The position numbers and the translations under genes are program-made. Below are positions 1 to 50,052 of a stretch of DNA of 50,052 nt, piece after piece. Under the pieces are notes generated by a model. That model saw only the letters and a list, made by a program, of their open reading frames with translations, was not told the origin of the DNA and ran no database searches. Origin of the DNA: Sphingobacteriaceae bacterium (GTDB lineage: Bacteria > Bacteroidota > Bacteroidia > B-17B0 > Aurantibacillaceae); the NCBI GenBank assembly GCA_947453445.1, contig CANGGP010000020.1, positions 1-50,052 on the forward strand, written 5' to 3'. Every line of letters starts with the position of its first letter. Position 1 is the first letter of the stretch.

Positions 1-2
1 AT

Positions 3-215
3 GGCTGCGGCGGCGCCAACAAACAACAGGAACAAAAGAAAAAAGAAGAAGATAAAAAGGATCAACAAAAAAATGCACAGCCTCAGCAAAGTCAAATGAA
101 TAAAGAACAAGCTGAACAATTACTGAAAGCATTGATGGATTCTGAAAAGAAATTACAAGATAAACGTAAACAAAAAGTAGAACAGAATGCCAACACTCTT
201 GAAAAAGATTGGTAA
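3..215 (+). CDS. batC: BatC-like TPR protein, C-terminal fragment
   Basis: This is the 3' end of a gene that starts before the window; 70 codons remain, ending in TAA at 213-215. The visible part is very hydrophilic and Gln/Lys/Glu-rich, followed by a segment rich in Leu, Glu and Lys that ends in KDW. A low-complexity charged linker and a short Leu/Lys tail of this kind close the BatC proteins of Bacteroidota aerotolerance operons. BatC is normally a periplasm-facing TPR protein encoded just upstream of batD and batE, which fits here. The TPR part itself is outside the window, so the name rests mainly on operon position. The next gene's ATG (215) overlaps the stop codon by one base. Confidence 0.6.
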   Translation, partial: GCGGANKQQEQKKKEEDKKDQQKNAQPQQSQMNKEQAEQLLKALMDSEKKLQDKRKQKVEQNANTLEKDW

Positions 216-622
216 TGAATGATATGTTGATGCAAAAAAAAAATAGTGTATTGTTGTTGCTGCTCCTTATTGGCTTTGCCTTTGGTGCACAAACCGCATC
301 TGCTAAATTGTCCTTAAAAAAAGTAAACATCGGGCAAGAATTTGAATATGCCATCTTAATCAATGGTCAACCCAATTCATACATTCCGCCTGATTTTGAG
401 GGCTTCAATAAAGTTTCAGGACCAAATACATCAAACACTTACCAAGTGAAAGATGGCGTAACAACCATCAGCATGCGCATCTATTGGACTTTATCCGCTA
501 AGAGGGCAGGAAAAATTCGCATTGCCCCTGCAAGCGTTGTTTTTGCTGATTCAAGAGCGCAAACCAAAGGTTTTAAGTTGCGTGTAAGAAACAAAATCGA
601 TAAGCACATTCAGTTAAATTAA
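215..622 (+). CDS. Single-domain BatD-like secreted protein
   Basis: A 135-residue protein with an N-terminal signal peptide (hydrophobic run VLLLLLLIGFAFG, likely cleavage near ASA). The rest resembles the first Ig-like repeat of the full BatD just downstream. Both share the pattern KVNIGQEFEYAILING / KQVQVGVPFEYAVVINA, then a PP..F.GF..VSGPN motif, then a W-containing strand. It lacks the later BatD domains and the transmembrane segment, so it is either a duplicated BatD N-domain that stands alone or a degraded copy. ATG 215 is chosen because it overlaps the upstream stop (TAATG); an in-frame TTG at 209 and ATGs at 224 and 230 are alternatives. Its role is unknown; a soluble partner in the Bat complex is only an inference. 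Confidence 0.6.
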   Translation: MNDMLMQKKNSVLLLLLLIGFAFGAQTASAKLSLKKVNIGQEFEYAILINGQPNSYIPPDFEGFNKVSGPNTSNTYQVKDGVTTISMRIYWTLSAKRAGKIRIAPASVVFADSRAQTKGFKLRVRNKIDKHIQLN

Positions 623-669
623 TTTAATAAATCATCACAAACAAGCATAAATACTAACTTGCATCAAGA

Positions 670-2460
670 ATGAAAATAAGGAAGAACATAATTTTTATTT
701 TACTCTTTTGTTTGAGTTCTGTGATTAAAATTACTGCCCAATCAGCCACGGCACAAGTGAGTGCAAAACAAGTGCAAGTGGGCGTTCCTTTTGAATACGC
801 AGTTGTGATTAATGCCAACGCCACTGAGTGTACACCACCCAATTTTAAAGGCTTTGATGTGGTTTCCGGACCAAACCAAAGCAGCAGCATGCAATTTATT
901 AACGGCCAATCTTCTTTTCAATTAACACTCACTTGGATCATTGCTGCGCAGAAAGAAGGTAAGTACACCTTGGGTTCATCAGCAGTGCGTGTTGGCAATC
1001 AAATTTTAGAAACCAAGCCCATCACGATTGAAGTGGTGAAAGGCAGCGCCAATCAATCTAATCAAGGTGGCGGTCAATCGGCTTACAACACAAAAATAGG
1101 CGGCGCCGATGTTTTTATTCGCACCGGCATCAATAAAAACAAATGTTATTTGGGTGAACAAGTCACCATTGTTCAAAAGGTTTATTCACGTTATGAAATT
1201 GTTGGATTTCAAAAGTTCGCGGCCATATACGATGGATTTTATTCTTTGCCCCAAGACAACAGCCAACGCTCGCAACCGGCCATGGAAAACGTGGATGGCA
1301 TCAATTATTATACTTACGAATTGTACAAAACCATTGGCATTGCCAATAAACAAGGTAAGATTAGCATTTCACCGATTGAAGGTGATGTAATCGTGCGTCG
1401 TCAAGCCGGTGCTAATAAACCTAAGAATTTCTTTGAGCAGTTTTTTGGCGTGCCTTCGTTTGAAGATATTCCTGTATCGGTAAGAAGTAAACCATTGGCC
1501 ATTGAAGTATTGCCATTACCTGAAGCCGGTAAACCCGAAAATTTTTCAGGTGCTGTTGGAAGTTTTATTTCCAAAGTAGAACTAAGCCGTACCGAGCTTA
1601 AAGCCAATGAGGCTTTTAATCTTAAAATGACAGTAAGCGGTAAAGGCAATTTAAAACTTATCAATGCTCCTAAAATAACTTTACCGGATGGTTTCGAAAC
1701 CTACGATCCTAAAGTAATTGAAAATGCCAACGCCAAAACATTTGATTATTTGGTCATTCCGCGTAACGAAGGTGAATACGAATTAAAAAACCTCGATTTT
1801 TCATTCTTCGACCTCGATACAAAAAAGTATGTGACCTTGCCTGCAGGTGAAATTAAAATAAAAGTGTTGCCAGGCGATGCCAATGCTGCCAGTGCCCAAG
1901 TGTATTCGCCACGTAACCAAATTAAGGAAACAGAAAACGATATCAGATACATTAAAAAGGGAAATTTTAAATTGGAAAAAGGGGAGAGCGAATTTTTTAA
2001 TTCTTCAGCCCACATTACTTTCATCGCATTTCCAATCTTGGCTTTATTGGCGGGATTATTTGTTCGACACAAACATGTGCAAAATAACAGCAATGTAATT
2101 TTGGTAAACGAACGCAAGGCTGCTAAAATGGCTAAAAAACAATTGATGGCTGCCGAAAAATTTATGCGTGAAAATAACAAGGACGCCTTTTATACCGAAA
2201 TTTTGTTGGCTTTGCAAAATTACCTCAGTCATAAATTAAATATTGCTGTGGCTGATTTATCCAAAGAAAATATTCAAAGTATTTTAACGCAACGAAAAAT
2301 TGATGAGCCTACAAAATTGAAAGTCATTCAAGCCATCGAAACAAGCGAATATGCCAAATACGCACCTGGTGCAGTGAGCGGCGATTTGCAAATGGTGTAT
2401 GCAGGTACTTCCGAATTAATTGTGAGTCTCGAACAACAACTTAATAAAAAGGTAGCATGA
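670..2460 (+). CDS. batD: BatD family protein (aerotolerance operon)
   Basis: A 596-residue protein with a signal peptide (about residues 1-24), several Ig-like beta domains outside the inner membrane, one transmembrane helix near residues 448-468 and about 125 residues of charged cytoplasmic tail. This is the standard BatD layout. BatD belongs to the bat operon of Bacteroidota, linked to oxygen or stress tolerance and usually encoded with a MoxR ATPase and vWA proteins (BatA/B); its biochemical function is not settled. The start at 670 gives a good signal peptide. The stop overlaps the batE start by four bases (ATGA at 2457-2460), so translation is probably coupled. Residues 1-125 are similar to the small protein encoded just upstream. 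Confidence 0.85.
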   Translation: MKIRKNIIFILLFCLSSVIKITAQSATAQVSAKQVQVGVPFEYAVVINANATECTPPNFKGFDVVSGPNQSSSMQFINGQSSFQLTLTWIIAAQKEGKYTLGSSAVRVGNQILETKPITIEVVKGSANQSNQGGGQSAYNTKIGGADVFIRTGINKNKCYLGEQVTIVQKVYSRYEIVGFQKFAAIYDGFYSLPQDNSQRSQPAMENVDGINYYTYELYKTIGIANKQGKISISPIEGDVIVRRQAGANKPKNFFEQFFGVPSFEDIPVSVRSKPLAIEVLPLPEAGKPENFSGAVGSFISKVELSRTELKANEAFNLKMTVSGKGNLKLINAPKITLPDGFETYDPKVIENANAKTFDYLVIPRNEGEYELKNLDFSFFDLDTKKYVTLPAGEIKIKVLPGDANAASAQVYSPRNQIKETENDIRYIKKGNFKLEKGESEFFNSSAHITFIAFPILALLAGLFVRHKHVQNNSNVILVNERKAAKMAKKQLMAAEKFMRENNKDAFYTEILLALQNYLSHKLNIAVADLSKENIQSILTQRKIDEPTKLKVIQAIETSEYAKYAPGAVSGDLQMVYAGTSELIVSLEQQLNKKVA

Positions 2461-3203
2461 AAAAGTTAATTGGCATCATATTGTTCAGTACCATGCTTAT
2501 TTCTGCTTCGGCCAATGATTTTTTGCAGAAAGCAGAAAGGGCTTACGATTCAAAAAAATACAAAGAGGCAATCGAAAATTATGAAAGCCTAATAAAAGAC
2601 GGTTTTCAATCACACGAGTTGTATTATAATTTAGGTAATGCTTATTACCGCGACAACCAAATTGGCAAAGCCATTTACAATTATGAATTGGCACGCAAAC
2701 TCGAACCAAACGATGAAGATGTACGCATCAATTTATCGAAAGCATCAGCAAAAACAATCGACAAGATTGATGCCAAAGAGAATTTTTTTATTTCTGCCGT
2801 TAAATCAAACATCCTAAGTTCATTTAGCACCAAAACTTGGGCTTGGTTCAGTATTTACAGCATTATTCTTTTTTGTGTTTGCATTTATTTATTTGTGAGT
2901 GCCAATAATCGTCCCTTAAAACGCACAGCATTTTTACTTGCATTGTGCTTTACTTTTGCTTTCTTCATCACTTATTTTTTGGGTTATTCGGCCTTAAATG
3001 CAAAGAGCAATAATAAATTTGCCATCATCTTAAACCGCGAAGCAAAAATCTACAACGAACCCACACTTACCGCCTCAAGTAAGTTTGTATTGCATGAAGG
3101 CACAAAAATTCGTTTGGTTGAAAACAATGGCGATTGGGCCTTGATTAAACTCGATAACGGCAACGAGGGTTGGATAAAAAAATTGGAAATCGGAATTATT
3201 TAG
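2457..3203 (+). CDS. batE: BatE-like TPR and SH3-domain protein
   Basis: A 248-residue protein: signal peptide (residues 1-19), two or three TPR-type helical repeats (about 20-105, with the A...YN.GNAYY and A..NYE.A..L.PN.ED patterns), two transmembrane helices (about 125-148 and 155-180) and a C-terminal bacterial SH3-like domain (about 190-248, ending near EGWIKK). This architecture and the position after batD identify BatE, the last gene of the aerotolerance operon. It probably acts on the outer face of the inner membrane. The ATGA overlap with batD indicates one transcript. The stop codon lies at the left end of a large inverted repeat that may also terminate transcription. Confidence 0.82.
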   Translation: MKKLIGIILFSTMLISASANDFLQKAERAYDSKKYKEAIENYESLIKDGFQSHELYYNLGNAYYRDNQIGKAIYNYELARKLEPNDEDVRINLSKASAKTIDKIDAKENFFISAVKSNILSSFSTKTWAWFSIYSIILFCVCIYLFVSANNRPLKRTAFLLALCFTFAFFITYFLGYSALNAKSNNKFAIILNREAKIYNEPTLTASSKFVLHEGTKIRLVENNGDWALIKLDNGNEGWIKKLEIGII

Positions 3204-3364
3204 AGCCTGTTTAAGTTTTATATTTTAGAATTGTTATAACGTTTTTTTAGGCGAAACGAGGCAATTTTTGCAGTCGAAATTGGGTATATTCGGCGAAAAA
3301 ATTAACGAAGTTGCAGCCAAAAAAACGTGTAACAAAATAATTAGATAAAATTTAAACAGGCTCT
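3202..3364. repeat. Long imperfect inverted repeat between convergent genes
   Basis: The ends are perfect 13-bp inverted copies of agagcctgtttaa (3202-3214 and 3352-3364). Inside, the arms continue to match imperfectly for most of the element: gttttat / attttat, then a gttttttt tract on each side, then cgaa-rich stretches around a centre near 3283. The whole 163-bp element is nearly palindromic and fills the gap between the batE stop codon and the stop codon of the opposing hydrolase gene. It could be a bidirectional terminator, or a small non-autonomous mobile or REP-like element that inserted between converging genes. No coding capacity was seen. Confidence 0.7.
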
Positions 3365-4260
3365 TAAGGTTTTACAATAAAATCACCTATCACTTTTTTG
3401 TATTGCTCAAAGCCCATTTTACTTGGTACCTCGCCATGATCGGCGCCTTCAACCATATAACTGCTGCCATAAACACCGCTGTAATTTTTGTAAACCACTT
3501 CACCATGTGTTTTGTAATTCAAAAAATTATCGTTTAAACCGTGAATCCATAAAAAGGGCTGTTTCACATTTTTGATTTCTTCGGCATTGTCAATTTTTAA
3601 ATCAGTAACATAAGCCGCTGGCATATTTATTCGCGCCGCATCTTGCACCATCACCTCAGCACTGGCAAAAGGCGCTTCCAAAATTAACTTCGAAGGTTTT
3701 AATGTTCTTGGTTTTGAACAGAGTTCGGTGGCCGCTGCAGTGCCCATACTAAATCCATAAATGATGAGTCGTTGATCAGTTAATCCCTTTGATTTTAACC
3801 ATTGCATACAAGCATCCACATCAGCGTACATACCTTCTTCGCTTGGTTCACCGCCACTTAATCCATAGCCGCGAAAATCCATAAACATTACACCAAAATG
3901 GTTTTTGCCTTTTACATTGGCTAATAATTTGGCGCGTTGCCAATAAAAATCCATGTGCCATTTATTACCATGACAATACAAGATGACTGTATCGGTGCTA
4001 ATTTTATTGATATCACCAATATAAATACTGTAAATATTGGTAGGCGAACTTTCCTTGGCAGTTTGCGAAGGCACGGTAAACAATGAAATCAAAGAAGAGG
4101 GAATGGTGTATGTAGCGTCCAAAATAAAATCTTGATCGCCGGTGTAAGCATCCAATTCATAAGTACTCAAAGTTTTTTTGTTGTAAAAATTGTTGTCCAA
4201 CTTCAAACATGAGCTAAAAGCCACCAAGGCACAAACGGTAATATGTATTATATACTTCAT
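3364..4260 (-). CDS. Alpha/beta-hydrolase lipoprotein
   Basis: A 298-residue protein with a lipoprotein-type signal ending in FSSC (Cys18) and an alpha/beta-hydrolase fold. It shows the oxyanion region YCHGN (95-99), the DFRGYGLSGG loop (128-137), a nucleophile elbow GFSMG with Ser171, and a probable acid and base at Asp244 (GLNDNF) and His275 (ADHGE). This matches serine hydrolases of the BEM46/DUF-type 'dienelactone-like' group. The substrate cannot be read from sequence. It is the last gene of a minus-strand run that includes lipA, and its ATG overlaps the stop of the preceding gene by one base (TGATG). It is probably anchored to a membrane facing the periplasm. Confidence 0.75.
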   Translation of the reverse strand: MKYIIHITVCALVAFSSCLKLDNNFYNKKTLSTYELDAYTGDQDFILDATYTIPSSLISLFTVPSQTAKESSPTNIYSIYIGDINKISTDTVILYCHGNKWHMDFYWQRAKLLANVKGKNHFGVMFMDFRGYGLSGGEPSEEGMYADVDACMQWLKSKGLTDQRLIIYGFSMGTAAATELCSKPRTLKPSKLILEAPFASAEVMVQDAARINMPAAYVTDLKIDNAEEIKNVKQPFLWIHGLNDNFLNYKTHGEVVYKNYSGVYGSSYMVEGADHGEVPSKMGFEQYKKVIGDFIVKP

Positions 4261-4922
4261 CAGAATTTTCTAATTAATGCATAATGAAATCCTAAACTTC
4301 CTTTTTGGGCAACACCCACATACGATGGCACATTTGGTAGGTTGGCAATGCCAATGCCATAATAACTGAGTTGAAATTGGTGTTGCCATTTATCTTTCAT
4401 CAGAACGTAGCCACCTTGCATGTTCGGCAATACATGCGTGGTTTGGGGCTCTTGGTGGGATTTGGTGCTTGTCAAATCAAACCATGCGTTTAAGCCGGCG
4501 TAACAATATGATTCTTTTTTCTTAGGATGATAATAAAAGTTTAAATCAGCACTCGGCCATAGTCTGAAACTATTCTTGGCCTTTAAACTGGTGGCAATTT
4601 GTAAAGCCGGTGAGGCGGAAAAACCGTATTTTTTTTCTTTTTGATACAAGGCGATACTTGTACCCAAATCGAATTGAAGATTGCTGAACAACAAACTGGT
4701 GCTGTGCAAATTGGCATAACCGGTTACCTTATCGGTCAAACCCCTGCCATACCCAATGGTGGTAAATGGAATGGGAATGGCTGCACCGGCAAACTGAATG
4801 ATTGGTCCACCAAAAGTAAAACAAGCAACTTGTTCATTTTTTTTCAATGGTTTTACATACCGTGCAGGTGCACACTGCATCAAAAAAAGCCCAATAAGTA
4901 GAATGGCTAAATTTCTTTTCAT
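4260..4922 (-). CDS. Small outer-membrane-type lipoprotein, unknown function
   Basis: A 220-residue protein with a lipoprotein signal peptide (LIGLFLMQC, Cys17). The rest has alternating hydrophobic and polar residues with many Gly, Tyr and Phe and ends in Phe, consistent with beta-strands of a small outer-membrane barrel or lipocalin-like fold. I do not recognise a named family. Its ATG directly follows the lipA stop codon (TAA-ATG), and its own stop overlaps the downstream hydrolase start, so the three genes are almost certainly cotranscribed. Confidence 0.6.
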   Translation of the reverse strand: MKRNLAILLIGLFLMQCAPARYVKPLKKNEQVACFTFGGPIIQFAGAAIPIPFTTIGYGRGLTDKVTGYANLHSTSLLFSNLQFDLGTSIALYQKEKKYGFSASPALQIATSLKAKNSFRLWPSADLNFYYHPKKKESYCYAGLNAWFDLTSTKSHQEPQTTHVLPNMQGGYVLMKDKWQHQFQLSYYGIGIANLPNVPSYVGVAQKGSLGFHYALIRKF

Positions 4923-5786
4923 TTAAAATATATGTTTTTCGGCGTGATAAGAAGATCGCACCAACGGTCCACTTTCAACAAAACGAAAACCCTTGGTCAA
5001 GGCATAATTTTTGTAACGTAAAAAATCATCGGGATGCACAAAACGTGCTACCGGTAAATGTTTTGGGGTGGGTTGTAAATACTGACCCATGGTAAGAACA
5101 TTGCATTTAACATGCGATAAATCATCTATGGTTTCGAAAATTTCTTCTTCCGTTTCACCCAGTCCCAACATCAATCCGCTTTTGGTTTTTACCCCGGCTT
5201 CTCCCAAACGCTTCAATACTTCCAAACTTCTGTCATACTTGGCTTGTATACGCACCTGTGCCGTCAACCTGCGAACCGTTTCAATATTGTGTGAAACAAT
5301 ATCTGCATTGGCATCAATAATGCGCTGTAAATTTTCCCACTTGCCCGCAAAATCGGGAATCAAACATTCAAATTTAGTAGTCGGACTAACTTTTCTGATT
5401 TCTTTTATTGTTTCGGCCCAAATGATGGAACCGCCATCTTTTAAATCATCACGGTCAACACTGGTAATCACACAATGTTTTACGCCCATTAATTTAACCG
5501 ATTCGGCAATGCGTTTTGGTTCATCCCAATCTGCCGGTTTTGGTTTACCGGTTGCCACTGCGCAAAAGCCGCAGCTGCGTGTGCAAATATTTCCCAATAT
5601 CATAAAGGTGGCAGTGCCCTCGCCCCAACATTCACCCATGTTCGGACAATTGCCGCTTTCACAAATGGTGTGTAATTTGTGTTTGCTAACAATGCCTCTA
5701 ACCTTTACGTACTCTGCACCTGTTGGAAGTTTTACCCTTAACCAATCGGGTTTTTTTATTCTACTAGTTTCTTGTGTAATCTCCAT
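4923..5786 (-). CDS. lipA: Lipoyl synthase (radical SAM)
   Basis: Lipoyl synthase inserts two sulfur atoms into protein-bound octanoyl chains to make the lipoyl cofactor of 2-oxoacid dehydrogenases and the glycine cleavage system. The 287-residue protein has both iron-sulfur cluster motifs: the auxiliary cluster [12 protein letters not shown] (Cys42, 47, 53) and the radical-SAM motif CTRSCGFC (Cys68, 72, 75). The conserved C-terminal RSSYHAEK with its cluster-ligating serine is also present. An upstream in-frame start would add nine residues. I chose the ATG at 5786 because it begins one base after the stop of the preceding gene and gives a normal N-terminus. No lipB is in the window. Confidence 0.95.
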
Positions 5787-5787
5787 C

Positions 5788-6534
5788 TTAATACCATTTA
5801 CTGCCAAAAACAAATCCTACTCTTAAAGTGAGAATGAAATTCTCAGCCGGATTTCTTGCCATAATAGGCAATGCTTTTGGAAATAGATCAATCGAAATGC
5901 CTGTTTCAATGGCCCTGATTAAATTGGTGTATGGCGCGTATTCAAAACTCACATTAAATTTTCCGTTAATGCCCGGATAATACTTCAATTCATTCAAGCC
6001 TTTACTAAAAGGCCCGCGACCCAAAACACGGTCAACACTCGGCGAAAAACTTTCGTCGTCAAACTTAATTGGATCAGCTTTTTTCTCCACTTGTATATAA
6101 TATGGTTTCGCAATGGCTAATTCAGGTCCAATCGAATAAGCATAACGTACTTCAACAGCTTTGTTATCGGCCTTTGCATATAATACTTTTTGCATACCAA
6201 CACAAGCGCCAATCACCATTACTGAATTTAATTTGCCATACACAAAACGTTGACGTGTTGGCGCTTCACCACTTAGTTTTACTTGTTTTGGATGATTTAA
6301 ACCCTTCACGTCAATTTCATAATACGAGCGTGAGGTTGATGTTAGATGATGGCCTTGGTGAAATGTAAAACCCAAACCACGAGTACTAAGATATAATTGG
6401 GCACTAATATCGTTACGGTAAATAACGTTTAAATTGCTGCCATTTTCGTAGTTATTCGGTAAGCTAAGCTCCTGCGCCTGAATAGGCACAATACTTGCAA
6501 GTGCAAGCACGATAAAGCAAAACTTATTAAACAT
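5788..6534 (-). CDS. Secreted, probable outer-membrane protein
   Basis: A 248-residue protein with a clear signal peptide ([17 protein letters not shown]). The remainder is rich in aromatic and Gly residues in alternating patterns (for example [17 protein letters not shown]) and ends in FGSKWY, which suggests an outer-membrane beta-barrel. Similar unnamed genes occur next to lipA in Bacteroidota as far as I recall. It is the first gene of the four-gene minus-strand unit ending at 3364, and is divergent from the osmC-like gene at 6592. Function unknown. Confidence 0.65.
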
Positions 6535-6568
6535 TCTAACAAATTTAAGGAATTCGAGGTGATAATCC

Positions 6569-6576
6569 TATTTTTG
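6569..6576 (+). promoter_or_regulatory. Candidate -7 element of the osmC-like gene
   Basis: TATTTTTG matches the Bacteroidota -7 consensus TAnnTTTG exactly and lies 15 bases before the ATG at 6592. No convincing TTTG -33 element is visible at the right spacing, so this call rests on the -7 box alone. Confidence 0.45.
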
Positions 6577-6591
6577 TAAAAACAAAATAAC

Positions 6592-7008
6592 ATGATAACC
6601 AGCACAGTAAAATACCTCGGCGATCTTCGAACCGAATCGGTTCACCTACAATCCGGAAACAGCATCTTAACCGACGCCCCAAAGGATAATTTTGGTAAAG
6701 GTGAAGCTTTTTCGCCCACCGACTTATTGGCTACTTCCCTTGCCAATTGTATGTTTTCAATCATGGGCATAGTAGCAAAACGCGATGGAATTACGGGTAT
6801 CGACGGTGCCATAGCTGAAGTGACAAAAGTAATGTACCAAGAACCTCGCAGGGTAGGGGAAGTGCATGTGAAAATAACTTTCCCCAACAATGCCTATTCC
6901 GAAAAGGATAAAAAGATTTATGAAAATGCCGCCAAAACTTGCCCGGTTGCCAAAAGTTTGCACCCCGACTTGATTCAGAATATTCAATTTGTTTGGCCAA
7001 ATAATTAA
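6592..7008 (+). CDS. OsmC/Ohr-family peroxiredoxin-like protein
   Basis: A 138-residue protein of the OsmC superfamily, cytoplasmic thiol peroxidases that reduce organic hydroperoxides. The two redox cysteines are present: Cys53 in LANCMFS and Cys117 in KTCPVAKSL. The sequence around GEAFSPTDLLATSLANC is typical of the YhfA/OsmC-like branch rather than Ohr. The family works as a homodimer, often using lipoylated partners for re-reduction; proximity to lipA may be coincidental. It has its own -7 promoter element, and a flippase gene follows five bases after its stop. Confidence 0.85.
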   Translation: MITSTVKYLGDLRTESVHLQSGNSILTDAPKDNFGKGEAFSPTDLLATSLANCMFSIMGIVAKRDGITGIDGAIAEVTKVMYQEPRRVGEVHVKITFPNNAYSEKDKKIYENAAKTCPVAKSLHPDLIQNIQFVWPNN

Positions 7009-7013
7009 AAGCC

Positions 7014-8270
7014 TTGTTTCAAAATATACTGCAAAGCATAAGTGTAAAAATTTTAGTAGCGATAATCAATTTTTGCGTCTTGATTATTTCTTCTAAATAC
7101 TTGGGTGTTTCCTCTCGTGGCGAAATCAGTATTTTTATTCTGAATCTCTCTATCATACAAGGCATCAACGAAGTTTTTACGGGCTACAGTATCATCTACT
7201 TTGTACCAAAATTTAATTTCAAAAAAATATTTGTCAGTGGCTTAATCTTCACGCTTATATTTTGCTCGCTCAGCAATGTGTTATTAAACTTGCTAAATAA
7301 ACAAGTAAAGGGCTACGAAAATTTAGCCTACATCATTTCATTGTTAGTGATTCTAAATACCTTCAACAGCATGCTGTTACTGGGAAAAGAAGCCATCAAG
7401 TCATTTAATATATTGGCCTTTTTTCAACCTTTTACATTATTGCTTGGCATCCTAGTTTCTGTTTTTTATTTTAAAAGTTACACCTTCCAAAGTTATATCT
7501 ATCCGCTCTTATTTTCTTTCCTTTTGGCTTTTATCGGTTCGTCTTATGCCTTGTATCAAGTGCATCAAACCAAACAAACCAATCAAACGCCTTTTCATTT
7601 ATCTCAAATTCTTACCAATGGTTTTTATTTTCAAGCCGCCTTTTTACTTTTAATTTTTTGCAACCGTTTAAGTTTTTATGTTTTGTCGGATACCAAAAAA
7701 GTGGGATTATACGCTGCTGCCTGTATGCTCATGGAATCGGTGCTGTTAATCGTAAACAGCTTGGCGCCGGTGCTCATTTCTAAAATTGCCAATCAATCCA
7801 AACAAGCCAACTCTGCCGATTACACTTTACGATTCGTCAAACTGGCGTTTATCAGTAGCGCCCTCTTTATCTTTGTTTTGGCTTTTATTCCTGAATCTGT
7901 ATTCGTTTTTTTCCTAGGCGCGGGTTTCACTGGTGTTAAATCGCTAATGCTGGCATACGCTCCCGCCATCCTCATGATGAGTGTGTTTTCAGTTATCAAT
8001 CAATATTTTTCAGGTATCGGGAAACAAAAATTTATTTTGCTAAGCAATGCTTTCGGCTTTTTGGCCACTTTGGTGTTTGCACCCTTCTTCATTGATCGTT
8101 TTGATACCATCGGCGCGGCTTATACAGCCAATATCAGTTATGCCGTCATCTTCATCTTGTCGCTGACTTTGTTTGTGAAATCAACAAAAATCAACCTTTT
8201 GCAATTTTTTGAAATGAAAAATGATTTCGTTTTTTTTAAACGACTCATCAAAAATGAAAGCGACATCTAA
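7014..8270 (+). CDS. Polysaccharide/lipid-linked sugar flippase (MOP superfamily)
   Basis: A 418-residue integral membrane protein with about 12 to 14 hydrophobic helices. The N-terminus has the pattern of oligosaccharide flippases of the Wzx/MurJ/MATE superfamily: a first helix followed by SSKYLGVSSRGEIS, similar to the usual aRyLGpegrGe motif. Such proteins move lipid-linked sugars across the inner membrane; the substrate is unknown and no glycosyltransferases are adjacent. The start must be TTG at 7014 because an in-frame stop (7002) precedes it and no ATG occurs before the first helix. Its 3' end overlaps the converging binding-protein gene by four bases. Confidence 0.75.
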   Translation: MFQNILQSISVKILVAIINFCVLIISSKYLGVSSRGEISIFILNLSIIQGINEVFTGYSIIYFVPKFNFKKIFVSGLIFTLIFCSLSNVLLNLLNKQVKGYENLAYIISLLVILNTFNSMLLLGKEAIKSFNILAFFQPFTLLLGILVSVFYFKSYTFQSYIYPLLFSFLLAFIGSSYALYQVHQTKQTNQTPFHLSQILTNGFYFQAAFLLLIFCNRLSFYVLSDTKKVGLYAAACMLMESVLLIVNSLAPVLISKIANQSKQANSADYTLRFVKLAFISSALFIFVLAFIPESVFVFFLGAGFTGVKSLMLAYAPAILMMSVFSVINQYFSGIGKQKFILLSNAFGFLATLVFAPFFIDRFDTIGAAYTANISYAVIFILSLTLFVKSTKINLLQFFEMKNDFVFFKRLIKNESDI

Positions 8271-9910
8271 GGCACTTTCTTAACCGTTTTTAGGCTCAGT
8301 AAATTCATCGGGTTGGTACCCAATTGCTGAATGTTTTTTTGAACCAATCTCACCACTTCATCGTAATACAATGGCACCACGGGCGACTCTTCAATAAGGA
8401 TGCGTTCCATGGCTTGATACAATTGGTTTTTAACGGCTTGATCTGTTTCGTTTAATGCCTTTTCATACAAACGATCAAAGGTTTGATTTTTGAAATGGAA
8501 AAAATTAACACCTTGGGGAGTGAAATTTTTACTGTAAAACAAAGCCATAAAATTATCTTCATCCGGATAATCGGCCACCCACGATTTTTTAAAAAAATCA
8601 TATTCACCACTGTTCACGGCTTGCCGCAAAACAGAGGGTTTATCAATGCTGATTTGCACACGAATATTGTTTTCTGCCAATTGTGATTGTATAAACTCAG
8701 CCTGCTCTTTATACGTGTCGGTAATGTGCATCACAATCTCCGGAAGCCCCATGCCATTTGGGTAACCGGCTTCTATCAACAATTGTTTTACACGATCAGG
8801 ATCATAACTGTATCCTTTCACCGAATCAACACTAAAACTATTCATCCCTTTTGGAATAAATCCCGAGCTTGCAGCATAACCCACATTGTTGCGTAAATAT
8901 TTAATCAATTTATTTCTATCAAAACCCATGTTGATGGCCCTTCTTATTGCTTTCAATCTTATCGGTGATTGTTTCACAACGGGCATCGCGCTGTCGACCA
9001 AAAAACCAATGTAATCTGTTTTTAAAAAGACTTCTTTTTGCAATACAAATTTTTTGCTGTAAAAGTCTCTTAAATCGCCTTCCTTGTTTAATACTTCACT
9101 TGTATTAAAGGCATCTGCACCACTCAACATGTCGAATTTACCGGCTAAAAATTCCATGAAGGCCGTTTCTTTGTCTTTAATAAATGATACCGTTACCGCA
9201 TCCAAATAAGGCAAACGCACATTGTTCGAATCAAATTCAAAATAATGTGGATTTTTCACCATGATTAATTTTGAACCTTCATCCCATATTTTAAATTGAA
9301 AGGGTCCTGTGCCTACAGGGTTTTTTCTGAAGTCTTGATGATAATATTCTATTGCCTCAAATGGAATAACACCAAAATACTTCATGCTTAAAATGCTTAA
9401 AAATGGCGCATAGGGTTCTTTTAAATAAATTTTAAATGTGCTGTCGTTTACGGCTTCAAATCCTTTGTAATGGGTTTTTTCATTGCGGTCAACCTTTTCA
9501 AGCAAACCCGCGGCACTGCTCACTTTACTGTCGAACAAACGGTTGTAACTAAATACAAAATCAGAGGCAAGTACCTTTCGACCTTTGCCACTTTCAAAAC
9601 ACACATTGTCGTGAAAGTAAACATCCGTTCTTAAATGAAAGGTGTATTCCTTTTTATCTGCACTAATCTCAAAACGTTTGCTTATGCCGGCCCTTAAGTT
9701 TAAATGATCATCCATTTCAATCAAACCGTTAAACATTTGATTCACCGGCCAGATGTTTTCAAAATTAGCCGCAGCCGCAGGATCTAATGAGGTAACACCG
9801 TTTAATTCATTGTAATTAAAAACTGTTTTGTTTTTTTCAAGATTCGACGAATTGTTACACGCCGAAAATAACAATGTGAAAAATCCGATTGCAATAATGA
9901 AAATGCGCAT
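8267..9910 (-). CDS. Oligopeptide-type ABC transporter substrate-binding lipoprotein
   Basis: A 547-residue lipoprotein (signal TLLFSAC, Cys at about residue 18) of the SBP_bac_5 family (DppA/OppA/NikA type). Family hallmarks include LDPAAAANFEN near the N-terminus, the NPVGTGPFQF motif in the middle, a RRAINMGFDRNKLI segment and a PVVPLYYDE segment near the C-terminus. These proteins capture peptides or other small ligands and deliver them to an ABC permease. No permease or ATPase gene is adjacent, so it is an orphan binding protein here. ATG 9910 is preferred over the TTG two codons upstream. It converges on the flippase gene with a four-base overlap. Confidence 0.88.
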   Translation of the reverse strand: MRIFIIAIGFFTLLFSACNNSSNLEKNKTVFNYNELNGVTSLDPAAAANFENIWPVNQMFNGLIEMDDHLNLRAGISKRFEISADKKEYTFHLRTDVYFHDNVCFESGKGRKVLASDFVFSYNRLFDSKVSSAAGLLEKVDRNEKTHYKGFEAVNDSTFKIYLKEPYAPFLSILSMKYFGVIPFEAIEYYHQDFRKNPVGTGPFQFKIWDEGSKLIMVKNPHYFEFDSNNVRLPYLDAVTVSFIKDKETAFMEFLAGKFDMLSGADAFNTSEVLNKEGDLRDFYSKKFVLQKEVFLKTDYIGFLVDSAMPVVKQSPIRLKAIRRAINMGFDRNKLIKYLRNNVGYAASSGFIPKGMNSFSVDSVKGYSYDPDRVKQLLIEAGYPNGMGLPEIVMHITDTYKEQAEFIQSQLAENNIRVQISIDKPSVLRQAVNSGEYDFFKKSWVADYPDEDNFMALFYSKNFTPQGVNFFHFKNQTFDRLYEKALNETDQAVKNQLYQAMERILIEESPVVPLYYDEVVRLVQKNIQQLGTNPMNLLSLKTVKKVP

Positions 9911-9985
9911 ACACAAAGATGTGCATCTATCGCTTGGCTTTTAAAAAAATTAAAAACAATTTTGCACATAAAACTGTGCAGGAAT

Positions 9986-11233
9986 TTATGGCTTGGCGCC
10001 TTCTTTTTCGCCCTCTTCTGTTTTAGAAACCGAATCGAAATTAAAACTCAATGTGATGCGCCAGGTGTTTTGTAATGGATTACGCAACGATGTTGGCACC
10101 AAATACGACCCGTCAACTGTAATCACCTTAAATTTAAATCCCATGCCAAATGTTAAATACTGACGGCCACCTTTTGTTTTAGGTTCATAAAAATAACCGG
10201 TTCTTACAGCCAATACGTTGTTATAGGCATACTCTAAACCGGTGGCAATATTAATTTCTTTTAATTCTTCCTTAAATCCACCCGGTGCATCACCAAATGA
10301 TTGTAACATACCTGTTACCACGTCAACATTCGGATTCTTTCCTTTGGCAATCACCTTGTTGCCGGTTGAAGGGTCAATAACAATACTTGCTTGACCGGTA
10401 GCCGGATTAATTGCAGTGGAATATACCGGAGGACTTGGCACCATCAATTTATTAAAGTCGGTATAAACCGCAATGCTATTGTATTGATCAATTTCTGTTT
10501 TTAAGCCACCACCCAATCTTAAATTAATTGGAATAAAATTTTGATCATTCGAGTATTTAATTTTGGCACCCATATTGGTCAAAGCCAATCCTGCAGTAGC
10601 AACTGCTTTTTTATCAGATAATTTAAACTTGTTACTTTTAAAATACATGCTTAAATCAACCGCCACAGTGCTGGCTGCATTTCCCGAACTGCCTTGAAAA
10701 TATACACGACTGATGCTTGAATTAATGAACCTGGTTGCAACACCCAATGAAAAATATTTTGATAATTTTTGCGCAAAACACAAATCAATCGCAAATTCAT
10801 TTGGTTTAAAATTACCTGTACGAATACCTTGATCGTTGGTTAAATCAATATTTCCCAAACTAAAATAACGCAACGAACCACCAACAGTTTGTTTGTCGTT
10901 TAATTTTCCATATCCCGCCAAATAATACATGTTGATGTCCGGAACCAATGATCTTAACCAAGGTGTTACAGTAAATCCGGTGCCAAATTGTTTTTCGGCA
11001 AACGCCAATTTACTGCCATTCCAATGAATCGAATTAATGTCACAATCTGTTGCGGCTCCTACATCGCCCATGCCGCCTTGTTTACTGTCGGGACTAATTA
11101 ATAAAAATGGCACTGAAGTAGTAATAGGATTTAAGGCGCCACTTAATTGCGTTGTACTCAAAGTACTGGTAGCCTGACTAAATGATTTAGAAACAAATAA
11201 AGTAACTAATGCGGTGCTTAAGATTGATTTCAT
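9986..11233 (-). CDS. porV: Type IX secretion outer-membrane shuttle protein PorV (LptO)
   Basis: PorV is an outer-membrane barrel that collects cargo from the type IX translocon and passes it to the PorU attachment complex. The 415-residue protein has a signal peptide and the family signature after it: VPFLLISPDSKQGGMGDVGA followed by NSIHWNG. It then carries repeated beta-strands, ending in a strand with SFNF and a charged Glu/Lys-rich tail. An ATG six codons upstream (11251) is possible; I prefer 11233 because it begins the signal peptide with MKS. It lies 43 bases downstream of porU on the same strand, a conserved pairing. Confidence 0.92.
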   Translation of the reverse strand: MKSILSTALVTLFVSKSFSQATSTLSTTQLSGALNPITTSVPFLLISPDSKQGGMGDVGAATDCDINSIHWNGSKLAFAEKQFGTGFTVTPWLRSLVPDINMYYLAGYGKLNDKQTVGGSLRYFSLGNIDLTNDQGIRTGNFKPNEFAIDLCFAQKLSKYFSLGVATRFINSSISRVYFQGSSGNAASTVAVDLSMYFKSNKFKLSDKKAVATAGLALTNMGAKIKYSNDQNFIPINLRLGGGLKTEIDQYNSIAVYTDFNKLMVPSPPVYSTAINPATGQASIVIDPSTGNKVIAKGKNPNVDVVTGMLQSFGDAPGGFKEELKEINIATGLEYAYNNVLAVRTGYFYEPKTKGGRQYLTFGMGFKFKVITVDGSYLVPTSLRNPLQNTWRITLSFNFDSVSKTEEGEKEGAKP

Positions 11234-11276
11234 GTATTTATCTTCTGTCATGCCGGTAATGCAATCGGCAAATTTA

Positions 11277-14200
11277 CTAATTTAGAATCACTAATTTTTC
11301 TATTTTTTCGGCTTTTTTGTTTTCCGGATTAATGATAGCCAGTTTATAGATGTAAACACCCCTGCCAATTCGCTGTCCGTAATCATCTTTGCCGTCCCAT
11401 TCAACGGCTTCCATCTTACCATTGTCGCAGTTTACCATCTGTTGAATGGTTTTAACCACTTTACCACTCACCGTATAAATTTGAACAGTTACCTTTAATG
11501 GCACACAGGTTTGATTGTGCTGAAATAAAAATTGGGTATGCGTGGTAAAAGGATTCGGATAATTCATCACTTCCTTCAAAGCCAAATCTGCACTCTTGGC
11601 CACAACAAAATCAGCATAAACAGTATTCGAATTGTTTTGAATATCCCACACTTTAAAGGCTACCGAATGCTGGCCCTCACTCAAATCATTAAATGGATAA
11701 CGCACCCTGCCACTTTGATAACTGTTTAAATCAGCCTCATAATAATCATTTAAAATAATGGGATTGCTTGATTTGGCATCCAAAATGGCGGAAATATCAT
11801 GCCCAAGGCCGGTACCCACCGTATTAATTCCACTCGAATCAACCAAATTGGCAAACAAAACCGGATTTTCATTGGTCAATCCGCCGTTTACAAAACTTTT
11901 GTCGTTTAAATATAAATGCACCAGCGGACCATCCTTATCGTTACTGATATTATTCGAGGCACCTCCAACCACAATTTTACTGTGGTATCCGTTTGCGTCA
12001 CTCGTGCCGGTTGTAGCATAATAACTAATCCTACCCGGACCATAAGCGAAGCTGATGTCTTTTGGCACCATAAATGTGAACGAAAAATCACCATTACTTA
12101 CCAAGGCTTTACCGCGGTACAAAATATTTTTTTGTAATTTAAATTGAAACGGAATCAATGCATTATCACCGGGGCCCAAAGGATAATTGGCGGCCGATTT
12201 ATCAGTGTTCATTAAACACACAACATCTTGTTCCTTATCAAATACAGTAGGATAAACCAAGCCATTAAAATTTAATTTGTTACCATTGGCATCTCCAACA
12301 TAACCAGTAACTGTAATTTTCGACAGCGACTTTAAGGTGTCTGAACTACTTGTTGTAATTGCTTTTTGGTTGATTTGTGTTGTGAAAACTTTGTCTTTAG
12401 GATAGGCCAAGGTCATGGCAGGGTCACCCAATAAGTGAAAATTGGCGTACACATATGATTGGCCAATTCTTGCATCTGATTTGGTCATTTGCACAATTTC
12501 ACCCAAGGTTGGTCGCTTGCCTGCTTTTGTTCTTGAAAAGGTATTGGTTAATAAAATTGAATTGAGCGTAAAATTAGGTCCCGAATAAGCCAAACGACAT
12601 GTTGTGAAAAGGGCTATGGCTCCACCTTTGGCATTTAATAAACACAATTCCCCGGCAGATGTGCGCGCCGGATCATCATAACGACTGAATTCGCAAGTGG
12701 CCGTTACAAATAAAGGAAGCTTATTAAAATTGTTTAAACTGTTAATGATATCAATGTCTATAATGCGCTCAGCCGTTAAGCCAACCTCACCGCCATGACC
12801 GGTGTAATTAAATAACAAAGCGCCTTTAGAAATTCGCTTCACAAAATCTTCTGATGCGTCCGGAAACCTTGCGCCACCTGCTGTACTGAAACGTTGATAA
12901 GCATCCAAATACACCTTGTCGATGTTGTAATTTGCATCCAAGGATGTCACCACAGAGGTGAGTACATTCGATTGTTTCATGTGCTCGGCACCATCTTCAT
13001 CATCGGCCAAAAACAATAAGTTGTTGCGCCAATCGCCCATCGATGAGGCATCACTCACATAGGTGCTTTCAGTTGGATTAACTTGTAAATTGGCATCAGT
13101 TTTATAGTAATTGTAAATTTTATTCAATACAGCCTTCATTTCATCATTTGATTTACAAATGATGCGTCCTATGGCCAAATCGATGCTGCCATAATTTTCT
13201 GCATTTTGTCCTTCATCCGGATCCATTAAAGCATAAAAATCATCCGTGGCAATGCTTTGCGTTTCAGATAAAGAATTAATTGATTGATATGTTGGAATTA
13301 AATTACTGTTGTTGGTTATGCTCCTCGACTGGTTAATGTACGAACCTCTACCCATTAACAAAACATACTTTAATGGTTTTGACCCATTCACATTGCGTGA
13401 ATACACCATGCGGATAAAATCTCTAATTGCCGAAATATCTTGTCGTCCACTGCTAAACTCATTGTAAATTTGATCTGTGTTCACCACTTGATAAGTGAGT
13501 CCTTCTTTCTGCAAATGAAAGGCACCCAATTGCTGTGATTCTTGCATGAATATAGGATGGCAAATGATTAAATAATCGGCTTGCTGAATGGCGTGTAAGT
13601 TTTGATTTTCAATTTTCCCAACAAAGGCCGGCGTATAATAATCGCTGTTGGATGAAACACAATATTCTTTTAAACTATCAGCTGAAGCAGTGAATGAAAG
13701 AACGTTGTTCGATTGCATAAAAACAATATCACTCGGATGTAAAGGATCACTTACATCCCAAATGTTCACTTCCGAATTGTAAGTATTTGTGATGTTGAAT
13801 TTGGTAAACTTTCCGGCGCCAACGCTTCTTGAATCCCTGAAAGTAAATTGTTGTCCGTTCATCACCAATTGCCTGCGTGCATTAAGCGTTACCTTATCCA
13901 AATAGCCAATACTTTTGGCCGTTAGTTTTTCAACGTTAATATTTATTTCTGCGGCCGACTTATTCATTGCCCATCCAAATTTATAACCCGGTTTTGCATA
14001 ATCTTCATAAGCAAGATTGGGATTAATTGAGCCTGTGGTGACAATAAAATTTAATCCGTTTCCGCTTACTCTAAAATTCGAAGTGTCGGTGTTAATGCCC
14101 ACCAACGATACATCACAAAGAATACTGTCGTTTAAAACAAAATTGTTTTCACGATAAGTGAATTGATAGTTTTTTACATAATCAAAAAATTCACCATAAA

Positions 14201-15230
14201 AGTCGCGACCGCTTTTGCCAAAATTTACCACATTCTCTTCATGATAATTGTAGTAGTCGTAACTCGATGTTTCGAATTGATTGGTTTGACTTGAAGAATT
14301 TTGTTGAGCAATTCTCTTTCCGGAAGTTGTATTCACATTGATAAAATAAAAACTAGTATCGCTGTACAAATTTTTGCTTACCCTAAATTTTAATCCCCCA
14401 CTCTTGTTTCTGCTCCAGTTATCAGCACCGGTGGCATAAAATAAAATGTAATCGGCATTGTCAAATTTGCCATCCTCTTCGCCAATTACAGCAATTGAAT
14501 TTTCTTGTAAATCATCATATCTAAAATCTTTATTTCTTTCAGGAAGCATTTTTCCGCCATTACCATATATATGTATGTTTTTGGGATTAATGTTTGCGGT
14601 ATTGATTCCGATATTGGTCAAAAAATCTTTGGATATTTTATACACCCCACTTTTAGTTACACCAATTTTAAACCAGTTGCCACTAGCCAACACCGAGTTT
14701 GAGCTAAAACCTGCACTAGGCTTTGCTGCATTTGCTTGTGCATTTTGAGTCACTTGCCACTGAATGTCGTATTCAATTAGTTCTTCAAACTGATTTTGCT
14801 GATTAAGCCTAAATGGTAACAGTTGGTAATGGTTTAAATTTTCGCCCCTGCATAAACTGGCCTTTGAAAACAAAGTAAATTCATTAGTTATGAATTCACT
14901 GTAGTACTTTAATAAAATTTTTGATGCTTCGGCACCCACCGGCATTGTTTTTTTTACTGTTAATTTTGGTAAAGCCACTTCACGATAATCGGTGGTGTAT
15001 GAAAGTGCATAATAAGGCAGGAAATTTTTTTCGGCGGCAAATGCGCCGTTTCTCAAAGAAATTTTAATAACTGAAGTATCCGCTTCACTCAGTCTTTCAA
15101 TGTTTGATGTTTGAGCAGCAATTGAACCGGTATTTCCGAAATTGGACTTATTTTCAGTTTGAGCGTTAAAAATCAGGGAAAAGCACAATAAAATGCCAAT
15201 AAAAACGCTTTTTTTAGAATAAATACCCAT
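11277..15230 (-). CDS. porU: Type IX secretion system C-terminal signal peptidase/sortase PorU
   Basis: PorU is the gingipain-family (peptidase C25) protein on the cell surface that removes the C-terminal signal of type IX cargo and attaches the cargo to lipopolysaccharide. The 1317-residue protein has a signal peptide (about 1-23), a long N-terminal beta region, a C25 domain and a C-terminal FlgD-like Ig domain (NYPNPF motif, WDGKDDYGQ, GVYIYKL). In the C25 domain the catalytic pair is visible: His812 in YTGHGGE and Cys846 in TATCEFSRYDDP. It precedes porV on the same strand. In Flavobacterium porU is next to gldJ in the same direction; here it points away from gldJ, with a porP-family gene between them. 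Confidence 0.95.
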   Translation of the reverse strand: MGIYSKKSVFIGILLCFSLIFNAQTENKSNFGNTGSIAAQTSNIERLSEADTSVIKISLRNGAFAAEKNFLPYYALSYTTDYREVALPKLTVKKTMPVGAEASKILLKYYSEFITNEFTLFSKASLCRGENLNHYQLLPFRLNQQNQFEELIEYDIQWQVTQNAQANAAKPSAGFSSNSVLASGNWFKIGVTKSGVYKISKDFLTNIGINTANINPKNIHIYGNGGKMLPERNKDFRYDDLQENSIAVIGEEDGKFDNADYILFYATGADNWSRNKSGGLKFRVSKNLYSDTSFYFINVNTTSGKRIAQQNSSSQTNQFETSSYDYYNYHEENVVNFGKSGRDFYGEFFDYVKNYQFTYRENNFVLNDSILCDVSLVGINTDTSNFRVSGNGLNFIVTTGSINPNLAYEDYAKPGYKFGWAMNKSAAEININVEKLTAKSIGYLDKVTLNARRQLVMNGQQFTFRDSRSVGAGKFTKFNITNTYNSEVNIWDVSDPLHPSDIVFMQSNNVLSFTASADSLKEYCVSSNSDYYTPAFVGKIENQNLHAIQQADYLIICHPIFMQESQQLGAFHLQKEGLTYQVVNTDQIYNEFSSGRQDISAIRDFIRMVYSRNVNGSKPLKYVLLMGRGSYINQSRSITNNSNLIPTYQSINSLSETQSIATDDFYALMDPDEGQNAENYGSIDLAIGRIICKSNDEMKAVLNKIYNYYKTDANLQVNPTESTYVSDASSMGDWRNNLLFLADDEDGAEHMKQSNVLTSVVTSLDANYNIDKVYLDAYQRFSTAGGARFPDASEDFVKRISKGALLFNYTGHGGEVGLTAERIIDIDIINSLNNFNKLPLFVTATCEFSRYDDPARTSAGELCLLNAKGGAIALFTTCRLAYSGPNFTLNSILLTNTFSRTKAGKRPTLGEIVQMTKSDARIGQSYVYANFHLLGDPAMTLAYPKDKVFTTQINQKAITTSSSDTLKSLSKITVTGYVGDANGNKLNFNGLVYPTVFDKEQDVVCLMNTDKSAANYPLGPGDNALIPFQFKLQKNILYRGKALVSNGDFSFTFMVPKDISFAYGPGRISYYATTGTSDANGYHSKIVVGGASNNISNDKDGPLVHLYLNDKSFVNGGLTNENPVLFANLVDSSGINTVGTGLGHDISAILDAKSSNPIILNDYYEADLNSYQSGRVRYPFNDLSEGQHSVAFKVWDIQNNSNTVYADFVVAKSADLALKEVMNYPNPFTTHTQFLFQHNQTCVPLKVTVQIYTVSGKVVKTIQQMVNCDNGKMEAVEWDGKDDYGQRIGRGVYIYKLAIINPENKKAEKIEKLVILN

Positions 15231-15302
15231 GTTTAAAATGAATTTATTTACTGATACTACAAATTAACGCATATTTGATAAAAATTATTGTTTAGCATTT
15301 TT

Positions 15303-15332
15303 TTTGTTTATCAAAATGTATTTCTATATTTG
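15303..15332 (+). promoter_or_regulatory. Bacteroidota-type promoter for the porP-family gene
   Basis: TTTG (15303-15306) and TATATTTG (15325-15332) match the -33 TTTG and -7 TAnnTTTG elements with an 18-base spacer. Transcription would begin near 15339, leaving a leader of about 20 bases before the ATG at 15361. This also argues against the upstream in-frame start at 15304, which would lie inside the promoter. Confidence 0.7.
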
Positions 15333-15360
15333 TCAAATTAGGTTAGCTATACATGCTCAT

Positions 15361-16308
15361 ATGATTCGTCGCGTACTCTTCTCATTACTTGCATTTACTG
15401 CAATTCTGAACGGTCTTAAAGCTCAAGATCCTCAGTTTACACAGTTTTATGCTAACCCATTATACCTTAATCCTGCCTTTGCGGGCTCTGCAAGATGTCC
15501 ACGCATAGCCATGAATTACCGTAATCAATGGCCAAATTTAAATGCCAGATATGTAACTTATTCCTTTTCAGGGGATATGCACGTAGATCCTTTGGCCGGC
15601 GGTGTAGGGATTATCGTTACGCAAGATGACCAAGCAAGAGGTGTGTTAAAAACCACCAACGCCAGTTTGGTTTATTCTTATTTAGCGCAGGTTAACCGCG
15701 AATTTTCTTTAAAATTTGGCTTACAAGCTACCTATTTGCAAAAATCTTTAGATACCCGTAACCTCACTTTTGGCGATATGATCGACTCGAGAAGAGGCTT
15801 TGTATACAATACACGTGAAACACAACCACAAGCCACTAAAAAGAATGCCGATTTTTCGGTGGGTATGTTGGGTTACAGCAAACGTTATTTCTTTGGCTTA
15901 GCCGCCCACCATATTACTCAACCCGATGAGGGTTTACAAGGAACATCAAAACTTCCCGCCAAATTCACGGCACACGCCGGCGCTATCATTCCTTTAGAAA
16001 AAGGCAACGAAAGTTATATCTCCCCAAATATTTTGTTCCAGGCCCAACAAACATTTCGCCAACTAAATTTGGGGATTTATTATGTAAAGGGGCCTTTTGT
16101 TGCAGGTTTGTGGTACAGAAACAGCGATGCCATGATTGCATTAATCGGTATTCAAAACACAAATTTTAAATTTGGATATAGTTACGACGTGACAATCAAT
16201 AAGTTGGCAGGTAATACAGGTGGTTCTCATGAAATTTCAATTCAAATGCAATTTGAATGTAAAACCAAAAAGAAAAAGTACAGAGTAATGAGTTGCCCAT
16301 CTTTTTAA
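15361..16308 (+). CDS. PorP/SprF-family outer-membrane protein
   Basis: A 315-residue protein with a signal peptide (SLLAFTAILNGLKAQ) followed directly by the PorP/SprF signature DPQFTQFYANPLYLNPAFAG. The rest is a barrel with repeated aromatic strands. PorP/SprF proteins are outer-membrane parts of type IX secretion and partner with PorK/GldK-type lipoproteins or with specific cargo such as SprB. There are usually several paralogs per genome, so I cannot tell whether this is the core porP or a cargo-specific copy. It is directly upstream of gldJ on the same strand and has its own clear promoter. Confidence 0.88.
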   Translation: MIRRVLFSLLAFTAILNGLKAQDPQFTQFYANPLYLNPAFAGSARCPRIAMNYRNQWPNLNARYVTYSFSGDMHVDPLAGGVGIIVTQDDQARGVLKTTNASLVYSYLAQVNREFSLKFGLQATYLQKSLDTRNLTFGDMIDSRRGFVYNTRETQPQATKKNADFSVGMLGYSKRYFFGLAAHHITQPDEGLQGTSKLPAKFTAHAGAIIPLEKGNESYISPNILFQAQQTFRQLNLGIYYVKGPFVAGLWYRNSDAMIALIGIQNTNFKFGYSYDVTINKLAGNTGGSHEISIQMQFECKTKKKKYRVMSCPSF

Positions 16309-16366
16309 TACATTTGTGTAACCTTTTTCTAATAAGTTCGTTATAGAGTTTTAATTAAATACAGTT

Positions 16367-18037
16367 ATGAATATAAAATGGATAAAAAACCAAAAATCGC
16401 TTGCCATTATCTTGGCAATTGTTTTGGTTTCATGTTCTCAAGAAAGATCTCCGGTTACCGGTTGGGCTTACAACGACCCAACCAATGGTGGTTTTGAAAA
16501 ACCACCTTACGAAGAGCAAGAAACCGGTCCCGGATTGGTTTTAATCGAAGGTGGTACCTTTTCTATGGGAAGAAGCGAAAATGATGTTACTTACGAATGG
16601 AACAACGTGGCTCGTCGTGTAACTGTTTCTTCTTTTTATATGGATGAAACCGAGGTGAGCAATCTTTCTTACGTAGAATATTTATACTGGACAGCCCGCG
16701 TATTTGGTCCAACTTTCCCTGATATTTATTATAAGGCTTTACCGGATACTTTGGTTTGGCGCGAAAAATTGGCTTACAATGAGCCATTTGTTGAATATTA
16801 TTTGCGTCACCCTGCTTATCGCGATTATCCTGTTGTAGGTGTTAACTGGTTACAAGCAAACGATTTCTGCGCTTGGAGAACCGACCGCGTGAATGAATAC
16901 ATTTTAATACGTGAAGGTTTATTAGAACACAACCCTCAACCTTCTGATCAAGATTATTTCAGTACCGAAGCTTACCTTTCAGGTAAATGGCAAGGTCAGT
17001 TAAAAACAAAATTGCCTTCTTTTGATGCCCAAAATCCTGAAAGAGAAGTGCGCATGGAAGATGGTATCTTCTTACCTAAATACCGTCTCCCAACCGAAGC
17101 TGAATGGGAATATGCTGCTTATGGCTTAATTGGTAACACAATTGGCGAGCGCATCACCGACAGAAGAATTTACCCTTGGAACGGTCACGGTGTGCGTAAT
17201 GCTACCGATAAGTATCTTGGTCAAATCAACGCCAACTTTGTAAGAGGTGCCGGTGATTACATGGGTACAGCAGGTTACTTAAATGATAACGCCGATGTTA
17301 CCGCTCCGGTATACAGCTACTGGCCTAACGATTACGGTTTATATAACATGGCCGGTAACGTTTGTGAATGGGTAATGGACGTTTATCGCGCCAGTACTTC
17401 GCAAGATGCCGACGAATTCAGACCGTTTAGAGGTAACGTTTTCAGTACCCAAGTACGTGATAGTACCACTTTAATTGGTGGTTTGGGCGGTGAAATTGTA
17501 ACCAATGTTGATGGGCCTGCTTACCAGAAATTCAAACACAAAGTTAGCCTTCCTAGTGCTCACGGTGTTGTGAACCAAGAAGCAGTTGAAGTTGAAGACA
17601 GTGTTTTAACCATTATGACCAAAGATCTTCAAGGTAACAGCAATGCAAATCCTGAAGGTAAATCTGATATTCCTGGTCGCGTTAAATGGAGAGAAGTTTC
17701 AGTAGCAGTACCTACCGACAATTTGGATGAAAGAAGAAATTATAAAACTGCTGATTACATCAGTTATTTAGATGGTGATGTAAATTCAAGCATTTATTTC
17801 GACCAAGGTGAAGATGCCTATGGTGAAAAAGCAGGGAAATTAATGTATGAATACGCAAAAACTTCCCTCATCAATGATAAGGCAAGGGTTTACAAAGGTG
17901 GTAGCTGGAGAGATCGCGCCTACTTCTTAAATCCGGGTGCAAGAAGATACTTAGATCAACGTCAATCCACTTCATGGTTAGGCTTTAGATGTTCAATGAC
18001 CCGCGTTGGTAGTCCTGTAGGATTAGGCGGTAAATAA
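16367..18037 (+). CDS. gldJ: Gliding motility / type IX secretion lipoprotein GldJ
   Basis: GldJ is an outer-membrane lipoprotein needed for gliding and stable type IX secretion. The 556-residue protein has a lipoprotein signal (VLVSC, Cys23) and a formylglycine-generating-enzyme-like (SUMF1) fold starting near LVLIEGGTFSMG (about 55) and ending with GGSWRDRA and GFRCS near the C-terminus. Segments specific to GldJ rather than GldK are present: TGWAYND with GGF after the Cys, YVEYLYW, and LPDTLVWR with YLRHPAY. Length agrees with GldJ (about 560). A -7-like TACATTTG occurs at 16309-16316, just after the porP stop, but without a good -33 box, so cotranscription with porP is equally possible. 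Confidence 0.93.
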   Translation: MNIKWIKNQKSLAIILAIVLVSCSQERSPVTGWAYNDPTNGGFEKPPYEEQETGPGLVLIEGGTFSMGRSENDVTYEWNNVARRVTVSSFYMDETEVSNLSYVEYLYWTARVFGPTFPDIYYKALPDTLVWREKLAYNEPFVEYYLRHPAYRDYPVVGVNWLQANDFCAWRTDRVNEYILIREGLLEHNPQPSDQDYFSTEAYLSGKWQGQLKTKLPSFDAQNPEREVRMEDGIFLPKYRLPTEAEWEYAAYGLIGNTIGERITDRRIYPWNGHGVRNATDKYLGQINANFVRGAGDYMGTAGYLNDNADVTAPVYSYWPNDYGLYNMAGNVCEWVMDVYRASTSQDADEFRPFRGNVFSTQVRDSTTLIGGLGGEIVTNVDGPAYQKFKHKVSLPSAHGVVNQEAVEVEDSVLTIMTKDLQGNSNANPEGKSDIPGRVKWREVSVAVPTDNLDERRNYKTADYISYLDGDVNSSIYFDQGEDAYGEKAGKLMYEYAKTSLINDKARVYKGGSWRDRAYFLNPGARRYLDQRQSTSWLGFRCSMTRVGSPVGLGGK

Positions 18038-18057
18038 TGAATGTTAATAATTTAAAT

Positions 18058-18090
18058 AAAACCCTTAGGTATTCACCTGAGGGTTTTTTT
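18058..18090 (+). terminator. Intrinsic terminator after gldJ
   Basis: Stem AAAACCCTTAGGT (18058-18070) pairs with ACCTGAGGGTTTT (18075-18087) over 13 pairs with one G-T wobble. The loop is ATTC, and a T tract follows. It lies 20 bases after the gldJ stop and just before murF. Confidence 0.85.
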
Positions 18091-18101
18091 ATTTTGTAGC
18101 C

Positions 18102-19421
18102 ATGCAGCAACATACCGCCATCGAAAAATTATATGCCCATTATTTAACGTCCGGTCAAAAAATTTGTACCGATACCCGTAAGATTGAAAAAGATTCTCTT
18201 TTTTTTGCGCTGAAAGGCGATCATTTTAATGCCAATGAGTTTGCTGCAAAAGCCATTGAACAAGGTTGTTCATTCGCCATTATTGATGAAGAAAAATACC
18301 ATGTGTTGCCTCAAACCATTTTGGTTGAAAATGTGCTCCAAACCTTACAGCAGCTTGCCAATTACCACCGCAAACAACTAAGAATTCCTTTTTTAGCCAT
18401 TACAGGCAGCAACGGCAAAACCACCACCAAAGAGTTGGTGGCAACCGTGTTATCAAAAAAGTATGATACTTTGGCCACTTTCGGTAATTTAAACAATCAC
18501 ATAGGTGTGCCACTTACGATTTTATCCATAACAAGCCAACACCAATTTGCCATCATTGAAATGGGGGCCAATCACCAAGGCGAAATCGATGAACTGTGCC
18601 GCATCGCCGAACCTGATTTTGGGCTCATTACCAATATTGGTAAAGCGCATTTAGAAGGATTTGGCGGCATTGAAGGGGTGAAAAAAGGAAAAAGTGAAAT
18701 GTACCGATTCATCAATAGCCACCGCGGCCGCTTATTTGTGAACGCCGATGATGAAGTGCTGATGGATTTATCGAGTGGCATCGCAAAAACAACTTATTCA
18801 ATGCATCAAAATTCTGATGTATTGGCCAAGGATATTACAAATTCAGAAACGGTTTCATTTCAATTTAAAAATAGCAACGACACCACACCTTGGTCGAACC
18901 TCGAAAACATTCATACCCATATCATTGGCCATTATAATTTGGTAAATTGTTTGGCAGCCTGCTGTATTGGAACCTATTTTGAGGTACCGAAACAACACAT
19001 CATCGATGCCTTAGCGAACTACCACCCAAACATGAATCGCTCGCAATTGGTGAAAACCAAAAGCAATACGGTGATTCTTGATGCCTATAATGCCAACCCG
19101 AATAGCACGCGTGTGGCCATCGATAATTTCGCGAAGCTTACAGCCAATCATAAAGTTTTATGCTTAGGTGATATGTTCGAATTGGGCGAGTACGCCGAAG
19201 CCGAACACCAAGCCATAGTAAACCTTTTGATTCAAAAAAACTTTCAACATGTGATTTTGGTTGGACCAAATTTTCAAAAAACATCAGGACATTCATTCAC
19301 AAAATTGGAGAGCACCAAACAATGTATTGAGTTAATAAAAACAATGCATTTACAAAACAGCCACATTCTAATTAAAGGATCGCGCGGCATGAAGATGGAA
19401 AGCCTGGTTGAATATTTATAA
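18102..19421 (+). CDS. murF: UDP-N-acetylmuramoyl-tripeptide--D-alanyl-D-alanine ligase
   Basis: MurF is the cytoplasmic ATP-dependent ligase that adds D-Ala-D-Ala to UDP-MurNAc-tripeptide, the last soluble step of peptidoglycan precursor synthesis. The 439-residue protein has the Mur ligase ATP loop TGSNGKTTTK (101-110), the GNLNNHIGVPLT segment that follows it in MurF, the IEMGANHQGEI motif, and the C-terminal-domain motif LDAYNANPNS. It is isolated from other mur genes and begins 12 bases after the gldJ terminator. A start upstream is excluded by the terminator. Confidence 0.93.
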   Translation: MQQHTAIEKLYAHYLTSGQKICTDTRKIEKDSLFFALKGDHFNANEFAAKAIEQGCSFAIIDEEKYHVLPQTILVENVLQTLQQLANYHRKQLRIPFLAITGSNGKTTTKELVATVLSKKYDTLATFGNLNNHIGVPLTILSITSQHQFAIIEMGANHQGEIDELCRIAEPDFGLITNIGKAHLEGFGGIEGVKKGKSEMYRFINSHRGRLFVNADDEVLMDLSSGIAKTTYSMHQNSDVLAKDITNSETVSFQFKNSNDTTPWSNLENIHTHIIGHYNLVNCLAACCIGTYFEVPKQHIIDALANYHPNMNRSQLVKTKSNTVILDAYNANPNSTRVAIDNFAKLTANHKVLCLGDMFELGEYAEAEHQAIVNLLIQKNFQHVILVGPNFQKTSGHSFTKLESTKQCIELIKTMHLQNSHILIKGSRGMKMESLVEYL

Positions 19422-19436
19422 TTTTAAAACAAGCAC

Positions 19437-20765
19437 ATGAATTTCAAAAAAAACAAATTAATCCTTTATATCCTGCTTTCAATGATAGTGGGCTTGTTAA
19501 CCGGGTACATCATTAATAGATCAATTACAAGCAATAAGTTTAAGTACGAAGCCAACTTATCGGCTTACAACCAAAACACAAAGTCTGCCATTGAAAAAGC
19601 TGAACTAAAATATGAAACGGCAAAATATAATGAACAGAAGCGGCAAGTGGCGTCAAATTTTTCCATTCTCAGTGATATCTTTTTGCATCTTATTAAAATG
19701 ATAATTGCACCCTTGGTGCTAAGCGTTTTGGTTTTAGGAGTTGCTAAAGTAGGCGATTTTAAAAGTGTTGGAAGAATTGGTTTAAAAACACTCATCTACT
19801 TTACTTGCGCCACCTTAATTGCATTGGCTTTGGGCTTGGTATTGGTAAACTGGTTTGAACCGGGTAAGGTGATGCATTTAAGTATACCTGAAGCAGGTGT
19901 AGAATCGGGCATTAAAACCACTGCGCAAACCTCAAAGAATTTTATTGATCATGTGATTCCTGAAAGTTTAATTAAATCAATGGCTGCTAACGATATTTTG
20001 CCAATTGTAGTATTCGCTTTGTTTTTTGGCATCGCCGCTTCTTCATTGGGCGAACATGGTAAAATGATGATCAAAGCTTTTGAGAGTTTGAGCCATATTA
20101 TGTTTAAGGTTACCAATTATGTGATGAATTTTGCACCCCTTGGTGTTTTTGGTGCCATCAGCGCAGTGGTGATACAGCAAGGTTTTGAAGTACTCACCGG
20201 GTATTTGTATCTCATTGCTTGTTTTTTTGGCGGCCTTTTGTTTTTTGTTTTTGGTGTGCTATTTATTGTGTGCTTAATTTTTAAAATCAATTATGTGCGA
20301 TTAATCAAAGACATTAAAGAACCGGTATTGTTGGCCTTTAGCACCGCCAGTAGCGAAAGCGCCATGCCTAAAACCATTGAAGCCCTCGAAAAGCATGGTA
20401 TCAGCAACCGTATTGTAAGTTTTGTTTTGCCCTTGGGCTACTCTTTTAATCTCGATGGCAGTATAATGTACATGACCTTTGCCACTGTGTTTATTGCCCA
20501 AAGTTATGGCATGGATATCGCCACAGGTGATCAAATTAAAATGATGTTGATTTTATTGATTACCAGTAAAGGTATGGCCGGAGTACCTCGCGCGTCGCTC
20601 GTTGTGATAGCCGGGATGTTAAGTATGTTTAAAATACCGGGTGAAGGATTGTTGCTATTATTGGCTGTAGATCAGCTTTTGGATATGGGACGCAGCGCTA
20701 CTAACGTTATTGGCAATGCTGTGGCCAGCGCCGTGGTGGCAAAATTAGAGGGCGAAAAGTTTTAA
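19437..20765 (+). CDS. Dicarboxylate/amino acid:cation symporter (DAACS family)
   Basis: A 442-residue membrane protein of the SDF/DAACS family (GltP, DctA type), which couples uptake of dicarboxylates or acidic amino acids to protons or sodium. Visible signatures: MIIAPLVLSVLVLGV in the third helix, the serine-rich re-entrant loop STASSESAMP, NLDGSIMYM (the NMDGT-like substrate motif in TM7), and ITSKGMAGVPRAS in the second hairpin. About 45 hydrophilic residues lie between the first and second helices. Substrate cannot be assigned precisely. It follows murF by 15 bases and ends before a short terminator-like hairpin. Confidence 0.9.
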   Translation: MNFKKNKLILYILLSMIVGLLTGYIINRSITSNKFKYEANLSAYNQNTKSAIEKAELKYETAKYNEQKRQVASNFSILSDIFLHLIKMIIAPLVLSVLVLGVAKVGDFKSVGRIGLKTLIYFTCATLIALALGLVLVNWFEPGKVMHLSIPEAGVESGIKTTAQTSKNFIDHVIPESLIKSMAANDILPIVVFALFFGIAASSLGEHGKMMIKAFESLSHIMFKVTNYVMNFAPLGVFGAISAVVIQQGFEVLTGYLYLIACFFGGLLFFVFGVLFIVCLIFKINYVRLIKDIKEPVLLAFSTASSESAMPKTIEALEKHGISNRIVSFVLPLGYSFNLDGSIMYMTFATVFIAQSYGMDIATGDQIKMMLILLITSKGMAGVPRASLVVIAGMLSMFKIPGEGLLLLLAVDQLLDMGRSATNVIGNAVASAVVAKLEGEKF

Positions 20766-20782
20766 AAAACTTGTTTGTCAGG

Positions 20783-20800
20783 GGGATTAAATCCCTTTTT
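20783..20800 (+). terminator. Short terminator-like hairpin after the symporter gene
   Basis: GGGAT (20783-20787) and ATCCC (20791-20795) form a short stem around TAA, followed by five Ts. The stem is only five pairs, so it is a modest candidate. It sits 17 bases after the stop codon and upstream of the yidC promoter element. Confidence 0.5.
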
Positions 20801-20816
20801 CCAGCTAAATAAATGC

Positions 20817-20824
20817 TAAATTTG
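20817..20824 (+). promoter_or_regulatory. Candidate -7 element of yidC
   Basis: TAAATTTG matches TAnnTTTG exactly and lies 20 bases before the GTG start at 20845. No TTTG at the usual -33 distance was found. Confidence 0.5.
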
Positions 20825-20844
20825 CCCCTTAAAATTTCATTAAG

Positions 20845-22722
20845 GTGGACAAAAATTCGTTATTAGGATTAGGATTAATTGCTGTGATACTTGGTGTTTG
20901 GTTATATTTCAGCGGGCCAAGCAAAGAACAAATAGCAAGAAGCAAAAGAATTAAAGATTCATTAGAGTTGGTGCAAAAGCAACAAGTAGCTGTTGAAGCC
21001 GCAAAAATTGAGGCGCAACAAGTTACACAAGATACAGTGAAGGCCATTCCGATGTTGTCGGATAGCGCTAAAAACTCAGAGATAAAAACCAAATACCGTG
21101 ATTTTACAGCAGCCTTGAATGGTGCTGAAGAAAATTTCGTTTTAGAAAACGACAAAATCAAAGTGAGTGTATCAAATAAAGGTGCGGTGATACAACAAGT
21201 AGAATTGAAAGATTACCACCGTCCGAACCAAACAAACAATTTGGTTTTATTTGAAAAAGATTCAACCCGCTTCGCATTGGTATTAAATGCTTACGATCGC
21301 TCACGCATTTACCTAACTGATGAATTTTATTTTAAAGCCGTTGAAAAATCTGCCAATGCCATTACCTTGCGTTTACAAACTGAAAAAGCCGGTAGTTACA
21401 TTGATTTTAAATACACTTTAAAAGACGGTGATTACATTGTGAACAGCCAAATTCAATTTGTTGGCATGCAATCCATCATTTCTCAAACAGAAGATCAATT
21501 GCAATTGAATTGGAGCATGTTGTATCCTTCGCAAGAACAATATATCGTAAAAGAAAGAGAAGTGGCTACTGTTTATTTTAAACAGGATGTGAATAGTCCG
21601 GATTACATCAACGTTGCCAAAGATGAAAAGAAAGAAATTGGTGAGGCCGATGTTAAATGGGTGTGTTTTAAACAACAGTTTTTTAATTCCACAATTATTG
21701 CCGATCGTACCTTTAGCAAAGCAGGCAGTTATGTGCATTCATCACTTCGACCTAATTCCAGTAAAGTTGTAAAGGCCGCATCAACCGAATTGGGTGTACC
21801 TTTTACCCATGCCGCCAATGAAAAATTTGATTTTCGTTTTTATTTCGGTCCAAACCATTACAATACCCTTTCGCAATATGATATAGAATTAGAAAAAATA
21901 ATTCCTACAGGATGGAGCATCTTTAGTTACATCAACAAATGGTTGGTAATTCCTTTGTTTAACGGATTAAATTTCCTCAACATGGGATTGGTTATTTTGG
22001 TCCTTACCTTAATCGTAAAAATTGTGTTGTTACCAATTGCTTACAAAACATATATGAGTGGTGCAAAAATGCGTGTTTTAAAGCCTGAAACCGACGCATT
22101 AAACGCCAAGTTTGAAAAAAATGCCGACCCGATGAAAAAACAACAAGAGCAAATGGCCTTGTATCGAAAAGCCGGGGTTAATCCATTATCGGGATGTTTA
22201 CCGCTTTTGTTACAATTCCCAATCCTTATTGCCTTGTTTAACTTTGTGCCGGCGGCCATCGAACTTCGTCAAAAAGGCTTCATGTGGGCTAGCGATTTAA
22301 GTACTTATGATAGTATATGGACATTCGGTAATGTGCCATTTATTGGCTGGGCCTACGGTGATCACGTGAGTTTGTTTGCCGCTTTAATGTTTGTGAGTAC
22401 GATTATCTACACGTACATGAACAGCAGTATGATGCCACAGCAAGGCAGCACACAAATGCCGGGCATGAAATTCATGATGTATTTTATGCCGGTGATCTTT
22501 TTGGCCGTTATGAACCGTTATGCTGCAGGATTAAGCTGGTATTATTTCTTGGCCAACATGTTCACTTTCTTGCAAAACTGGATCATTAAAAAGATTGTAA
22601 GCGACAACAAAATCAGGGCACAGCTCGAAGCCAATATGAAAAAGCCAATGAAAGTATCCAACTTTCAAAAGCGTTTGGAAGACATGGCCAAACAACGCCA
22701 ACAAGCTGTTAAAAAGAAATAG
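20845..22722 (+). CDS. yidC: Membrane protein insertase YidC
   Basis: YidC inserts and folds inner-membrane proteins, alone or with SecYEG. The 625-residue protein has an N-terminal helix (residues 6-22), a large beta-rich periplasmic domain (about 70-350) and a C-terminal conserved region with five helices: FLNMGLVILVLTLIVK, then a cytoplasmic loop with MKKQQEQMALYRKAGVNPLSGCLPLLLQFPI, and finally the YYFLANM.TFLQNWIIKK segment and a basic tail. The start is GTG, because the canonical MDKNSLLGLGLI N-terminus begins there. A -7 promoter element lies just upstream and a hairpin terminator follows the gene. Confidence 0.95.
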   Translation: MDKNSLLGLGLIAVILGVWLYFSGPSKEQIARSKRIKDSLELVQKQQVAVEAAKIEAQQVTQDTVKAIPMLSDSAKNSEIKTKYRDFTAALNGAEENFVLENDKIKVSVSNKGAVIQQVELKDYHRPNQTNNLVLFEKDSTRFALVLNAYDRSRIYLTDEFYFKAVEKSANAITLRLQTEKAGSYIDFKYTLKDGDYIVNSQIQFVGMQSIISQTEDQLQLNWSMLYPSQEQYIVKEREVATVYFKQDVNSPDYINVAKDEKKEIGEADVKWVCFKQQFFNSTIIADRTFSKAGSYVHSSLRPNSSKVVKAASTELGVPFTHAANEKFDFRFYFGPNHYNTLSQYDIELEKIIPTGWSIFSYINKWLVIPLFNGLNFLNMGLVILVLTLIVKIVLLPIAYKTYMSGAKMRVLKPETDALNAKFEKNADPMKKQQEQMALYRKAGVNPLSGCLPLLLQFPILIALFNFVPAAIELRQKGFMWASDLSTYDSIWTFGNVPFIGWAYGDHVSLFAALMFVSTIIYTYMNSSMMPQQGSTQMPGMKFMMYFMPVIFLAVMNRYAAGLSWYYFLANMFTFLQNWIIKKIVSDNKIRAQLEANMKKPMKVSNFQKRLEDMAKQRQQAVKKK

Positions 22723-22731
22723 TGTTAAGAA

Positions 22732-22770
22732 ATTGTTTTAGAATGTTAAATTCCTGAAACAATCATTTTT
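22732..22770 (+). terminator. Terminator-like hairpin after yidC
   Basis: ATTGTTTTAG (22732-22741) pairs with CTGAAACAAT (22754-22763) over ten pairs with one wobble, a 12-base loop, then a T-rich stretch. It lies ten bases after the yidC stop. Confidence 0.6.
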
Positions 22771-22792
22771 ATTCTTTTATTTTGTGTCGGAA

Positions 22793-23047
22793 ATGATGCA
22801 AAGCAAAAAGATAAAATTAATCCTTACAGGCATATGCTTGTTTTTTGCTTTAAGCTTAACTTTTATGCGTTTAATCAAACCAACGTATAACCAATCTTTA
22901 AATACAGGTATAAAGATTAATGCCGACACTGAACTAAAGTCGCAAAGCACAAACGAAGGGGATATTGAACCAATGAACAAGCCTGCTTATTTTAATATTT
23001 TCAAATTTATCGTGAGCTTCTTACCGGTTCATTCTAACCAAGAGTAA
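22793..23047 (+). CDS. Small single-pass membrane protein, unknown
   Basis: An 84-residue protein with a short basic N-terminus (MMQSKKIK), one hydrophobic segment (about residues 9-26, LILTGICLFFALSLTFM) and a polar tail of about 55 residues. The helix could be an uncleaved anchor. I do not recognise a family. An in-frame GTG at 22784 is an alternative start. It stands alone between the yidC terminator and a convergent gene, so it is less certain to be real than its neighbours, although the basic-hydrophobic-polar order is typical of genuine small membrane proteins. Confidence 0.45.
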   Translation: MMQSKKIKLILTGICLFFALSLTFMRLIKPTYNQSLNTGIKINADTELKSQSTNEGDIEPMNKPAYFNIFKFIVSFLPVHSNQE

Positions 23048-23060
23048 TTTTTTTCGATTA

Positions 23061-24023
23061 TTATTTTGTTTCTGCCAACCAAGCTTCAATTTGGTATTGG
23101 TTCAATTCAAAATAATCAACTTTTTTCACCACCACGCCATTGTTGAGATAATAAATTCGCGGTAGCTGCGCTGAAGCCAATTGAACAAAACTTTTTCCTA
23201 AACAAAATGAACTAGGTATATTATCGGCTTTGGTATCGTTGATGAATGGCAGATAATTTTTCTTATCACCGTTCAAAACAAAATAAATTGGGATGCCGGG
23301 ATTTTCTTTTTTAATCAGTCTGAATTTCTTTGCAGCAATGCGACAATGCGAACACGTTAAACTTAAAAAGGCAAGCACCTGTTTCCCTTTTCTGAGTTCT
23401 ACTTTTGGCACTTCAACTTTAGCAGTGTCTTCAGGCTGATATAATAATTCAAGCGGCAATGGGTAATTCACTTTCTCTTCTAAATTGTTTGAGCTGTATG
23501 TATAATCAATGGGATTAATAATGAATGGAAGTATGCATACACTCACAGCCGTTAGACTTAAAATAAGCGCATTCATTTTTGCAGACCATCCTTCATATAG
23601 AAAATACACAATCAAAGCCCCGGCGATCATGATTAAATTTTTAACAATGGCTTGTAAAGGCGACATGTGATGGTGTTCGCCAAAACAACCACAGTTAACG
23701 CTATTGCCGCTTACCAGCATGGTGCCAATAAGGTAAAGTATAAAAAAAAGTAAAAGACCGATGGTTAGCGGTAAGCTTAATTTCTTGAGGCGGTAATTGG
23801 CAATCAATAAAACACCGACAAAAATTTCAAGTGCAATAAGCAAACGAGCGATAATTGGCGCTGTGTACCAATTGGCAATGCCAATGTCGATAAAAGTAAA
23901 TTCAAAGGTTTCAATTACCGGAACAAGCTTGGTATAGGCAGAGTACAAGAAAACCAATCCTAAACCAATGGAAATTGAAATGGCAAATGTTTTTTTGAAA
24001 TGGGTCTTAACAAAAGTAAGCAT
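23061..24023 (-). CDS. MauE/DoxX-type membrane protein with thioredoxin-like domain
   Basis: A 320-residue protein in two parts. Residues 1 to about 190 form a helical membrane domain of the DoxX/MauE superfamily, with a conserved NCGCFG motif near residue 110. Residues about 205-320 resemble a thioredoxin fold: a LAFLSLTCSHC strand-loop with a CSHC (224-227) redox-type motif, followed by a LPRIYYLNNG segment carrying the expected cis-proline. Similar Bacteroidota proteins are annotated as BT_3928-family or DoxX. The membrane helices could pass electrons to the exposed thioredoxin domain, as in other MauE/VKOR-type fusions, but that is inference. It lies downstream of rpoD on the same strand, separated by a strong terminator. 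Confidence 0.75.
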   Translation of the reverse strand: MLTFVKTHFKKTFAISISIGLGLVFLYSAYTKLVPVIETFEFTFIDIGIANWYTAPIIARLLIALEIFVGVLLIANYRLKKLSLPLTIGLLLFFILYLIGTMLVSGNSVNCGCFGEHHHMSPLQAIVKNLIMIAGALIVYFLYEGWSAKMNALILSLTAVSVCILPFIINPIDYTYSSNNLEEKVNYPLPLELLYQPEDTAKVEVPKVELRKGKQVLAFLSLTCSHCRIAAKKFRLIKKENPGIPIYFVLNGDKKNYLPFINDTKADNIPSSFCLGKSFVQLASAQLPRIYYLNNGVVVKKVDYFELNQYQIEAWLAETK

Positions 24024-24037
24024 GAATAAAATTAACT

Positions 24038-24061
24038 AAAAAAAACCCCGCTGATGCGGGG
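24038..24061 (-). terminator. Intrinsic terminator of rpoD
   Basis: Read on the minus strand, CCCCGC / GCGGGG (24056-24061 with 24046-24051) form a GC-rich six-pair stem with a four-base loop, followed by eight Ts (complement of 24038-24045). It lies eight bases after the rpoD stop. Confidence 0.85.
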
Positions 24062-24069
24062 CTTTATGA

Positions 24070-24933
24070 TTAACCTAAATATTGTTGTAATAATTTACTG
24101 CGGCTGCTGTGTCTCAATCGACGAATTGCTTTTTCTTTAATTTGACGAACGCGTTCGCGGGTTAAATCAAATTTATCGCCAATTTCTTCTAAAGTTAAAC
24201 CATGGTTTAATCCAATGCCAAAAAACAATTTCACAACATCTCTTTCTCTTTCTGTCAATGTACTTAATGCACGGTCAATTTCTTTGCTCAATGATTCATT
24301 CATTAAACCTGTGTCGGCTTTTGGTGAATCTAAATTTACCAAAACATCTAACAAGCTGCTTTCTTCACCATTGGCAAAAGGCGCATCCATACTAACGTGG
24401 CGACCGCTCACTTTCATGGTATCACTTACTTTGTCAATTGGTAAATCAAGAATATCAGCCAACTCTTCGGCACTTGGTTCGCGTTCAAATTGTTGTTCTA
24501 ATTTGCTGTATGCTTTGTTGATTTTATTTAGTGAGCCTACTTGGTTAAGCGGTAAACGCACAATACGGCTTTGTTCAGCCAAAGCTTGTAAAATACTTTG
24601 ACGAATCCACCATACGGCATATGAAATAAATTTAAAACCACGTGTTTCGTCAAAACGACGAGCCGCTTTAATTAAACCCAAATTACCTTCGTTGATTAAA
24701 TCAGGTAAACTTAAACCTTGATTTTGATATTGTTTTGCAACTGAAACCACGAAACGCAAATTGGCGCGGGTTAATTTTTCTAAGGCACGTTGATCGCCAT
24801 CTTTAATTTTTTTCGCTAAAACAACTTCCTCTTCCGCGGTGATTAATTCTTCACGTCCAATTTCTTGCAAATATTTGTCTAAAGATGCGCTTTCACGGTT
24901 GGTGATTGATTTGGTAATTTTTAGCTGCCTCAT
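24070..24933 (-). CDS. rpoD: Primary RNA polymerase sigma factor (sigma-70/RpoD)
   Basis: The housekeeping sigma factor that directs RNA polymerase to TAnnTTTG-type promoters. At 287 residues it is the short Bacteroidota form without region 1.1. Region 1.2 ([19 protein letters not shown], about 18-36), region 2 ([26 protein letters not shown]), region 3 ([12 protein letters not shown]) and region 4 with its helix-turn-helix ([21 protein letters not shown], about 245-265) are all present. It is transcribed away from the long coiled-coil gene and followed by a strong terminator. Confidence 0.96.
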
Positions 24934-25398
24934 GTGGTAATTAAGTTTAAGAGGTTAAAGATACAAAAAATACCTGAATTTTTTCGGGTTTTTTGCAATT
25001 ATTTCAGCCCTTTGGCCCTTTTTGGCTTAAAATATTCTTTTCCTTGAATGCAACACGATGTTAGAAGTAGCAAGCCCTGCCTTTAACGTTAAAAAAGACG
25101 GTTTCGCCGAATCGGAACGAACTGTTCGGTATGCATGAAGCTTGTGCTAAAAATGTTTTTGCTTTTTTACAAAATAAATATTTGCCAAAAAAAATATGGC
25201 GTGCATAAAAATGGAATTTGAGTTTTTGATTTCTCGTTTCAGGCATCAAAAATTATTTGTAATAAAACTTGCTTTATTAACAAATCAACTTTGATAAGCT
25301 AAGGTTTAATTAACACAAGCCTGTTTAATCATAATGCCTTTGCCGGGTTTTCTTGGCCGTTTACTTGGTTATTTTTATCGCAAACAAAATTGCCACCA
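24934..25398. other. 465-bp intergenic region with one hairpin; no gene seen
   Basis: No convincing ORF, tRNA or known RNA is visible between the divergent rpoD and coiled-coil genes. One hairpin occurs at 24972-24989 (ACCTGAA / TTCGGGT around TTTT) with T tracts on both sides, so it could act as a terminator in either direction. Read on minus, its trailing T tract gives TATTTTTTG (24964-24972). This is one base too long for a -7 TAnnTTTG box but well placed, 30 bases from the rpoD start. The rest (25000-25390) is AT-rich and unexplained; an antisense ORF of 62 codons there has no recognisable features. Confidence 0.5.
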
Positions 25399-27798
25399 AT
25401 GACTGTAGAAAGTTTAAAATCTGAATTACAACAAGTATTAGACAATGATTTAATCCTTCGTAAAGAATTTAATGAGTTGAAACGCTCCTTAAGTGATTAC
25501 CGTAATCAGCTCATCATGCGTGATGAAGACTGTAAGCGATTGCAGGTAACCATCGACGTGTTGAATACCAAATTGGTTGTGATGGAACGTGATAACAACA
25601 ACTACAAGGCTGAGTTAACTTCTTTCAAAGAGTTAAGAAGCACCATCAAAGATCAGTTGAATGAAAAACAAAATGAGATTGAAGCAAGATTGTCTGAAAT
25701 ACAGTCACTGCGCGATGAGTTAAACAATTTGGCAGCAGGGTACGAAAGTAAAATTGAAGGCATAAAGGCAGAGGCAAACAATGAATTAAACAGTGTAAAA
25801 GATGAATTTAATACGCAAATCAGCGAAATGAAGGCCGTGGCAGCCTACAAGGAGCAAGCGATTAAAGAAGAATATGAGAATCGGTTGAACGATTTAAATT
25901 CAGCCATTGCAAACAAAGAACAAAATTTTGAAATTAATTTTCAAGAGCAAGTGTCGACATTAACGGCAAATCACGAAGCAGAATTATCGACATTAAAAGC
26001 ATCATACGAATTAAAGTTAAGCAGCATAACAAGTGGCAGCCAAGAAGAAATAGATTCATTAATCAGTACCAATCAACAAACGATTAGCGAATTACAAAAC
26101 CGTTTGAACAGCGAAAAAGAACAGTTGGAAGTCAACTACGTAACTGAAATTACGCACTTGAGAGCAGCCATTGAGGAACAAAGACAAACATTAACGGCAA
26201 ATTTTAATCACCAAACCGAAGCTTTAAAATCAGAATACGAAAGTAGAGAAGAGAAATTAATTGGTTCTTATGAATCCCAAATCAGTCAATTAACCGAACA
26301 ATTGACAAACGCAACACAGGGCTTGAACGAAAGTTTTCAAAACCAATTGTCTGAATTAAGTTTATCGCATCAAAACATTTTGGTTGAAACCAACCAGGCT
26401 CATGAATTAAAGGTGTCGGGTTTAATTAATGAGTACGAAGAAAAATTATCAGTTACATTAATTCACTCAAATACGCAAAACACAAAATTAAATGATGAGT
26501 TAACGAAAGCTTTATTGCAAAACGAGCAATCGGTTCAACAAATTCAAGATTTAACAAGTTCAATAGAATTAAAAAGTGCAGAGGTGTTGAATTTGGGACT
26601 TCAAATTAGTGATTTGGAAAATCAATTAAACATTGAGAGTGCTAAATTCACCGAGCTCAACGCGAGTTTTGAGGAATACAAGGTAAAGGCTTTGATGGGC
26701 AATTCAGAACAAGTAAATGAATTAAACAGTCAGATTGAAGCATTGCAATTATCACATCAAATAGAGTTGGATGCATTAAACCAGCAAATTGAAAGTCAAA
26801 GCAATGAAATCAGTAATTTGGGTTTAATACTTGAAGCCAGCACCAATCAATTGGGTTTGAATGAATCTCAATTGGAATCAAAAGCTCAAGAATTAGAAGC
26901 AGCGCATTTGCGTTTGAGTGAATTGGAGGCAAATTTAACAACAAGCCGAATGGATTTTGAAAATCAAATTTCGGCTTTGGTTGAAAATAGTCAGAAAGAA
27001 ATGGAATCTAAAAACTTGGAATTCCAAAAATTGATAAGTGAAAACGATAACTTAATCAACGAAATTGAATCGGTACAATTACAATTAGAGTCGAAGGAAT
27101 CGGAATTAGGCTTAATCAAAGTAGAGTTGGATGAACTAAAGGCTGTTTCATTTGGCAAGACCGATGAATACAAGGAGATTTTAGCGAATAAGAATTTTGA
27201 AATTACCAATTTAGAAGCCGGCAAGGCTGCTTTATCTGAAGAGCTGGTCCATGCTAAAATGGAAATTTTAAACCTCGAAAATCAATTGCAAAATTCGGTT
27301 CACAATGTCGAGATAATTGAAGAGTTAACGGCGCAAGTAAACGCTTTGAGCAATGAAAAGGATGCATTGCATGCTGAACTCAATGTAATGAACGATCAGG
27401 TGAAGGCATTTAATTTGAACATTGTTTCTTTAAATGAAAAAATATCGGCTTATGAGTTGGAGATGGAAAACATTAAAACCAAGGCTTCAACCGAAGAGCA
27501 AGATGCATTTATTGACCGATTGTTTAAACAGATTGACGGTTTAAATGACGAAAGATTGGTTTTACTCGAGGAAAAGGAGCAAATGGCCAATCAATTGTTG
27601 AAAATGAACGACGTGATTAGTAATATTTCGCAACATGTTGATACAGAGAAGATTAATGTTACAGATTTGAATAATCACAGAAAGAATGTTATATTAGCAA
27701 CTAATTCAAGCGATCAACAAGAAAGATCGCAAATGAAGGAACAAATAAATGATTTGGTGCGTGAAATTGACAAGTGCATTGCTTTATTAAGTGCTTAA
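25399..27798 (+). CDS. Very long coiled-coil protein upstream of zapA
   Basis: A 799-residue, almost entirely coiled-coil protein with no signal peptide or membrane segment. It is rich in Glu, Leu, Asn, Gln and Ser, with recurrent units resembling ELNSQIEAL and continuous heptads from about residue 5 to 770. In other Bacteroidota the gene just before zapA and rny is usually a short (about 100-residue) ZapB-like coiled coil. The C-terminus here (QINDLVREIDKCIALL) looks like the ending of that family as I recall it, so this may be a greatly extended member. A cell-division or structural role is inferred from the neighbour zapA, 17 bases downstream. ATG 25399 is preferred over TTG 25390. Confidence 0.75.
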   Translation: MTVESLKSELQQVLDNDLILRKEFNELKRSLSDYRNQLIMRDEDCKRLQVTIDVLNTKLVVMERDNNNYKAELTSFKELRSTIKDQLNEKQNEIEARLSEIQSLRDELNNLAAGYESKIEGIKAEANNELNSVKDEFNTQISEMKAVAAYKEQAIKEEYENRLNDLNSAIANKEQNFEINFQEQVSTLTANHEAELSTLKASYELKLSSITSGSQEEIDSLISTNQQTISELQNRLNSEKEQLEVNYVTEITHLRAAIEEQRQTLTANFNHQTEALKSEYESREEKLIGSYESQISQLTEQLTNATQGLNESFQNQLSELSLSHQNILVETNQAHELKVSGLINEYEEKLSVTLIHSNTQNTKLNDELTKALLQNEQSVQQIQDLTSSIELKSAEVLNLGLQISDLENQLNIESAKFTELNASFEEYKVKALMGNSEQVNELNSQIEALQLSHQIELDALNQQIESQSNEISNLGLILEASTNQLGLNESQLESKAQELEAAHLRLSELEANLTTSRMDFENQISALVENSQKEMESKNLEFQKLISENDNLINEIESVQLQLESKESELGLIKVELDELKAVSFGKTDEYKEILANKNFEITNLEAGKAALSEELVHAKMEILNLENQLQNSVHNVEIIEELTAQVNALSNEKDALHAELNVMNDQVKAFNLNIVSLNEKISAYELEMENIKTKASTEEQDAFIDRLFKQIDGLNDERLVLLEEKEQMANQLLKMNDVISNISQHVDTEKINVTDLNNHRKNVILATNSSDQQERSQMKEQINDLVREIDKCIALLSA

Positions 27799-27815
27799 TT
27801 AAACGCCCTCTTTAA

Positions 27816-28121
27816 ATGAGCGAGATAAACATAAAAGTTGAAGTTGCCGGAAGTGTTTACCCGCTTAAGGTTGACGAGAACGATGAACAGAACATTAAAG
27901 AGGCCGTTGAACTGATAAATAATAAAATTGCCGAGTTCGAAAAGAACTATGCAATCAAAGACAAAAAGGATGTGATGGGAATGGTGATGCTGCAATTGGT
28001 TTCGCAGCTTTACAAGCAAGCCACCACAGCTGAAACTGAATTAAGCAATTTAAAAAAAATGTTTGCTGATGTTGAGGTGATGTTGAAAGAACACATCAAA
28101 AACATAGGTAATATCGATTAA
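27816..28121 (+). CDS. zapA: Cell division protein ZapA
   Basis: ZapA binds FtsZ in the cytoplasm and promotes bundling of protofilaments at the division ring. The 101-residue protein has the ZapA N-terminal beta region ([35 protein letters not shown], with the characteristic Y.L.V...E...I..A...IN) and a C-terminal helix forming the coiled coil. Length is normal. It follows the long coiled-coil gene by 17 bases and precedes rny, an order common in this phylum. A strong terminator lies 24 bases after its stop. Confidence 0.88.
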
Positions 28122-28144
28122 TCCGGACTATTGTCCGCTCATTC

Positions 28145-28189
28145 ACGCACAAATCGAATCCTTTGATGGATTTATTTGTGCGTTTTTTT
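28145..28189 (+). terminator. Intrinsic terminator between zapA and rny
   Basis: ACGCACAAAT (28145-28154) pairs perfectly with ATTTGTGCGT (28174-28183). Inside, AATCC can pair with GGATT. Seven Ts follow (28183-28189). It separates zapA from rny, whose ATG lies only 40 bases beyond the T tract. Confidence 0.85.
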
Positions 28190-28228
28190 ATTAACCCTTC
28201 CGCCCAGGCGGGAATAGAATTTTTTAAA

Positions 28229-29779
28229 ATGGAACTATTGACGATTGTATTTATTGCTGCCTCATTAATATTAGGAGTTGTGGCGGGTTTTTTAATTGCG
28301 GGTAGCAAATTAAATGCCAGTGGAAAACAAGAAAAGGAAAACTTGATTAAGGAGGCTGAGGTTAAGTCGGAGGCTATTAAGCAGGAAAAAATTCTCCAAG
28401 CCAAGGAAAAGTTTTTGCAATTAAAATCTGAACACGATAAAGCAGTACAAGAAAAAAACAGCCATATCAATCAACTTGAAAACAAAGCCAAACAAAAAGA
28501 GGCTGAGTTGAATAAGAAATTGGAAGATTTGAACCGCAAAGACCGTGAATTGGAACAAGCCAAATTACAAGCCGTTCAGCAAACTGATTTATACAAACAC
28601 CGTTTAGAAGAAGTTGAAAAATCGCACCGTAAACAAGTAGAAATGCTTGAAAAGATTAGCGGTTTAAAAGCCGATGAAGCCAAAACACAATTGATTGAGT
28701 CGATAAAAGCCGAAGCCAAAACTCAATCAATGGTTTATGTGAAAGACATTATGGAGGAGGCCAAATTAACGGCTAACAAAGAATCGAAACGCATTGTGTT
28801 ACAAACCATTCAGCGTGTTGCAACTGAAACAGCCATTGAAAATTCAATTTCTGTTTTCCACATCGAAGGTGATGAAACAAAAGGAAGAATTATTGGTCGT
28901 GAAGGGCGTAACATTCGTGCTTTAGAAGCAGCAACCGGTGTAGAAATTATTGTAGATGATACTCCTGATGCCATTACATTAAGTTGTTTTGATTCTATTC
29001 GTCGCGAAATTTGTCGTTTGGCCTTACACCAATTGGTAACCGATGGTCGTATTCACCCGGCACGCATTGAAGAGGTGGTTGAAAAAACCAAAAAAATGTT
29101 GGAGGAAGAAATCATTGAAACCGGTAAACGCACTTGTATTGATTTGGGAATTCATGGATTGCATCCTGAATTAATCAGAATGGTAGGCCGTATGAAATAC
29201 CGTTCTTCGTACGGACAAAACTTATTACAACACAGTAGAGAGGTGGCCAACTTGTGTGCGATTATGGCGAGTGAAATGGGTCTTAATCCAAAGATTGCCA
29301 AACGTGCCGGCTTATTACATGATATTGGTAAGGTGCCTGATAACGAACCTGAATTGCCACATGCTTTGTTGGGTATGAAATTGGCAGAACAATACAAGGA
29401 AAAACCGGAAGTATTAAATGCCATTGGTGCCCACCACGATGAAATTGAAATGACCTCTTTATATTCGCCCATCATTCAAGTGTGTGATGCCATTAGCGGT
29501 GCGCGCCCCGGTGCCCGTCGCGAAATTGCCGAACAATACATGAAGCGTTTGAAAGATCTTGAAGCTTTGGCTTTGAGTTATGAAGGTGTAGAAAAAACCT
29601 ATGCCATTCAAGCGGGTAGAGAAGTACGCGTGATTGTTTCGAGTGATAAAGTTACAGATAAACGTGCTGAAGAATTGGCATTTGAAATTTCACAACGCAT
29701 ACAAACTGAAATGACTTATCCGGGTCAGGTAAAGGTGACTGTGATTCGTGAAGTTAGAGCCACCGGTTACGCAAAGTAA
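28229..29779 (+). CDS. rny: Ribonuclease Y
   Basis: RNase Y is a membrane-anchored endoribonuclease that starts mRNA decay. The 516-residue protein has an N-terminal membrane helix ([19 protein letters not shown]), a long coiled coil (about 30-200), a KH RNA-binding domain ([17 protein letters not shown] near 220) and an HD metal-dependent nuclease domain (AGLLHDIGK near 363, AHHDEIE further on). An in-frame start 22 codons upstream (28163) falls inside the zapA terminator stem-loop and would put polar residues before the anchor, so ATG 28229 is chosen. The intervening terminator suggests separate transcription or readthrough control. Confidence 0.95.
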
Positions 29780-29878
29780 GTTCTAGCAATTTAGTTTTTT
29801 GCGCTAAGGTTTGAATGACAAATTGCAAAGGAGAAATAAATCCTTAAAATTCGGGTCTTGGATTGATATATTAGAATG

Positions 29879-29932
29879 ACCTAGGCTAAGTTTACATTGT
29901 TTGAATTCGCAATGAACGCTAGGTTATTTTTC
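29879..29932 (+). terminator. Structured hairpin downstream of rny
   Basis: ACCTAG (29879-29884) pairs with CTAGGT (29919-29924), enclosing an inner stem built from GTT..CATTG and CAATGAAC. A T-rich tail follows. It lies 100 bases after the rny stop; it could terminate rny or belong to a small RNA. The rest of the 246-bp gap to the MFS gene shows nothing else definite. Confidence 0.4.
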
Positions 29933-30025
29933 CAAAGTTTTTATTATTATTGTAAAGAATCAATTTTAATTACAGTTGGTGAATGCGCTGAATTAAAATT
30001 TATATATTTTATAAGATAAGAACCT

Positions 30026-31225
30026 ATGTCTAAAGAAAATTCATTCAACAATCCATTTCGATGGGCCGTTTTAATGGCCTATTTCGGCGTGGCTGCAATG
30101 AGTCAAATGTTATGGCTTAATCTTGCTCCACTTGTTTCCTTTATTCAATTAAAATACAATGTAAGTGAACTAATGGTCAGTTCATTAATGTTGTCATTCC
30201 CATTGCTGTATGTAGCACTTTCCTTACATACAGGTAGGCTCATTGACACAAAGGGTTATCGTTTTGTTATTATTCTTGGAAGTGTGATTAGTTCAGTTTT
30301 CGCATGTGTACGAATTTTTGACGGCGGTTTTTATTTATTGTTAATAGGACAAACAGGAATAGCCATTGGACAGCCATATATCATTAATGGGATATCAAAA
30401 CTAGTATCTGATTGGTTCGCTAAAGAACAAACTGCGATGGCAACAGGAGTTGGCACAGCAGGAATGCTAATTGGTATGGCACTTGGCATGGGATTAACGC
30501 CTGCACTCAATGCAAGTATAGGTTTTAATAAAACCATGTTAGTATTTGCTATCATTTCAATTCTTCTAACCATGTTTTTTATTTTGTTTGGTAAACAAAA
30601 TAATATTGAAAAAGGAAAAGAAATGGTGATGAATACCATGAATGAAATAAGGTTTTTGATGAAGAATAGAAACCTGAATATATTATTTATCGTTGCTTTT
30701 TTGGCATTAGGGGTTTTTAATGGTCTTACAACTTGGCTAGAACCAATTTTAAAGCCAAATGGTATTGGTGCCGAAGACACAGGACTTGTAGGGGCTTTGT
30801 TAATTATAGGAGGAATTATAGGCTCAGTTGTTATTCCAACCATTTCGGATAAACTAAAAGTGAGAAAGCCGTTTTTGGCCTTGTGTTGTTTTACTGCTTT
30901 AATTATCCTGTATCCATTGTGTACCTTAAGCGCCTTAGTTCCACTTTATATCCTTGGGGGATTAATGGGTTTCTTTTTTCTTCCAGGATATGCTTTATTA
31001 TTGTCAATGAGTGAAGAAATTGCCGGAAAGGAAAAAGCCGGAATGGCAACAGGAATCTTAATGTTAGCTGGTAATGCAGGAGGCGTAGTAGTAATACTTT
31101 TAATGCCTTTGGTGAATAGTTCAACTTCGAATTGGTTAAATGCAGTATATTTAATGGTAGGTTTGATGCTTGTAACCCTTCTCACCGTCGTTTTTGTATT
31201 AAAAGAAACATTTGTAGGAGACTAA
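30026..31225 (+). CDS. Major facilitator superfamily transporter
   Basis: A 399-residue protein with about 12 hydrophobic helices arranged as two sets of six with a basic central loop. The MFS signature between helices 2 and 3 is present in altered form (HTGRLIDTKGYRFV), and the first helix contains YFGVAAMSQMLWLNLAP. The overall pattern resembles the FLVCR/nitrate-sulfonate-like or CynX-like branch, but substrate cannot be assigned. It has no promoter with both boxes; TATATTTT at 30003-30010 is one base off the -7 consensus. It lies 80 bases upstream of the PPTase gene on the same strand and may be an exporter for the cluster, or unrelated. Confidence 0.8.
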   Translation: MSKENSFNNPFRWAVLMAYFGVAAMSQMLWLNLAPLVSFIQLKYNVSELMVSSLMLSFPLLYVALSLHTGRLIDTKGYRFVIILGSVISSVFACVRIFDGGFYLLLIGQTGIAIGQPYIINGISKLVSDWFAKEQTAMATGVGTAGMLIGMALGMGLTPALNASIGFNKTMLVFAIISILLTMFFILFGKQNNIEKGKEMVMNTMNEIRFLMKNRNLNILFIVAFLALGVFNGLTTWLEPILKPNGIGAEDTGLVGALLIIGGIIGSVVIPTISDKLKVRKPFLALCCFTALIILYPLCTLSALVPLYILGGLMGFFFLPGYALLLSMSEEIAGKEKAGMATGILMLAGNAGGVVVILLMPLVNSSTSNWLNAVYLMVGLMLVTLLTVVFVLKETFVGD

Positions 31226-31305
31226 ACCAATTTAAAATGAGCAAACAGAAGAAATGTGCAAGCGTGTTGTTTGCATAGTAACTTAGGCTTTTAATTAAGT
31301 GATTT

Positions 31306-32007
31306 ATGGAAATTAGAAGTGGTGAGGTGCATATCTGGAGAAATACACTAAATGAAAATCATTATATCTTAGAAAAACATGAATCATTACTGTCGAATGA
31401 GGAAAAAAGAAGATGTAGTGAGTACATGTATGAAGCCGAGAAAGTACGCTATACTTGCAATCACCGCTTTGTTAGGCAAGTATTATCAAATTACTTAAAA
31501 GTTGAAGCATCGAGTATAGTATTTAGCATCACCAATTTCGGAAAGCCATTTGTAAAAAACACCGGACTTTTCTTCAATTATTCATACAGAGATAAAATTT
31601 GTGTTTTGGCCATATCAAGGGATGCTGAAATTGGCATTGACATAGAAAAAATAAAATTACTACAGGATTTAGAAACCTTTGCCTCTTTTTCGTTTTCAGA
31701 AATGGAAAAGAAAATTATCTTTGAAAGTAGCCCTGAAAATTTTGAATCGACCCTTTTTACTTTTTGGACTTATAAGGAAGCAATAATTAAGGCTTTGGGA
31801 ATTGGTTTAAATGCGGATTTGACACAAATTGACTTGTCGGATTTTCTGTATCATGAAACAAATCAATTGACTTATGCCAATGATGATTTATACACAATTA
31901 AGAGCCTTAAATCGCCTCAAGGTTATAAAGCCGCTATTGCCATTCGAGGGAAAATAAATGCCATTTTAGAATTTAATAACGATAAAACATTTGTAATCCA
32001 AGATTGA
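31306..32007 (+). CDS. Sfp-type 4'-phosphopantetheinyl transferase
   Basis: This enzyme moves the phosphopantetheine arm of CoA onto a serine of carrier proteins. The 233-residue protein is the long pseudo-dimeric Sfp type (AcpS would be about 125). The metal and CoA motifs are clear: GKPF (79-82), GIDIE (110-114) and FWTYKEAIIKALG (153-165). The usual NxSHS segment is changed to NYSYRDK (91-97). A dedicated Sfp enzyme inside a cluster normally means that the cluster's own carrier protein needs activation; the candidate is the ACP at 42884. It is followed by the Omp85 gene after 31 bases. Confidence 0.92.
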   Translation: MEIRSGEVHIWRNTLNENHYILEKHESLLSNEEKRRCSEYMYEAEKVRYTCNHRFVRQVLSNYLKVEASSIVFSITNFGKPFVKNTGLFFNYSYRDKICVLAISRDAEIGIDIEKIKLLQDLETFASFSFSEMEKKIIFESSPENFESTLFTFWTYKEAIIKALGIGLNADLTQIDLSDFLYHETNQLTYANDDLYTIKSLKSPQGYKAAIAIRGKINAILEFNNDKTFVIQD

Positions 32008-32038
32008 ACAATAACTAACCAACAGGAACCATCCTTCT

Positions 32039-33268
32039 ATGACTTTTTTCCGTGTAATATTGATTGGTTGCCTTCTGTTAATTTTAATGGATTCATTCTC
32101 ACAGGTCGATACTACAAGGTTAAAGGTTTTATCAAATGACAAGCAAGAAATTGACAATCAAAAGGACGCCGATATTATTGACTTCTTAAGGATTAAGAGG
32201 CGAAATGAAGAATTAGAGAAGTCAAGTAAAAAAACAATGAAGCCAAGAGCCACGTTTGTACCATTTATTGGTTACACGCTGCAAACACGCTTAGCGGGAA
32301 TTTTAGCTGGAAACTTAGCTTTTTATAGTGACGATTTGGATGGAAGAAATCAATCGGCGATAAGTACAAGCATTAGTTACTCCCAAAACAAGCAAATTAT
32401 TATACCCGTTCTTTCTAATATATGGACCAAAAGAAACCGCTACAATATACTTGGAAATTGGCGATACTATAAATATCCTGAACAAACCTTTGGACTAGGT
32501 GGACACACGGGTTTAAAAAACAAAACTAAACTTGATTACCAATATTTTCTGTTTCGTGAGTCGGTATTGAGGCATGTTTCTAATTCAGCATTTTACTTGG
32601 GTTTGGGTTATAATCTTAGTTACCATGCGAATATTATTCAGAATCCATCCTTATCGGGAGAATTAACTGACTTCGATAAATATGGTCGCACTAAAAAGTC
32701 GTGCTCTTCGGGATTATCCATACATGCTTTATTCGATAATAGGGGAAATACCATCAATCCACTTAAAGGCGCGTATGTGAACCTTACATTTTATCATTAT
32801 GCAAAATTCTTGGCCAGTGATAATAATTGGGATGCATTGATTTTGGATATGAGAAAATATTTAAAACTTGGTAAAGCTAAAAATGTATTGGCAATTTGGA
32901 GTTATAACTGGTTTACTTTTGGAGGAAAAAGGCCGTATTTGGATTTACCCAGCACCGGTTGGGATGCTTATTCCAATATAGGACGCGGATATATTCAAAG
33001 CAGGTTAAGAGGAGAAAACCTAATGTACTTGGAATTGGAATACCGCTTTAAGATTTCGCATAATGGATTATTAGGTGGTGTATTATTTACAAATGCTCAA
33101 TCTGTTTCTGATTGGCCATCAAATAAATTCACAACAATCTTTCCTGCTGTTGGAACCGGGATTCGTATAAAATTGAATAAATTTTCAGGTACCAACCTAG
33201 CAATAGACTATGGTTTTGGGCTTCAAGGTTCGCAAGGCTTATTTATAAATATTGCAGAAATCTTTTGA
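32039..33268 (+). CDS. Omp85/BamA-like outer-membrane barrel without POTRA domains
   Basis: A 409-residue protein with a signal peptide (VILIGCLLLILMDSFSQ), a charged region of about 50 residues and then a beta-barrel of roughly 340 residues. The barrel carries the Omp85 (bacterial surface antigen) features: a RGYIQSRLRGENL segment similar to the VRGF-type lid motif, LELEYRF in a late strand and a C-terminal strand pair ending LFINIAEIF. There is no room for POTRA domains, unlike BamA or TamA. Patatin-free short Omp85 proteins of this type occur in Bacteroidota without known function. In this cluster it may help place a product in the outer membrane, which is speculation. Confidence 0.75.
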   Translation: MTFFRVILIGCLLLILMDSFSQVDTTRLKVLSNDKQEIDNQKDADIIDFLRIKRRNEELEKSSKKTMKPRATFVPFIGYTLQTRLAGILAGNLAFYSDDLDGRNQSAISTSISYSQNKQIIIPVLSNIWTKRNRYNILGNWRYYKYPEQTFGLGGHTGLKNKTKLDYQYFLFRESVLRHVSNSAFYLGLGYNLSYHANIIQNPSLSGELTDFDKYGRTKKSCSSGLSIHALFDNRGNTINPLKGAYVNLTFYHYAKFLASDNNWDALILDMRKYLKLGKAKNVLAIWSYNWFTFGGKRPYLDLPSTGWDAYSNIGRGYIQSRLRGENLMYLELEYRFKISHNGLLGGVLFTNAQSVSDWPSNKFTTIFPAVGTGIRIKLNKFSGTNLAIDYGFGLQGSQGLFINIAEIF

Positions 33269-33356
33269 TAATTGAAAGATTAAAAGGCAATTATGACGAA
33301 TTCCTTTTAAAAAAAGAATTTTTAATTTTAAATTCACCCACAAGAAAAATAATTTA

Positions 33357-34478
33357 ATGATAAGCATCCAAAAAATAAATTTTCCTGAAAAGATTGGAGA
33401 TTTCATCGATTTCCCCCATTCTTTATATGAAGGGGATCCGAATTACGTTCCAGAATTATATATTGCACAAAGGGACATGCTCAATCCTGCCAAACACCCC
33501 TTTTATGAGCACTCGAAATTACAATTATTTTTGGCTTACAAAAACAAGAAGATAGTTGGTCGTATTGCGGCAATTCGAAACAATAATCACATTAATTTTA
33601 CAGGTAATCAAGATGGGTTTTTTGGTTTTTTTGAATCCATTAATGATTTTGAGGTGGCTCGTCATTTATTTGATGCTGCTGCTAAGTGGGTAAAAGAAGA
33701 AGGGCTTAATTCAGTTTTGGGGCCGGCAAGTTTTTCTACGAATGAAATTTTTGGATGGCATATGGATGCTTTTGATGTACCGCCAATGATAAGCATGGGG
33801 TATAACAAATCATACTATCCCGAATTTGCAAATCGTTATGGGTTCACAAAATTTACAGATCACTATGCTTATTTTATCAATACAAAGGATGTATCTGAAA
33901 AAGCAATTCATGTTAGTGGGGCATTTGAACAACGGCTAAAATCTAAAGGCATTACCATTCGTACTGTGAACATGAAGAAATTTGACGACGAAGCAAAAAA
34001 GGCTCAAATGGTCTATAATACGGCATGGGAAAAAAACATTGGCTTTGTACCTATGACATATAATGAATTTATGTATTTGGCTAAAGACATGAAGACGATA
34101 ATGGATCCAGAATTGTGTTATGTTGCAGAATTAGATGGGAAATTTATTGGATTTTCATTTTCATTTCCTGACATTAATCAAGTTTTGAATGGTGTTAAAA
34201 AGGGGCGTTTATTGCCTTTCGGGATTTTTAAATTATTGTTGAATAGGCGTAAAATTAATAAAATGCGTGTAGTTGTGATGGGGGTGATACCGGGATTTCG
34301 TAAACAGGGCATTGAAGCGGTATTTTATGCCAAGACAATTCAATATGCCAAAAAAAATAATTTAATTGGAGGCGAAGCCTCTCTAATTCTTGAGAACAAC
34401 GATATGATGAATCAAGCCTTGAAAAATTTGGGAGCCTTTGTTTACAAAACGTACCGTGTATATAAACTAAATGTGTGA
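33357..34478 (+). CDS. YghO-type GNAT protein, ceramide-synthase-like N-acyltransferase
   Basis: A 373-residue protein of the GNAT-fold family that includes E. coli YghO and the Caulobacter bacterial ceramide synthase (bCerS). Family traits visible by eye: LYEGDPNYVPEL near residue 25, NPAKHPFYEH, the FGFFESINDFEVA motif, the GPASFSTNEIFGWHMDAFDVPPM block, and a C-terminal GNAT motif PGFRKQGIEAVFY (about 312) for acyl-CoA or acyl-carrier binding. bCerS joins a fatty acyl group to the amine of 3-ketosphinganine. Here it would N-acylate the base made by the oxoamine synthase at 43953; that assignment is inference. Its stop overlaps the start of the PAP2 gene by four bases, so the two are coupled. 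Confidence 0.75.
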   Translation: MISIQKINFPEKIGDFIDFPHSLYEGDPNYVPELYIAQRDMLNPAKHPFYEHSKLQLFLAYKNKKIVGRIAAIRNNNHINFTGNQDGFFGFFESINDFEVARHLFDAAAKWVKEEGLNSVLGPASFSTNEIFGWHMDAFDVPPMISMGYNKSYYPEFANRYGFTKFTDHYAYFINTKDVSEKAIHVSGAFEQRLKSKGITIRTVNMKKFDDEAKKAQMVYNTAWEKNIGFVPMTYNEFMYLAKDMKTIMDPELCYVAELDGKFIGFSFSFPDINQVLNGVKKGRLLPFGIFKLLLNRRKINKMRVVVMGVIPGFRKQGIEAVFYAKTIQYAKKNNLIGGEASLILENNDMMNQALKNLGAFVYKTYRVYKLNV

Positions 34479-35398
34479 TTAAAAAAGCTTCGCATACTTT
34501 TTTGAAATATTTAACGCCACTTGATTTTGCAAGCATCTTTTATGTTGTTTTTTCAGGTGCTTATCTCTTCTTTGGGAGGGAAAGACTTATCAATGTTCAA
34601 GAACATTTCTATATCAGGTTGCTCCTTTTGATTGTGATTATTTCGTTGTTAACTTTTAGTGTTAAGTATCCAAAAAATAAAATGATTATTTTTTTCAGAG
34701 GGATTTATCCAATATTTTTTATAAGTTTTTTTTACACTGAAACAAGCAGCTTGAAAAATATCTTATTCCACAATAATTTGGATGTTTTTTTTTATAATGC
34801 TGAACAAAACCTTTGGCACTGCCAACCAAGTATTGCATTTTCAAAATTTATGAATGATGCTTGGTTCAATGAAATAATGAATCTATGCTATTTTTCATAT
34901 TATATCATCATTATTATTACGTGCATTTTATTATTTATGAAAAACACCTTGCCTGCGCAAAAAGCAATATTCACTGTATTTTTTTCCTTTTACTTATATT
35001 ATATCATTTTTGATATTTTGCCAGTCGCCGGGCCCCAATACTATGCAGTGAATTTAAATTCGGAACCTTTACCACCATATTTTTTTGGTAAAATAATGCA
35101 TCAAATTCTCATCAACATTGAAAAGCCAACTGGTGCTTTTCCCAGTTCACATGTTGGCATTGCATGCATTATTGCATATGTTTTTTTTAAACAATTCAAA
35201 AAAATATTTTTTATTATTTTGCCTTTTGTAATTGGTATTTGTTTTGCAACTGTTTACCTTAAAGCACATTATTTGGTGGATGTAATTGCTGGTGTTTTTT
35301 CAGCATTTCTTTTTATTTTGATAAGTGAATATGTTTTTAATAAAATTTCAATACTTACCAAAGGTTGGATCAATAATAAAAACCCATTTTATAACTAA
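34475..35398 (+). CDS. PAP2-superfamily membrane phosphotransferase (AUR1-like)
   Basis: A 307-residue protein with about six membrane helices and the conserved lumen/periplasm-facing PAP2 motifs: PSSH (223-226) with His226, and YLKAHYLVDVIAG (261-273) with His265 and Asp269. The PVAGPQ segment at about 183-188 resembles the conserved Pro/Gly stretch in AUR1/inositolphosphorylceramide-synthase-like members. Such enzymes move a phospho-headgroup between lipids or remove phosphate. With a ceramide-synthase-like gene directly upstream, headgroup transfer to a ceramide is the simplest reading. The start is GTG (34475), overlapping the previous stop (GTGA). The gene is very AT-rich with long T runs, more so than the housekeeping genes. 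Confidence 0.78.
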   Translation: MIKKASHTFLKYLTPLDFASIFYVVFSGAYLFFGRERLINVQEHFYIRLLLLIVIISLLTFSVKYPKNKMIIFFRGIYPIFFISFFYTETSSLKNILFHNNLDVFFYNAEQNLWHCQPSIAFSKFMNDAWFNEIMNLCYFSYYIIIIITCILLFMKNTLPAQKAIFTVFFSFYLYYIIFDILPVAGPQYYAVNLNSEPLPPYFFGKIMHQILINIEKPTGAFPSSHVGIACIIAYVFFKQFKKIFFIILPFVIGICFATVYLKAHYLVDVIAGVFSAFLFILISEYVFNKISILTKGWINNKNPFYN

Positions 35399-35454
35399 TT
35401 CAATGGATGAAAATTTATCATGTTTTTTTAATTTATACTTAAACACGTTATTAT

Positions 35455-36300
35455 ATGGCAATTAAAATTATTATGTTTCCCGGTCAAGGTTCACAATTTA
35501 AAGGCATGGGTGAAACATTATTTAAGGAATTTCCGGATGCTGTTGCACAAGCAAATCAAACCCTAGGATATGACATAGTGGATTTGTGTATGAACGATCC
35601 TGACACCAAACTAAATCAAACAAATTACACGCAACCTGCTTTGTTTTTTGTAAACTATCTTAATTATCAAAAGTTTTTACAAACCAATGAAAAGCCTGCG
35701 TTTTTACTTGGACATAGTTTAGGGGAATTTAATGCATTAAATGCTGCAGGCGTATTTGATATGGCGACAGGTTTAAAAATTGTACAGAAGAGAGGAGAGC
35801 TAATGTATTCAATCATGGGTACTTCTATGGCTGCAATTGTTGGCGTAGATTATATGGAAATAAATGAAATTATTATAAGCAAATTCCCAGATCTTGACAT
35901 TGCAAATATAAATACAACATCCCAAGTAGTAATTTCAGGTAAAACTGAAACATTAAACTTGGCTGCCGATTATTTTGAAGAGGAAGGACTTGTTTATATA
36001 CCGCTTAAAGTGAGTGGCGCGTTTCATTCAAGGTACATGTTGCCAGTAAAAAATATGTTTCAAAATTATGTTCAGTCTCTTCACTTAAACTTTTGTCAAA
36101 TTCCTGTGATATCAAATTATACCGCTTCAATTTACCCTGCAAATATTGACGGAATCATTGGGAACATTGTTAATCAAATTAATAGCCCTGTAAAATGGCT
36201 GCAAAGTATTCAATTATTGATTGAGCAAGGTGAAACTGACTTTGTTGAAATTGGAGCAGGCGAAGTATTAACAAATTTGGTGAGAAAAATAAAGATTTAA
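35455..36300 (+). CDS. Malonyl-CoA:ACP acyltransferase, trans-AT type
   Basis: A 281-residue FabD-fold acyltransferase that loads malonyl units onto carrier proteins. The catalytic Ser88 lies in GHSLGE and His191 in GAFHS; Arg113 in QKRGELM fits malonyl specificity. FPGQGSQ (8-14) is intact. The GHSLGEFNALNAAGVFD stretch followed by TGLKIVQKRGELM matches discrete acyltransferases of trans-AT polyketide clusters (PksC/PedD) better than housekeeping FabD, as far as I can recall. Its presence inside the cluster implies a supply of malonyl-ACP separate from primary metabolism. It begins 56 bases after the PAP2 gene. Confidence 0.88.
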   Translation: MAIKIIMFPGQGSQFKGMGETLFKEFPDAVAQANQTLGYDIVDLCMNDPDTKLNQTNYTQPALFFVNYLNYQKFLQTNEKPAFLLGHSLGEFNALNAAGVFDMATGLKIVQKRGELMYSIMGTSMAAIVGVDYMEINEIIISKFPDLDIANINTTSQVVISGKTETLNLAADYFEEEGLVYIPLKVSGAFHSRYMLPVKNMFQNYVQSLHLNFCQIPVISNYTASIYPANIDGIIGNIVNQINSPVKWLQSIQLLIEQGETDFVEIGAGEVLTNLVRKIKI

Positions 36301-36387
36301 GTTAATGACTTAAATATTGAAATTTTTTTCTAAAAAGTCAACCGTTTTAGACTCATTTTCAAAAAAATAAAAAGTTAATATTGTATT

Positions 36388-36921
36388 GTGAATAGTGAAG
36401 AAAAAGAAGCCTTAATTTATGGCTTAAAGCGAGACATATTATTGATGCCACAGCAGGGGGCATCTAAACTGAGTTTTGATACCGAAGATATTTATAAGAT
36501 TATCCCTCACAGGCCGCCATTTGCATTAATTGCTTCAATTAAGGAAGTTAATTTACTTGAAAGAATTATTGAAGTGACAAGTCAAATTAATCCAAGTGAT
36601 CCTATTTTTAAAGGTCATTTTCCCGGCGCCCCTGTTTACCCTGGTGTGATGCTGATAGAAACCATGGGCCAGGCGGGTTTATGTTTGGCTTATTTTGTAA
36701 AAAACAATACCTTAGAAATCAATGATAATAGCAAGTCTGTGAAGGGTTTATTTACCCGCGTTCATAACGCCGGTTTTAACAAGGCGGTGCAACCTGGCGA
36801 TCTTTTAACAGTGCGAGTTAAGTCGATTGAAGATGATGATTTTATGGGCTTAATGTGCGCGCAGGTAATTGTAAATAACGATATTTATTCACATAGTATT
36901 TTAGAAGTTTATTATCCTTAA
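36388..36921 (+). CDS. FabZ-like 3-hydroxyacyl-ACP dehydratase
   Basis: A 177-residue hotdog-fold protein. It contains IPHRPPFALI (39-48), and the catalytic His77 in FKGHFPGAP and Glu91 in GVMLIETMGQAG, which are the FabZ catalytic pair. FabZ removes water from 3-hydroxyacyl-ACP to give trans-2-enoyl-ACP. It has about 30 residues more at the N-terminus than typical FabZ; the start is taken as GTG 36388, with an internal ATG at 36445 as alternative. It stands between the acyltransferase and ketosynthase genes, so it probably processes ordinary elongation cycles of the cluster's chain. Confidence 0.88.
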   Translation: MNSEEKEALIYGLKRDILLMPQQGASKLSFDTEDIYKIIPHRPPFALIASIKEVNLLERIIEVTSQINPSDPIFKGHFPGAPVYPGVMLIETMGQAGLCLAYFVKNNTLEINDNSKSVKGLFTRVHNAGFNKAVQPGDLLTVRVKSIEDDDFMGLMCAQVIVNNDIYSHSILEVYYP

Positions 36922-36945
36922 AAATTAAAGTAAATCACAATTAAT

Positions 36946-38229
36946 ATGTTACAAAAACGGGTAGTTATTACAGGCATGTCAATTAACACGCCAATAGGAG
37001 ACACACTAGAAACATTCATTAATAATATGATGGATGGGAAATCGGCAGTAACCAAATGGGCAACTTTAGATACCTCGCGTATTTATGCCAAGGTAGGCGG
37101 TGATCTTGGAGATTATGATGTTGTTGCAAAAATTAAAACCTATAAAGGGCGCATTCCGGATGATATTTACGACCGGCTCTTAAAATTGGGCAGTAAATCA
37201 CCCTTGTCAATTGGGATTTCCTTACTTATTGCGGTTGAGGCTTTTTTGGATTCAGGTTATATAGGGAACATTTTTGACGGAAATAATATCGCTACAATTG
37301 TTGCAGGGCACAATTTAAACCAAAAATATACTTTTGAAAACCACGATGTATTCAATGATGAGCCTGAATTTGTTGAAGGTTTATTTGCATTGAATGGCCT
37401 TGATACACATCATGTGGGAAGTGTGACAGATATTTTACAACTGCATGGCCCTGCCTACACAGTTGGCGGCGCTTGTGCCAGCGGTAATGTTGCCTTACGA
37501 TGTGCAGTAGATGAAATTCAAATGCATGATGTAAAGGTAGCAGCAGTGGTTGCCCCAATGTTGGATTTTTCACCCTTGGACCTTCAAGGGATGTGTATCA
37601 TGGGAGCCATTACATACAAATCTTTTAATGAAGAACCATCACGGGCTAGCAGGCCATACGATACTAACCGAGAAGGATTTGTTCCATCCCATGGGTCTGC
37701 CTGTTTAATTGTAGAAGACCTTGAACATGCCTTGGCACGTGGTGCAAAAATTTACGCCGAAATATTAGGTGTTGAATCATCATCAGATGGTTGCCATTTA
37801 CCACAACCTTCCCGAATTGGACAAGCACGCTTGATGAATCGCTTATTAAAAAATGCTGGCGTTAAGCCTGAGGAAGTTGACTATATTAATGTACATGCCA
37901 CATCTACACCCTTGGGTGACCTTACTGAATTACGATCAATCAAAGATGTATTTGGTGAACATTGCAAGACCCTAAAAATCAATGCGCCAAAATCATTATT
38001 AGGCCATACCTGCTGGTCAGCGGCTACAGTAGAAACAGTGGCAGCCATTTTACAAATGAATCGAAACGAACTCCATCCATCAATTAATATTGATCATTTA
38101 GATCCGGAAGTAGATATTGATGTTTGCAGAGGAGAACGCAAAAAGCACAACATAGATATTTTCTTGAAAAATTCGTTTGGTTTTGGCGGTTTAAATGCCA
38201 TCAGCTTAATTAAAAAATACAAAGGATAG
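36946..38229 (+). CDS. Beta-ketoacyl-ACP synthase (FabF/KS type)
   Basis: A 427-residue thiolase-fold condensing enzyme. The Cys-His-His triad is complete: Cys177 in VGGACASGN, His317 in VHATSTPLGD and His354 in KSLLGHT, with Lys349. The GFGG loop near the C-terminus (FGFGGLN) is also present. In many beta-branching cassettes the dedicated ketosynthase is a decarboxylase whose active-site Cys is replaced by Ser, as I recall. This one keeps Cys, so chain elongation is possible, with or without malonyl decarboxylation. The YTVGGACASGN context itself resembles the cassette-type KS rather than housekeeping FabF. It is followed by the FabG-like gene after 18 bases. Confidence 0.88.
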   Translation: MLQKRVVITGMSINTPIGDTLETFINNMMDGKSAVTKWATLDTSRIYAKVGGDLGDYDVVAKIKTYKGRIPDDIYDRLLKLGSKSPLSIGISLLIAVEAFLDSGYIGNIFDGNNIATIVAGHNLNQKYTFENHDVFNDEPEFVEGLFALNGLDTHHVGSVTDILQLHGPAYTVGGACASGNVALRCAVDEIQMHDVKVAAVVAPMLDFSPLDLQGMCIMGAITYKSFNEEPSRASRPYDTNREGFVPSHGSACLIVEDLEHALARGAKIYAEILGVESSSDGCHLPQPSRIGQARLMNRLLKNAGVKPEEVDYINVHATSTPLGDLTELRSIKDVFGEHCKTLKINAPKSLLGHTCWSAATVETVAAILQMNRNELHPSINIDHLDPEVDIDVCRGERKKHNIDIFLKNSFGFGGLNAISLIKKYKG

Positions 38230-38247
38230 TTTATTATTTAATCACAC

Positions 38248-38991
38248 ATGAAGATATTTATAACTGGTGGATCACGAGGGATTGGCCGTAGAATAGTGAC
38301 CATGGCATTGGAAAGGGGTCATGATGTTGCCTTTACTTATAATAGTTCAAATAAGGCACACATTGAACAGCTTCTTGAAGAAGCGAAAATGCTAGCACCT
38401 AATAGCATGTGCAAGGGTTATCAGCTAAATGTTCGAAATGTTGATGATGTTGTGAGAGTAACTGATGATGTACTTGACGATTTTGAATCGATTGATACTG
38501 TGATTAACAATGCGGCCATCAATAGAAATAATTTGGCTTTTCACATGACCGATGAAGAATGGCATGACGTAATTGACACAAATTTAAATGGTGCATTTTA
38601 TGTTATTCGACAATTTTTACCGGTTTTTTTGGCAAACAGAAAAGGTCGTTTTGTTTCTGTATCTTCTATTGCAAAGGATGGAATTTCCGGTCAAGCCAAT
38701 TATAGCGCCAGTAAAGCTGGATTAATCGGACTTTCAGGCACCATTGCCAAAGAGTATGGAATTAAAGGTATCACAAGTAATGTGGTAGTGCCGGGTATGT
38801 TTGAAACCGACATGGTTAAGGAAACATTAAGTGACAACCTAAGAAAGTTTTGGCTTTTGCATAATCCAATGAAACGAATGGGTCATTTGGATGAGTTAGC
38901 AGAAGTGGCTTTGTTTCTTGGGTCTGACGCGGCAAGTTTTGTAAATGGCCAGGTGATAAGTGTTACCGGAGGACTAGATTGGGCAGAGTAG
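38248..38991 (+). CDS. FabG-like 3-ketoacyl-ACP reductase
   Basis: A 247-residue classical short-chain dehydrogenase. The cofactor loop is TGGSRGIGR (6-14), NNAA is at 87-90, Asn113 is in DTNLNGAF, the catalytic Ser is in SVSSIAK (139/140), and Tyr152-x3-Lys156 is in YSASK. The C-terminal SVTGGLDW fits FabG. It would reduce 3-ketoacyl-ACP to 3-hydroxyacyl-ACP with NADPH. Position between the ketosynthase and the HMG-CoA-synthase homolog places it in the acyl-chain half of the cluster. It is distinct from the other three SDRs here, which have different motifs. Confidence 0.87.
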   Translation: MKIFITGGSRGIGRRIVTMALERGHDVAFTYNSSNKAHIEQLLEEAKMLAPNSMCKGYQLNVRNVDDVVRVTDDVLDDFESIDTVINNAAINRNNLAFHMTDEEWHDVIDTNLNGAFYVIRQFLPVFLANRKGRFVSVSSIAKDGISGQANYSASKAGLIGLSGTIAKEYGIKGITSNVVVPGMFETDMVKETLSDNLRKFWLLHNPMKRMGHLDELAEVALFLGSDAASFVNGQVISVTGGLDWAE

Positions 38992-39096
38992 GTTTTCCTA
39001 AAAAAGCTTTCCATTTTACTTGGATAATAAAAACTAAAAAAGCAAACAATATTTAATTTATGAATATCTTTTTTTAAAGGACTAATAATTTGTAGA

Positions 39097-40329
39097 ATGA
39101 AAAAATTCGGCATTGAAAAAATTAGGGTTTATCCTGGAGCACTTCAATTGAATCTTGAGGAACTTGCTATTGCTCGCAATTATGATGTTGAACACATGCG
39201 AAGGGAACTTATGGTTGAAACCCGAAGTGTAAACCCTCCTTGGGAAGATACGGTGACAATGGCTGTAAATGCTGCCAAACCAATGTTGACACAAGAAGAC
39301 ATAAACTCTATAGGATTATTAATTGTTGGTACCGAAACAAGTCTTGATAATGAAAAATCCGTAAGTTCTTGGGTGCTGCATCATTTAGGTTTGCCAAGTG
39401 CTTGTCGGCATTTTGAAGTAAAGATTGCCTGTTATTCCGGAACTGCTGCATTAAAAATGGCTGTGTCATGGTTATCATCAGGCATGGCACGTGCAGGACA
39501 AAAGGCTTTAATTATTAGTACAGATGAAAGTTTAAATTCAATTCATCGTCCTTGGGAATATGTTTGTGGCGCCGGTTCAGTAGCAATGTTAGTTTCCGAT
39601 CAACCTGATTTTCTAGTACTAGAAACTGAAAAATTTGGTTTATATGCACATGAAGTCGCCGATGTGATACGTCCGCTGCCATGGTTGGAAACTGGTAACA
39701 GTGAGCATAGTTTGTATTCATACATGGAAGCATTGGCTGCTACCTATGAAGATTTTGAATTAAATGTAGGCAACATCGATTACGATAGTTATTTCAAATA
39801 CCATATTTATCATGTTCCTTTTAGTGGGATTAGTTATCGAGCTCACAAACAACTTATGCGCATGAGTTCTTTTGATGTAACAGATGAAGAAATAGCAACA
39901 AGCTGGAAAAACAAAGTGTCTCCTTCTATTAATTTTTCTAAACGAATTGGCGGAACTTATGGCGGAAGCATTTTCATTGCCTTATTATCAACAATTACTT
40001 CAGTGAATGACTTAAAGGCAGATGACCGTATCAGTGTTTTTTCATATGGTTCAGGTTCTTGTGCGGAATTTTACAGTGTAATGACAACTGAAAAATCTAA
40101 AGAAATTGCATTGGCAAGTGGACTGCATGAATTAATTGATGCACGGTATAAAATAGATGTGAAAGCATATGAAGCCATGGAGTTGGCTAGAGAAGAACGT
40201 ATTAAAAGTAAAGAATTTACACCTGATTACGACTTGGTTCAAGGTTTATACAATGAAGTATACAAGGATAAAGGTTTATTGGTTTATACCGGCACTAAAG
40301 AGTATTACAGAAGTTACAATTTCAGTTAA
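39097..40329 (+). CDS. HMG-CoA-synthase homolog of beta-branching type (PksG-like)
   Basis: A 410-residue protein that aligns by eye along its length with PksG and related HMGS enzymes of polyketide beta-branching cassettes. The catalytic triad is visible: Glu80 in GTETSLDN, Cys112 in KIACYSGTAA and His239 in YHVPFSG. Additional matches are NAAKPML, VCGAGSVAMLV, VIRPLPWLETGNS and SYGSGSCAEFYS. The enzyme adds an acetyl carbanion from acetyl-ACP to a beta-ketoacyl-ACP, giving a 3-hydroxy-3-carboxymethyl intermediate. Primary-metabolism HMGS (mevalonate pathway) is an alternative, but the neighbouring ECH1 and ECH2 genes argue strongly for beta-branching. The ECH1 gene starts three bases after the stop. 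Confidence 0.9.
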   Translation: MKKFGIEKIRVYPGALQLNLEELAIARNYDVEHMRRELMVETRSVNPPWEDTVTMAVNAAKPMLTQEDINSIGLLIVGTETSLDNEKSVSSWVLHHLGLPSACRHFEVKIACYSGTAALKMAVSWLSSGMARAGQKALIISTDESLNSIHRPWEYVCGAGSVAMLVSDQPDFLVLETEKFGLYAHEVADVIRPLPWLETGNSEHSLYSYMEALAATYEDFELNVGNIDYDSYFKYHIYHVPFSGISYRAHKQLMRMSSFDVTDEEIATSWKNKVSPSINFSKRIGGTYGGSIFIALLSTITSVNDLKADDRISVFSYGSGSCAEFYSVMTTEKSKEIALASGLHELIDARYKIDVKAYEAMELAREERIKSKEFTPDYDLVQGLYNEVYKDKGLLVYTGTKEYYRSYNFS

Positions 40330-40332
40330 GCG

Positions 40333-41025
40333 ATGTATCAAGAAATTAACATTACAAACGTTTTAAATCCAGACTCAATCAAACAAATTCTTGATCAGCT
40401 CGAAAGGTGTGAACAAGAGAATGTGCGTTTTGTTGTTTTAAAAGGTGCGGAAAAAGTTTTTTGTAATGGCTTAGATATCGCATGGGTTGTGAACGGTGAA
40501 GAATCCAAATTCGCTCAGGCAATGAATCTCTACGCCACATGCTTAAAGAAATTACAAGTGGGTAAATTTATTTCAGTTGCGTTGGTGAATGGTACAGTGG
40601 CAGGAGGGGGAATGGGTTTAGTTTGTGCTTGCGACTTTGTTATTGCTGAGGAGTCAAGTACATTTTCGCTTCCTGAAGGTTTATTAGGTTTAATTCCGGG
40701 AATGATTCTTCCTGCCTTATTAAACAGATTAAGTCCACAATGTATTAAGAAAATGGTATTTACCGGAAAAAAATATTCTGCCAGCACAGCCATTGAATTT
40801 GGTATTGTGGATGAAATATCAAACAATCATTCAAAAGCATTGAATAATGCTGTAAATACTATGCGTTCGTGTAAAACAACCGCTGTAGGCGATATAAAAG
40901 AAATTTTATATACGTTTCATTCAAATAATGATGAATTGGCATTGCAAGGAATGATTAATTTGAGGGCCAAACTTCAAGACCCGGAAATTAATCAAAGGTT
41001 ACAGGATATTGCTGAAATGCTGTAA
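40333..41025 (+). CDS. Enoyl-CoA hydratase family, ECH1 dehydratase (PksH-like)
   Basis: A 230-residue crotonase-fold protein. The oxyanion-hole segments are KVFCNGLDI (41-49) and VNGTVAGGGMGLVCACD (85-101), followed by FSLPEGLLGLIPGMILP. Short length and the N-terminal shape resemble PksH/CurE-type ECH1, the enzyme that dehydrates the HMG-like intermediate to a 3-methylglutaconyl-ACP analog. It sits directly after the HMGS homolog, the order found in beta-branching cassettes, and is the last gene of the first plus-strand run. It converges with the FabL-like gene at 41904. A role in ordinary beta-oxidation is less likely given the neighbours. Confidence 0.82.
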   Translation: MYQEINITNVLNPDSIKQILDQLERCEQENVRFVVLKGAEKVFCNGLDIAWVVNGEESKFAQAMNLYATCLKKLQVGKFISVALVNGTVAGGGMGLVCACDFVIAEESSTFSLPEGLLGLIPGMILPALLNRLSPQCIKKMVFTGKKYSASTAIEFGIVDEISNNHSKALNNAVNTMRSCKTTAVGDIKEILYTFHSNNDELALQGMINLRAKLQDPEINQRLQDIAEML

Positions 41026-41100
41026 TGCAAACCATTTTTAATTGAGAATAAAAAATGATTATTAAGATAGACGTTTTTCTTAAGGCGTAATCCTCAGCCA

Positions 41101-41904
41101 TTAAATGCCAAACTCATCTCTGTTTTTGTACATATAGGAATAACCTTCAATAAAGTTATAGCCTTTATCGGCGTTGATGGTTTGGCCGCGAATGCCATCC
41201 ATTAATCCGCTACACATCATATAAACTACTTTTGCTACTTCTTCTAGGTCAACATGTGTGCCTGGAATATCATATTTTTCAATAAATTCTTTCCATTCTT
41301 TTCCAACTGTCATTAATAAAGAATCGGTTATCACAGGCCTTGTGCGTAAAATATTAAAAATAACACCATCCTCAAAAAAGTGGTAACTTAAATATTTTAT
41401 CAATACTTCGTTTAAAGTTTTGGTTGCGGCAGCAAAATCGTAATTTACATAAAATCTATCCGGACCATGAGACGACAATCCCATCACATACTTCGGGTAT
41501 TTCCCAAAAACTGCTTTCATTTGTCGTGTGTATTCAACCATAGGCCAGCAGCTGTATTCAATGCTTTTTAACAAAGCAGCTTCACTGTAATCATCAATGC
41601 CTTTTACCAAATTAGCAAAAGATACATTTGAAATAAAAATGTCGACACCGCCAAAGCGTGTTTTTATTTCCTGCATTAATTCTGCTGTATCTTCATTATT
41701 GATTACATCAGATTGTTTTAAGTAAGGTGCAGGTAAACCTCGTTCCTTAAATTCATTTAAAAAATCATCGTCTTCAATACTACCCCAACCATAAGTAATA
41801 ACACATTGGTCGCCATGTTCGGCAAATTTAAAAGCAATTTCTTTTCCAATTCCCTTAGTTCCACCGGTAATTAAAATCACACGTTTATTTGTATTAGCTG
41901 ACAT
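41101..41904 (-). CDS. FabL/FabI-like enoyl-ACP reductase, copy 1
   Basis: A 267-residue SDR with the cofactor loop TGGTKGIGK (13-21). The active-site spacing is not the usual Tyr-x3-Lys: it is Tyr155-x6-Lys162 (YDFAAATK), the pattern of the enoyl reductases FabI and FabL. The preceding LSSHGPD and the following KYLSYHF also resemble FabL. FISNVSF replaces the classical NNAG. It is a clear paralog of the gene at 43129. It would saturate the enoyl or beta-methyl-enoyl ACP product. Its ATG lies inside the 3' end of the ECH2 gene (11-base overlap), so the two are cotranscribed and coupled. Confidence 0.72.
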   Translation of the reverse strand: MSANTNKRVILITGGTKGIGKEIAFKFAEHGDQCVITYGWGSIEDDDFLNEFKERGLPAPYLKQSDVINNEDTAELMQEIKTRFGGVDIFISNVSFANLVKGIDDYSEAALLKSIEYSCWPMVEYTRQMKAVFGKYPKYVMGLSSHGPDRFYVNYDFAAATKTLNEVLIKYLSYHFFEDGVIFNILRTRPVITDSLLMTVGKEWKEFIEKYDIPGTHVDLEEVAKVVYMMCSGLMDGIRGQTINADKGYNFIEGYSYMYKNRDEFGI

Positions 41905-42655
41905 AATTTTCTTTAATAATTTTTAATATTTCATCCTCGTTAAAGGTTATTTCGTGCATCATTGTTTCAATGCTATATGTTTCTTCAAACAACTTGCGAC
42001 GTTCCATACTTTGGTAACGTTTTAATACCATGAGTGCCTTCCTCGGTTTTTCAGCTATATTCTCAGCCAGTTCATAGGCTTTTTCAAGTACTACTTTTTT
42101 AGGTAATATATAATTGAAGTTTGTTTTCCCAATTAAATCACGGCCTTGGTAAAATTTGCCGCTATATTGCATTTCTTGAGCAATGGCAGGCGACATATAA
42201 TGTTCCATCAGTTTGGTAATACCCATTCCGGGGGTGAAGCCCATATTCATAAATGAACAACCATATCGACTTTCTTCTGCTAAAACAGCAATATCTGCAC
42301 ATAGGCCAAGTGCGAGACCGCCACCAATGGCATGTCCTTCAATTGCCGATATCACCGGAACAGGAATATCCAGAATCATTTTAGAGAGAATGATGTCAAC
42401 TGGTTTCAATTCGCGTTTACAAAGTTGTATCAAGGTTTTTAAATCTGCACCTGAACAAAAAACATCATTTAAGCCTTTAATGACCAATACCTTCAAATCT
42501 GTGTTCGCCTTCAATAAACTTAAACACTCAACTAATTCTTCAACAAAATGAGGAGTTAAAGCGTTTTTACCCTCAATGTCGCCCATTGCAAGTGTAAAAA
42601 TACCCGTTGAATCGGCTTGAATCGTGACAAATGGATTTTCAGTTAGTGGAGGCAT
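41894..42655 (-). CDS. Enoyl-CoA hydratase family, ECH2 decarboxylase (PksI-like)
   Basis: A 253-residue crotonase-fold protein. Recognisable parts: NPFVTIQADSTGIFTLAM at the N-terminus, FCSGADL (66-72), PVISAIEGHAIGGGLALGL (100-118) and FMNMGFTPGMG (135-145), ending with AEKPRKAL and a polar tail. FVTIQ...IA, the GHAIGGG loop and FM..GFTPGMG match PksI/CurF-type ECH2, which decarboxylates the 3-methylglutaconyl intermediate to a beta-methyl-enoyl-ACP. With ECH1 and HMGS this completes a beta-branching cassette. The gene is on the opposite strand from ECH1, divergent from the ACP gene. The ECH2 label is a motif judgement; the superfamily is secure. Confidence 0.8.
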   Translation of the reverse strand: MPPLTENPFVTIQADSTGIFTLAMGDIEGKNALTPHFVEELVECLSLLKANTDLKVLVIKGLNDVFCSGADLKTLIQLCKRELKPVDIILSKMILDIPVPVISAIEGHAIGGGLALGLCADIAVLAEESRYGCSFMNMGFTPGMGITKLMEHYMSPAIAQEMQYSGKFYQGRDLIGKTNFNYILPKKVVLEKAYELAENIAEKPRKALMVLKRYQSMERRKLFEETYSIETMMHEITFNEDEILKIIKENYVS

Positions 42656-42712
42656 GTTTACTTCTTAACAATGGTTATTTTGCTTTTGGCGAAAATGATA
42701 AAATTGTGGATT

Positions 42713-42720
42713 CAAAAATA
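42713..42720 (-). promoter_or_regulatory. Candidate -7 element of the ECH2-FabL unit
   Basis: On the minus strand the sequence reads TATTTTTG, an exact TAnnTTTG match, 57 bases before the ECH2 ATG (42655). No clear -33 TTTG at the right distance was found. Confidence 0.4.
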
Positions 42721-42833
42721 AGAATAAATTGCACTTAAAACTGTATTTGACAGTTAATATGCGTGTATATGAATCAAATATGATTAAAATGGACTTATTT
42801 TAATTAAAACATGCAATAGAAAACGAATTTTAT

Positions 42834-42841
42834 TAATTTTG
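42834..42841 (+). promoter_or_regulatory. Candidate -7 element of the ACP operon
   Basis: TAATTTTG matches TAnnTTTG exactly and lies 42 bases before the ACP start (42884). The -33 box is not obvious. With the minus-strand element at 42713 it marks the 228-bp divergent control region of the cluster. Confidence 0.45.
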
Positions 42842-42883
42842 AATCCTTACAATTAAATAATAAATAAATAACAAAAGATAAAT

Positions 42884-43132
42884 ATGGAAAGACAAGACAT
42901 CTTAAAAGTAATTGAGAAACATTTAGCTAAATCAGTACCTGGAATTGAAGCAGGAATAGACCCTCAAAAAAAATTCACCGACTATGGTGCAAACAGTTTA
43001 GATATAGTAGAAATTGTTTCAGGCTCAATGCGCGAATTAAAAGTGAAAATTCCTCGCACTGAACTTTCTGATATCCAAAATATTTCTGGATTGATTGATA
43101 AGTTTGAAGCATTTGCCACTAAAACAGCATGA
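42884..43132 (+). CDS. Acyl carrier protein (donor-ACP-like)
   Basis: An 82-residue acyl carrier protein, the only carrier in the cluster. The phosphopantetheine site is Ser38 in YGANSLDIVE, followed by the helix-2 pattern IVEIVSG and the C-terminal ELSDIQNISGLIDKFE. The usual Asp before the Ser is Asn here (GANSLD); I recall the same GANS form in the donor ACPs (AcpK type) that carry acetyl groups for the HMGS of beta-branching cassettes. It could also carry the growing chain, since no other ACP is encoded here. The Sfp-type PPTase at 31306 probably activates it. Its stop overlaps the next ATG by four bases (ATGA). Confidence 0.92.
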   Translation: MERQDILKVIEKHLAKSVPGIEAGIDPQKKFTDYGANSLDIVEIVSGSMRELKVKIPRTELSDIQNISGLIDKFEAFATKTA

Positions 43133-43950
43133 GTAAAAGTTTCCCGGATTTCTCAGGTAAAGTAGTACTTATTACCGGCGGAACCAGGGGTATTGGTTTA
43201 GAAACAGGACTCTCCTTTGCAAAAAGGGGAGCTCTTTGCATTCTAACTTACAGCTGGGGCGACCATGATGAATCATCTATTTACAAAAGTTTTGAAGATG
43301 TCAAGGCTTTGAAACCCCTTTTGATTCAAGCTGATGTTATTAAGCTTGAAGATACCCAAGCTTTGCTAGCAAAAATTAAAGAACAGGCAAATAAAATTGA
43401 TGTGTTTATTAGCAATGTGGCTGTTGCTGCTTCTGTAAAAAGCTTTGAAGACCTTTCCTTAAAGGGGCTAAAACAAGCGATATCATATTCAACTTGGCCA
43501 ATGGTAGGTTACACAAAAGAAATATTTAAAGTTTTTGGTTCCTATCCTAAGTATATAATTGGTATGTCATCAACCGGTCCTGATCATTATTCGATGGGAT
43601 ACGATTATGTTGCTTCTTCAAAGGCGCTAATGGAATTATTTGTAAAATATCTGAATTACCATTTACGTGGCCATGATGTTTGTATAAATGTGGTTCGTTC
43701 GAGAGCTGTTAAAACTAAATCTTTGGAGGATACATTCGGGAAAGATCTTGCAGAATTTGTAGATAAATTTATGCCAAATAATTTTTGGATTGAACCGCAA
43801 GAAGTTGCGGAGGCCATTGTTGCACTTTGCTCAGGCTATTGCGATTCAATTAGTGGAGAAACCGTTATGGTAGATAAAGGAACTACCTTTTTTGATAACC
43901 TTATGGAGATTTATAATAGATCTCAAAAAAATAAACTTAAATCAGTATAG
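43129..43950 (+). CDS. FabL/FabI-like enoyl-ACP reductase, copy 2
   Basis: A 273-residue SDR with the cofactor loop TGGTRGIGL (16-24), FISNVAV in place of NNAG, and the active site YDYVASSK: Tyr158-x6-Lys165, the FabI/FabL spacing, with MSSTGPD just before. The sequence matches the minus-strand SDR at 41904 in most motif blocks, including WPMV.YT and YPKY..G.SS.GPD, so the two are paralogs. Presence of two copies may mean that one acts on linear enoyl chains and the other on beta-branched ones; that is inference. It overlaps the ACP stop by four bases and precedes the oxoamine synthase by two. Confidence 0.72.
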   Translation: MSKSFPDFSGKVVLITGGTRGIGLETGLSFAKRGALCILTYSWGDHDESSIYKSFEDVKALKPLLIQADVIKLEDTQALLAKIKEQANKIDVFISNVAVAASVKSFEDLSLKGLKQAISYSTWPMVGYTKEIFKVFGSYPKYIIGMSSTGPDHYSMGYDYVASSKALMELFVKYLNYHLRGHDVCINVVRSRAVKTKSLEDTFGKDLAEFVDKFMPNNFWIEPQEVAEAIVALCSGYCDSISGETVMVDKGTTFFDNLMEIYNRSQKNKLKSV

Positions 43951-43952
43951 AA

Positions 43953-45254
43953 ATGTCGACTATCGATGAAACAATGTCCAAACACTTGAAGGACCATTTT
44001 GCAGAATATACTTATGATATGTTTATGATGAACATGTCGTCAGAACTTGAGGAAATGGAATTATTTTCGGAGTGGGTTGATATTTTAAACAAGAAAAATC
44101 TATACACTTTTGAAGCTGTGCGTTCTGCGGCTCAAAAAACCGAGATTGATCTCATTCGTCAAAATGGTGATAGTGTTCACATCATTAACCTTTCCAGTTA
44201 CAATTACCTTGGTTTTAGTTATCATCCTGATGTGATTAAAGCCGCACAAGATGCAGTTGGTAAATACGGTCTTGGAGCATCTAGCTCACCCGTTATCAGC
44301 GGAACTTATTTAGTTCACAAACAACTGGAAGAAGGTCTCGTGAAATTCTTTGATTTGCCTGATCGAGGTGTTTCTTTGTTTACAGCAGGATACAGTGTAA
44401 ACCTCGGGGCAATTTCGGCATTTATTAAGCCCGGTAATCATGTGGTGATGGATGAAGCATCGCACATGTCAATTGTTGAAGGTGCAAAACTTTCTGGTGG
44501 CGAAATGACTTATTTTAAGCATAACGACATGTTGCATTTGGAAGAAATATTGAAAAAGGTGTGTGACGGTTTTACTCGAGTGTTAATTTGTATTGAAGGT
44601 GTTTATAGTGGCGATGGTGATTACGGCAATGTAAAAGGTGTTGTTGAATTGGCTAAAAAATATGGCGCATACACTTTGGTTGATGAAGCGCATTCTGCAT
44701 TGGTGGCTGGAGAAAATGGCCGAGGTGTTTGTGAAATGCAAGGTGTTTTAGAAGACGTTGACATGTACGTAATGACATTTAGCAAAGCTTTTGGAGGCGT
44801 TGGAGGCGGTGTATATGGCAAGAAGGAAATTATCCAATATCTTAATTGGTATGCCAGATGCCGTATGTTCTCCTGCGCTTTGGATCCGGCTGTTACAGGT
44901 GGTATGGCAAAAGTGGTAGAACTAGCAGGAACTGAGATTGGGAAAGAAAGAAGAACTAGAATTAAATCGAACGCCAATTATTTTAGAAATTTGTTACAAG
45001 GAAAAGTAAATGTGGGCGGGAATGATTCATGGGTGGTGATTGTAAACTTTGGCGATGAGTCAAAAACATTAAATCTTAACGACTACTTGCAACGCGCCGG
45101 ACTTGACACCAGCATCATTCAATTTCCTGCTGTACCTAAAGGTGAAGCCAGAATAAGAATGTTTGTAACATCCGAACACACTGAAGAGCAGTTGAAAAAA
45201 GCAGCCAATATTATTTTAAGCGCCGCTGAGAAATTTGATTTTTTAAAAAAGTAA
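43953..45254 (+). CDS. Alpha-oxoamine synthase (serine palmitoyltransferase/AONS family)
   Basis: A PLP enzyme that condenses an acyl thioester with an amino acid, losing CO2, to give an alpha-amino ketone. The 433-residue protein has the family motifs: NLSSYNYLGFS (79-89), the stacking His171 in DEASHMS, the PLP contacts Asp244 and His247 in VDEAHSA, and the Schiff-base Lys278 in TFSKAFGG. The N-terminus is about 50 residues longer than in Bacteroides-type SPT. Its position three genes from the ACP and directly before a ketosphinganine-reductase-like gene suggests sphingoid-base formation from an acyl-ACP. KBL, AONS (biotin) and cysteate-using capnine synthase belong to the same superfamily and cannot be excluded by motif alone. 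Confidence 0.9.
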   Translation: MSTIDETMSKHLKDHFAEYTYDMFMMNMSSELEEMELFSEWVDILNKKNLYTFEAVRSAAQKTEIDLIRQNGDSVHIINLSSYNYLGFSYHPDVIKAAQDAVGKYGLGASSSPVISGTYLVHKQLEEGLVKFFDLPDRGVSLFTAGYSVNLGAISAFIKPGNHVVMDEASHMSIVEGAKLSGGEMTYFKHNDMLHLEEILKKVCDGFTRVLICIEGVYSGDGDYGNVKGVVELAKKYGAYTLVDEAHSALVAGENGRGVCEMQGVLEDVDMYVMTFSKAFGGVGGGVYGKKEIIQYLNWYARCRMFSCALDPAVTGGMAKVVELAGTEIGKERRTRIKSNANYFRNLLQGKVNVGGNDSWVVIVNFGDESKTLNLNDYLQRAGLDTSIIQFPAVPKGEARIRMFVTSEHTEEQLKKAANIILSAAEKFDFLKK

Positions 45255-45267
45255 TTAATCAGTTAAT

Positions 45268-46053
45268 ATGAAAAAAGTAGCATTAATAACAGGTGGATCT
45301 TCCGGACTAGGTTATGCCTTGGCTGAATTATTGGGTAAGCAAGATTATTCAATCATCATTGTGGCCCGTAATCAAGAACGGATTAATAAAGCAGTGAGTT
45401 CATTAAGTAGTATGAAGATTACCGTAAAAGGTATTTCTTGTGATATTACAAGCGAAGTTGCTTTGAAAAAAACGTTCGAACAAGTAAAAACAGAATATGG
45501 TAAAATTGATTATCTGGTTTTAAATGCAGGTGTTGTTACTACCAAATTGTTATCTGATTACACCAGTGCTGCTGAAATGAAACAAGATCTTGAAATAGAC
45601 CTTTGGGGAACTATTCTTTCTGCGCACACTTTTCTACCATTATTGGTGAATGGCACAAAAGTATTATTAATTTCTTCAGGCTTTGGCCTAATGGGTGCTG
45701 CCGGCTATTCAATGTACTGTGCTGCTAAAGCCGGAATCATCAACTTTGGAGAGTGTTTGCGTCGCGAATTATTGAATAAAGGCATCAATGTTTATGTGGC
45801 TTGCCCCGGCGATATGGATACTCCTCAGTTTCATCAGGAAATTAAAAACGCGCCACAATGGATGAAAAAGGAAACACATCGTAAATTAATGAAAACCGCA
45901 GAAGTAGCTGTTAAAATTTTAAATCAAGCTAAAGGAAAAAAGAAGTATCTAATAGTGCCTTCAGGTGATGTAAATTTGTTAGTAGTTTTAAGTAAAATTC
46001 TTCCAAGAAAATTTAGAGATTATCTTTTAGATAACATGTTTCCCAGACCTTAG
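45268..46053 (+). CDS. SDR resembling 3-ketodihydrosphingosine reductase
   Basis: A 261-residue SDR with cofactor loop TGGSSGLGY (8-16), LNAGVV (85-90), catalytic Ser137 in LISSGFG and Tyr150-x3-Lys154 in YCAAK. The GAAGYSMYCAAKAGI stretch and the PGDMDTP segment match KDSR/FVT1-type reductases, which reduce the 3-keto group of ketosphinganine. The C-terminal region (ILPRKFRDYLLDNMF) is basic and amphipathic and could sit on a membrane. It follows the oxoamine synthase by 13 bases, as expected for the next step in sphingoid-base synthesis. Other SDR substrates are possible. Confidence 0.78.
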   Translation: MKKVALITGGSSGLGYALAELLGKQDYSIIIVARNQERINKAVSSLSSMKITVKGISCDITSEVALKKTFEQVKTEYGKIDYLVLNAGVVTTKLLSDYTSAAEMKQDLEIDLWGTILSAHTFLPLLVNGTKVLLISSGFGLMGAAGYSMYCAAKAGIINFGECLRRELLNKGINVYVACPGDMDTPQFHQEIKNAPQWMKKETHRKLMKTAEVAVKILNQAKGKKKYLIVPSGDVNLLVVLSKILPRKFRDYLLDNMFPRP

Positions 46054-46148
46054 TTTTTTTGATTTTTAAATTAAAGATGGCCTTTCGACATTTTATTTTT
46101 TTGTAAAACTCCTTTCAAATTTTACCAAAAGATAATTTAAAGAATAAC

Positions 46149-46694
46149 TTAAATTATTATTTTTTCAACCAGCTCCTCGTTTTTGGCAGGGTCTTTACCG
46201 AATATTTCGATGTATTTAACCTTTGGAGTCCAAAAAGACCCACCTTCAATTTGAACAAAAATTCGGTTCACAATAAGTAAGTGGTTGTTGAAATAACCAA
46301 AAACATGAAATTTGTTGTCATTTGTTTCGATGAGGTATAGAATTTGTTTCTTATAGGATACAAAATGGAAGCTATATTTTTTTTTCTCCTTGTCAATTTG
46401 GTGAACGTTTATACCATAAGCATACTTTCTTTGAATATAATTTAATTGTTCCAAATCACCTTTACCGGCATAATTCATCCAAAATACCGAAATAGGTTCA
46501 CTTTCATTTAATTCATTTTTCTCATTAATATTTAATTGATAAATAAGGGTGTTTTTATTAAAACTTCTTTGCACGTAAAAAAGCAAATTTTTTATTCCCT
46601 TAGGTACTGGGAAATTATCATGTTCGCTGGAACTAAAGCCAAAGCACAAAACGACAATAAGTACTAAAAATATTTTACGAATAATTCGAGGCAT
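46149..46694 (-). CDS. DUF4833 secreted protein
   Basis: A 181-residue protein with a signal peptide (KIFLVLIVVLCFGFSS). The mature part has the DUF4833 pattern: LLFYVQRSFNKNTLIYQLN, PISVFWMNYAGKGDLEQLNYIQRKYAYGI, and further paired strands. Its function is not known to me. It is convergent with the end of the biosynthetic cluster, 95 bases away, and divergent from the helicase gene. I see no evidence that it belongs to the cluster. Confidence 0.75.
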   Translation of the reverse strand: MPRIIRKIFLVLIVVLCFGFSSSEHDNFPVPKGIKNLLFYVQRSFNKNTLIYQLNINEKNELNESEPISVFWMNYAGKGDLEQLNYIQRKYAYGINVHQIDKEKKKYSFHFVSYKKQILYLIETNDNKFHVFGYFNNHLLIVNRIFVQIEGGSFWTPKVKYIEIFGKDPAKNEELVEKIII

Positions 46695-46841
46695 TTATGT
46701 GGTCAATAAAGCATGAAAGTTAATTAAATATTATAATTTAAATTAATTGCGTGATAGAATTTTAATTTTATTAAAAGGATATAAATTAATTCAAATTTTG
46801 GGCTCAAAAATAGGCATAATTGCCTTTGTCGATTAAAAGAC

Positions 46842-46849
46842 TACCTTCG
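46842..46849 (+). promoter_or_regulatory. Candidate -7 element of the helicase gene
   Basis: TACCTTCG differs from TAnnTTTG at one position and lies 30 bases before the TTG start at 46879. It supports the downstream TTG start rather than the in-frame GTG at 46849, which would fall inside the box. Confidence 0.35.
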
Positions 46850-46878
46850 TGTTTAATTTTTTAACTAATTCATTTTAC

Positions 46879-48117
46879 TTGACTTTCGACGATTTTAACT
46901 TTAATGCTACCTTACTTGAAGGTTTATATAGCATGGGCTACAAAACCCCAACTCCAATTCAACAAGAAGCTATACCGGTAGTACTTGAACACCATGATAT
47001 TATTGCTTGTGCACAAACCGGCACAGGAAAAACTGCTGCTTATTTATTGCCAATTATTGACCATATTTTAAAAGCTGAAACAAGGCATTTAAACACCTTA
47101 ATTATTGCGCCTACGCGCGAATTGGCCTTGCAAATTGACCAACAAATTGATGGCTTAGGCTATTTTTGTTCATTGAGTTCAATTGCCATTTATGGCGGTA
47201 ACGACGGCATCGCTTGGTCGACACAAAAACACGCCTTACAAGAGGGAGTAGATATAATTTGTGCTACACCGGGGCGTTTAATTGCCTTATTGCAAGCAGG
47301 GGATATCAATTTTGAACATTTGCAACATTTGGTTTTGGATGAGGCAGACCGCATGTTAGACATGGGATTTTTTGACGACATTAAAACCATTGTAAATTAT
47401 TTGCCAAAGAAACGTCAAACCATTATGTTTTCGGCCACTATGCCGCCAAAAATAAGGCAGTTGGCGAACCAAATCACCAATGATGCAAAACAAATAAACA
47501 TTGCCATCAGTAAACCCGCAGCGGGCATTGTTCAGCAAGCCTATATTTTGTACGACAATCAAAAAGAACCTTTGATTAGAAATATATTAATGCAAGAAGA
47601 ATATCCTTCGGTGATTATATTTTCGTCAACAAAAGACAATGTGAAATTGCTTGAAAAAACACTTCGTGGCATTGATCGCAATGTAAGGGCATTTCATTCG
47701 GATTTAGACCAAGCCGAACGTGAAGAAATTATGCGTGATTTTAAAAGCAAACGGGTACACATTTTAATTGGCACCGATATATTGTCGCGGGGAATTGATG
47801 TTGACGGCATCAGTTTGGTTGTGAATTATGACGCACCTGGCGATCCAGAAGATTATATTCACCGCATAGGCAGAACCGCAAGGGCTTCTAAGGCCGGCGT
47901 TGCCATTACTTTTGTGAATCCAAAAGACCAATTTAAATTTTTTAAAATAGAAAGTTTGATGGGGATTGAAGTGCCTAAAATGCCTTTACCAATTGAATTG
48001 GGTGTTGGCCCTGAATTTAATCCTGAAAAACCTAGGACTGACATTCGTCGTGGTGCAGGACCGAACAAAGGCAATCCAAAAAGAAATTTTAATAAAAGAC
48101 CGGGTACAAAAAGATAA
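46879..48117 (+). CDS. DEAD-box RNA helicase (RhlE-like)
   Basis: An ATP-dependent RNA helicase of about 412 residues, likely acting in RNA remodelling or decay in the cytoplasm. Motifs in order: Q-motif PTPIQ, Walker A AQTGTGKT (45-52), PTRELALQI, TPGRL, DEAD, SAT, RGIDV and HRIGRTAR. A short basic tail (GNPKRNFNKRPGTKR) follows the second RecA domain. The natural N-terminus TFDDFNFNATLLEGL suggests the TTG at 46879 as start; a GTG at 46849 would add ten residues not typical of the family. Confidence 0.92.
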   Translation: MTFDDFNFNATLLEGLYSMGYKTPTPIQQEAIPVVLEHHDIIACAQTGTGKTAAYLLPIIDHILKAETRHLNTLIIAPTRELALQIDQQIDGLGYFCSLSSIAIYGGNDGIAWSTQKHALQEGVDIICATPGRLIALLQAGDINFEHLQHLVLDEADRMLDMGFFDDIKTIVNYLPKKRQTIMFSATMPPKIRQLANQITNDAKQINIAISKPAAGIVQQAYILYDNQKEPLIRNILMQEEYPSVIIFSSTKDNVKLLEKTLRGIDRNVRAFHSDLDQAEREEIMRDFKSKRVHILIGTDILSRGIDVDGISLVVNYDAPGDPEDYIHRIGRTARASKAGVAITFVNPKDQFKFFKIESLMGIEVPKMPLPIELGVGPEFNPEKPRTDIRRGAGPNKGNPKRNFNKRPGTKR

Positions 48118-48134
48118 ATAAACATTCTAATTGT

Positions 48135-48596
48135 ATGATGCATCAATTGATTCGCTTGTTACAAGTTTTTTTTGTTTTCGCTTTGGCATGTTTAAATGCA
48201 AGCTTTATTGTGATCAACACCAAACACAATGTGAAGTTAGAGATTACCGGTATTCGCAGTCATGAGGGTAAAATAAAGATGGGTGTTTATATTTCGAGTC
48301 AACGATTCGAAGAAAAAAAAGACTCTAAGATTATTACGATTGATAAAAGCCAATTGCATCAACAAAAGTTGAATTATAGTTTTTATTTAGAACCTGGCAC
48401 TTATGGTTTATCGGTTTTGGATGATGAAAACGACAACAGTAAAATGGATTTTAATTTTATTGGCATGCCAAAAGAAGGCTTTGGTTTTTCAAATTATTAC
48501 CACACAGGTTTCATGTATCCCAAATTCCAAAACTTTTCATTTACCATACATGCCGGTGAAGAAAAAAATGTGCAAATAAAAATTAGGTATATCTAA
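48135..48596 (+). CDS. DUF2141 secreted protein
   Basis: A 153-residue protein with a signal peptide (VFFVFALACLNASF). It carries the DUF2141 hallmarks: KIKMGVYIS near residue 50, LEPGTYGLSVLDDENDNSKMDFNFIGMPKEGFGFSN in its characteristic blocks, and a FTIHAGEEKNVQIKI end. Its fold is expected to be a beta sandwich, exported to the periplasm; biological function is not established. It follows the helicase gene by 17 bases. Confidence 0.85.
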   Translation: MMHQLIRLLQVFFVFALACLNASFIVINTKHNVKLEITGIRSHEGKIKMGVYISSQRFEEKKDSKIITIDKSQLHQQKLNYSFYLEPGTYGLSVLDDENDNSKMDFNFIGMPKEGFGFSNYYHTGFMYPKFQNFSFTIHAGEEKNVQIKIRYI

Positions 48597-48610
48597 CTAC
48601 AAAATGATTT

Positions 48611-49627
48611 ATGAGTTATTCAGAAATCATCATTACAAAAGCCATCGCCGAAACACTGCAAGCAGAGCAGCAGAAAATTATTTATCAGTTGTGGAACGCC
48701 GCTTATCCTGCAGGCTTGGCATTTGATCATCAGCAGCAATTCGAAAATTATCTCAAGGGATTAAAAAATGCACAGCATTATTTTATTCAATTAGAAAATG
48801 CAAATGCCTGGGCAATGGTGTTTGAGCGCGATGGCGAGAGGTGGTTTGCACTCATTGTTGATCCTAAAGTACATGCCAAGGGTATTGGCAAATTACTTCT
48901 TGATTTCCTAAAATCTGAACACCCGGTATTAAACGGTTGGGTCATCGACCATCATTTATATCAGCGTAAAGATGGCCAGATGTATCGATCACCACTTGAA
49001 TTTTATGTAAAGAACGCTTTTGAAATTAAAAAGGATACGAGATTAGAATTACCCCATCTGAGTGCCGTAAAAGTGCAATGGCGTGAAAAGGAAATACATT
49101 ACCTGTTTAAATCCGAACACTTGGGGTTTAGAAAATGGCGAGATGCAGACTTAGAAGCAATGGCACAAATAAGTTCAGACCAAGTGGTGATGGAATTTTT
49201 CCCATCGGTTCAAGATAAAATTTATGTGTTTGATTTTTTGCGTCGCATGAACGAAGAGTATCATGAAAATGGTTTCTGTTATTTTGCCGTTGACCTTTTA
49301 TCGAATGGTGAATTACTTGGATTTATTGGAATTCATGAGCAAACATTTGTGTCGGATTTTACCCCTTGTATTGATATAGGTTGGCGTTTAAAAAAGGAAG
49401 TTTGGAATAGGGGTTATGCCACTGAAGGCGCGAAACGCTGTTTGCGTTTTGCTTTTGAGGACATGAACTTGAAAAAGATTTACTCAATGACGCCGAAGGT
49501 GAATTTAAAATCACAACGCATCATGCAAAAAATAGGCATGCAGAAGGTGAAAGACTTTGTGCTTGAATTTTTGAAAGAAGATGAACGATTAAAAGATTGT
49601 GTTTTATACTTAATTGAGAAGGATTAA
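48611..49627 (+). CDS. Two-domain GNAT acetyltransferase
   Basis: A 338-residue protein made of two GNAT folds. The N-terminal domain (about 1-150) contains a Q/RxxGxG-type acetyl-CoA loop, VHAKGIGKLLLDF. The C-terminal domain (about 170-338) resembles RimJ/RimL-type acetyltransferases, with FRKWRDADLEAMAQI at its start, IDIGWRLKKEVWNRGYATEG for cofactor binding and KSQRIMQKIGM near the end. RimJ-like domains acetylate N-terminal amines or small molecules; substrate unknown. The domains could act on one pathway or the protein could be a natural fusion of two activities. It lies 14 bases after the DUF2141 gene. Confidence 0.8.
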   Translation: MSYSEIIITKAIAETLQAEQQKIIYQLWNAAYPAGLAFDHQQQFENYLKGLKNAQHYFIQLENANAWAMVFERDGERWFALIVDPKVHAKGIGKLLLDFLKSEHPVLNGWVIDHHLYQRKDGQMYRSPLEFYVKNAFEIKKDTRLELPHLSAVKVQWREKEIHYLFKSEHLGFRKWRDADLEAMAQISSDQVVMEFFPSVQDKIYVFDFLRRMNEEYHENGFCYFAVDLLSNGELLGFIGIHEQTFVSDFTPCIDIGWRLKKEVWNRGYATEGAKRCLRFAFEDMNLKKIYSMTPKVNLKSQRIMQKIGMQKVKDFVLEFLKEDERLKDCVLYLIEKD

Positions 49628-49649
49628 ATACAACTTTAAAAGGCAATCA

Positions 49650-50052
49650 TCAATTGTTCAAAAGCAATTGGTAATGGATTTTTGTATTGGTGATTTTTAC
49701 CGAAGAGTCAAAAACAACAATGTGGTGTCCGCTATGTGTTTGCGCTAAAATTTCGAAACATTTCCCGTTAAAAACACAACTCACAACCAATACTTCTAAA
49801 TCGAAACCCGCAGATTTTTCAACATGTTTAAATTGATTGGGACGACACAGAGTATTTTTATTTTTTTTGTACGGTGATTTTAAATGAAAATCTTCAGATT
49901 TAATGATGTTGTACTCTCCCAATAATCCGGCAAGTCGCACATTTTTTGGGTGATAAAATACTTGCCATTTTTCGCCAATTTGTTTGATTTGACCTTCGTG
50001 CATAATCGCAATTTGATTGGCAAATTTGAGGGCTTCTTCGGGTAAGTGCGTA
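49650..50052 (-). CDS. ABC transporter ATP-binding protein, C-terminal part
   Basis: This gene runs off the right end of the window, so its ATPase core is missing. The readable part, 133 codons plus a partial one, begins with THLPEEALKFANQIAIMHEG, which includes the H-loop histidine and the D/E-EAL..A..I.IM..G pattern of ABC ATPases. It is followed by QIGEKWQVFYHPKNVRLAGLLG, typical of the PotA/CysA/FbpC subfamily. The last 80 residues would be a TOBE-like domain. Substrate is unknown. It ends in TAA at 49650 and converges with the GNAT gene, 22 bases away. Confidence 0.78.
   Translation of the reverse strand, partial: THLPEEALKFANQIAIMHEGQIKQIGEKWQVFYHPKNVRLAGLLGEYNIIKSEDFHLKSPYKKNKNTLCRPNQFKHVEKSAGFDLEVLVVSCVFNGKCFEILAQTHSGHHIVVFDSSVKITNTKIHYQLLLNN

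Follow-up and report, generated by a model that had tools for sequence, protein, structure and literature searches.

The DNA analysed here (the window) is a stretch of 50,052 nucleotides from a Sphingobacteriaceae bacterium, and the locus under study occupies positions 30026-46053, where 17 ORFs lie in about 16 kb (Table 1). All of them were found at the positions given by an earlier sequence-only reading of the same DNA, and the families of the HMGS, ECH1, ECH2, KS, AT and ACP that it had named there were borne out by Pfam and NCBIfam. Beyond the parts listed in that reading, the locus contains a dehydratase (DH), a ketoreductase (KR), two FabL-like enoyl reductases (ER1 and ER2) and a 4'-phosphopantetheinyl transferase (PPTase). 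Throughout this study, the conservation of residues and motifs was counted on distinct sequences, the window's own included.

Table 1. Genes of the locus and the adjoining DUF4833 gene, with the match behind each assignment
Product or candidate role	Position	Strand	Evidence
MFS transporter, possible exporter	30026..31225	+	Pfam MFS_1 142.6 bits
4'-Phosphopantetheinyl transferase (PPTase)	31306..32007	+	ACPS and AASDHPPT_N above cut-off; HetI model 123 bits, below cut-off 370
Omp85-family outer-membrane protein, possibly trafficking	32039..33268	+	Omp85 33 bits, cut-off 24
Tandem-GNAT, candidate N-acyltransferase for ceramide-type N-acylation	33357..34478	+	Acetyltransf_1
PAP2_3 protein, candidate Aur1/IPC-synthase-type head-group phosphotransferase	34475..35398	+	PAP2_3 73.4 bits
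AT, malonyl-CoA:ACP transferase	35455..36300	+	TIGR00128 FabD 291.4 bits, above cut-off 260.9
DH, FabZ-like dehydratase	36388..36921	+	FabA-like domain above cut-off; FabZ model 93.7 bits, below cut-off 113
KS, discrete ketosynthase	36946..38229	+	Best NCBIfam model PRK07103 339.7 bits, below cut-off 445; best PDB FabF-type; ketoacyl-synt
KR, FabG-like ketoreductase	38248..38991	+	TIGR01830 226 bits, below cut-off 297.75; adh_short_C2
HMGS, polyketide beta-branching kind	39097..40329	+	HMG_CoA_synt_N/C; PDB CurD/PksG best
ECH1, branching-cassette dehydratase	40333..41025	+	ECH_1; best PDB PksH
ER1, FabL-like enoyl reductase	41101..41904	-	FabL model 98 bits, below cut-off 328; adh_short_C2
ECH2, branching-cassette decarboxylase	41894..42655	-	ECH_1; NF005496 272.9 bits, above cut-off 215
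ACP	42884..43132	+	PP-binding; best model PRK07117 54.6 bits, below cut-off 79
ER2, second FabL-like enoyl reductase	43129..43950	+	FabL model 116 bits, below cut-off 328
Alpha-oxoamine synthase (AOS), own class	43953..45254	+	Aminotran_1_2; BioF, Kbl and SPT models 227-298 bits, all below cut-off
KDSR-like short-chain dehydrogenase	45268..46053	+	adh_short 152.7 bits
DUF4833 protein, possible accessory member	46149..46694	-	PF16117 140 bits

The best PDB matches of HMGS were CurD (252.9 bits), PksG (244.4 bits) and an unspecified HMG-CoA synthase-like protein (8s81, 237.4 bits), and the entries labelled HMG-CoA synthase scored at most 178 bits. A mevalonate HMGS was rejected because the nearest structures are CurD and PksG. 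The matches of ECH2 were CurF (153.3 bits) and PksI (148.9 bits), followed by one of 86.6 bits; with NF005496 also above its cut-off, a beta-oxidation identity was rejected. For ECH1, the best structure was PksH (89.1 bits; runner-up 80.7 bits), and no NCBIfam cut-off was reached among the best 25 of 72 matches. A beta-oxidation identity was rejected less firmly here, as PksH was ahead by only about 8 bits. The sequence-only reading had left it to be checked whether these proteins group with mevalonate or beta-oxidation enzymes; judged by closest structures and family models rather than by a tree, HMGS, ECH1 and ECH2 are nearest to the polyketide beta-branching enzymes. The end of the ER1 gene overlaps the ECH2 gene, and ECH2 next to an enoyl reductase is what we take to be the arrangement of CurF in the modular-PKS cassettes. 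The Y-x6-K motif of ER1 is kept in 16 distinct sequences, and ER1 is a candidate for the reduction of the branched enoyl. The NSLD motif of the ACP is kept in 16 distinct sequences as well, and its best model, PRK07117, is presumably PksX AcpK, a donor ACP. A beta-branching cassette normally employs two ACPs, a donor and an acceptor, and the cluster encodes only one, which we counted against the branching reading.

KS, AT and ACP, together with DH, KR, the two FabL-like enoyl reductases and PPTase, are predicted to be a complete reductive type II synthase. No modular PKS was found in the locus or among the other window ORFs scanned, just as the sequence-only reading had stated, and all synthase parts are separate proteins. 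The KS active site (Cys-His-His) is intact in 16 distinct sequences, and its best model, PRK07103, is presumably of the PksF type. The KS0 of a beta-branching cassette usually lacks the active-site Cys. Because the KS keeps Cys-His-His, it looks more like a KS that condenses than like the textbook cassette's non-elongating KS0, and there is no obvious KS0 to make the acetyl donor. The earlier description of a full beta-branching set therefore holds only if this KS, or an enzyme encoded elsewhere, provides the acetyl donor.

The AOS was compared with three SPT models of NCBIfam and reached none of the cut-offs (266, 248 and 227 bits; cut-offs 500, 640 and 670, respectively). Its top scores came from BioF/Kbl models and, among structures, from Kbl. 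The catalytic residues (PLP Lys, Asn, His and Arg) are present, and SYNYLG, the H of DEASHMS, TFSKAFGG and RIRM are kept in 16 distinct sequences; the roles of these residues follow PMC9304779. According to the same source, Lys281 separates SulA from SPT, which has Ala there. At the equivalent position, the window's AOS and all of its 15 distinct orthologues carry Cys, and all 30 comparators (2 above the SPT cut-off, 28 below) carry Ala. Therefore, SulA was rejected because of Cys instead of Lys, and canonical SPT was rejected by the NCBIfam score and Cys in place of Ala. In the AOS tree, the cluster clade (100/99) was separate from the SPT clade (98/92); the SulA and Kbl branches were very long, and only the separateness of these two clades was used. 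On its sequence, we believe that the AOS is a class of its own, neither canonical SPT nor SulA. The same genome has a SulA-like AOS (L061, contig C33), which scored 582 and 620 bits to the CFAT and SulA structures, carries Lys at the Lys281 position and shares 31% identity with the cluster AOS, and a third AOS on contig C11, which is a glycine C-acetyltransferase above cut-off. As for the amino-acid substrate of the cluster AOS, our guess is that serine is the likeliest. The KDSR-like dehydrogenase has DMDTPQF invariant in 13 distinct sequences, which we take to resemble a KDSR motif, and its PDB matches at E <= 1e-20 were general SDRs only.

The claim of the sequence-only reading that sphingolipid-like genes lie in the same 16 kb stands as to the presence of the AOS, the KDSR-like dehydrogenase, the GNAT and the PAP2 protein; for the last, the likeness to Aur1 and IPC synthase is one of predicted fold. 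The predicted model of the GNAT, of moderate confidence (pLDDT 68.8), matched tandem GNATs first and N-myristoyltransferases lower, at 8-14% identity, and a sequence search of the PDB gave no match at E <= 1. The PAP2 protein scored 29.5 bits against the phosphoinositol dihydroceramide synthase model NF052609, far under the cut-off of 480. Its His motifs are kept in 9 distinct sequences. The VIA Z values of its predicted fold were 13.6 for ceramide-bound IPC synthase, 12.9 for Aur1, 10.3 for an SMS-related protein and at most 9.3 for the rest, with weak Foldseek E-values (0.016 and 0.032). Thus, the predicted fold is closest to the ceramide head-group enzymes (IPC synthase, Aur1), a fold that does not reveal the head group. 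The cluster of relatives also holds a Scs7-related hydroxylase and a fatty-acid desaturase-like gene. The sole PDB matches of this hydroxylase at E <= 0.01 were two entries of the yeast ceramide hydroxylase Scs7. Its orthologues (at least 60% identity) were present in 8 of the 17 genomes with HMGS and in 0 of the 70 others, and the gene was not found in the window's own genome; the conservation of its motif was seen in 3 distinct sequences only.

Conservation was counted in 87 genomes of the family, which are also the order-level genome set. Whole-family counts cover HMGS, AOS, ECH1, GNAT and the hydroxylase, the other genes being counted in fetched stretches; two further loci (L034 and L043) are additional to this set. 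HMGS was found in 17 genomes and AOS in 16, 15 of them common to both. By Fisher's test, HMGS goes with AOS at p = 8e-14 and with GNAT at p = 2e-15, both calculated with shared ancestry ignored. The three genomes with only one of HMGS and AOS had a completeness of 60%, 56% and 82%, and the AOS was present in 13/13 HMGS genomes of at least 90% completeness. GNAT was present in 16/17 HMGS genomes, the exception (G057) having a contig that ends within the GNAT gene; one genome (G004) has a 52% identical GNAT without HMGS, and neither GNAT nor PAP2 was found within the stretch fetched for L043. In 4 of the 17 HMGS genomes, a search at E <= 1e-40 gave no ECH1; two of these genomes (G028 and G076) are 91-92% complete. 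The HMGS part and the AOS part stand at separate loci in four genomes (G062, G063, G077 and G079), and other genes lie beyond the HMGS part there. Because the two halves co-occur even where they are apart, their association is more than linkage. The ACP directly precedes ER2 and AOS and stays with them in 15/15 other AOS genomes, with ECH2-ER1 beside them in 14/15, and ER2 adjoins ACP and AOS in L043 too. This family-wide co-occurrence answers positively the question of the sequence-only reading whether the genes are conserved together in relatives. In a phylum-wide sample of 395 genomes (E <= 1e-40), HMGS was found in the window's own genome only. KS, KR, HMGS, AOS and ER1 share 83-96% protein identity with three same-genus relatives, and the identity of the window to five relatives at four-fold sites is only 20-56%. 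High protein identity with diverged four-fold sites indicates old genes under constraint, a comparison made with no formal dN/dS. That the highly similar KS and KR genes were transferred recently was rejected, as their four-fold sites have diverged as much as those of other genes.

The enzyme set of the cluster, its conservation and its linkage can be read from the genomes themselves. We consider it probable, though far from certain, that the cluster is devoted to making a sphingolipid-type lipid with a beta-methyl branch, by reactions each of which we infer. PPTase would activate the ACP and AT would load malonyl, and the discrete KS, KR, DH and one enoyl reductase would assemble the acyl chain much as a type II fatty acid synthase does. 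HMGS would act at one or more of the beta-ketoacyl stages and put an acetyl-derived C2 unit on the beta-carbon, after which ECH1 would dehydrate, ECH2 decarboxylate and ER1 reduce the beta-methyl enoyl. The chain may then pass from the ACP to the AOS encoded by the neighbouring gene and be condensed with an amino acid to a branched sphingoid-type base, whose ketone would be reduced by the KDSR-like dehydrogenase. Finally, GNAT would N-acylate the base and the Aur1-like PAP2 protein would add a phospho-head group. The sequence-only reading had proposed a beta-branched sphingoid or related amino lipid, and this gains support from the polyketide kinship of HMGS and the ECH proteins, the joint conservation of the genes, the Scs7-related hydroxylase and the Aur1-like fold of the PAP2 protein.

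The place of the branch would depend on the cycle: a branch from the last cycle would fall on C5 of the sphingoid base, and one from the first cycle would give an iso end. It is possible, though less likely than not, that the lipid belongs to a new class of sphingolipid, whose long-chain base has a cassette-made C5 methyl beside the polar head and is produced by a synthase of entirely discrete parts together with a new class of AOS. The base would be 5-methylsphinganine, or 5-methylsphing-4-enine if the ECH2 product stays unreduced, in which case a sphingosine-like 4-ene would arise with no desaturase needed.

In sulfonolipid synthesis, reduction and N-acylation are later steps, as proposed here for the cluster. 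Its AOS, SulA/CFAT, likewise takes an acyl-ACP (PMC9304779), whereas SulA has Lys281 where the cluster AOS has Cys. Sphingolipids made by a PKS have precedent in PfSgaAB(C) of Pseudomonas fluorescens MYb115 (PMC12134224), where an AOS likewise receives its chain from a polyketide/fatty-acid synthase and a KDSR-like reductase acts next. However, the synthase there, SgaA, is one iterative type I PKS whereas the synthase parts of the cluster are all discrete ORFs, the SPT activity of SgaB is proven whereas the cluster AOS is known from its gene, and the available part of PMC12134224 mentions no HMGS cassette. The HMGS cassettes of modular PKSs (PksX, curacin, bongkrekic BonF-I) share HMGS, ECH1, ECH2, a discrete ACP and a malonyl AT with the cluster (PMC12560621, PMC10006238); the cluster differs in having no modular PKS, in the intact KS Cys and in its partner, an AOS/sphingolipid set. 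The bacterial ceramide pathway (Spt, bCerS and CerR, PMC11087976; the KDSR BT_0972, PMC9278070) also combines an AOS, an N-acyltransferase and a reductase, to which the cluster adds a PAP2 head-group candidate, its own synthase and the branching cassette, with an AOS outside the SPT clade. None of the open-access literature matches listed, judged by title, start of abstract and term counts, linked a cassette with HMGS to the biosynthesis of sphingolipids or to an AOS. Beta-branching cassettes have been described in PKS assembly lines, and sphingolipid genes in membrane biology; here the two appear to form one conserved pathway. Should the product be a branched sphingoid lipid, branched bases would have an origin independent of leucine-derived starters, an HMGS cassette would be seen to work alongside a type II synthase, and a further AOS class, distinct from SPT and SulA alike, would be added; if confirmed, it would be a new route to methyl-branched, sphingolipid-like membrane lipids in a little-known bacterial group. 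The pair of HMGS and AOS may serve as a genetic handle to find producers among Bacteroidota known mainly from metagenomes.

A subset of this preferred reading is that the cassette acts on acetoacetyl-ACP in the first cycle only, so that 3-methylcrotonyl- and then isovaleryl-ACP are extended by the synthase to an iso-branched sphingoid lipid that looks ordinary and whose synthesis takes no leucine. This is possible but doubtful. The cassette, ER1 and the full elongation set are all in the cluster, and Bacteroides is known to have branched-chain sphingoid bases (PMC11765627). In Myxococcus, AibA/AibB likewise decarboxylate a 3-methylglutaconyl thioester to a methyl-branched enoyl on the way to isovaleryl-CoA, although in CoA-bound form (PMC7756340). 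Against it, the genome has a fused E1 alpha/beta 2-oxoacid dehydrogenase (665 aa; no NCBIfam name above cut-off), and iso starters may exist without the cassette. The fused type often serves branched-chain acids in Bacteroidota. To our knowledge, the AibA/AibB decarboxylase is not homologous and has no link to an AOS.

We regard it as unlikely that the cluster makes a specialised metabolite rather than a membrane sphingolipid, namely a small beta-branched aminoketone or amino alcohol that is secreted and that GNAT and PAP2 tailor or detoxify. The affinity of the AOS to BioF/Kbl models and Kbl structures, the patchy occurrence of the cluster (HMGS in 17/87 genomes) and the MFS gene would fit such a compound, but the hydroxylase and desaturase-like gene in the cluster of relatives and the ceramide-enzyme-like fold predicted for PAP2 speak against it. 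It is more unlikely still that the branched chain is the N-acyl chain attached by GNAT, with the AOS taking a normal fatty acyl-ACP: GNAT does precede the AT-DH-KS-KR-HMGS-ECH1 run, which has the same orientation, and is found together with HMGS in the family, but the sole ACP gene keeps its place directly before ER2 and AOS, with ECH2-ER1 nearly always beside them. That a polyketide cassette for beta-branching and a lipid locus unrelated to it adjoin by chance is highly improbable, because the halves, although apart in at least four genomes, still co-occur, the AOS accompanies HMGS in every HMGS genome of at least 90% completeness, and ECH2 and ER1, the expected partners of HMGS, sit in the AOS half.

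The genes at the margins of the cluster varied among relatives. All 17 genes are present in G003, a genome in one contig. Among the loci read, the MFS gene adjoined the cluster in G003 only, several loci stopping short of it. The Omp85-family gene was also present in the loci of G003, G008, G013 and G077, and the PPTase gene in those of G003, G008, G061, G062 and G077 and in L043. The DUF4833 gene adjoined the KDSR gene in 6/15 other AOS genomes (G028, G055, G056, G057, G060 and G066).

The sequence-only reading proposed that the locus makes a beta-branched sphingoid or related amino lipid. The locus comprises 17 genes between an RNase Y gene and a DUF4833 gene with a DEAD-box helicase. The window corresponds to one contig (C20), and the whole genome measures 3.72 Mb. 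Among solved structures, HMGS was closest to CurD and PksG (252.9 and 244.4 bits, respectively), followed by an unspecified HMG-CoA synthase-like protein (8s81, 237.4 bits), and entries labelled HMG-CoA synthase reached at most 178 bits. The dehydratase ECH1 was closest to PksH (89.1 bits; next structure 80.7), and the decarboxylase ECH2, which passed the NF005496 cut-off, was closest to CurF and PksI (153.3 and 148.9 bits, respectively; next enzyme 86.6). The motifs ACYSG and YHVPF of HMGS, MMHE of ECH2, and NSLD of the ACP were conserved in 17, 15, and 16 distinct sequences, respectively, including those of the window. By closest structures and family models, the cassette is of the polyketide kind. 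An affinity to mevalonate or beta-oxidation enzymes, which would have refuted that reading, was not seen on this basis.

Features of the window and of related loci (G-handles, genomes, G000 being the window's own; L-handles, fetched loci; C-handles, contigs)
Feature	Position	Strand	Remark
PorV, peptidase C25 protein (1317 aa), PorP/SprF	9986-16308		upstream; Pfam matches
RNase Y gene	28163-29779		flanks cluster, MFS side
MFS, PPTase, Omp85, GNAT, PAP2, AT, DH, KS, KR, HMGS, ECH1		plus	in this order; domain searches
KS and KR	36946-38991	plus	
ER1-ECH2		minus	gene ends overlap; domain searches
ACP, ER2, AOS, KDSR-like SDR		plus	tightly spaced; domain searches
DUF4833 gene	46149-46694	minus	convergent to KDSR-like gene; flanks cluster
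DEAD-box helicase	with DUF4833 gene from 46149 onward		other flank of cluster
Scs7-related hydroxylase and desaturase-like gene	L047:6620-8346; L035:12028-13761; L055:4718-6464; L056:4639-6327		four relatives
SulA-like AOS	L061:10000-11283		contig C33 of G000
GNAT of G004	G004:C1:3212096-3213214		
HMGS of G013	L039:6923-8159		two frames

HMGS matches occurred in 24 of the 87 family genomes (the order-level set was identical); an orthologue of at least 70% identity was present in 17, and the seven genomes with weak matches only (27–30%) were left uncounted. Orthologues of the alpha-oxoamine synthase (AOS; at least 77%) were present in 16/87. The conservation together expected in related genomes was found, with 15 genomes common to both sets. 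HMGS without AOS occurred in G008 and G061 (60% and 56% complete, respectively) and AOS without HMGS in G056 (82% complete), and all 13 HMGS genomes of at least 90% completeness carried AOS. ECH1 (E <= 1e-40) was detected in 13/87, every one among the 17 HMGS genomes. At this threshold it was not found in the HMGS genomes G028, G061, G062, and G076 (G028 and G076 are 91–92% complete), which may reflect divergence, an assembly gap, or loss. GNAT (at least 52% identity) was present in 17/87, 16 of them HMGS genomes; G004 had GNAT only, the GNAT of G057 was truncated by a contig end, and matches of 26–30% in G016 and G032 were left uncounted. Fisher p values with HMGS, with shared ancestry ignored, were 8e-14, 2e-12, and 2e-15 for AOS, ECH1, and GNAT, respectively (87 genomes). 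We conclude that the parts of the cluster belong together. The distribution of HMGS is narrow, since in a phylum-wide sample of 395 genomes it was confined, at E <= 1e-40, to that of the window. The GNAT of G004 (52% identical, in a genome without HMGS) possibly serves another lipid, and the HMGS of G013 was split into two frames by an assembly error or as a decaying gene.

ACP-ER2-AOS-KDSR stood together in each of the other 15 AOS genomes and also in L043, a locus outside the 87-genome set with the core in a different order and no GNAT or PAP2 in its fetched stretch. ECH2-ER1 adjoined this group in 14/15, the exception being G063. The HMGS and AOS parts were at separate loci in G062, G063, G077, and G079. 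The upstream part began with PPTase or GNAT in G062 and G077 and ended at HMGS and ECH1, respectively; in G079 it spanned AT to ECH1, and in G063 it was broken up, with HMGS, ECH1, AOS, GNAT, and hydroxylase on five contigs. Because ECH2 and ER1 travel with the AOS part, the two chemistries are tied together. By inspection, the lone HMGS of G063 (L057) was flanked by GAPDH-like and peptidase-like genes. The DUF4833 gene lay beside KDSR in 6/15 other AOS genomes (G028, G055, G056, G057, G060, and G066), and it may be a so far overlooked component of the system.

Four-fold degenerate sites were 20–56% identical between the window and five relatives, and protein identity to three same-genus relatives was 83–96% for KS, KR, HMGS, AOS, and ER1 (HMGS of G013 left out). 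The cluster genes look old and maintained. KS and KR reached 91–96% identity to the same-genus relatives and the adjoining AT and DH 64–76%, with four-fold sites equally diverged in both pairs. Recent transfer as the cause of the high KS/KR identity was rejected because their four-fold sites were as diverged as those of their neighbours, and KS and KR appear to be under unusually strong constraint.

The AT exceeded the FabD cut-off, and AT, a FabZ-like DH, a FabG-like KR, two FabL-like enoyl reductases (ER1 and ER2), and one ACP surround the KS; the synthase is complete, with all parts discrete. The best models for KS and ACP were PRK07103 and PRK07117, which we take to be of the PksF and AcpK types, respectively, both below cut-off, and the nearest structures of KS were FabF. 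Cys-His-His was intact in the KS of 16 distinct sequences, whereas non-elongating ketosynthases (KS0s) usually lack the Cys, so the KS probably elongates. In the textbook cassette (PMC12560621), malonyl carried by a donor ACP is decarboxylated by a KS0. No second ACP was found within the locus, and the KS might both elongate and supply the acetyl donor. A Trp flag, frequent in acceptor ACPs but not indispensable according to PMC10006238, was absent from the cluster ACP sequence.

In the cluster AOS the PLP Lys was intact, as were the Asn, His, and Arg motifs. The protein missed all serine palmitoyltransferase (SPT) cut-offs and formed its own clade in a tree that included 30 comparators, of which 2 exceeded the SPT cut-off and 28 were SPT-like but scored below it. 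The position that distinguishes SulA (Lys281) from SPT (Ala), as given in PMC9304779, was Cys in the cluster AOS and 15/15 distinct orthologues, Ala in 30/30 comparators, and Lys in the genome's own SulA-like protein. The latter scored 582 bits against cysteate-C-fatty acyltransferase and 620 bits against 7u7h, which is SulA (PMC9304779). Because the genome encodes this protein, the organism probably also makes sulfonolipids. Since the two further AOS proteins of the genome are a glycine C-acetyltransferase and the SulA-like protein, the cluster AOS is probably an additional activity beside the latter.

The PAP2 and GNAT models had pLDDT values of 71.4 and 68.8, respectively. The best structural relative of PAP2 was an inositol phosphorylceramide synthase with bound ceramide (Z 13.6; rmsd 4.8 over 255 aligned residues), followed by Aur1 (Z 12.9), a human sphingomyelin-synthase-related protein (Z 10.3), and the next row at 9.3; because helical proteins can give unspecific matches at Z below approximately 13 and the Foldseek E-values were weak (0.016, 0.032, and 0.27), the PAP2 case leans on rank order. 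GNAT was modelled as a tandem GNAT; its best matches, at 10–14% identity, were glucosamine N-acetyltransferase and further tandem GNATs. Directly after ECH1 in G008, G055, G057, and G065 stood two genes, one for a fatty-acid hydroxylase and one resembling fatty-acid desaturases (Pfam on the G057 pair only), and in G056 a fragment matching the desaturase adjoined ER1 where the contig ends. The hydroxylase's only PDB matches at E <= 0.01 were two entries of yeast Scs7 (1.4e-28), a ceramide very-long-chain fatty acid hydroxylase. Its orthologues (at least 60% identity) occurred in 8/87 genomes, all within the 17 HMGS genomes (p = 4e-7), that of G060 containing a stop; matches of 34–38% in G013 (with HMGS) and in G014, G024, and G031 (without HMGS) were left uncounted. 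Hydroxylation would be optional, because the window's own genome had no hydroxylase match at E <= 1e-20. We regard the hydroxylase as an independent pointer to ceramide.

We infer every catalytic step from sequence, and the overall pathway probably runs as follows. The dedicated type II synthase would build an acyl chain on the ACP, and HMGS/ECH1/ECH2 with ER1 would install a methyl branch at one or more beta-keto stages. The AOS would condense an amino acid with the acyl chain, the KDSR-like SDR would reduce the ketone, the candidate GNAT would N-acylate the base, and the candidate PAP2 enzyme would attach a head group. Because acyl C3 becomes C5 of the sphingoid base, a methyl group added in the final cycle would be found at C5, and one added in the first cycle would yield an iso end. 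The sequence is compatible with, and does not decide between, either branch, serine or another amino acid, and various head groups.

PKS-derived bacterial sphingolipids were described in 2025 for PfSgaAB (PMC12134224), which combines a type I PKS that acts iteratively with an SPT-active AOS and a homologue of KDSR. The locus studied here would follow a similar scheme. However, it has a discrete synthase, an as yet uncharacterised AOS, and an HMGS cassette, and therefore it is not a PfSgaAB member. Among the matches listed from the open-access literature, none linked an HMGS cassette to the making of sphingolipids, which does not prove absence. Upstream of the cluster, genes that match PorV, a peptidase C25 protein, and PorP/SprF in Pfam point to a type IX secretion locus.
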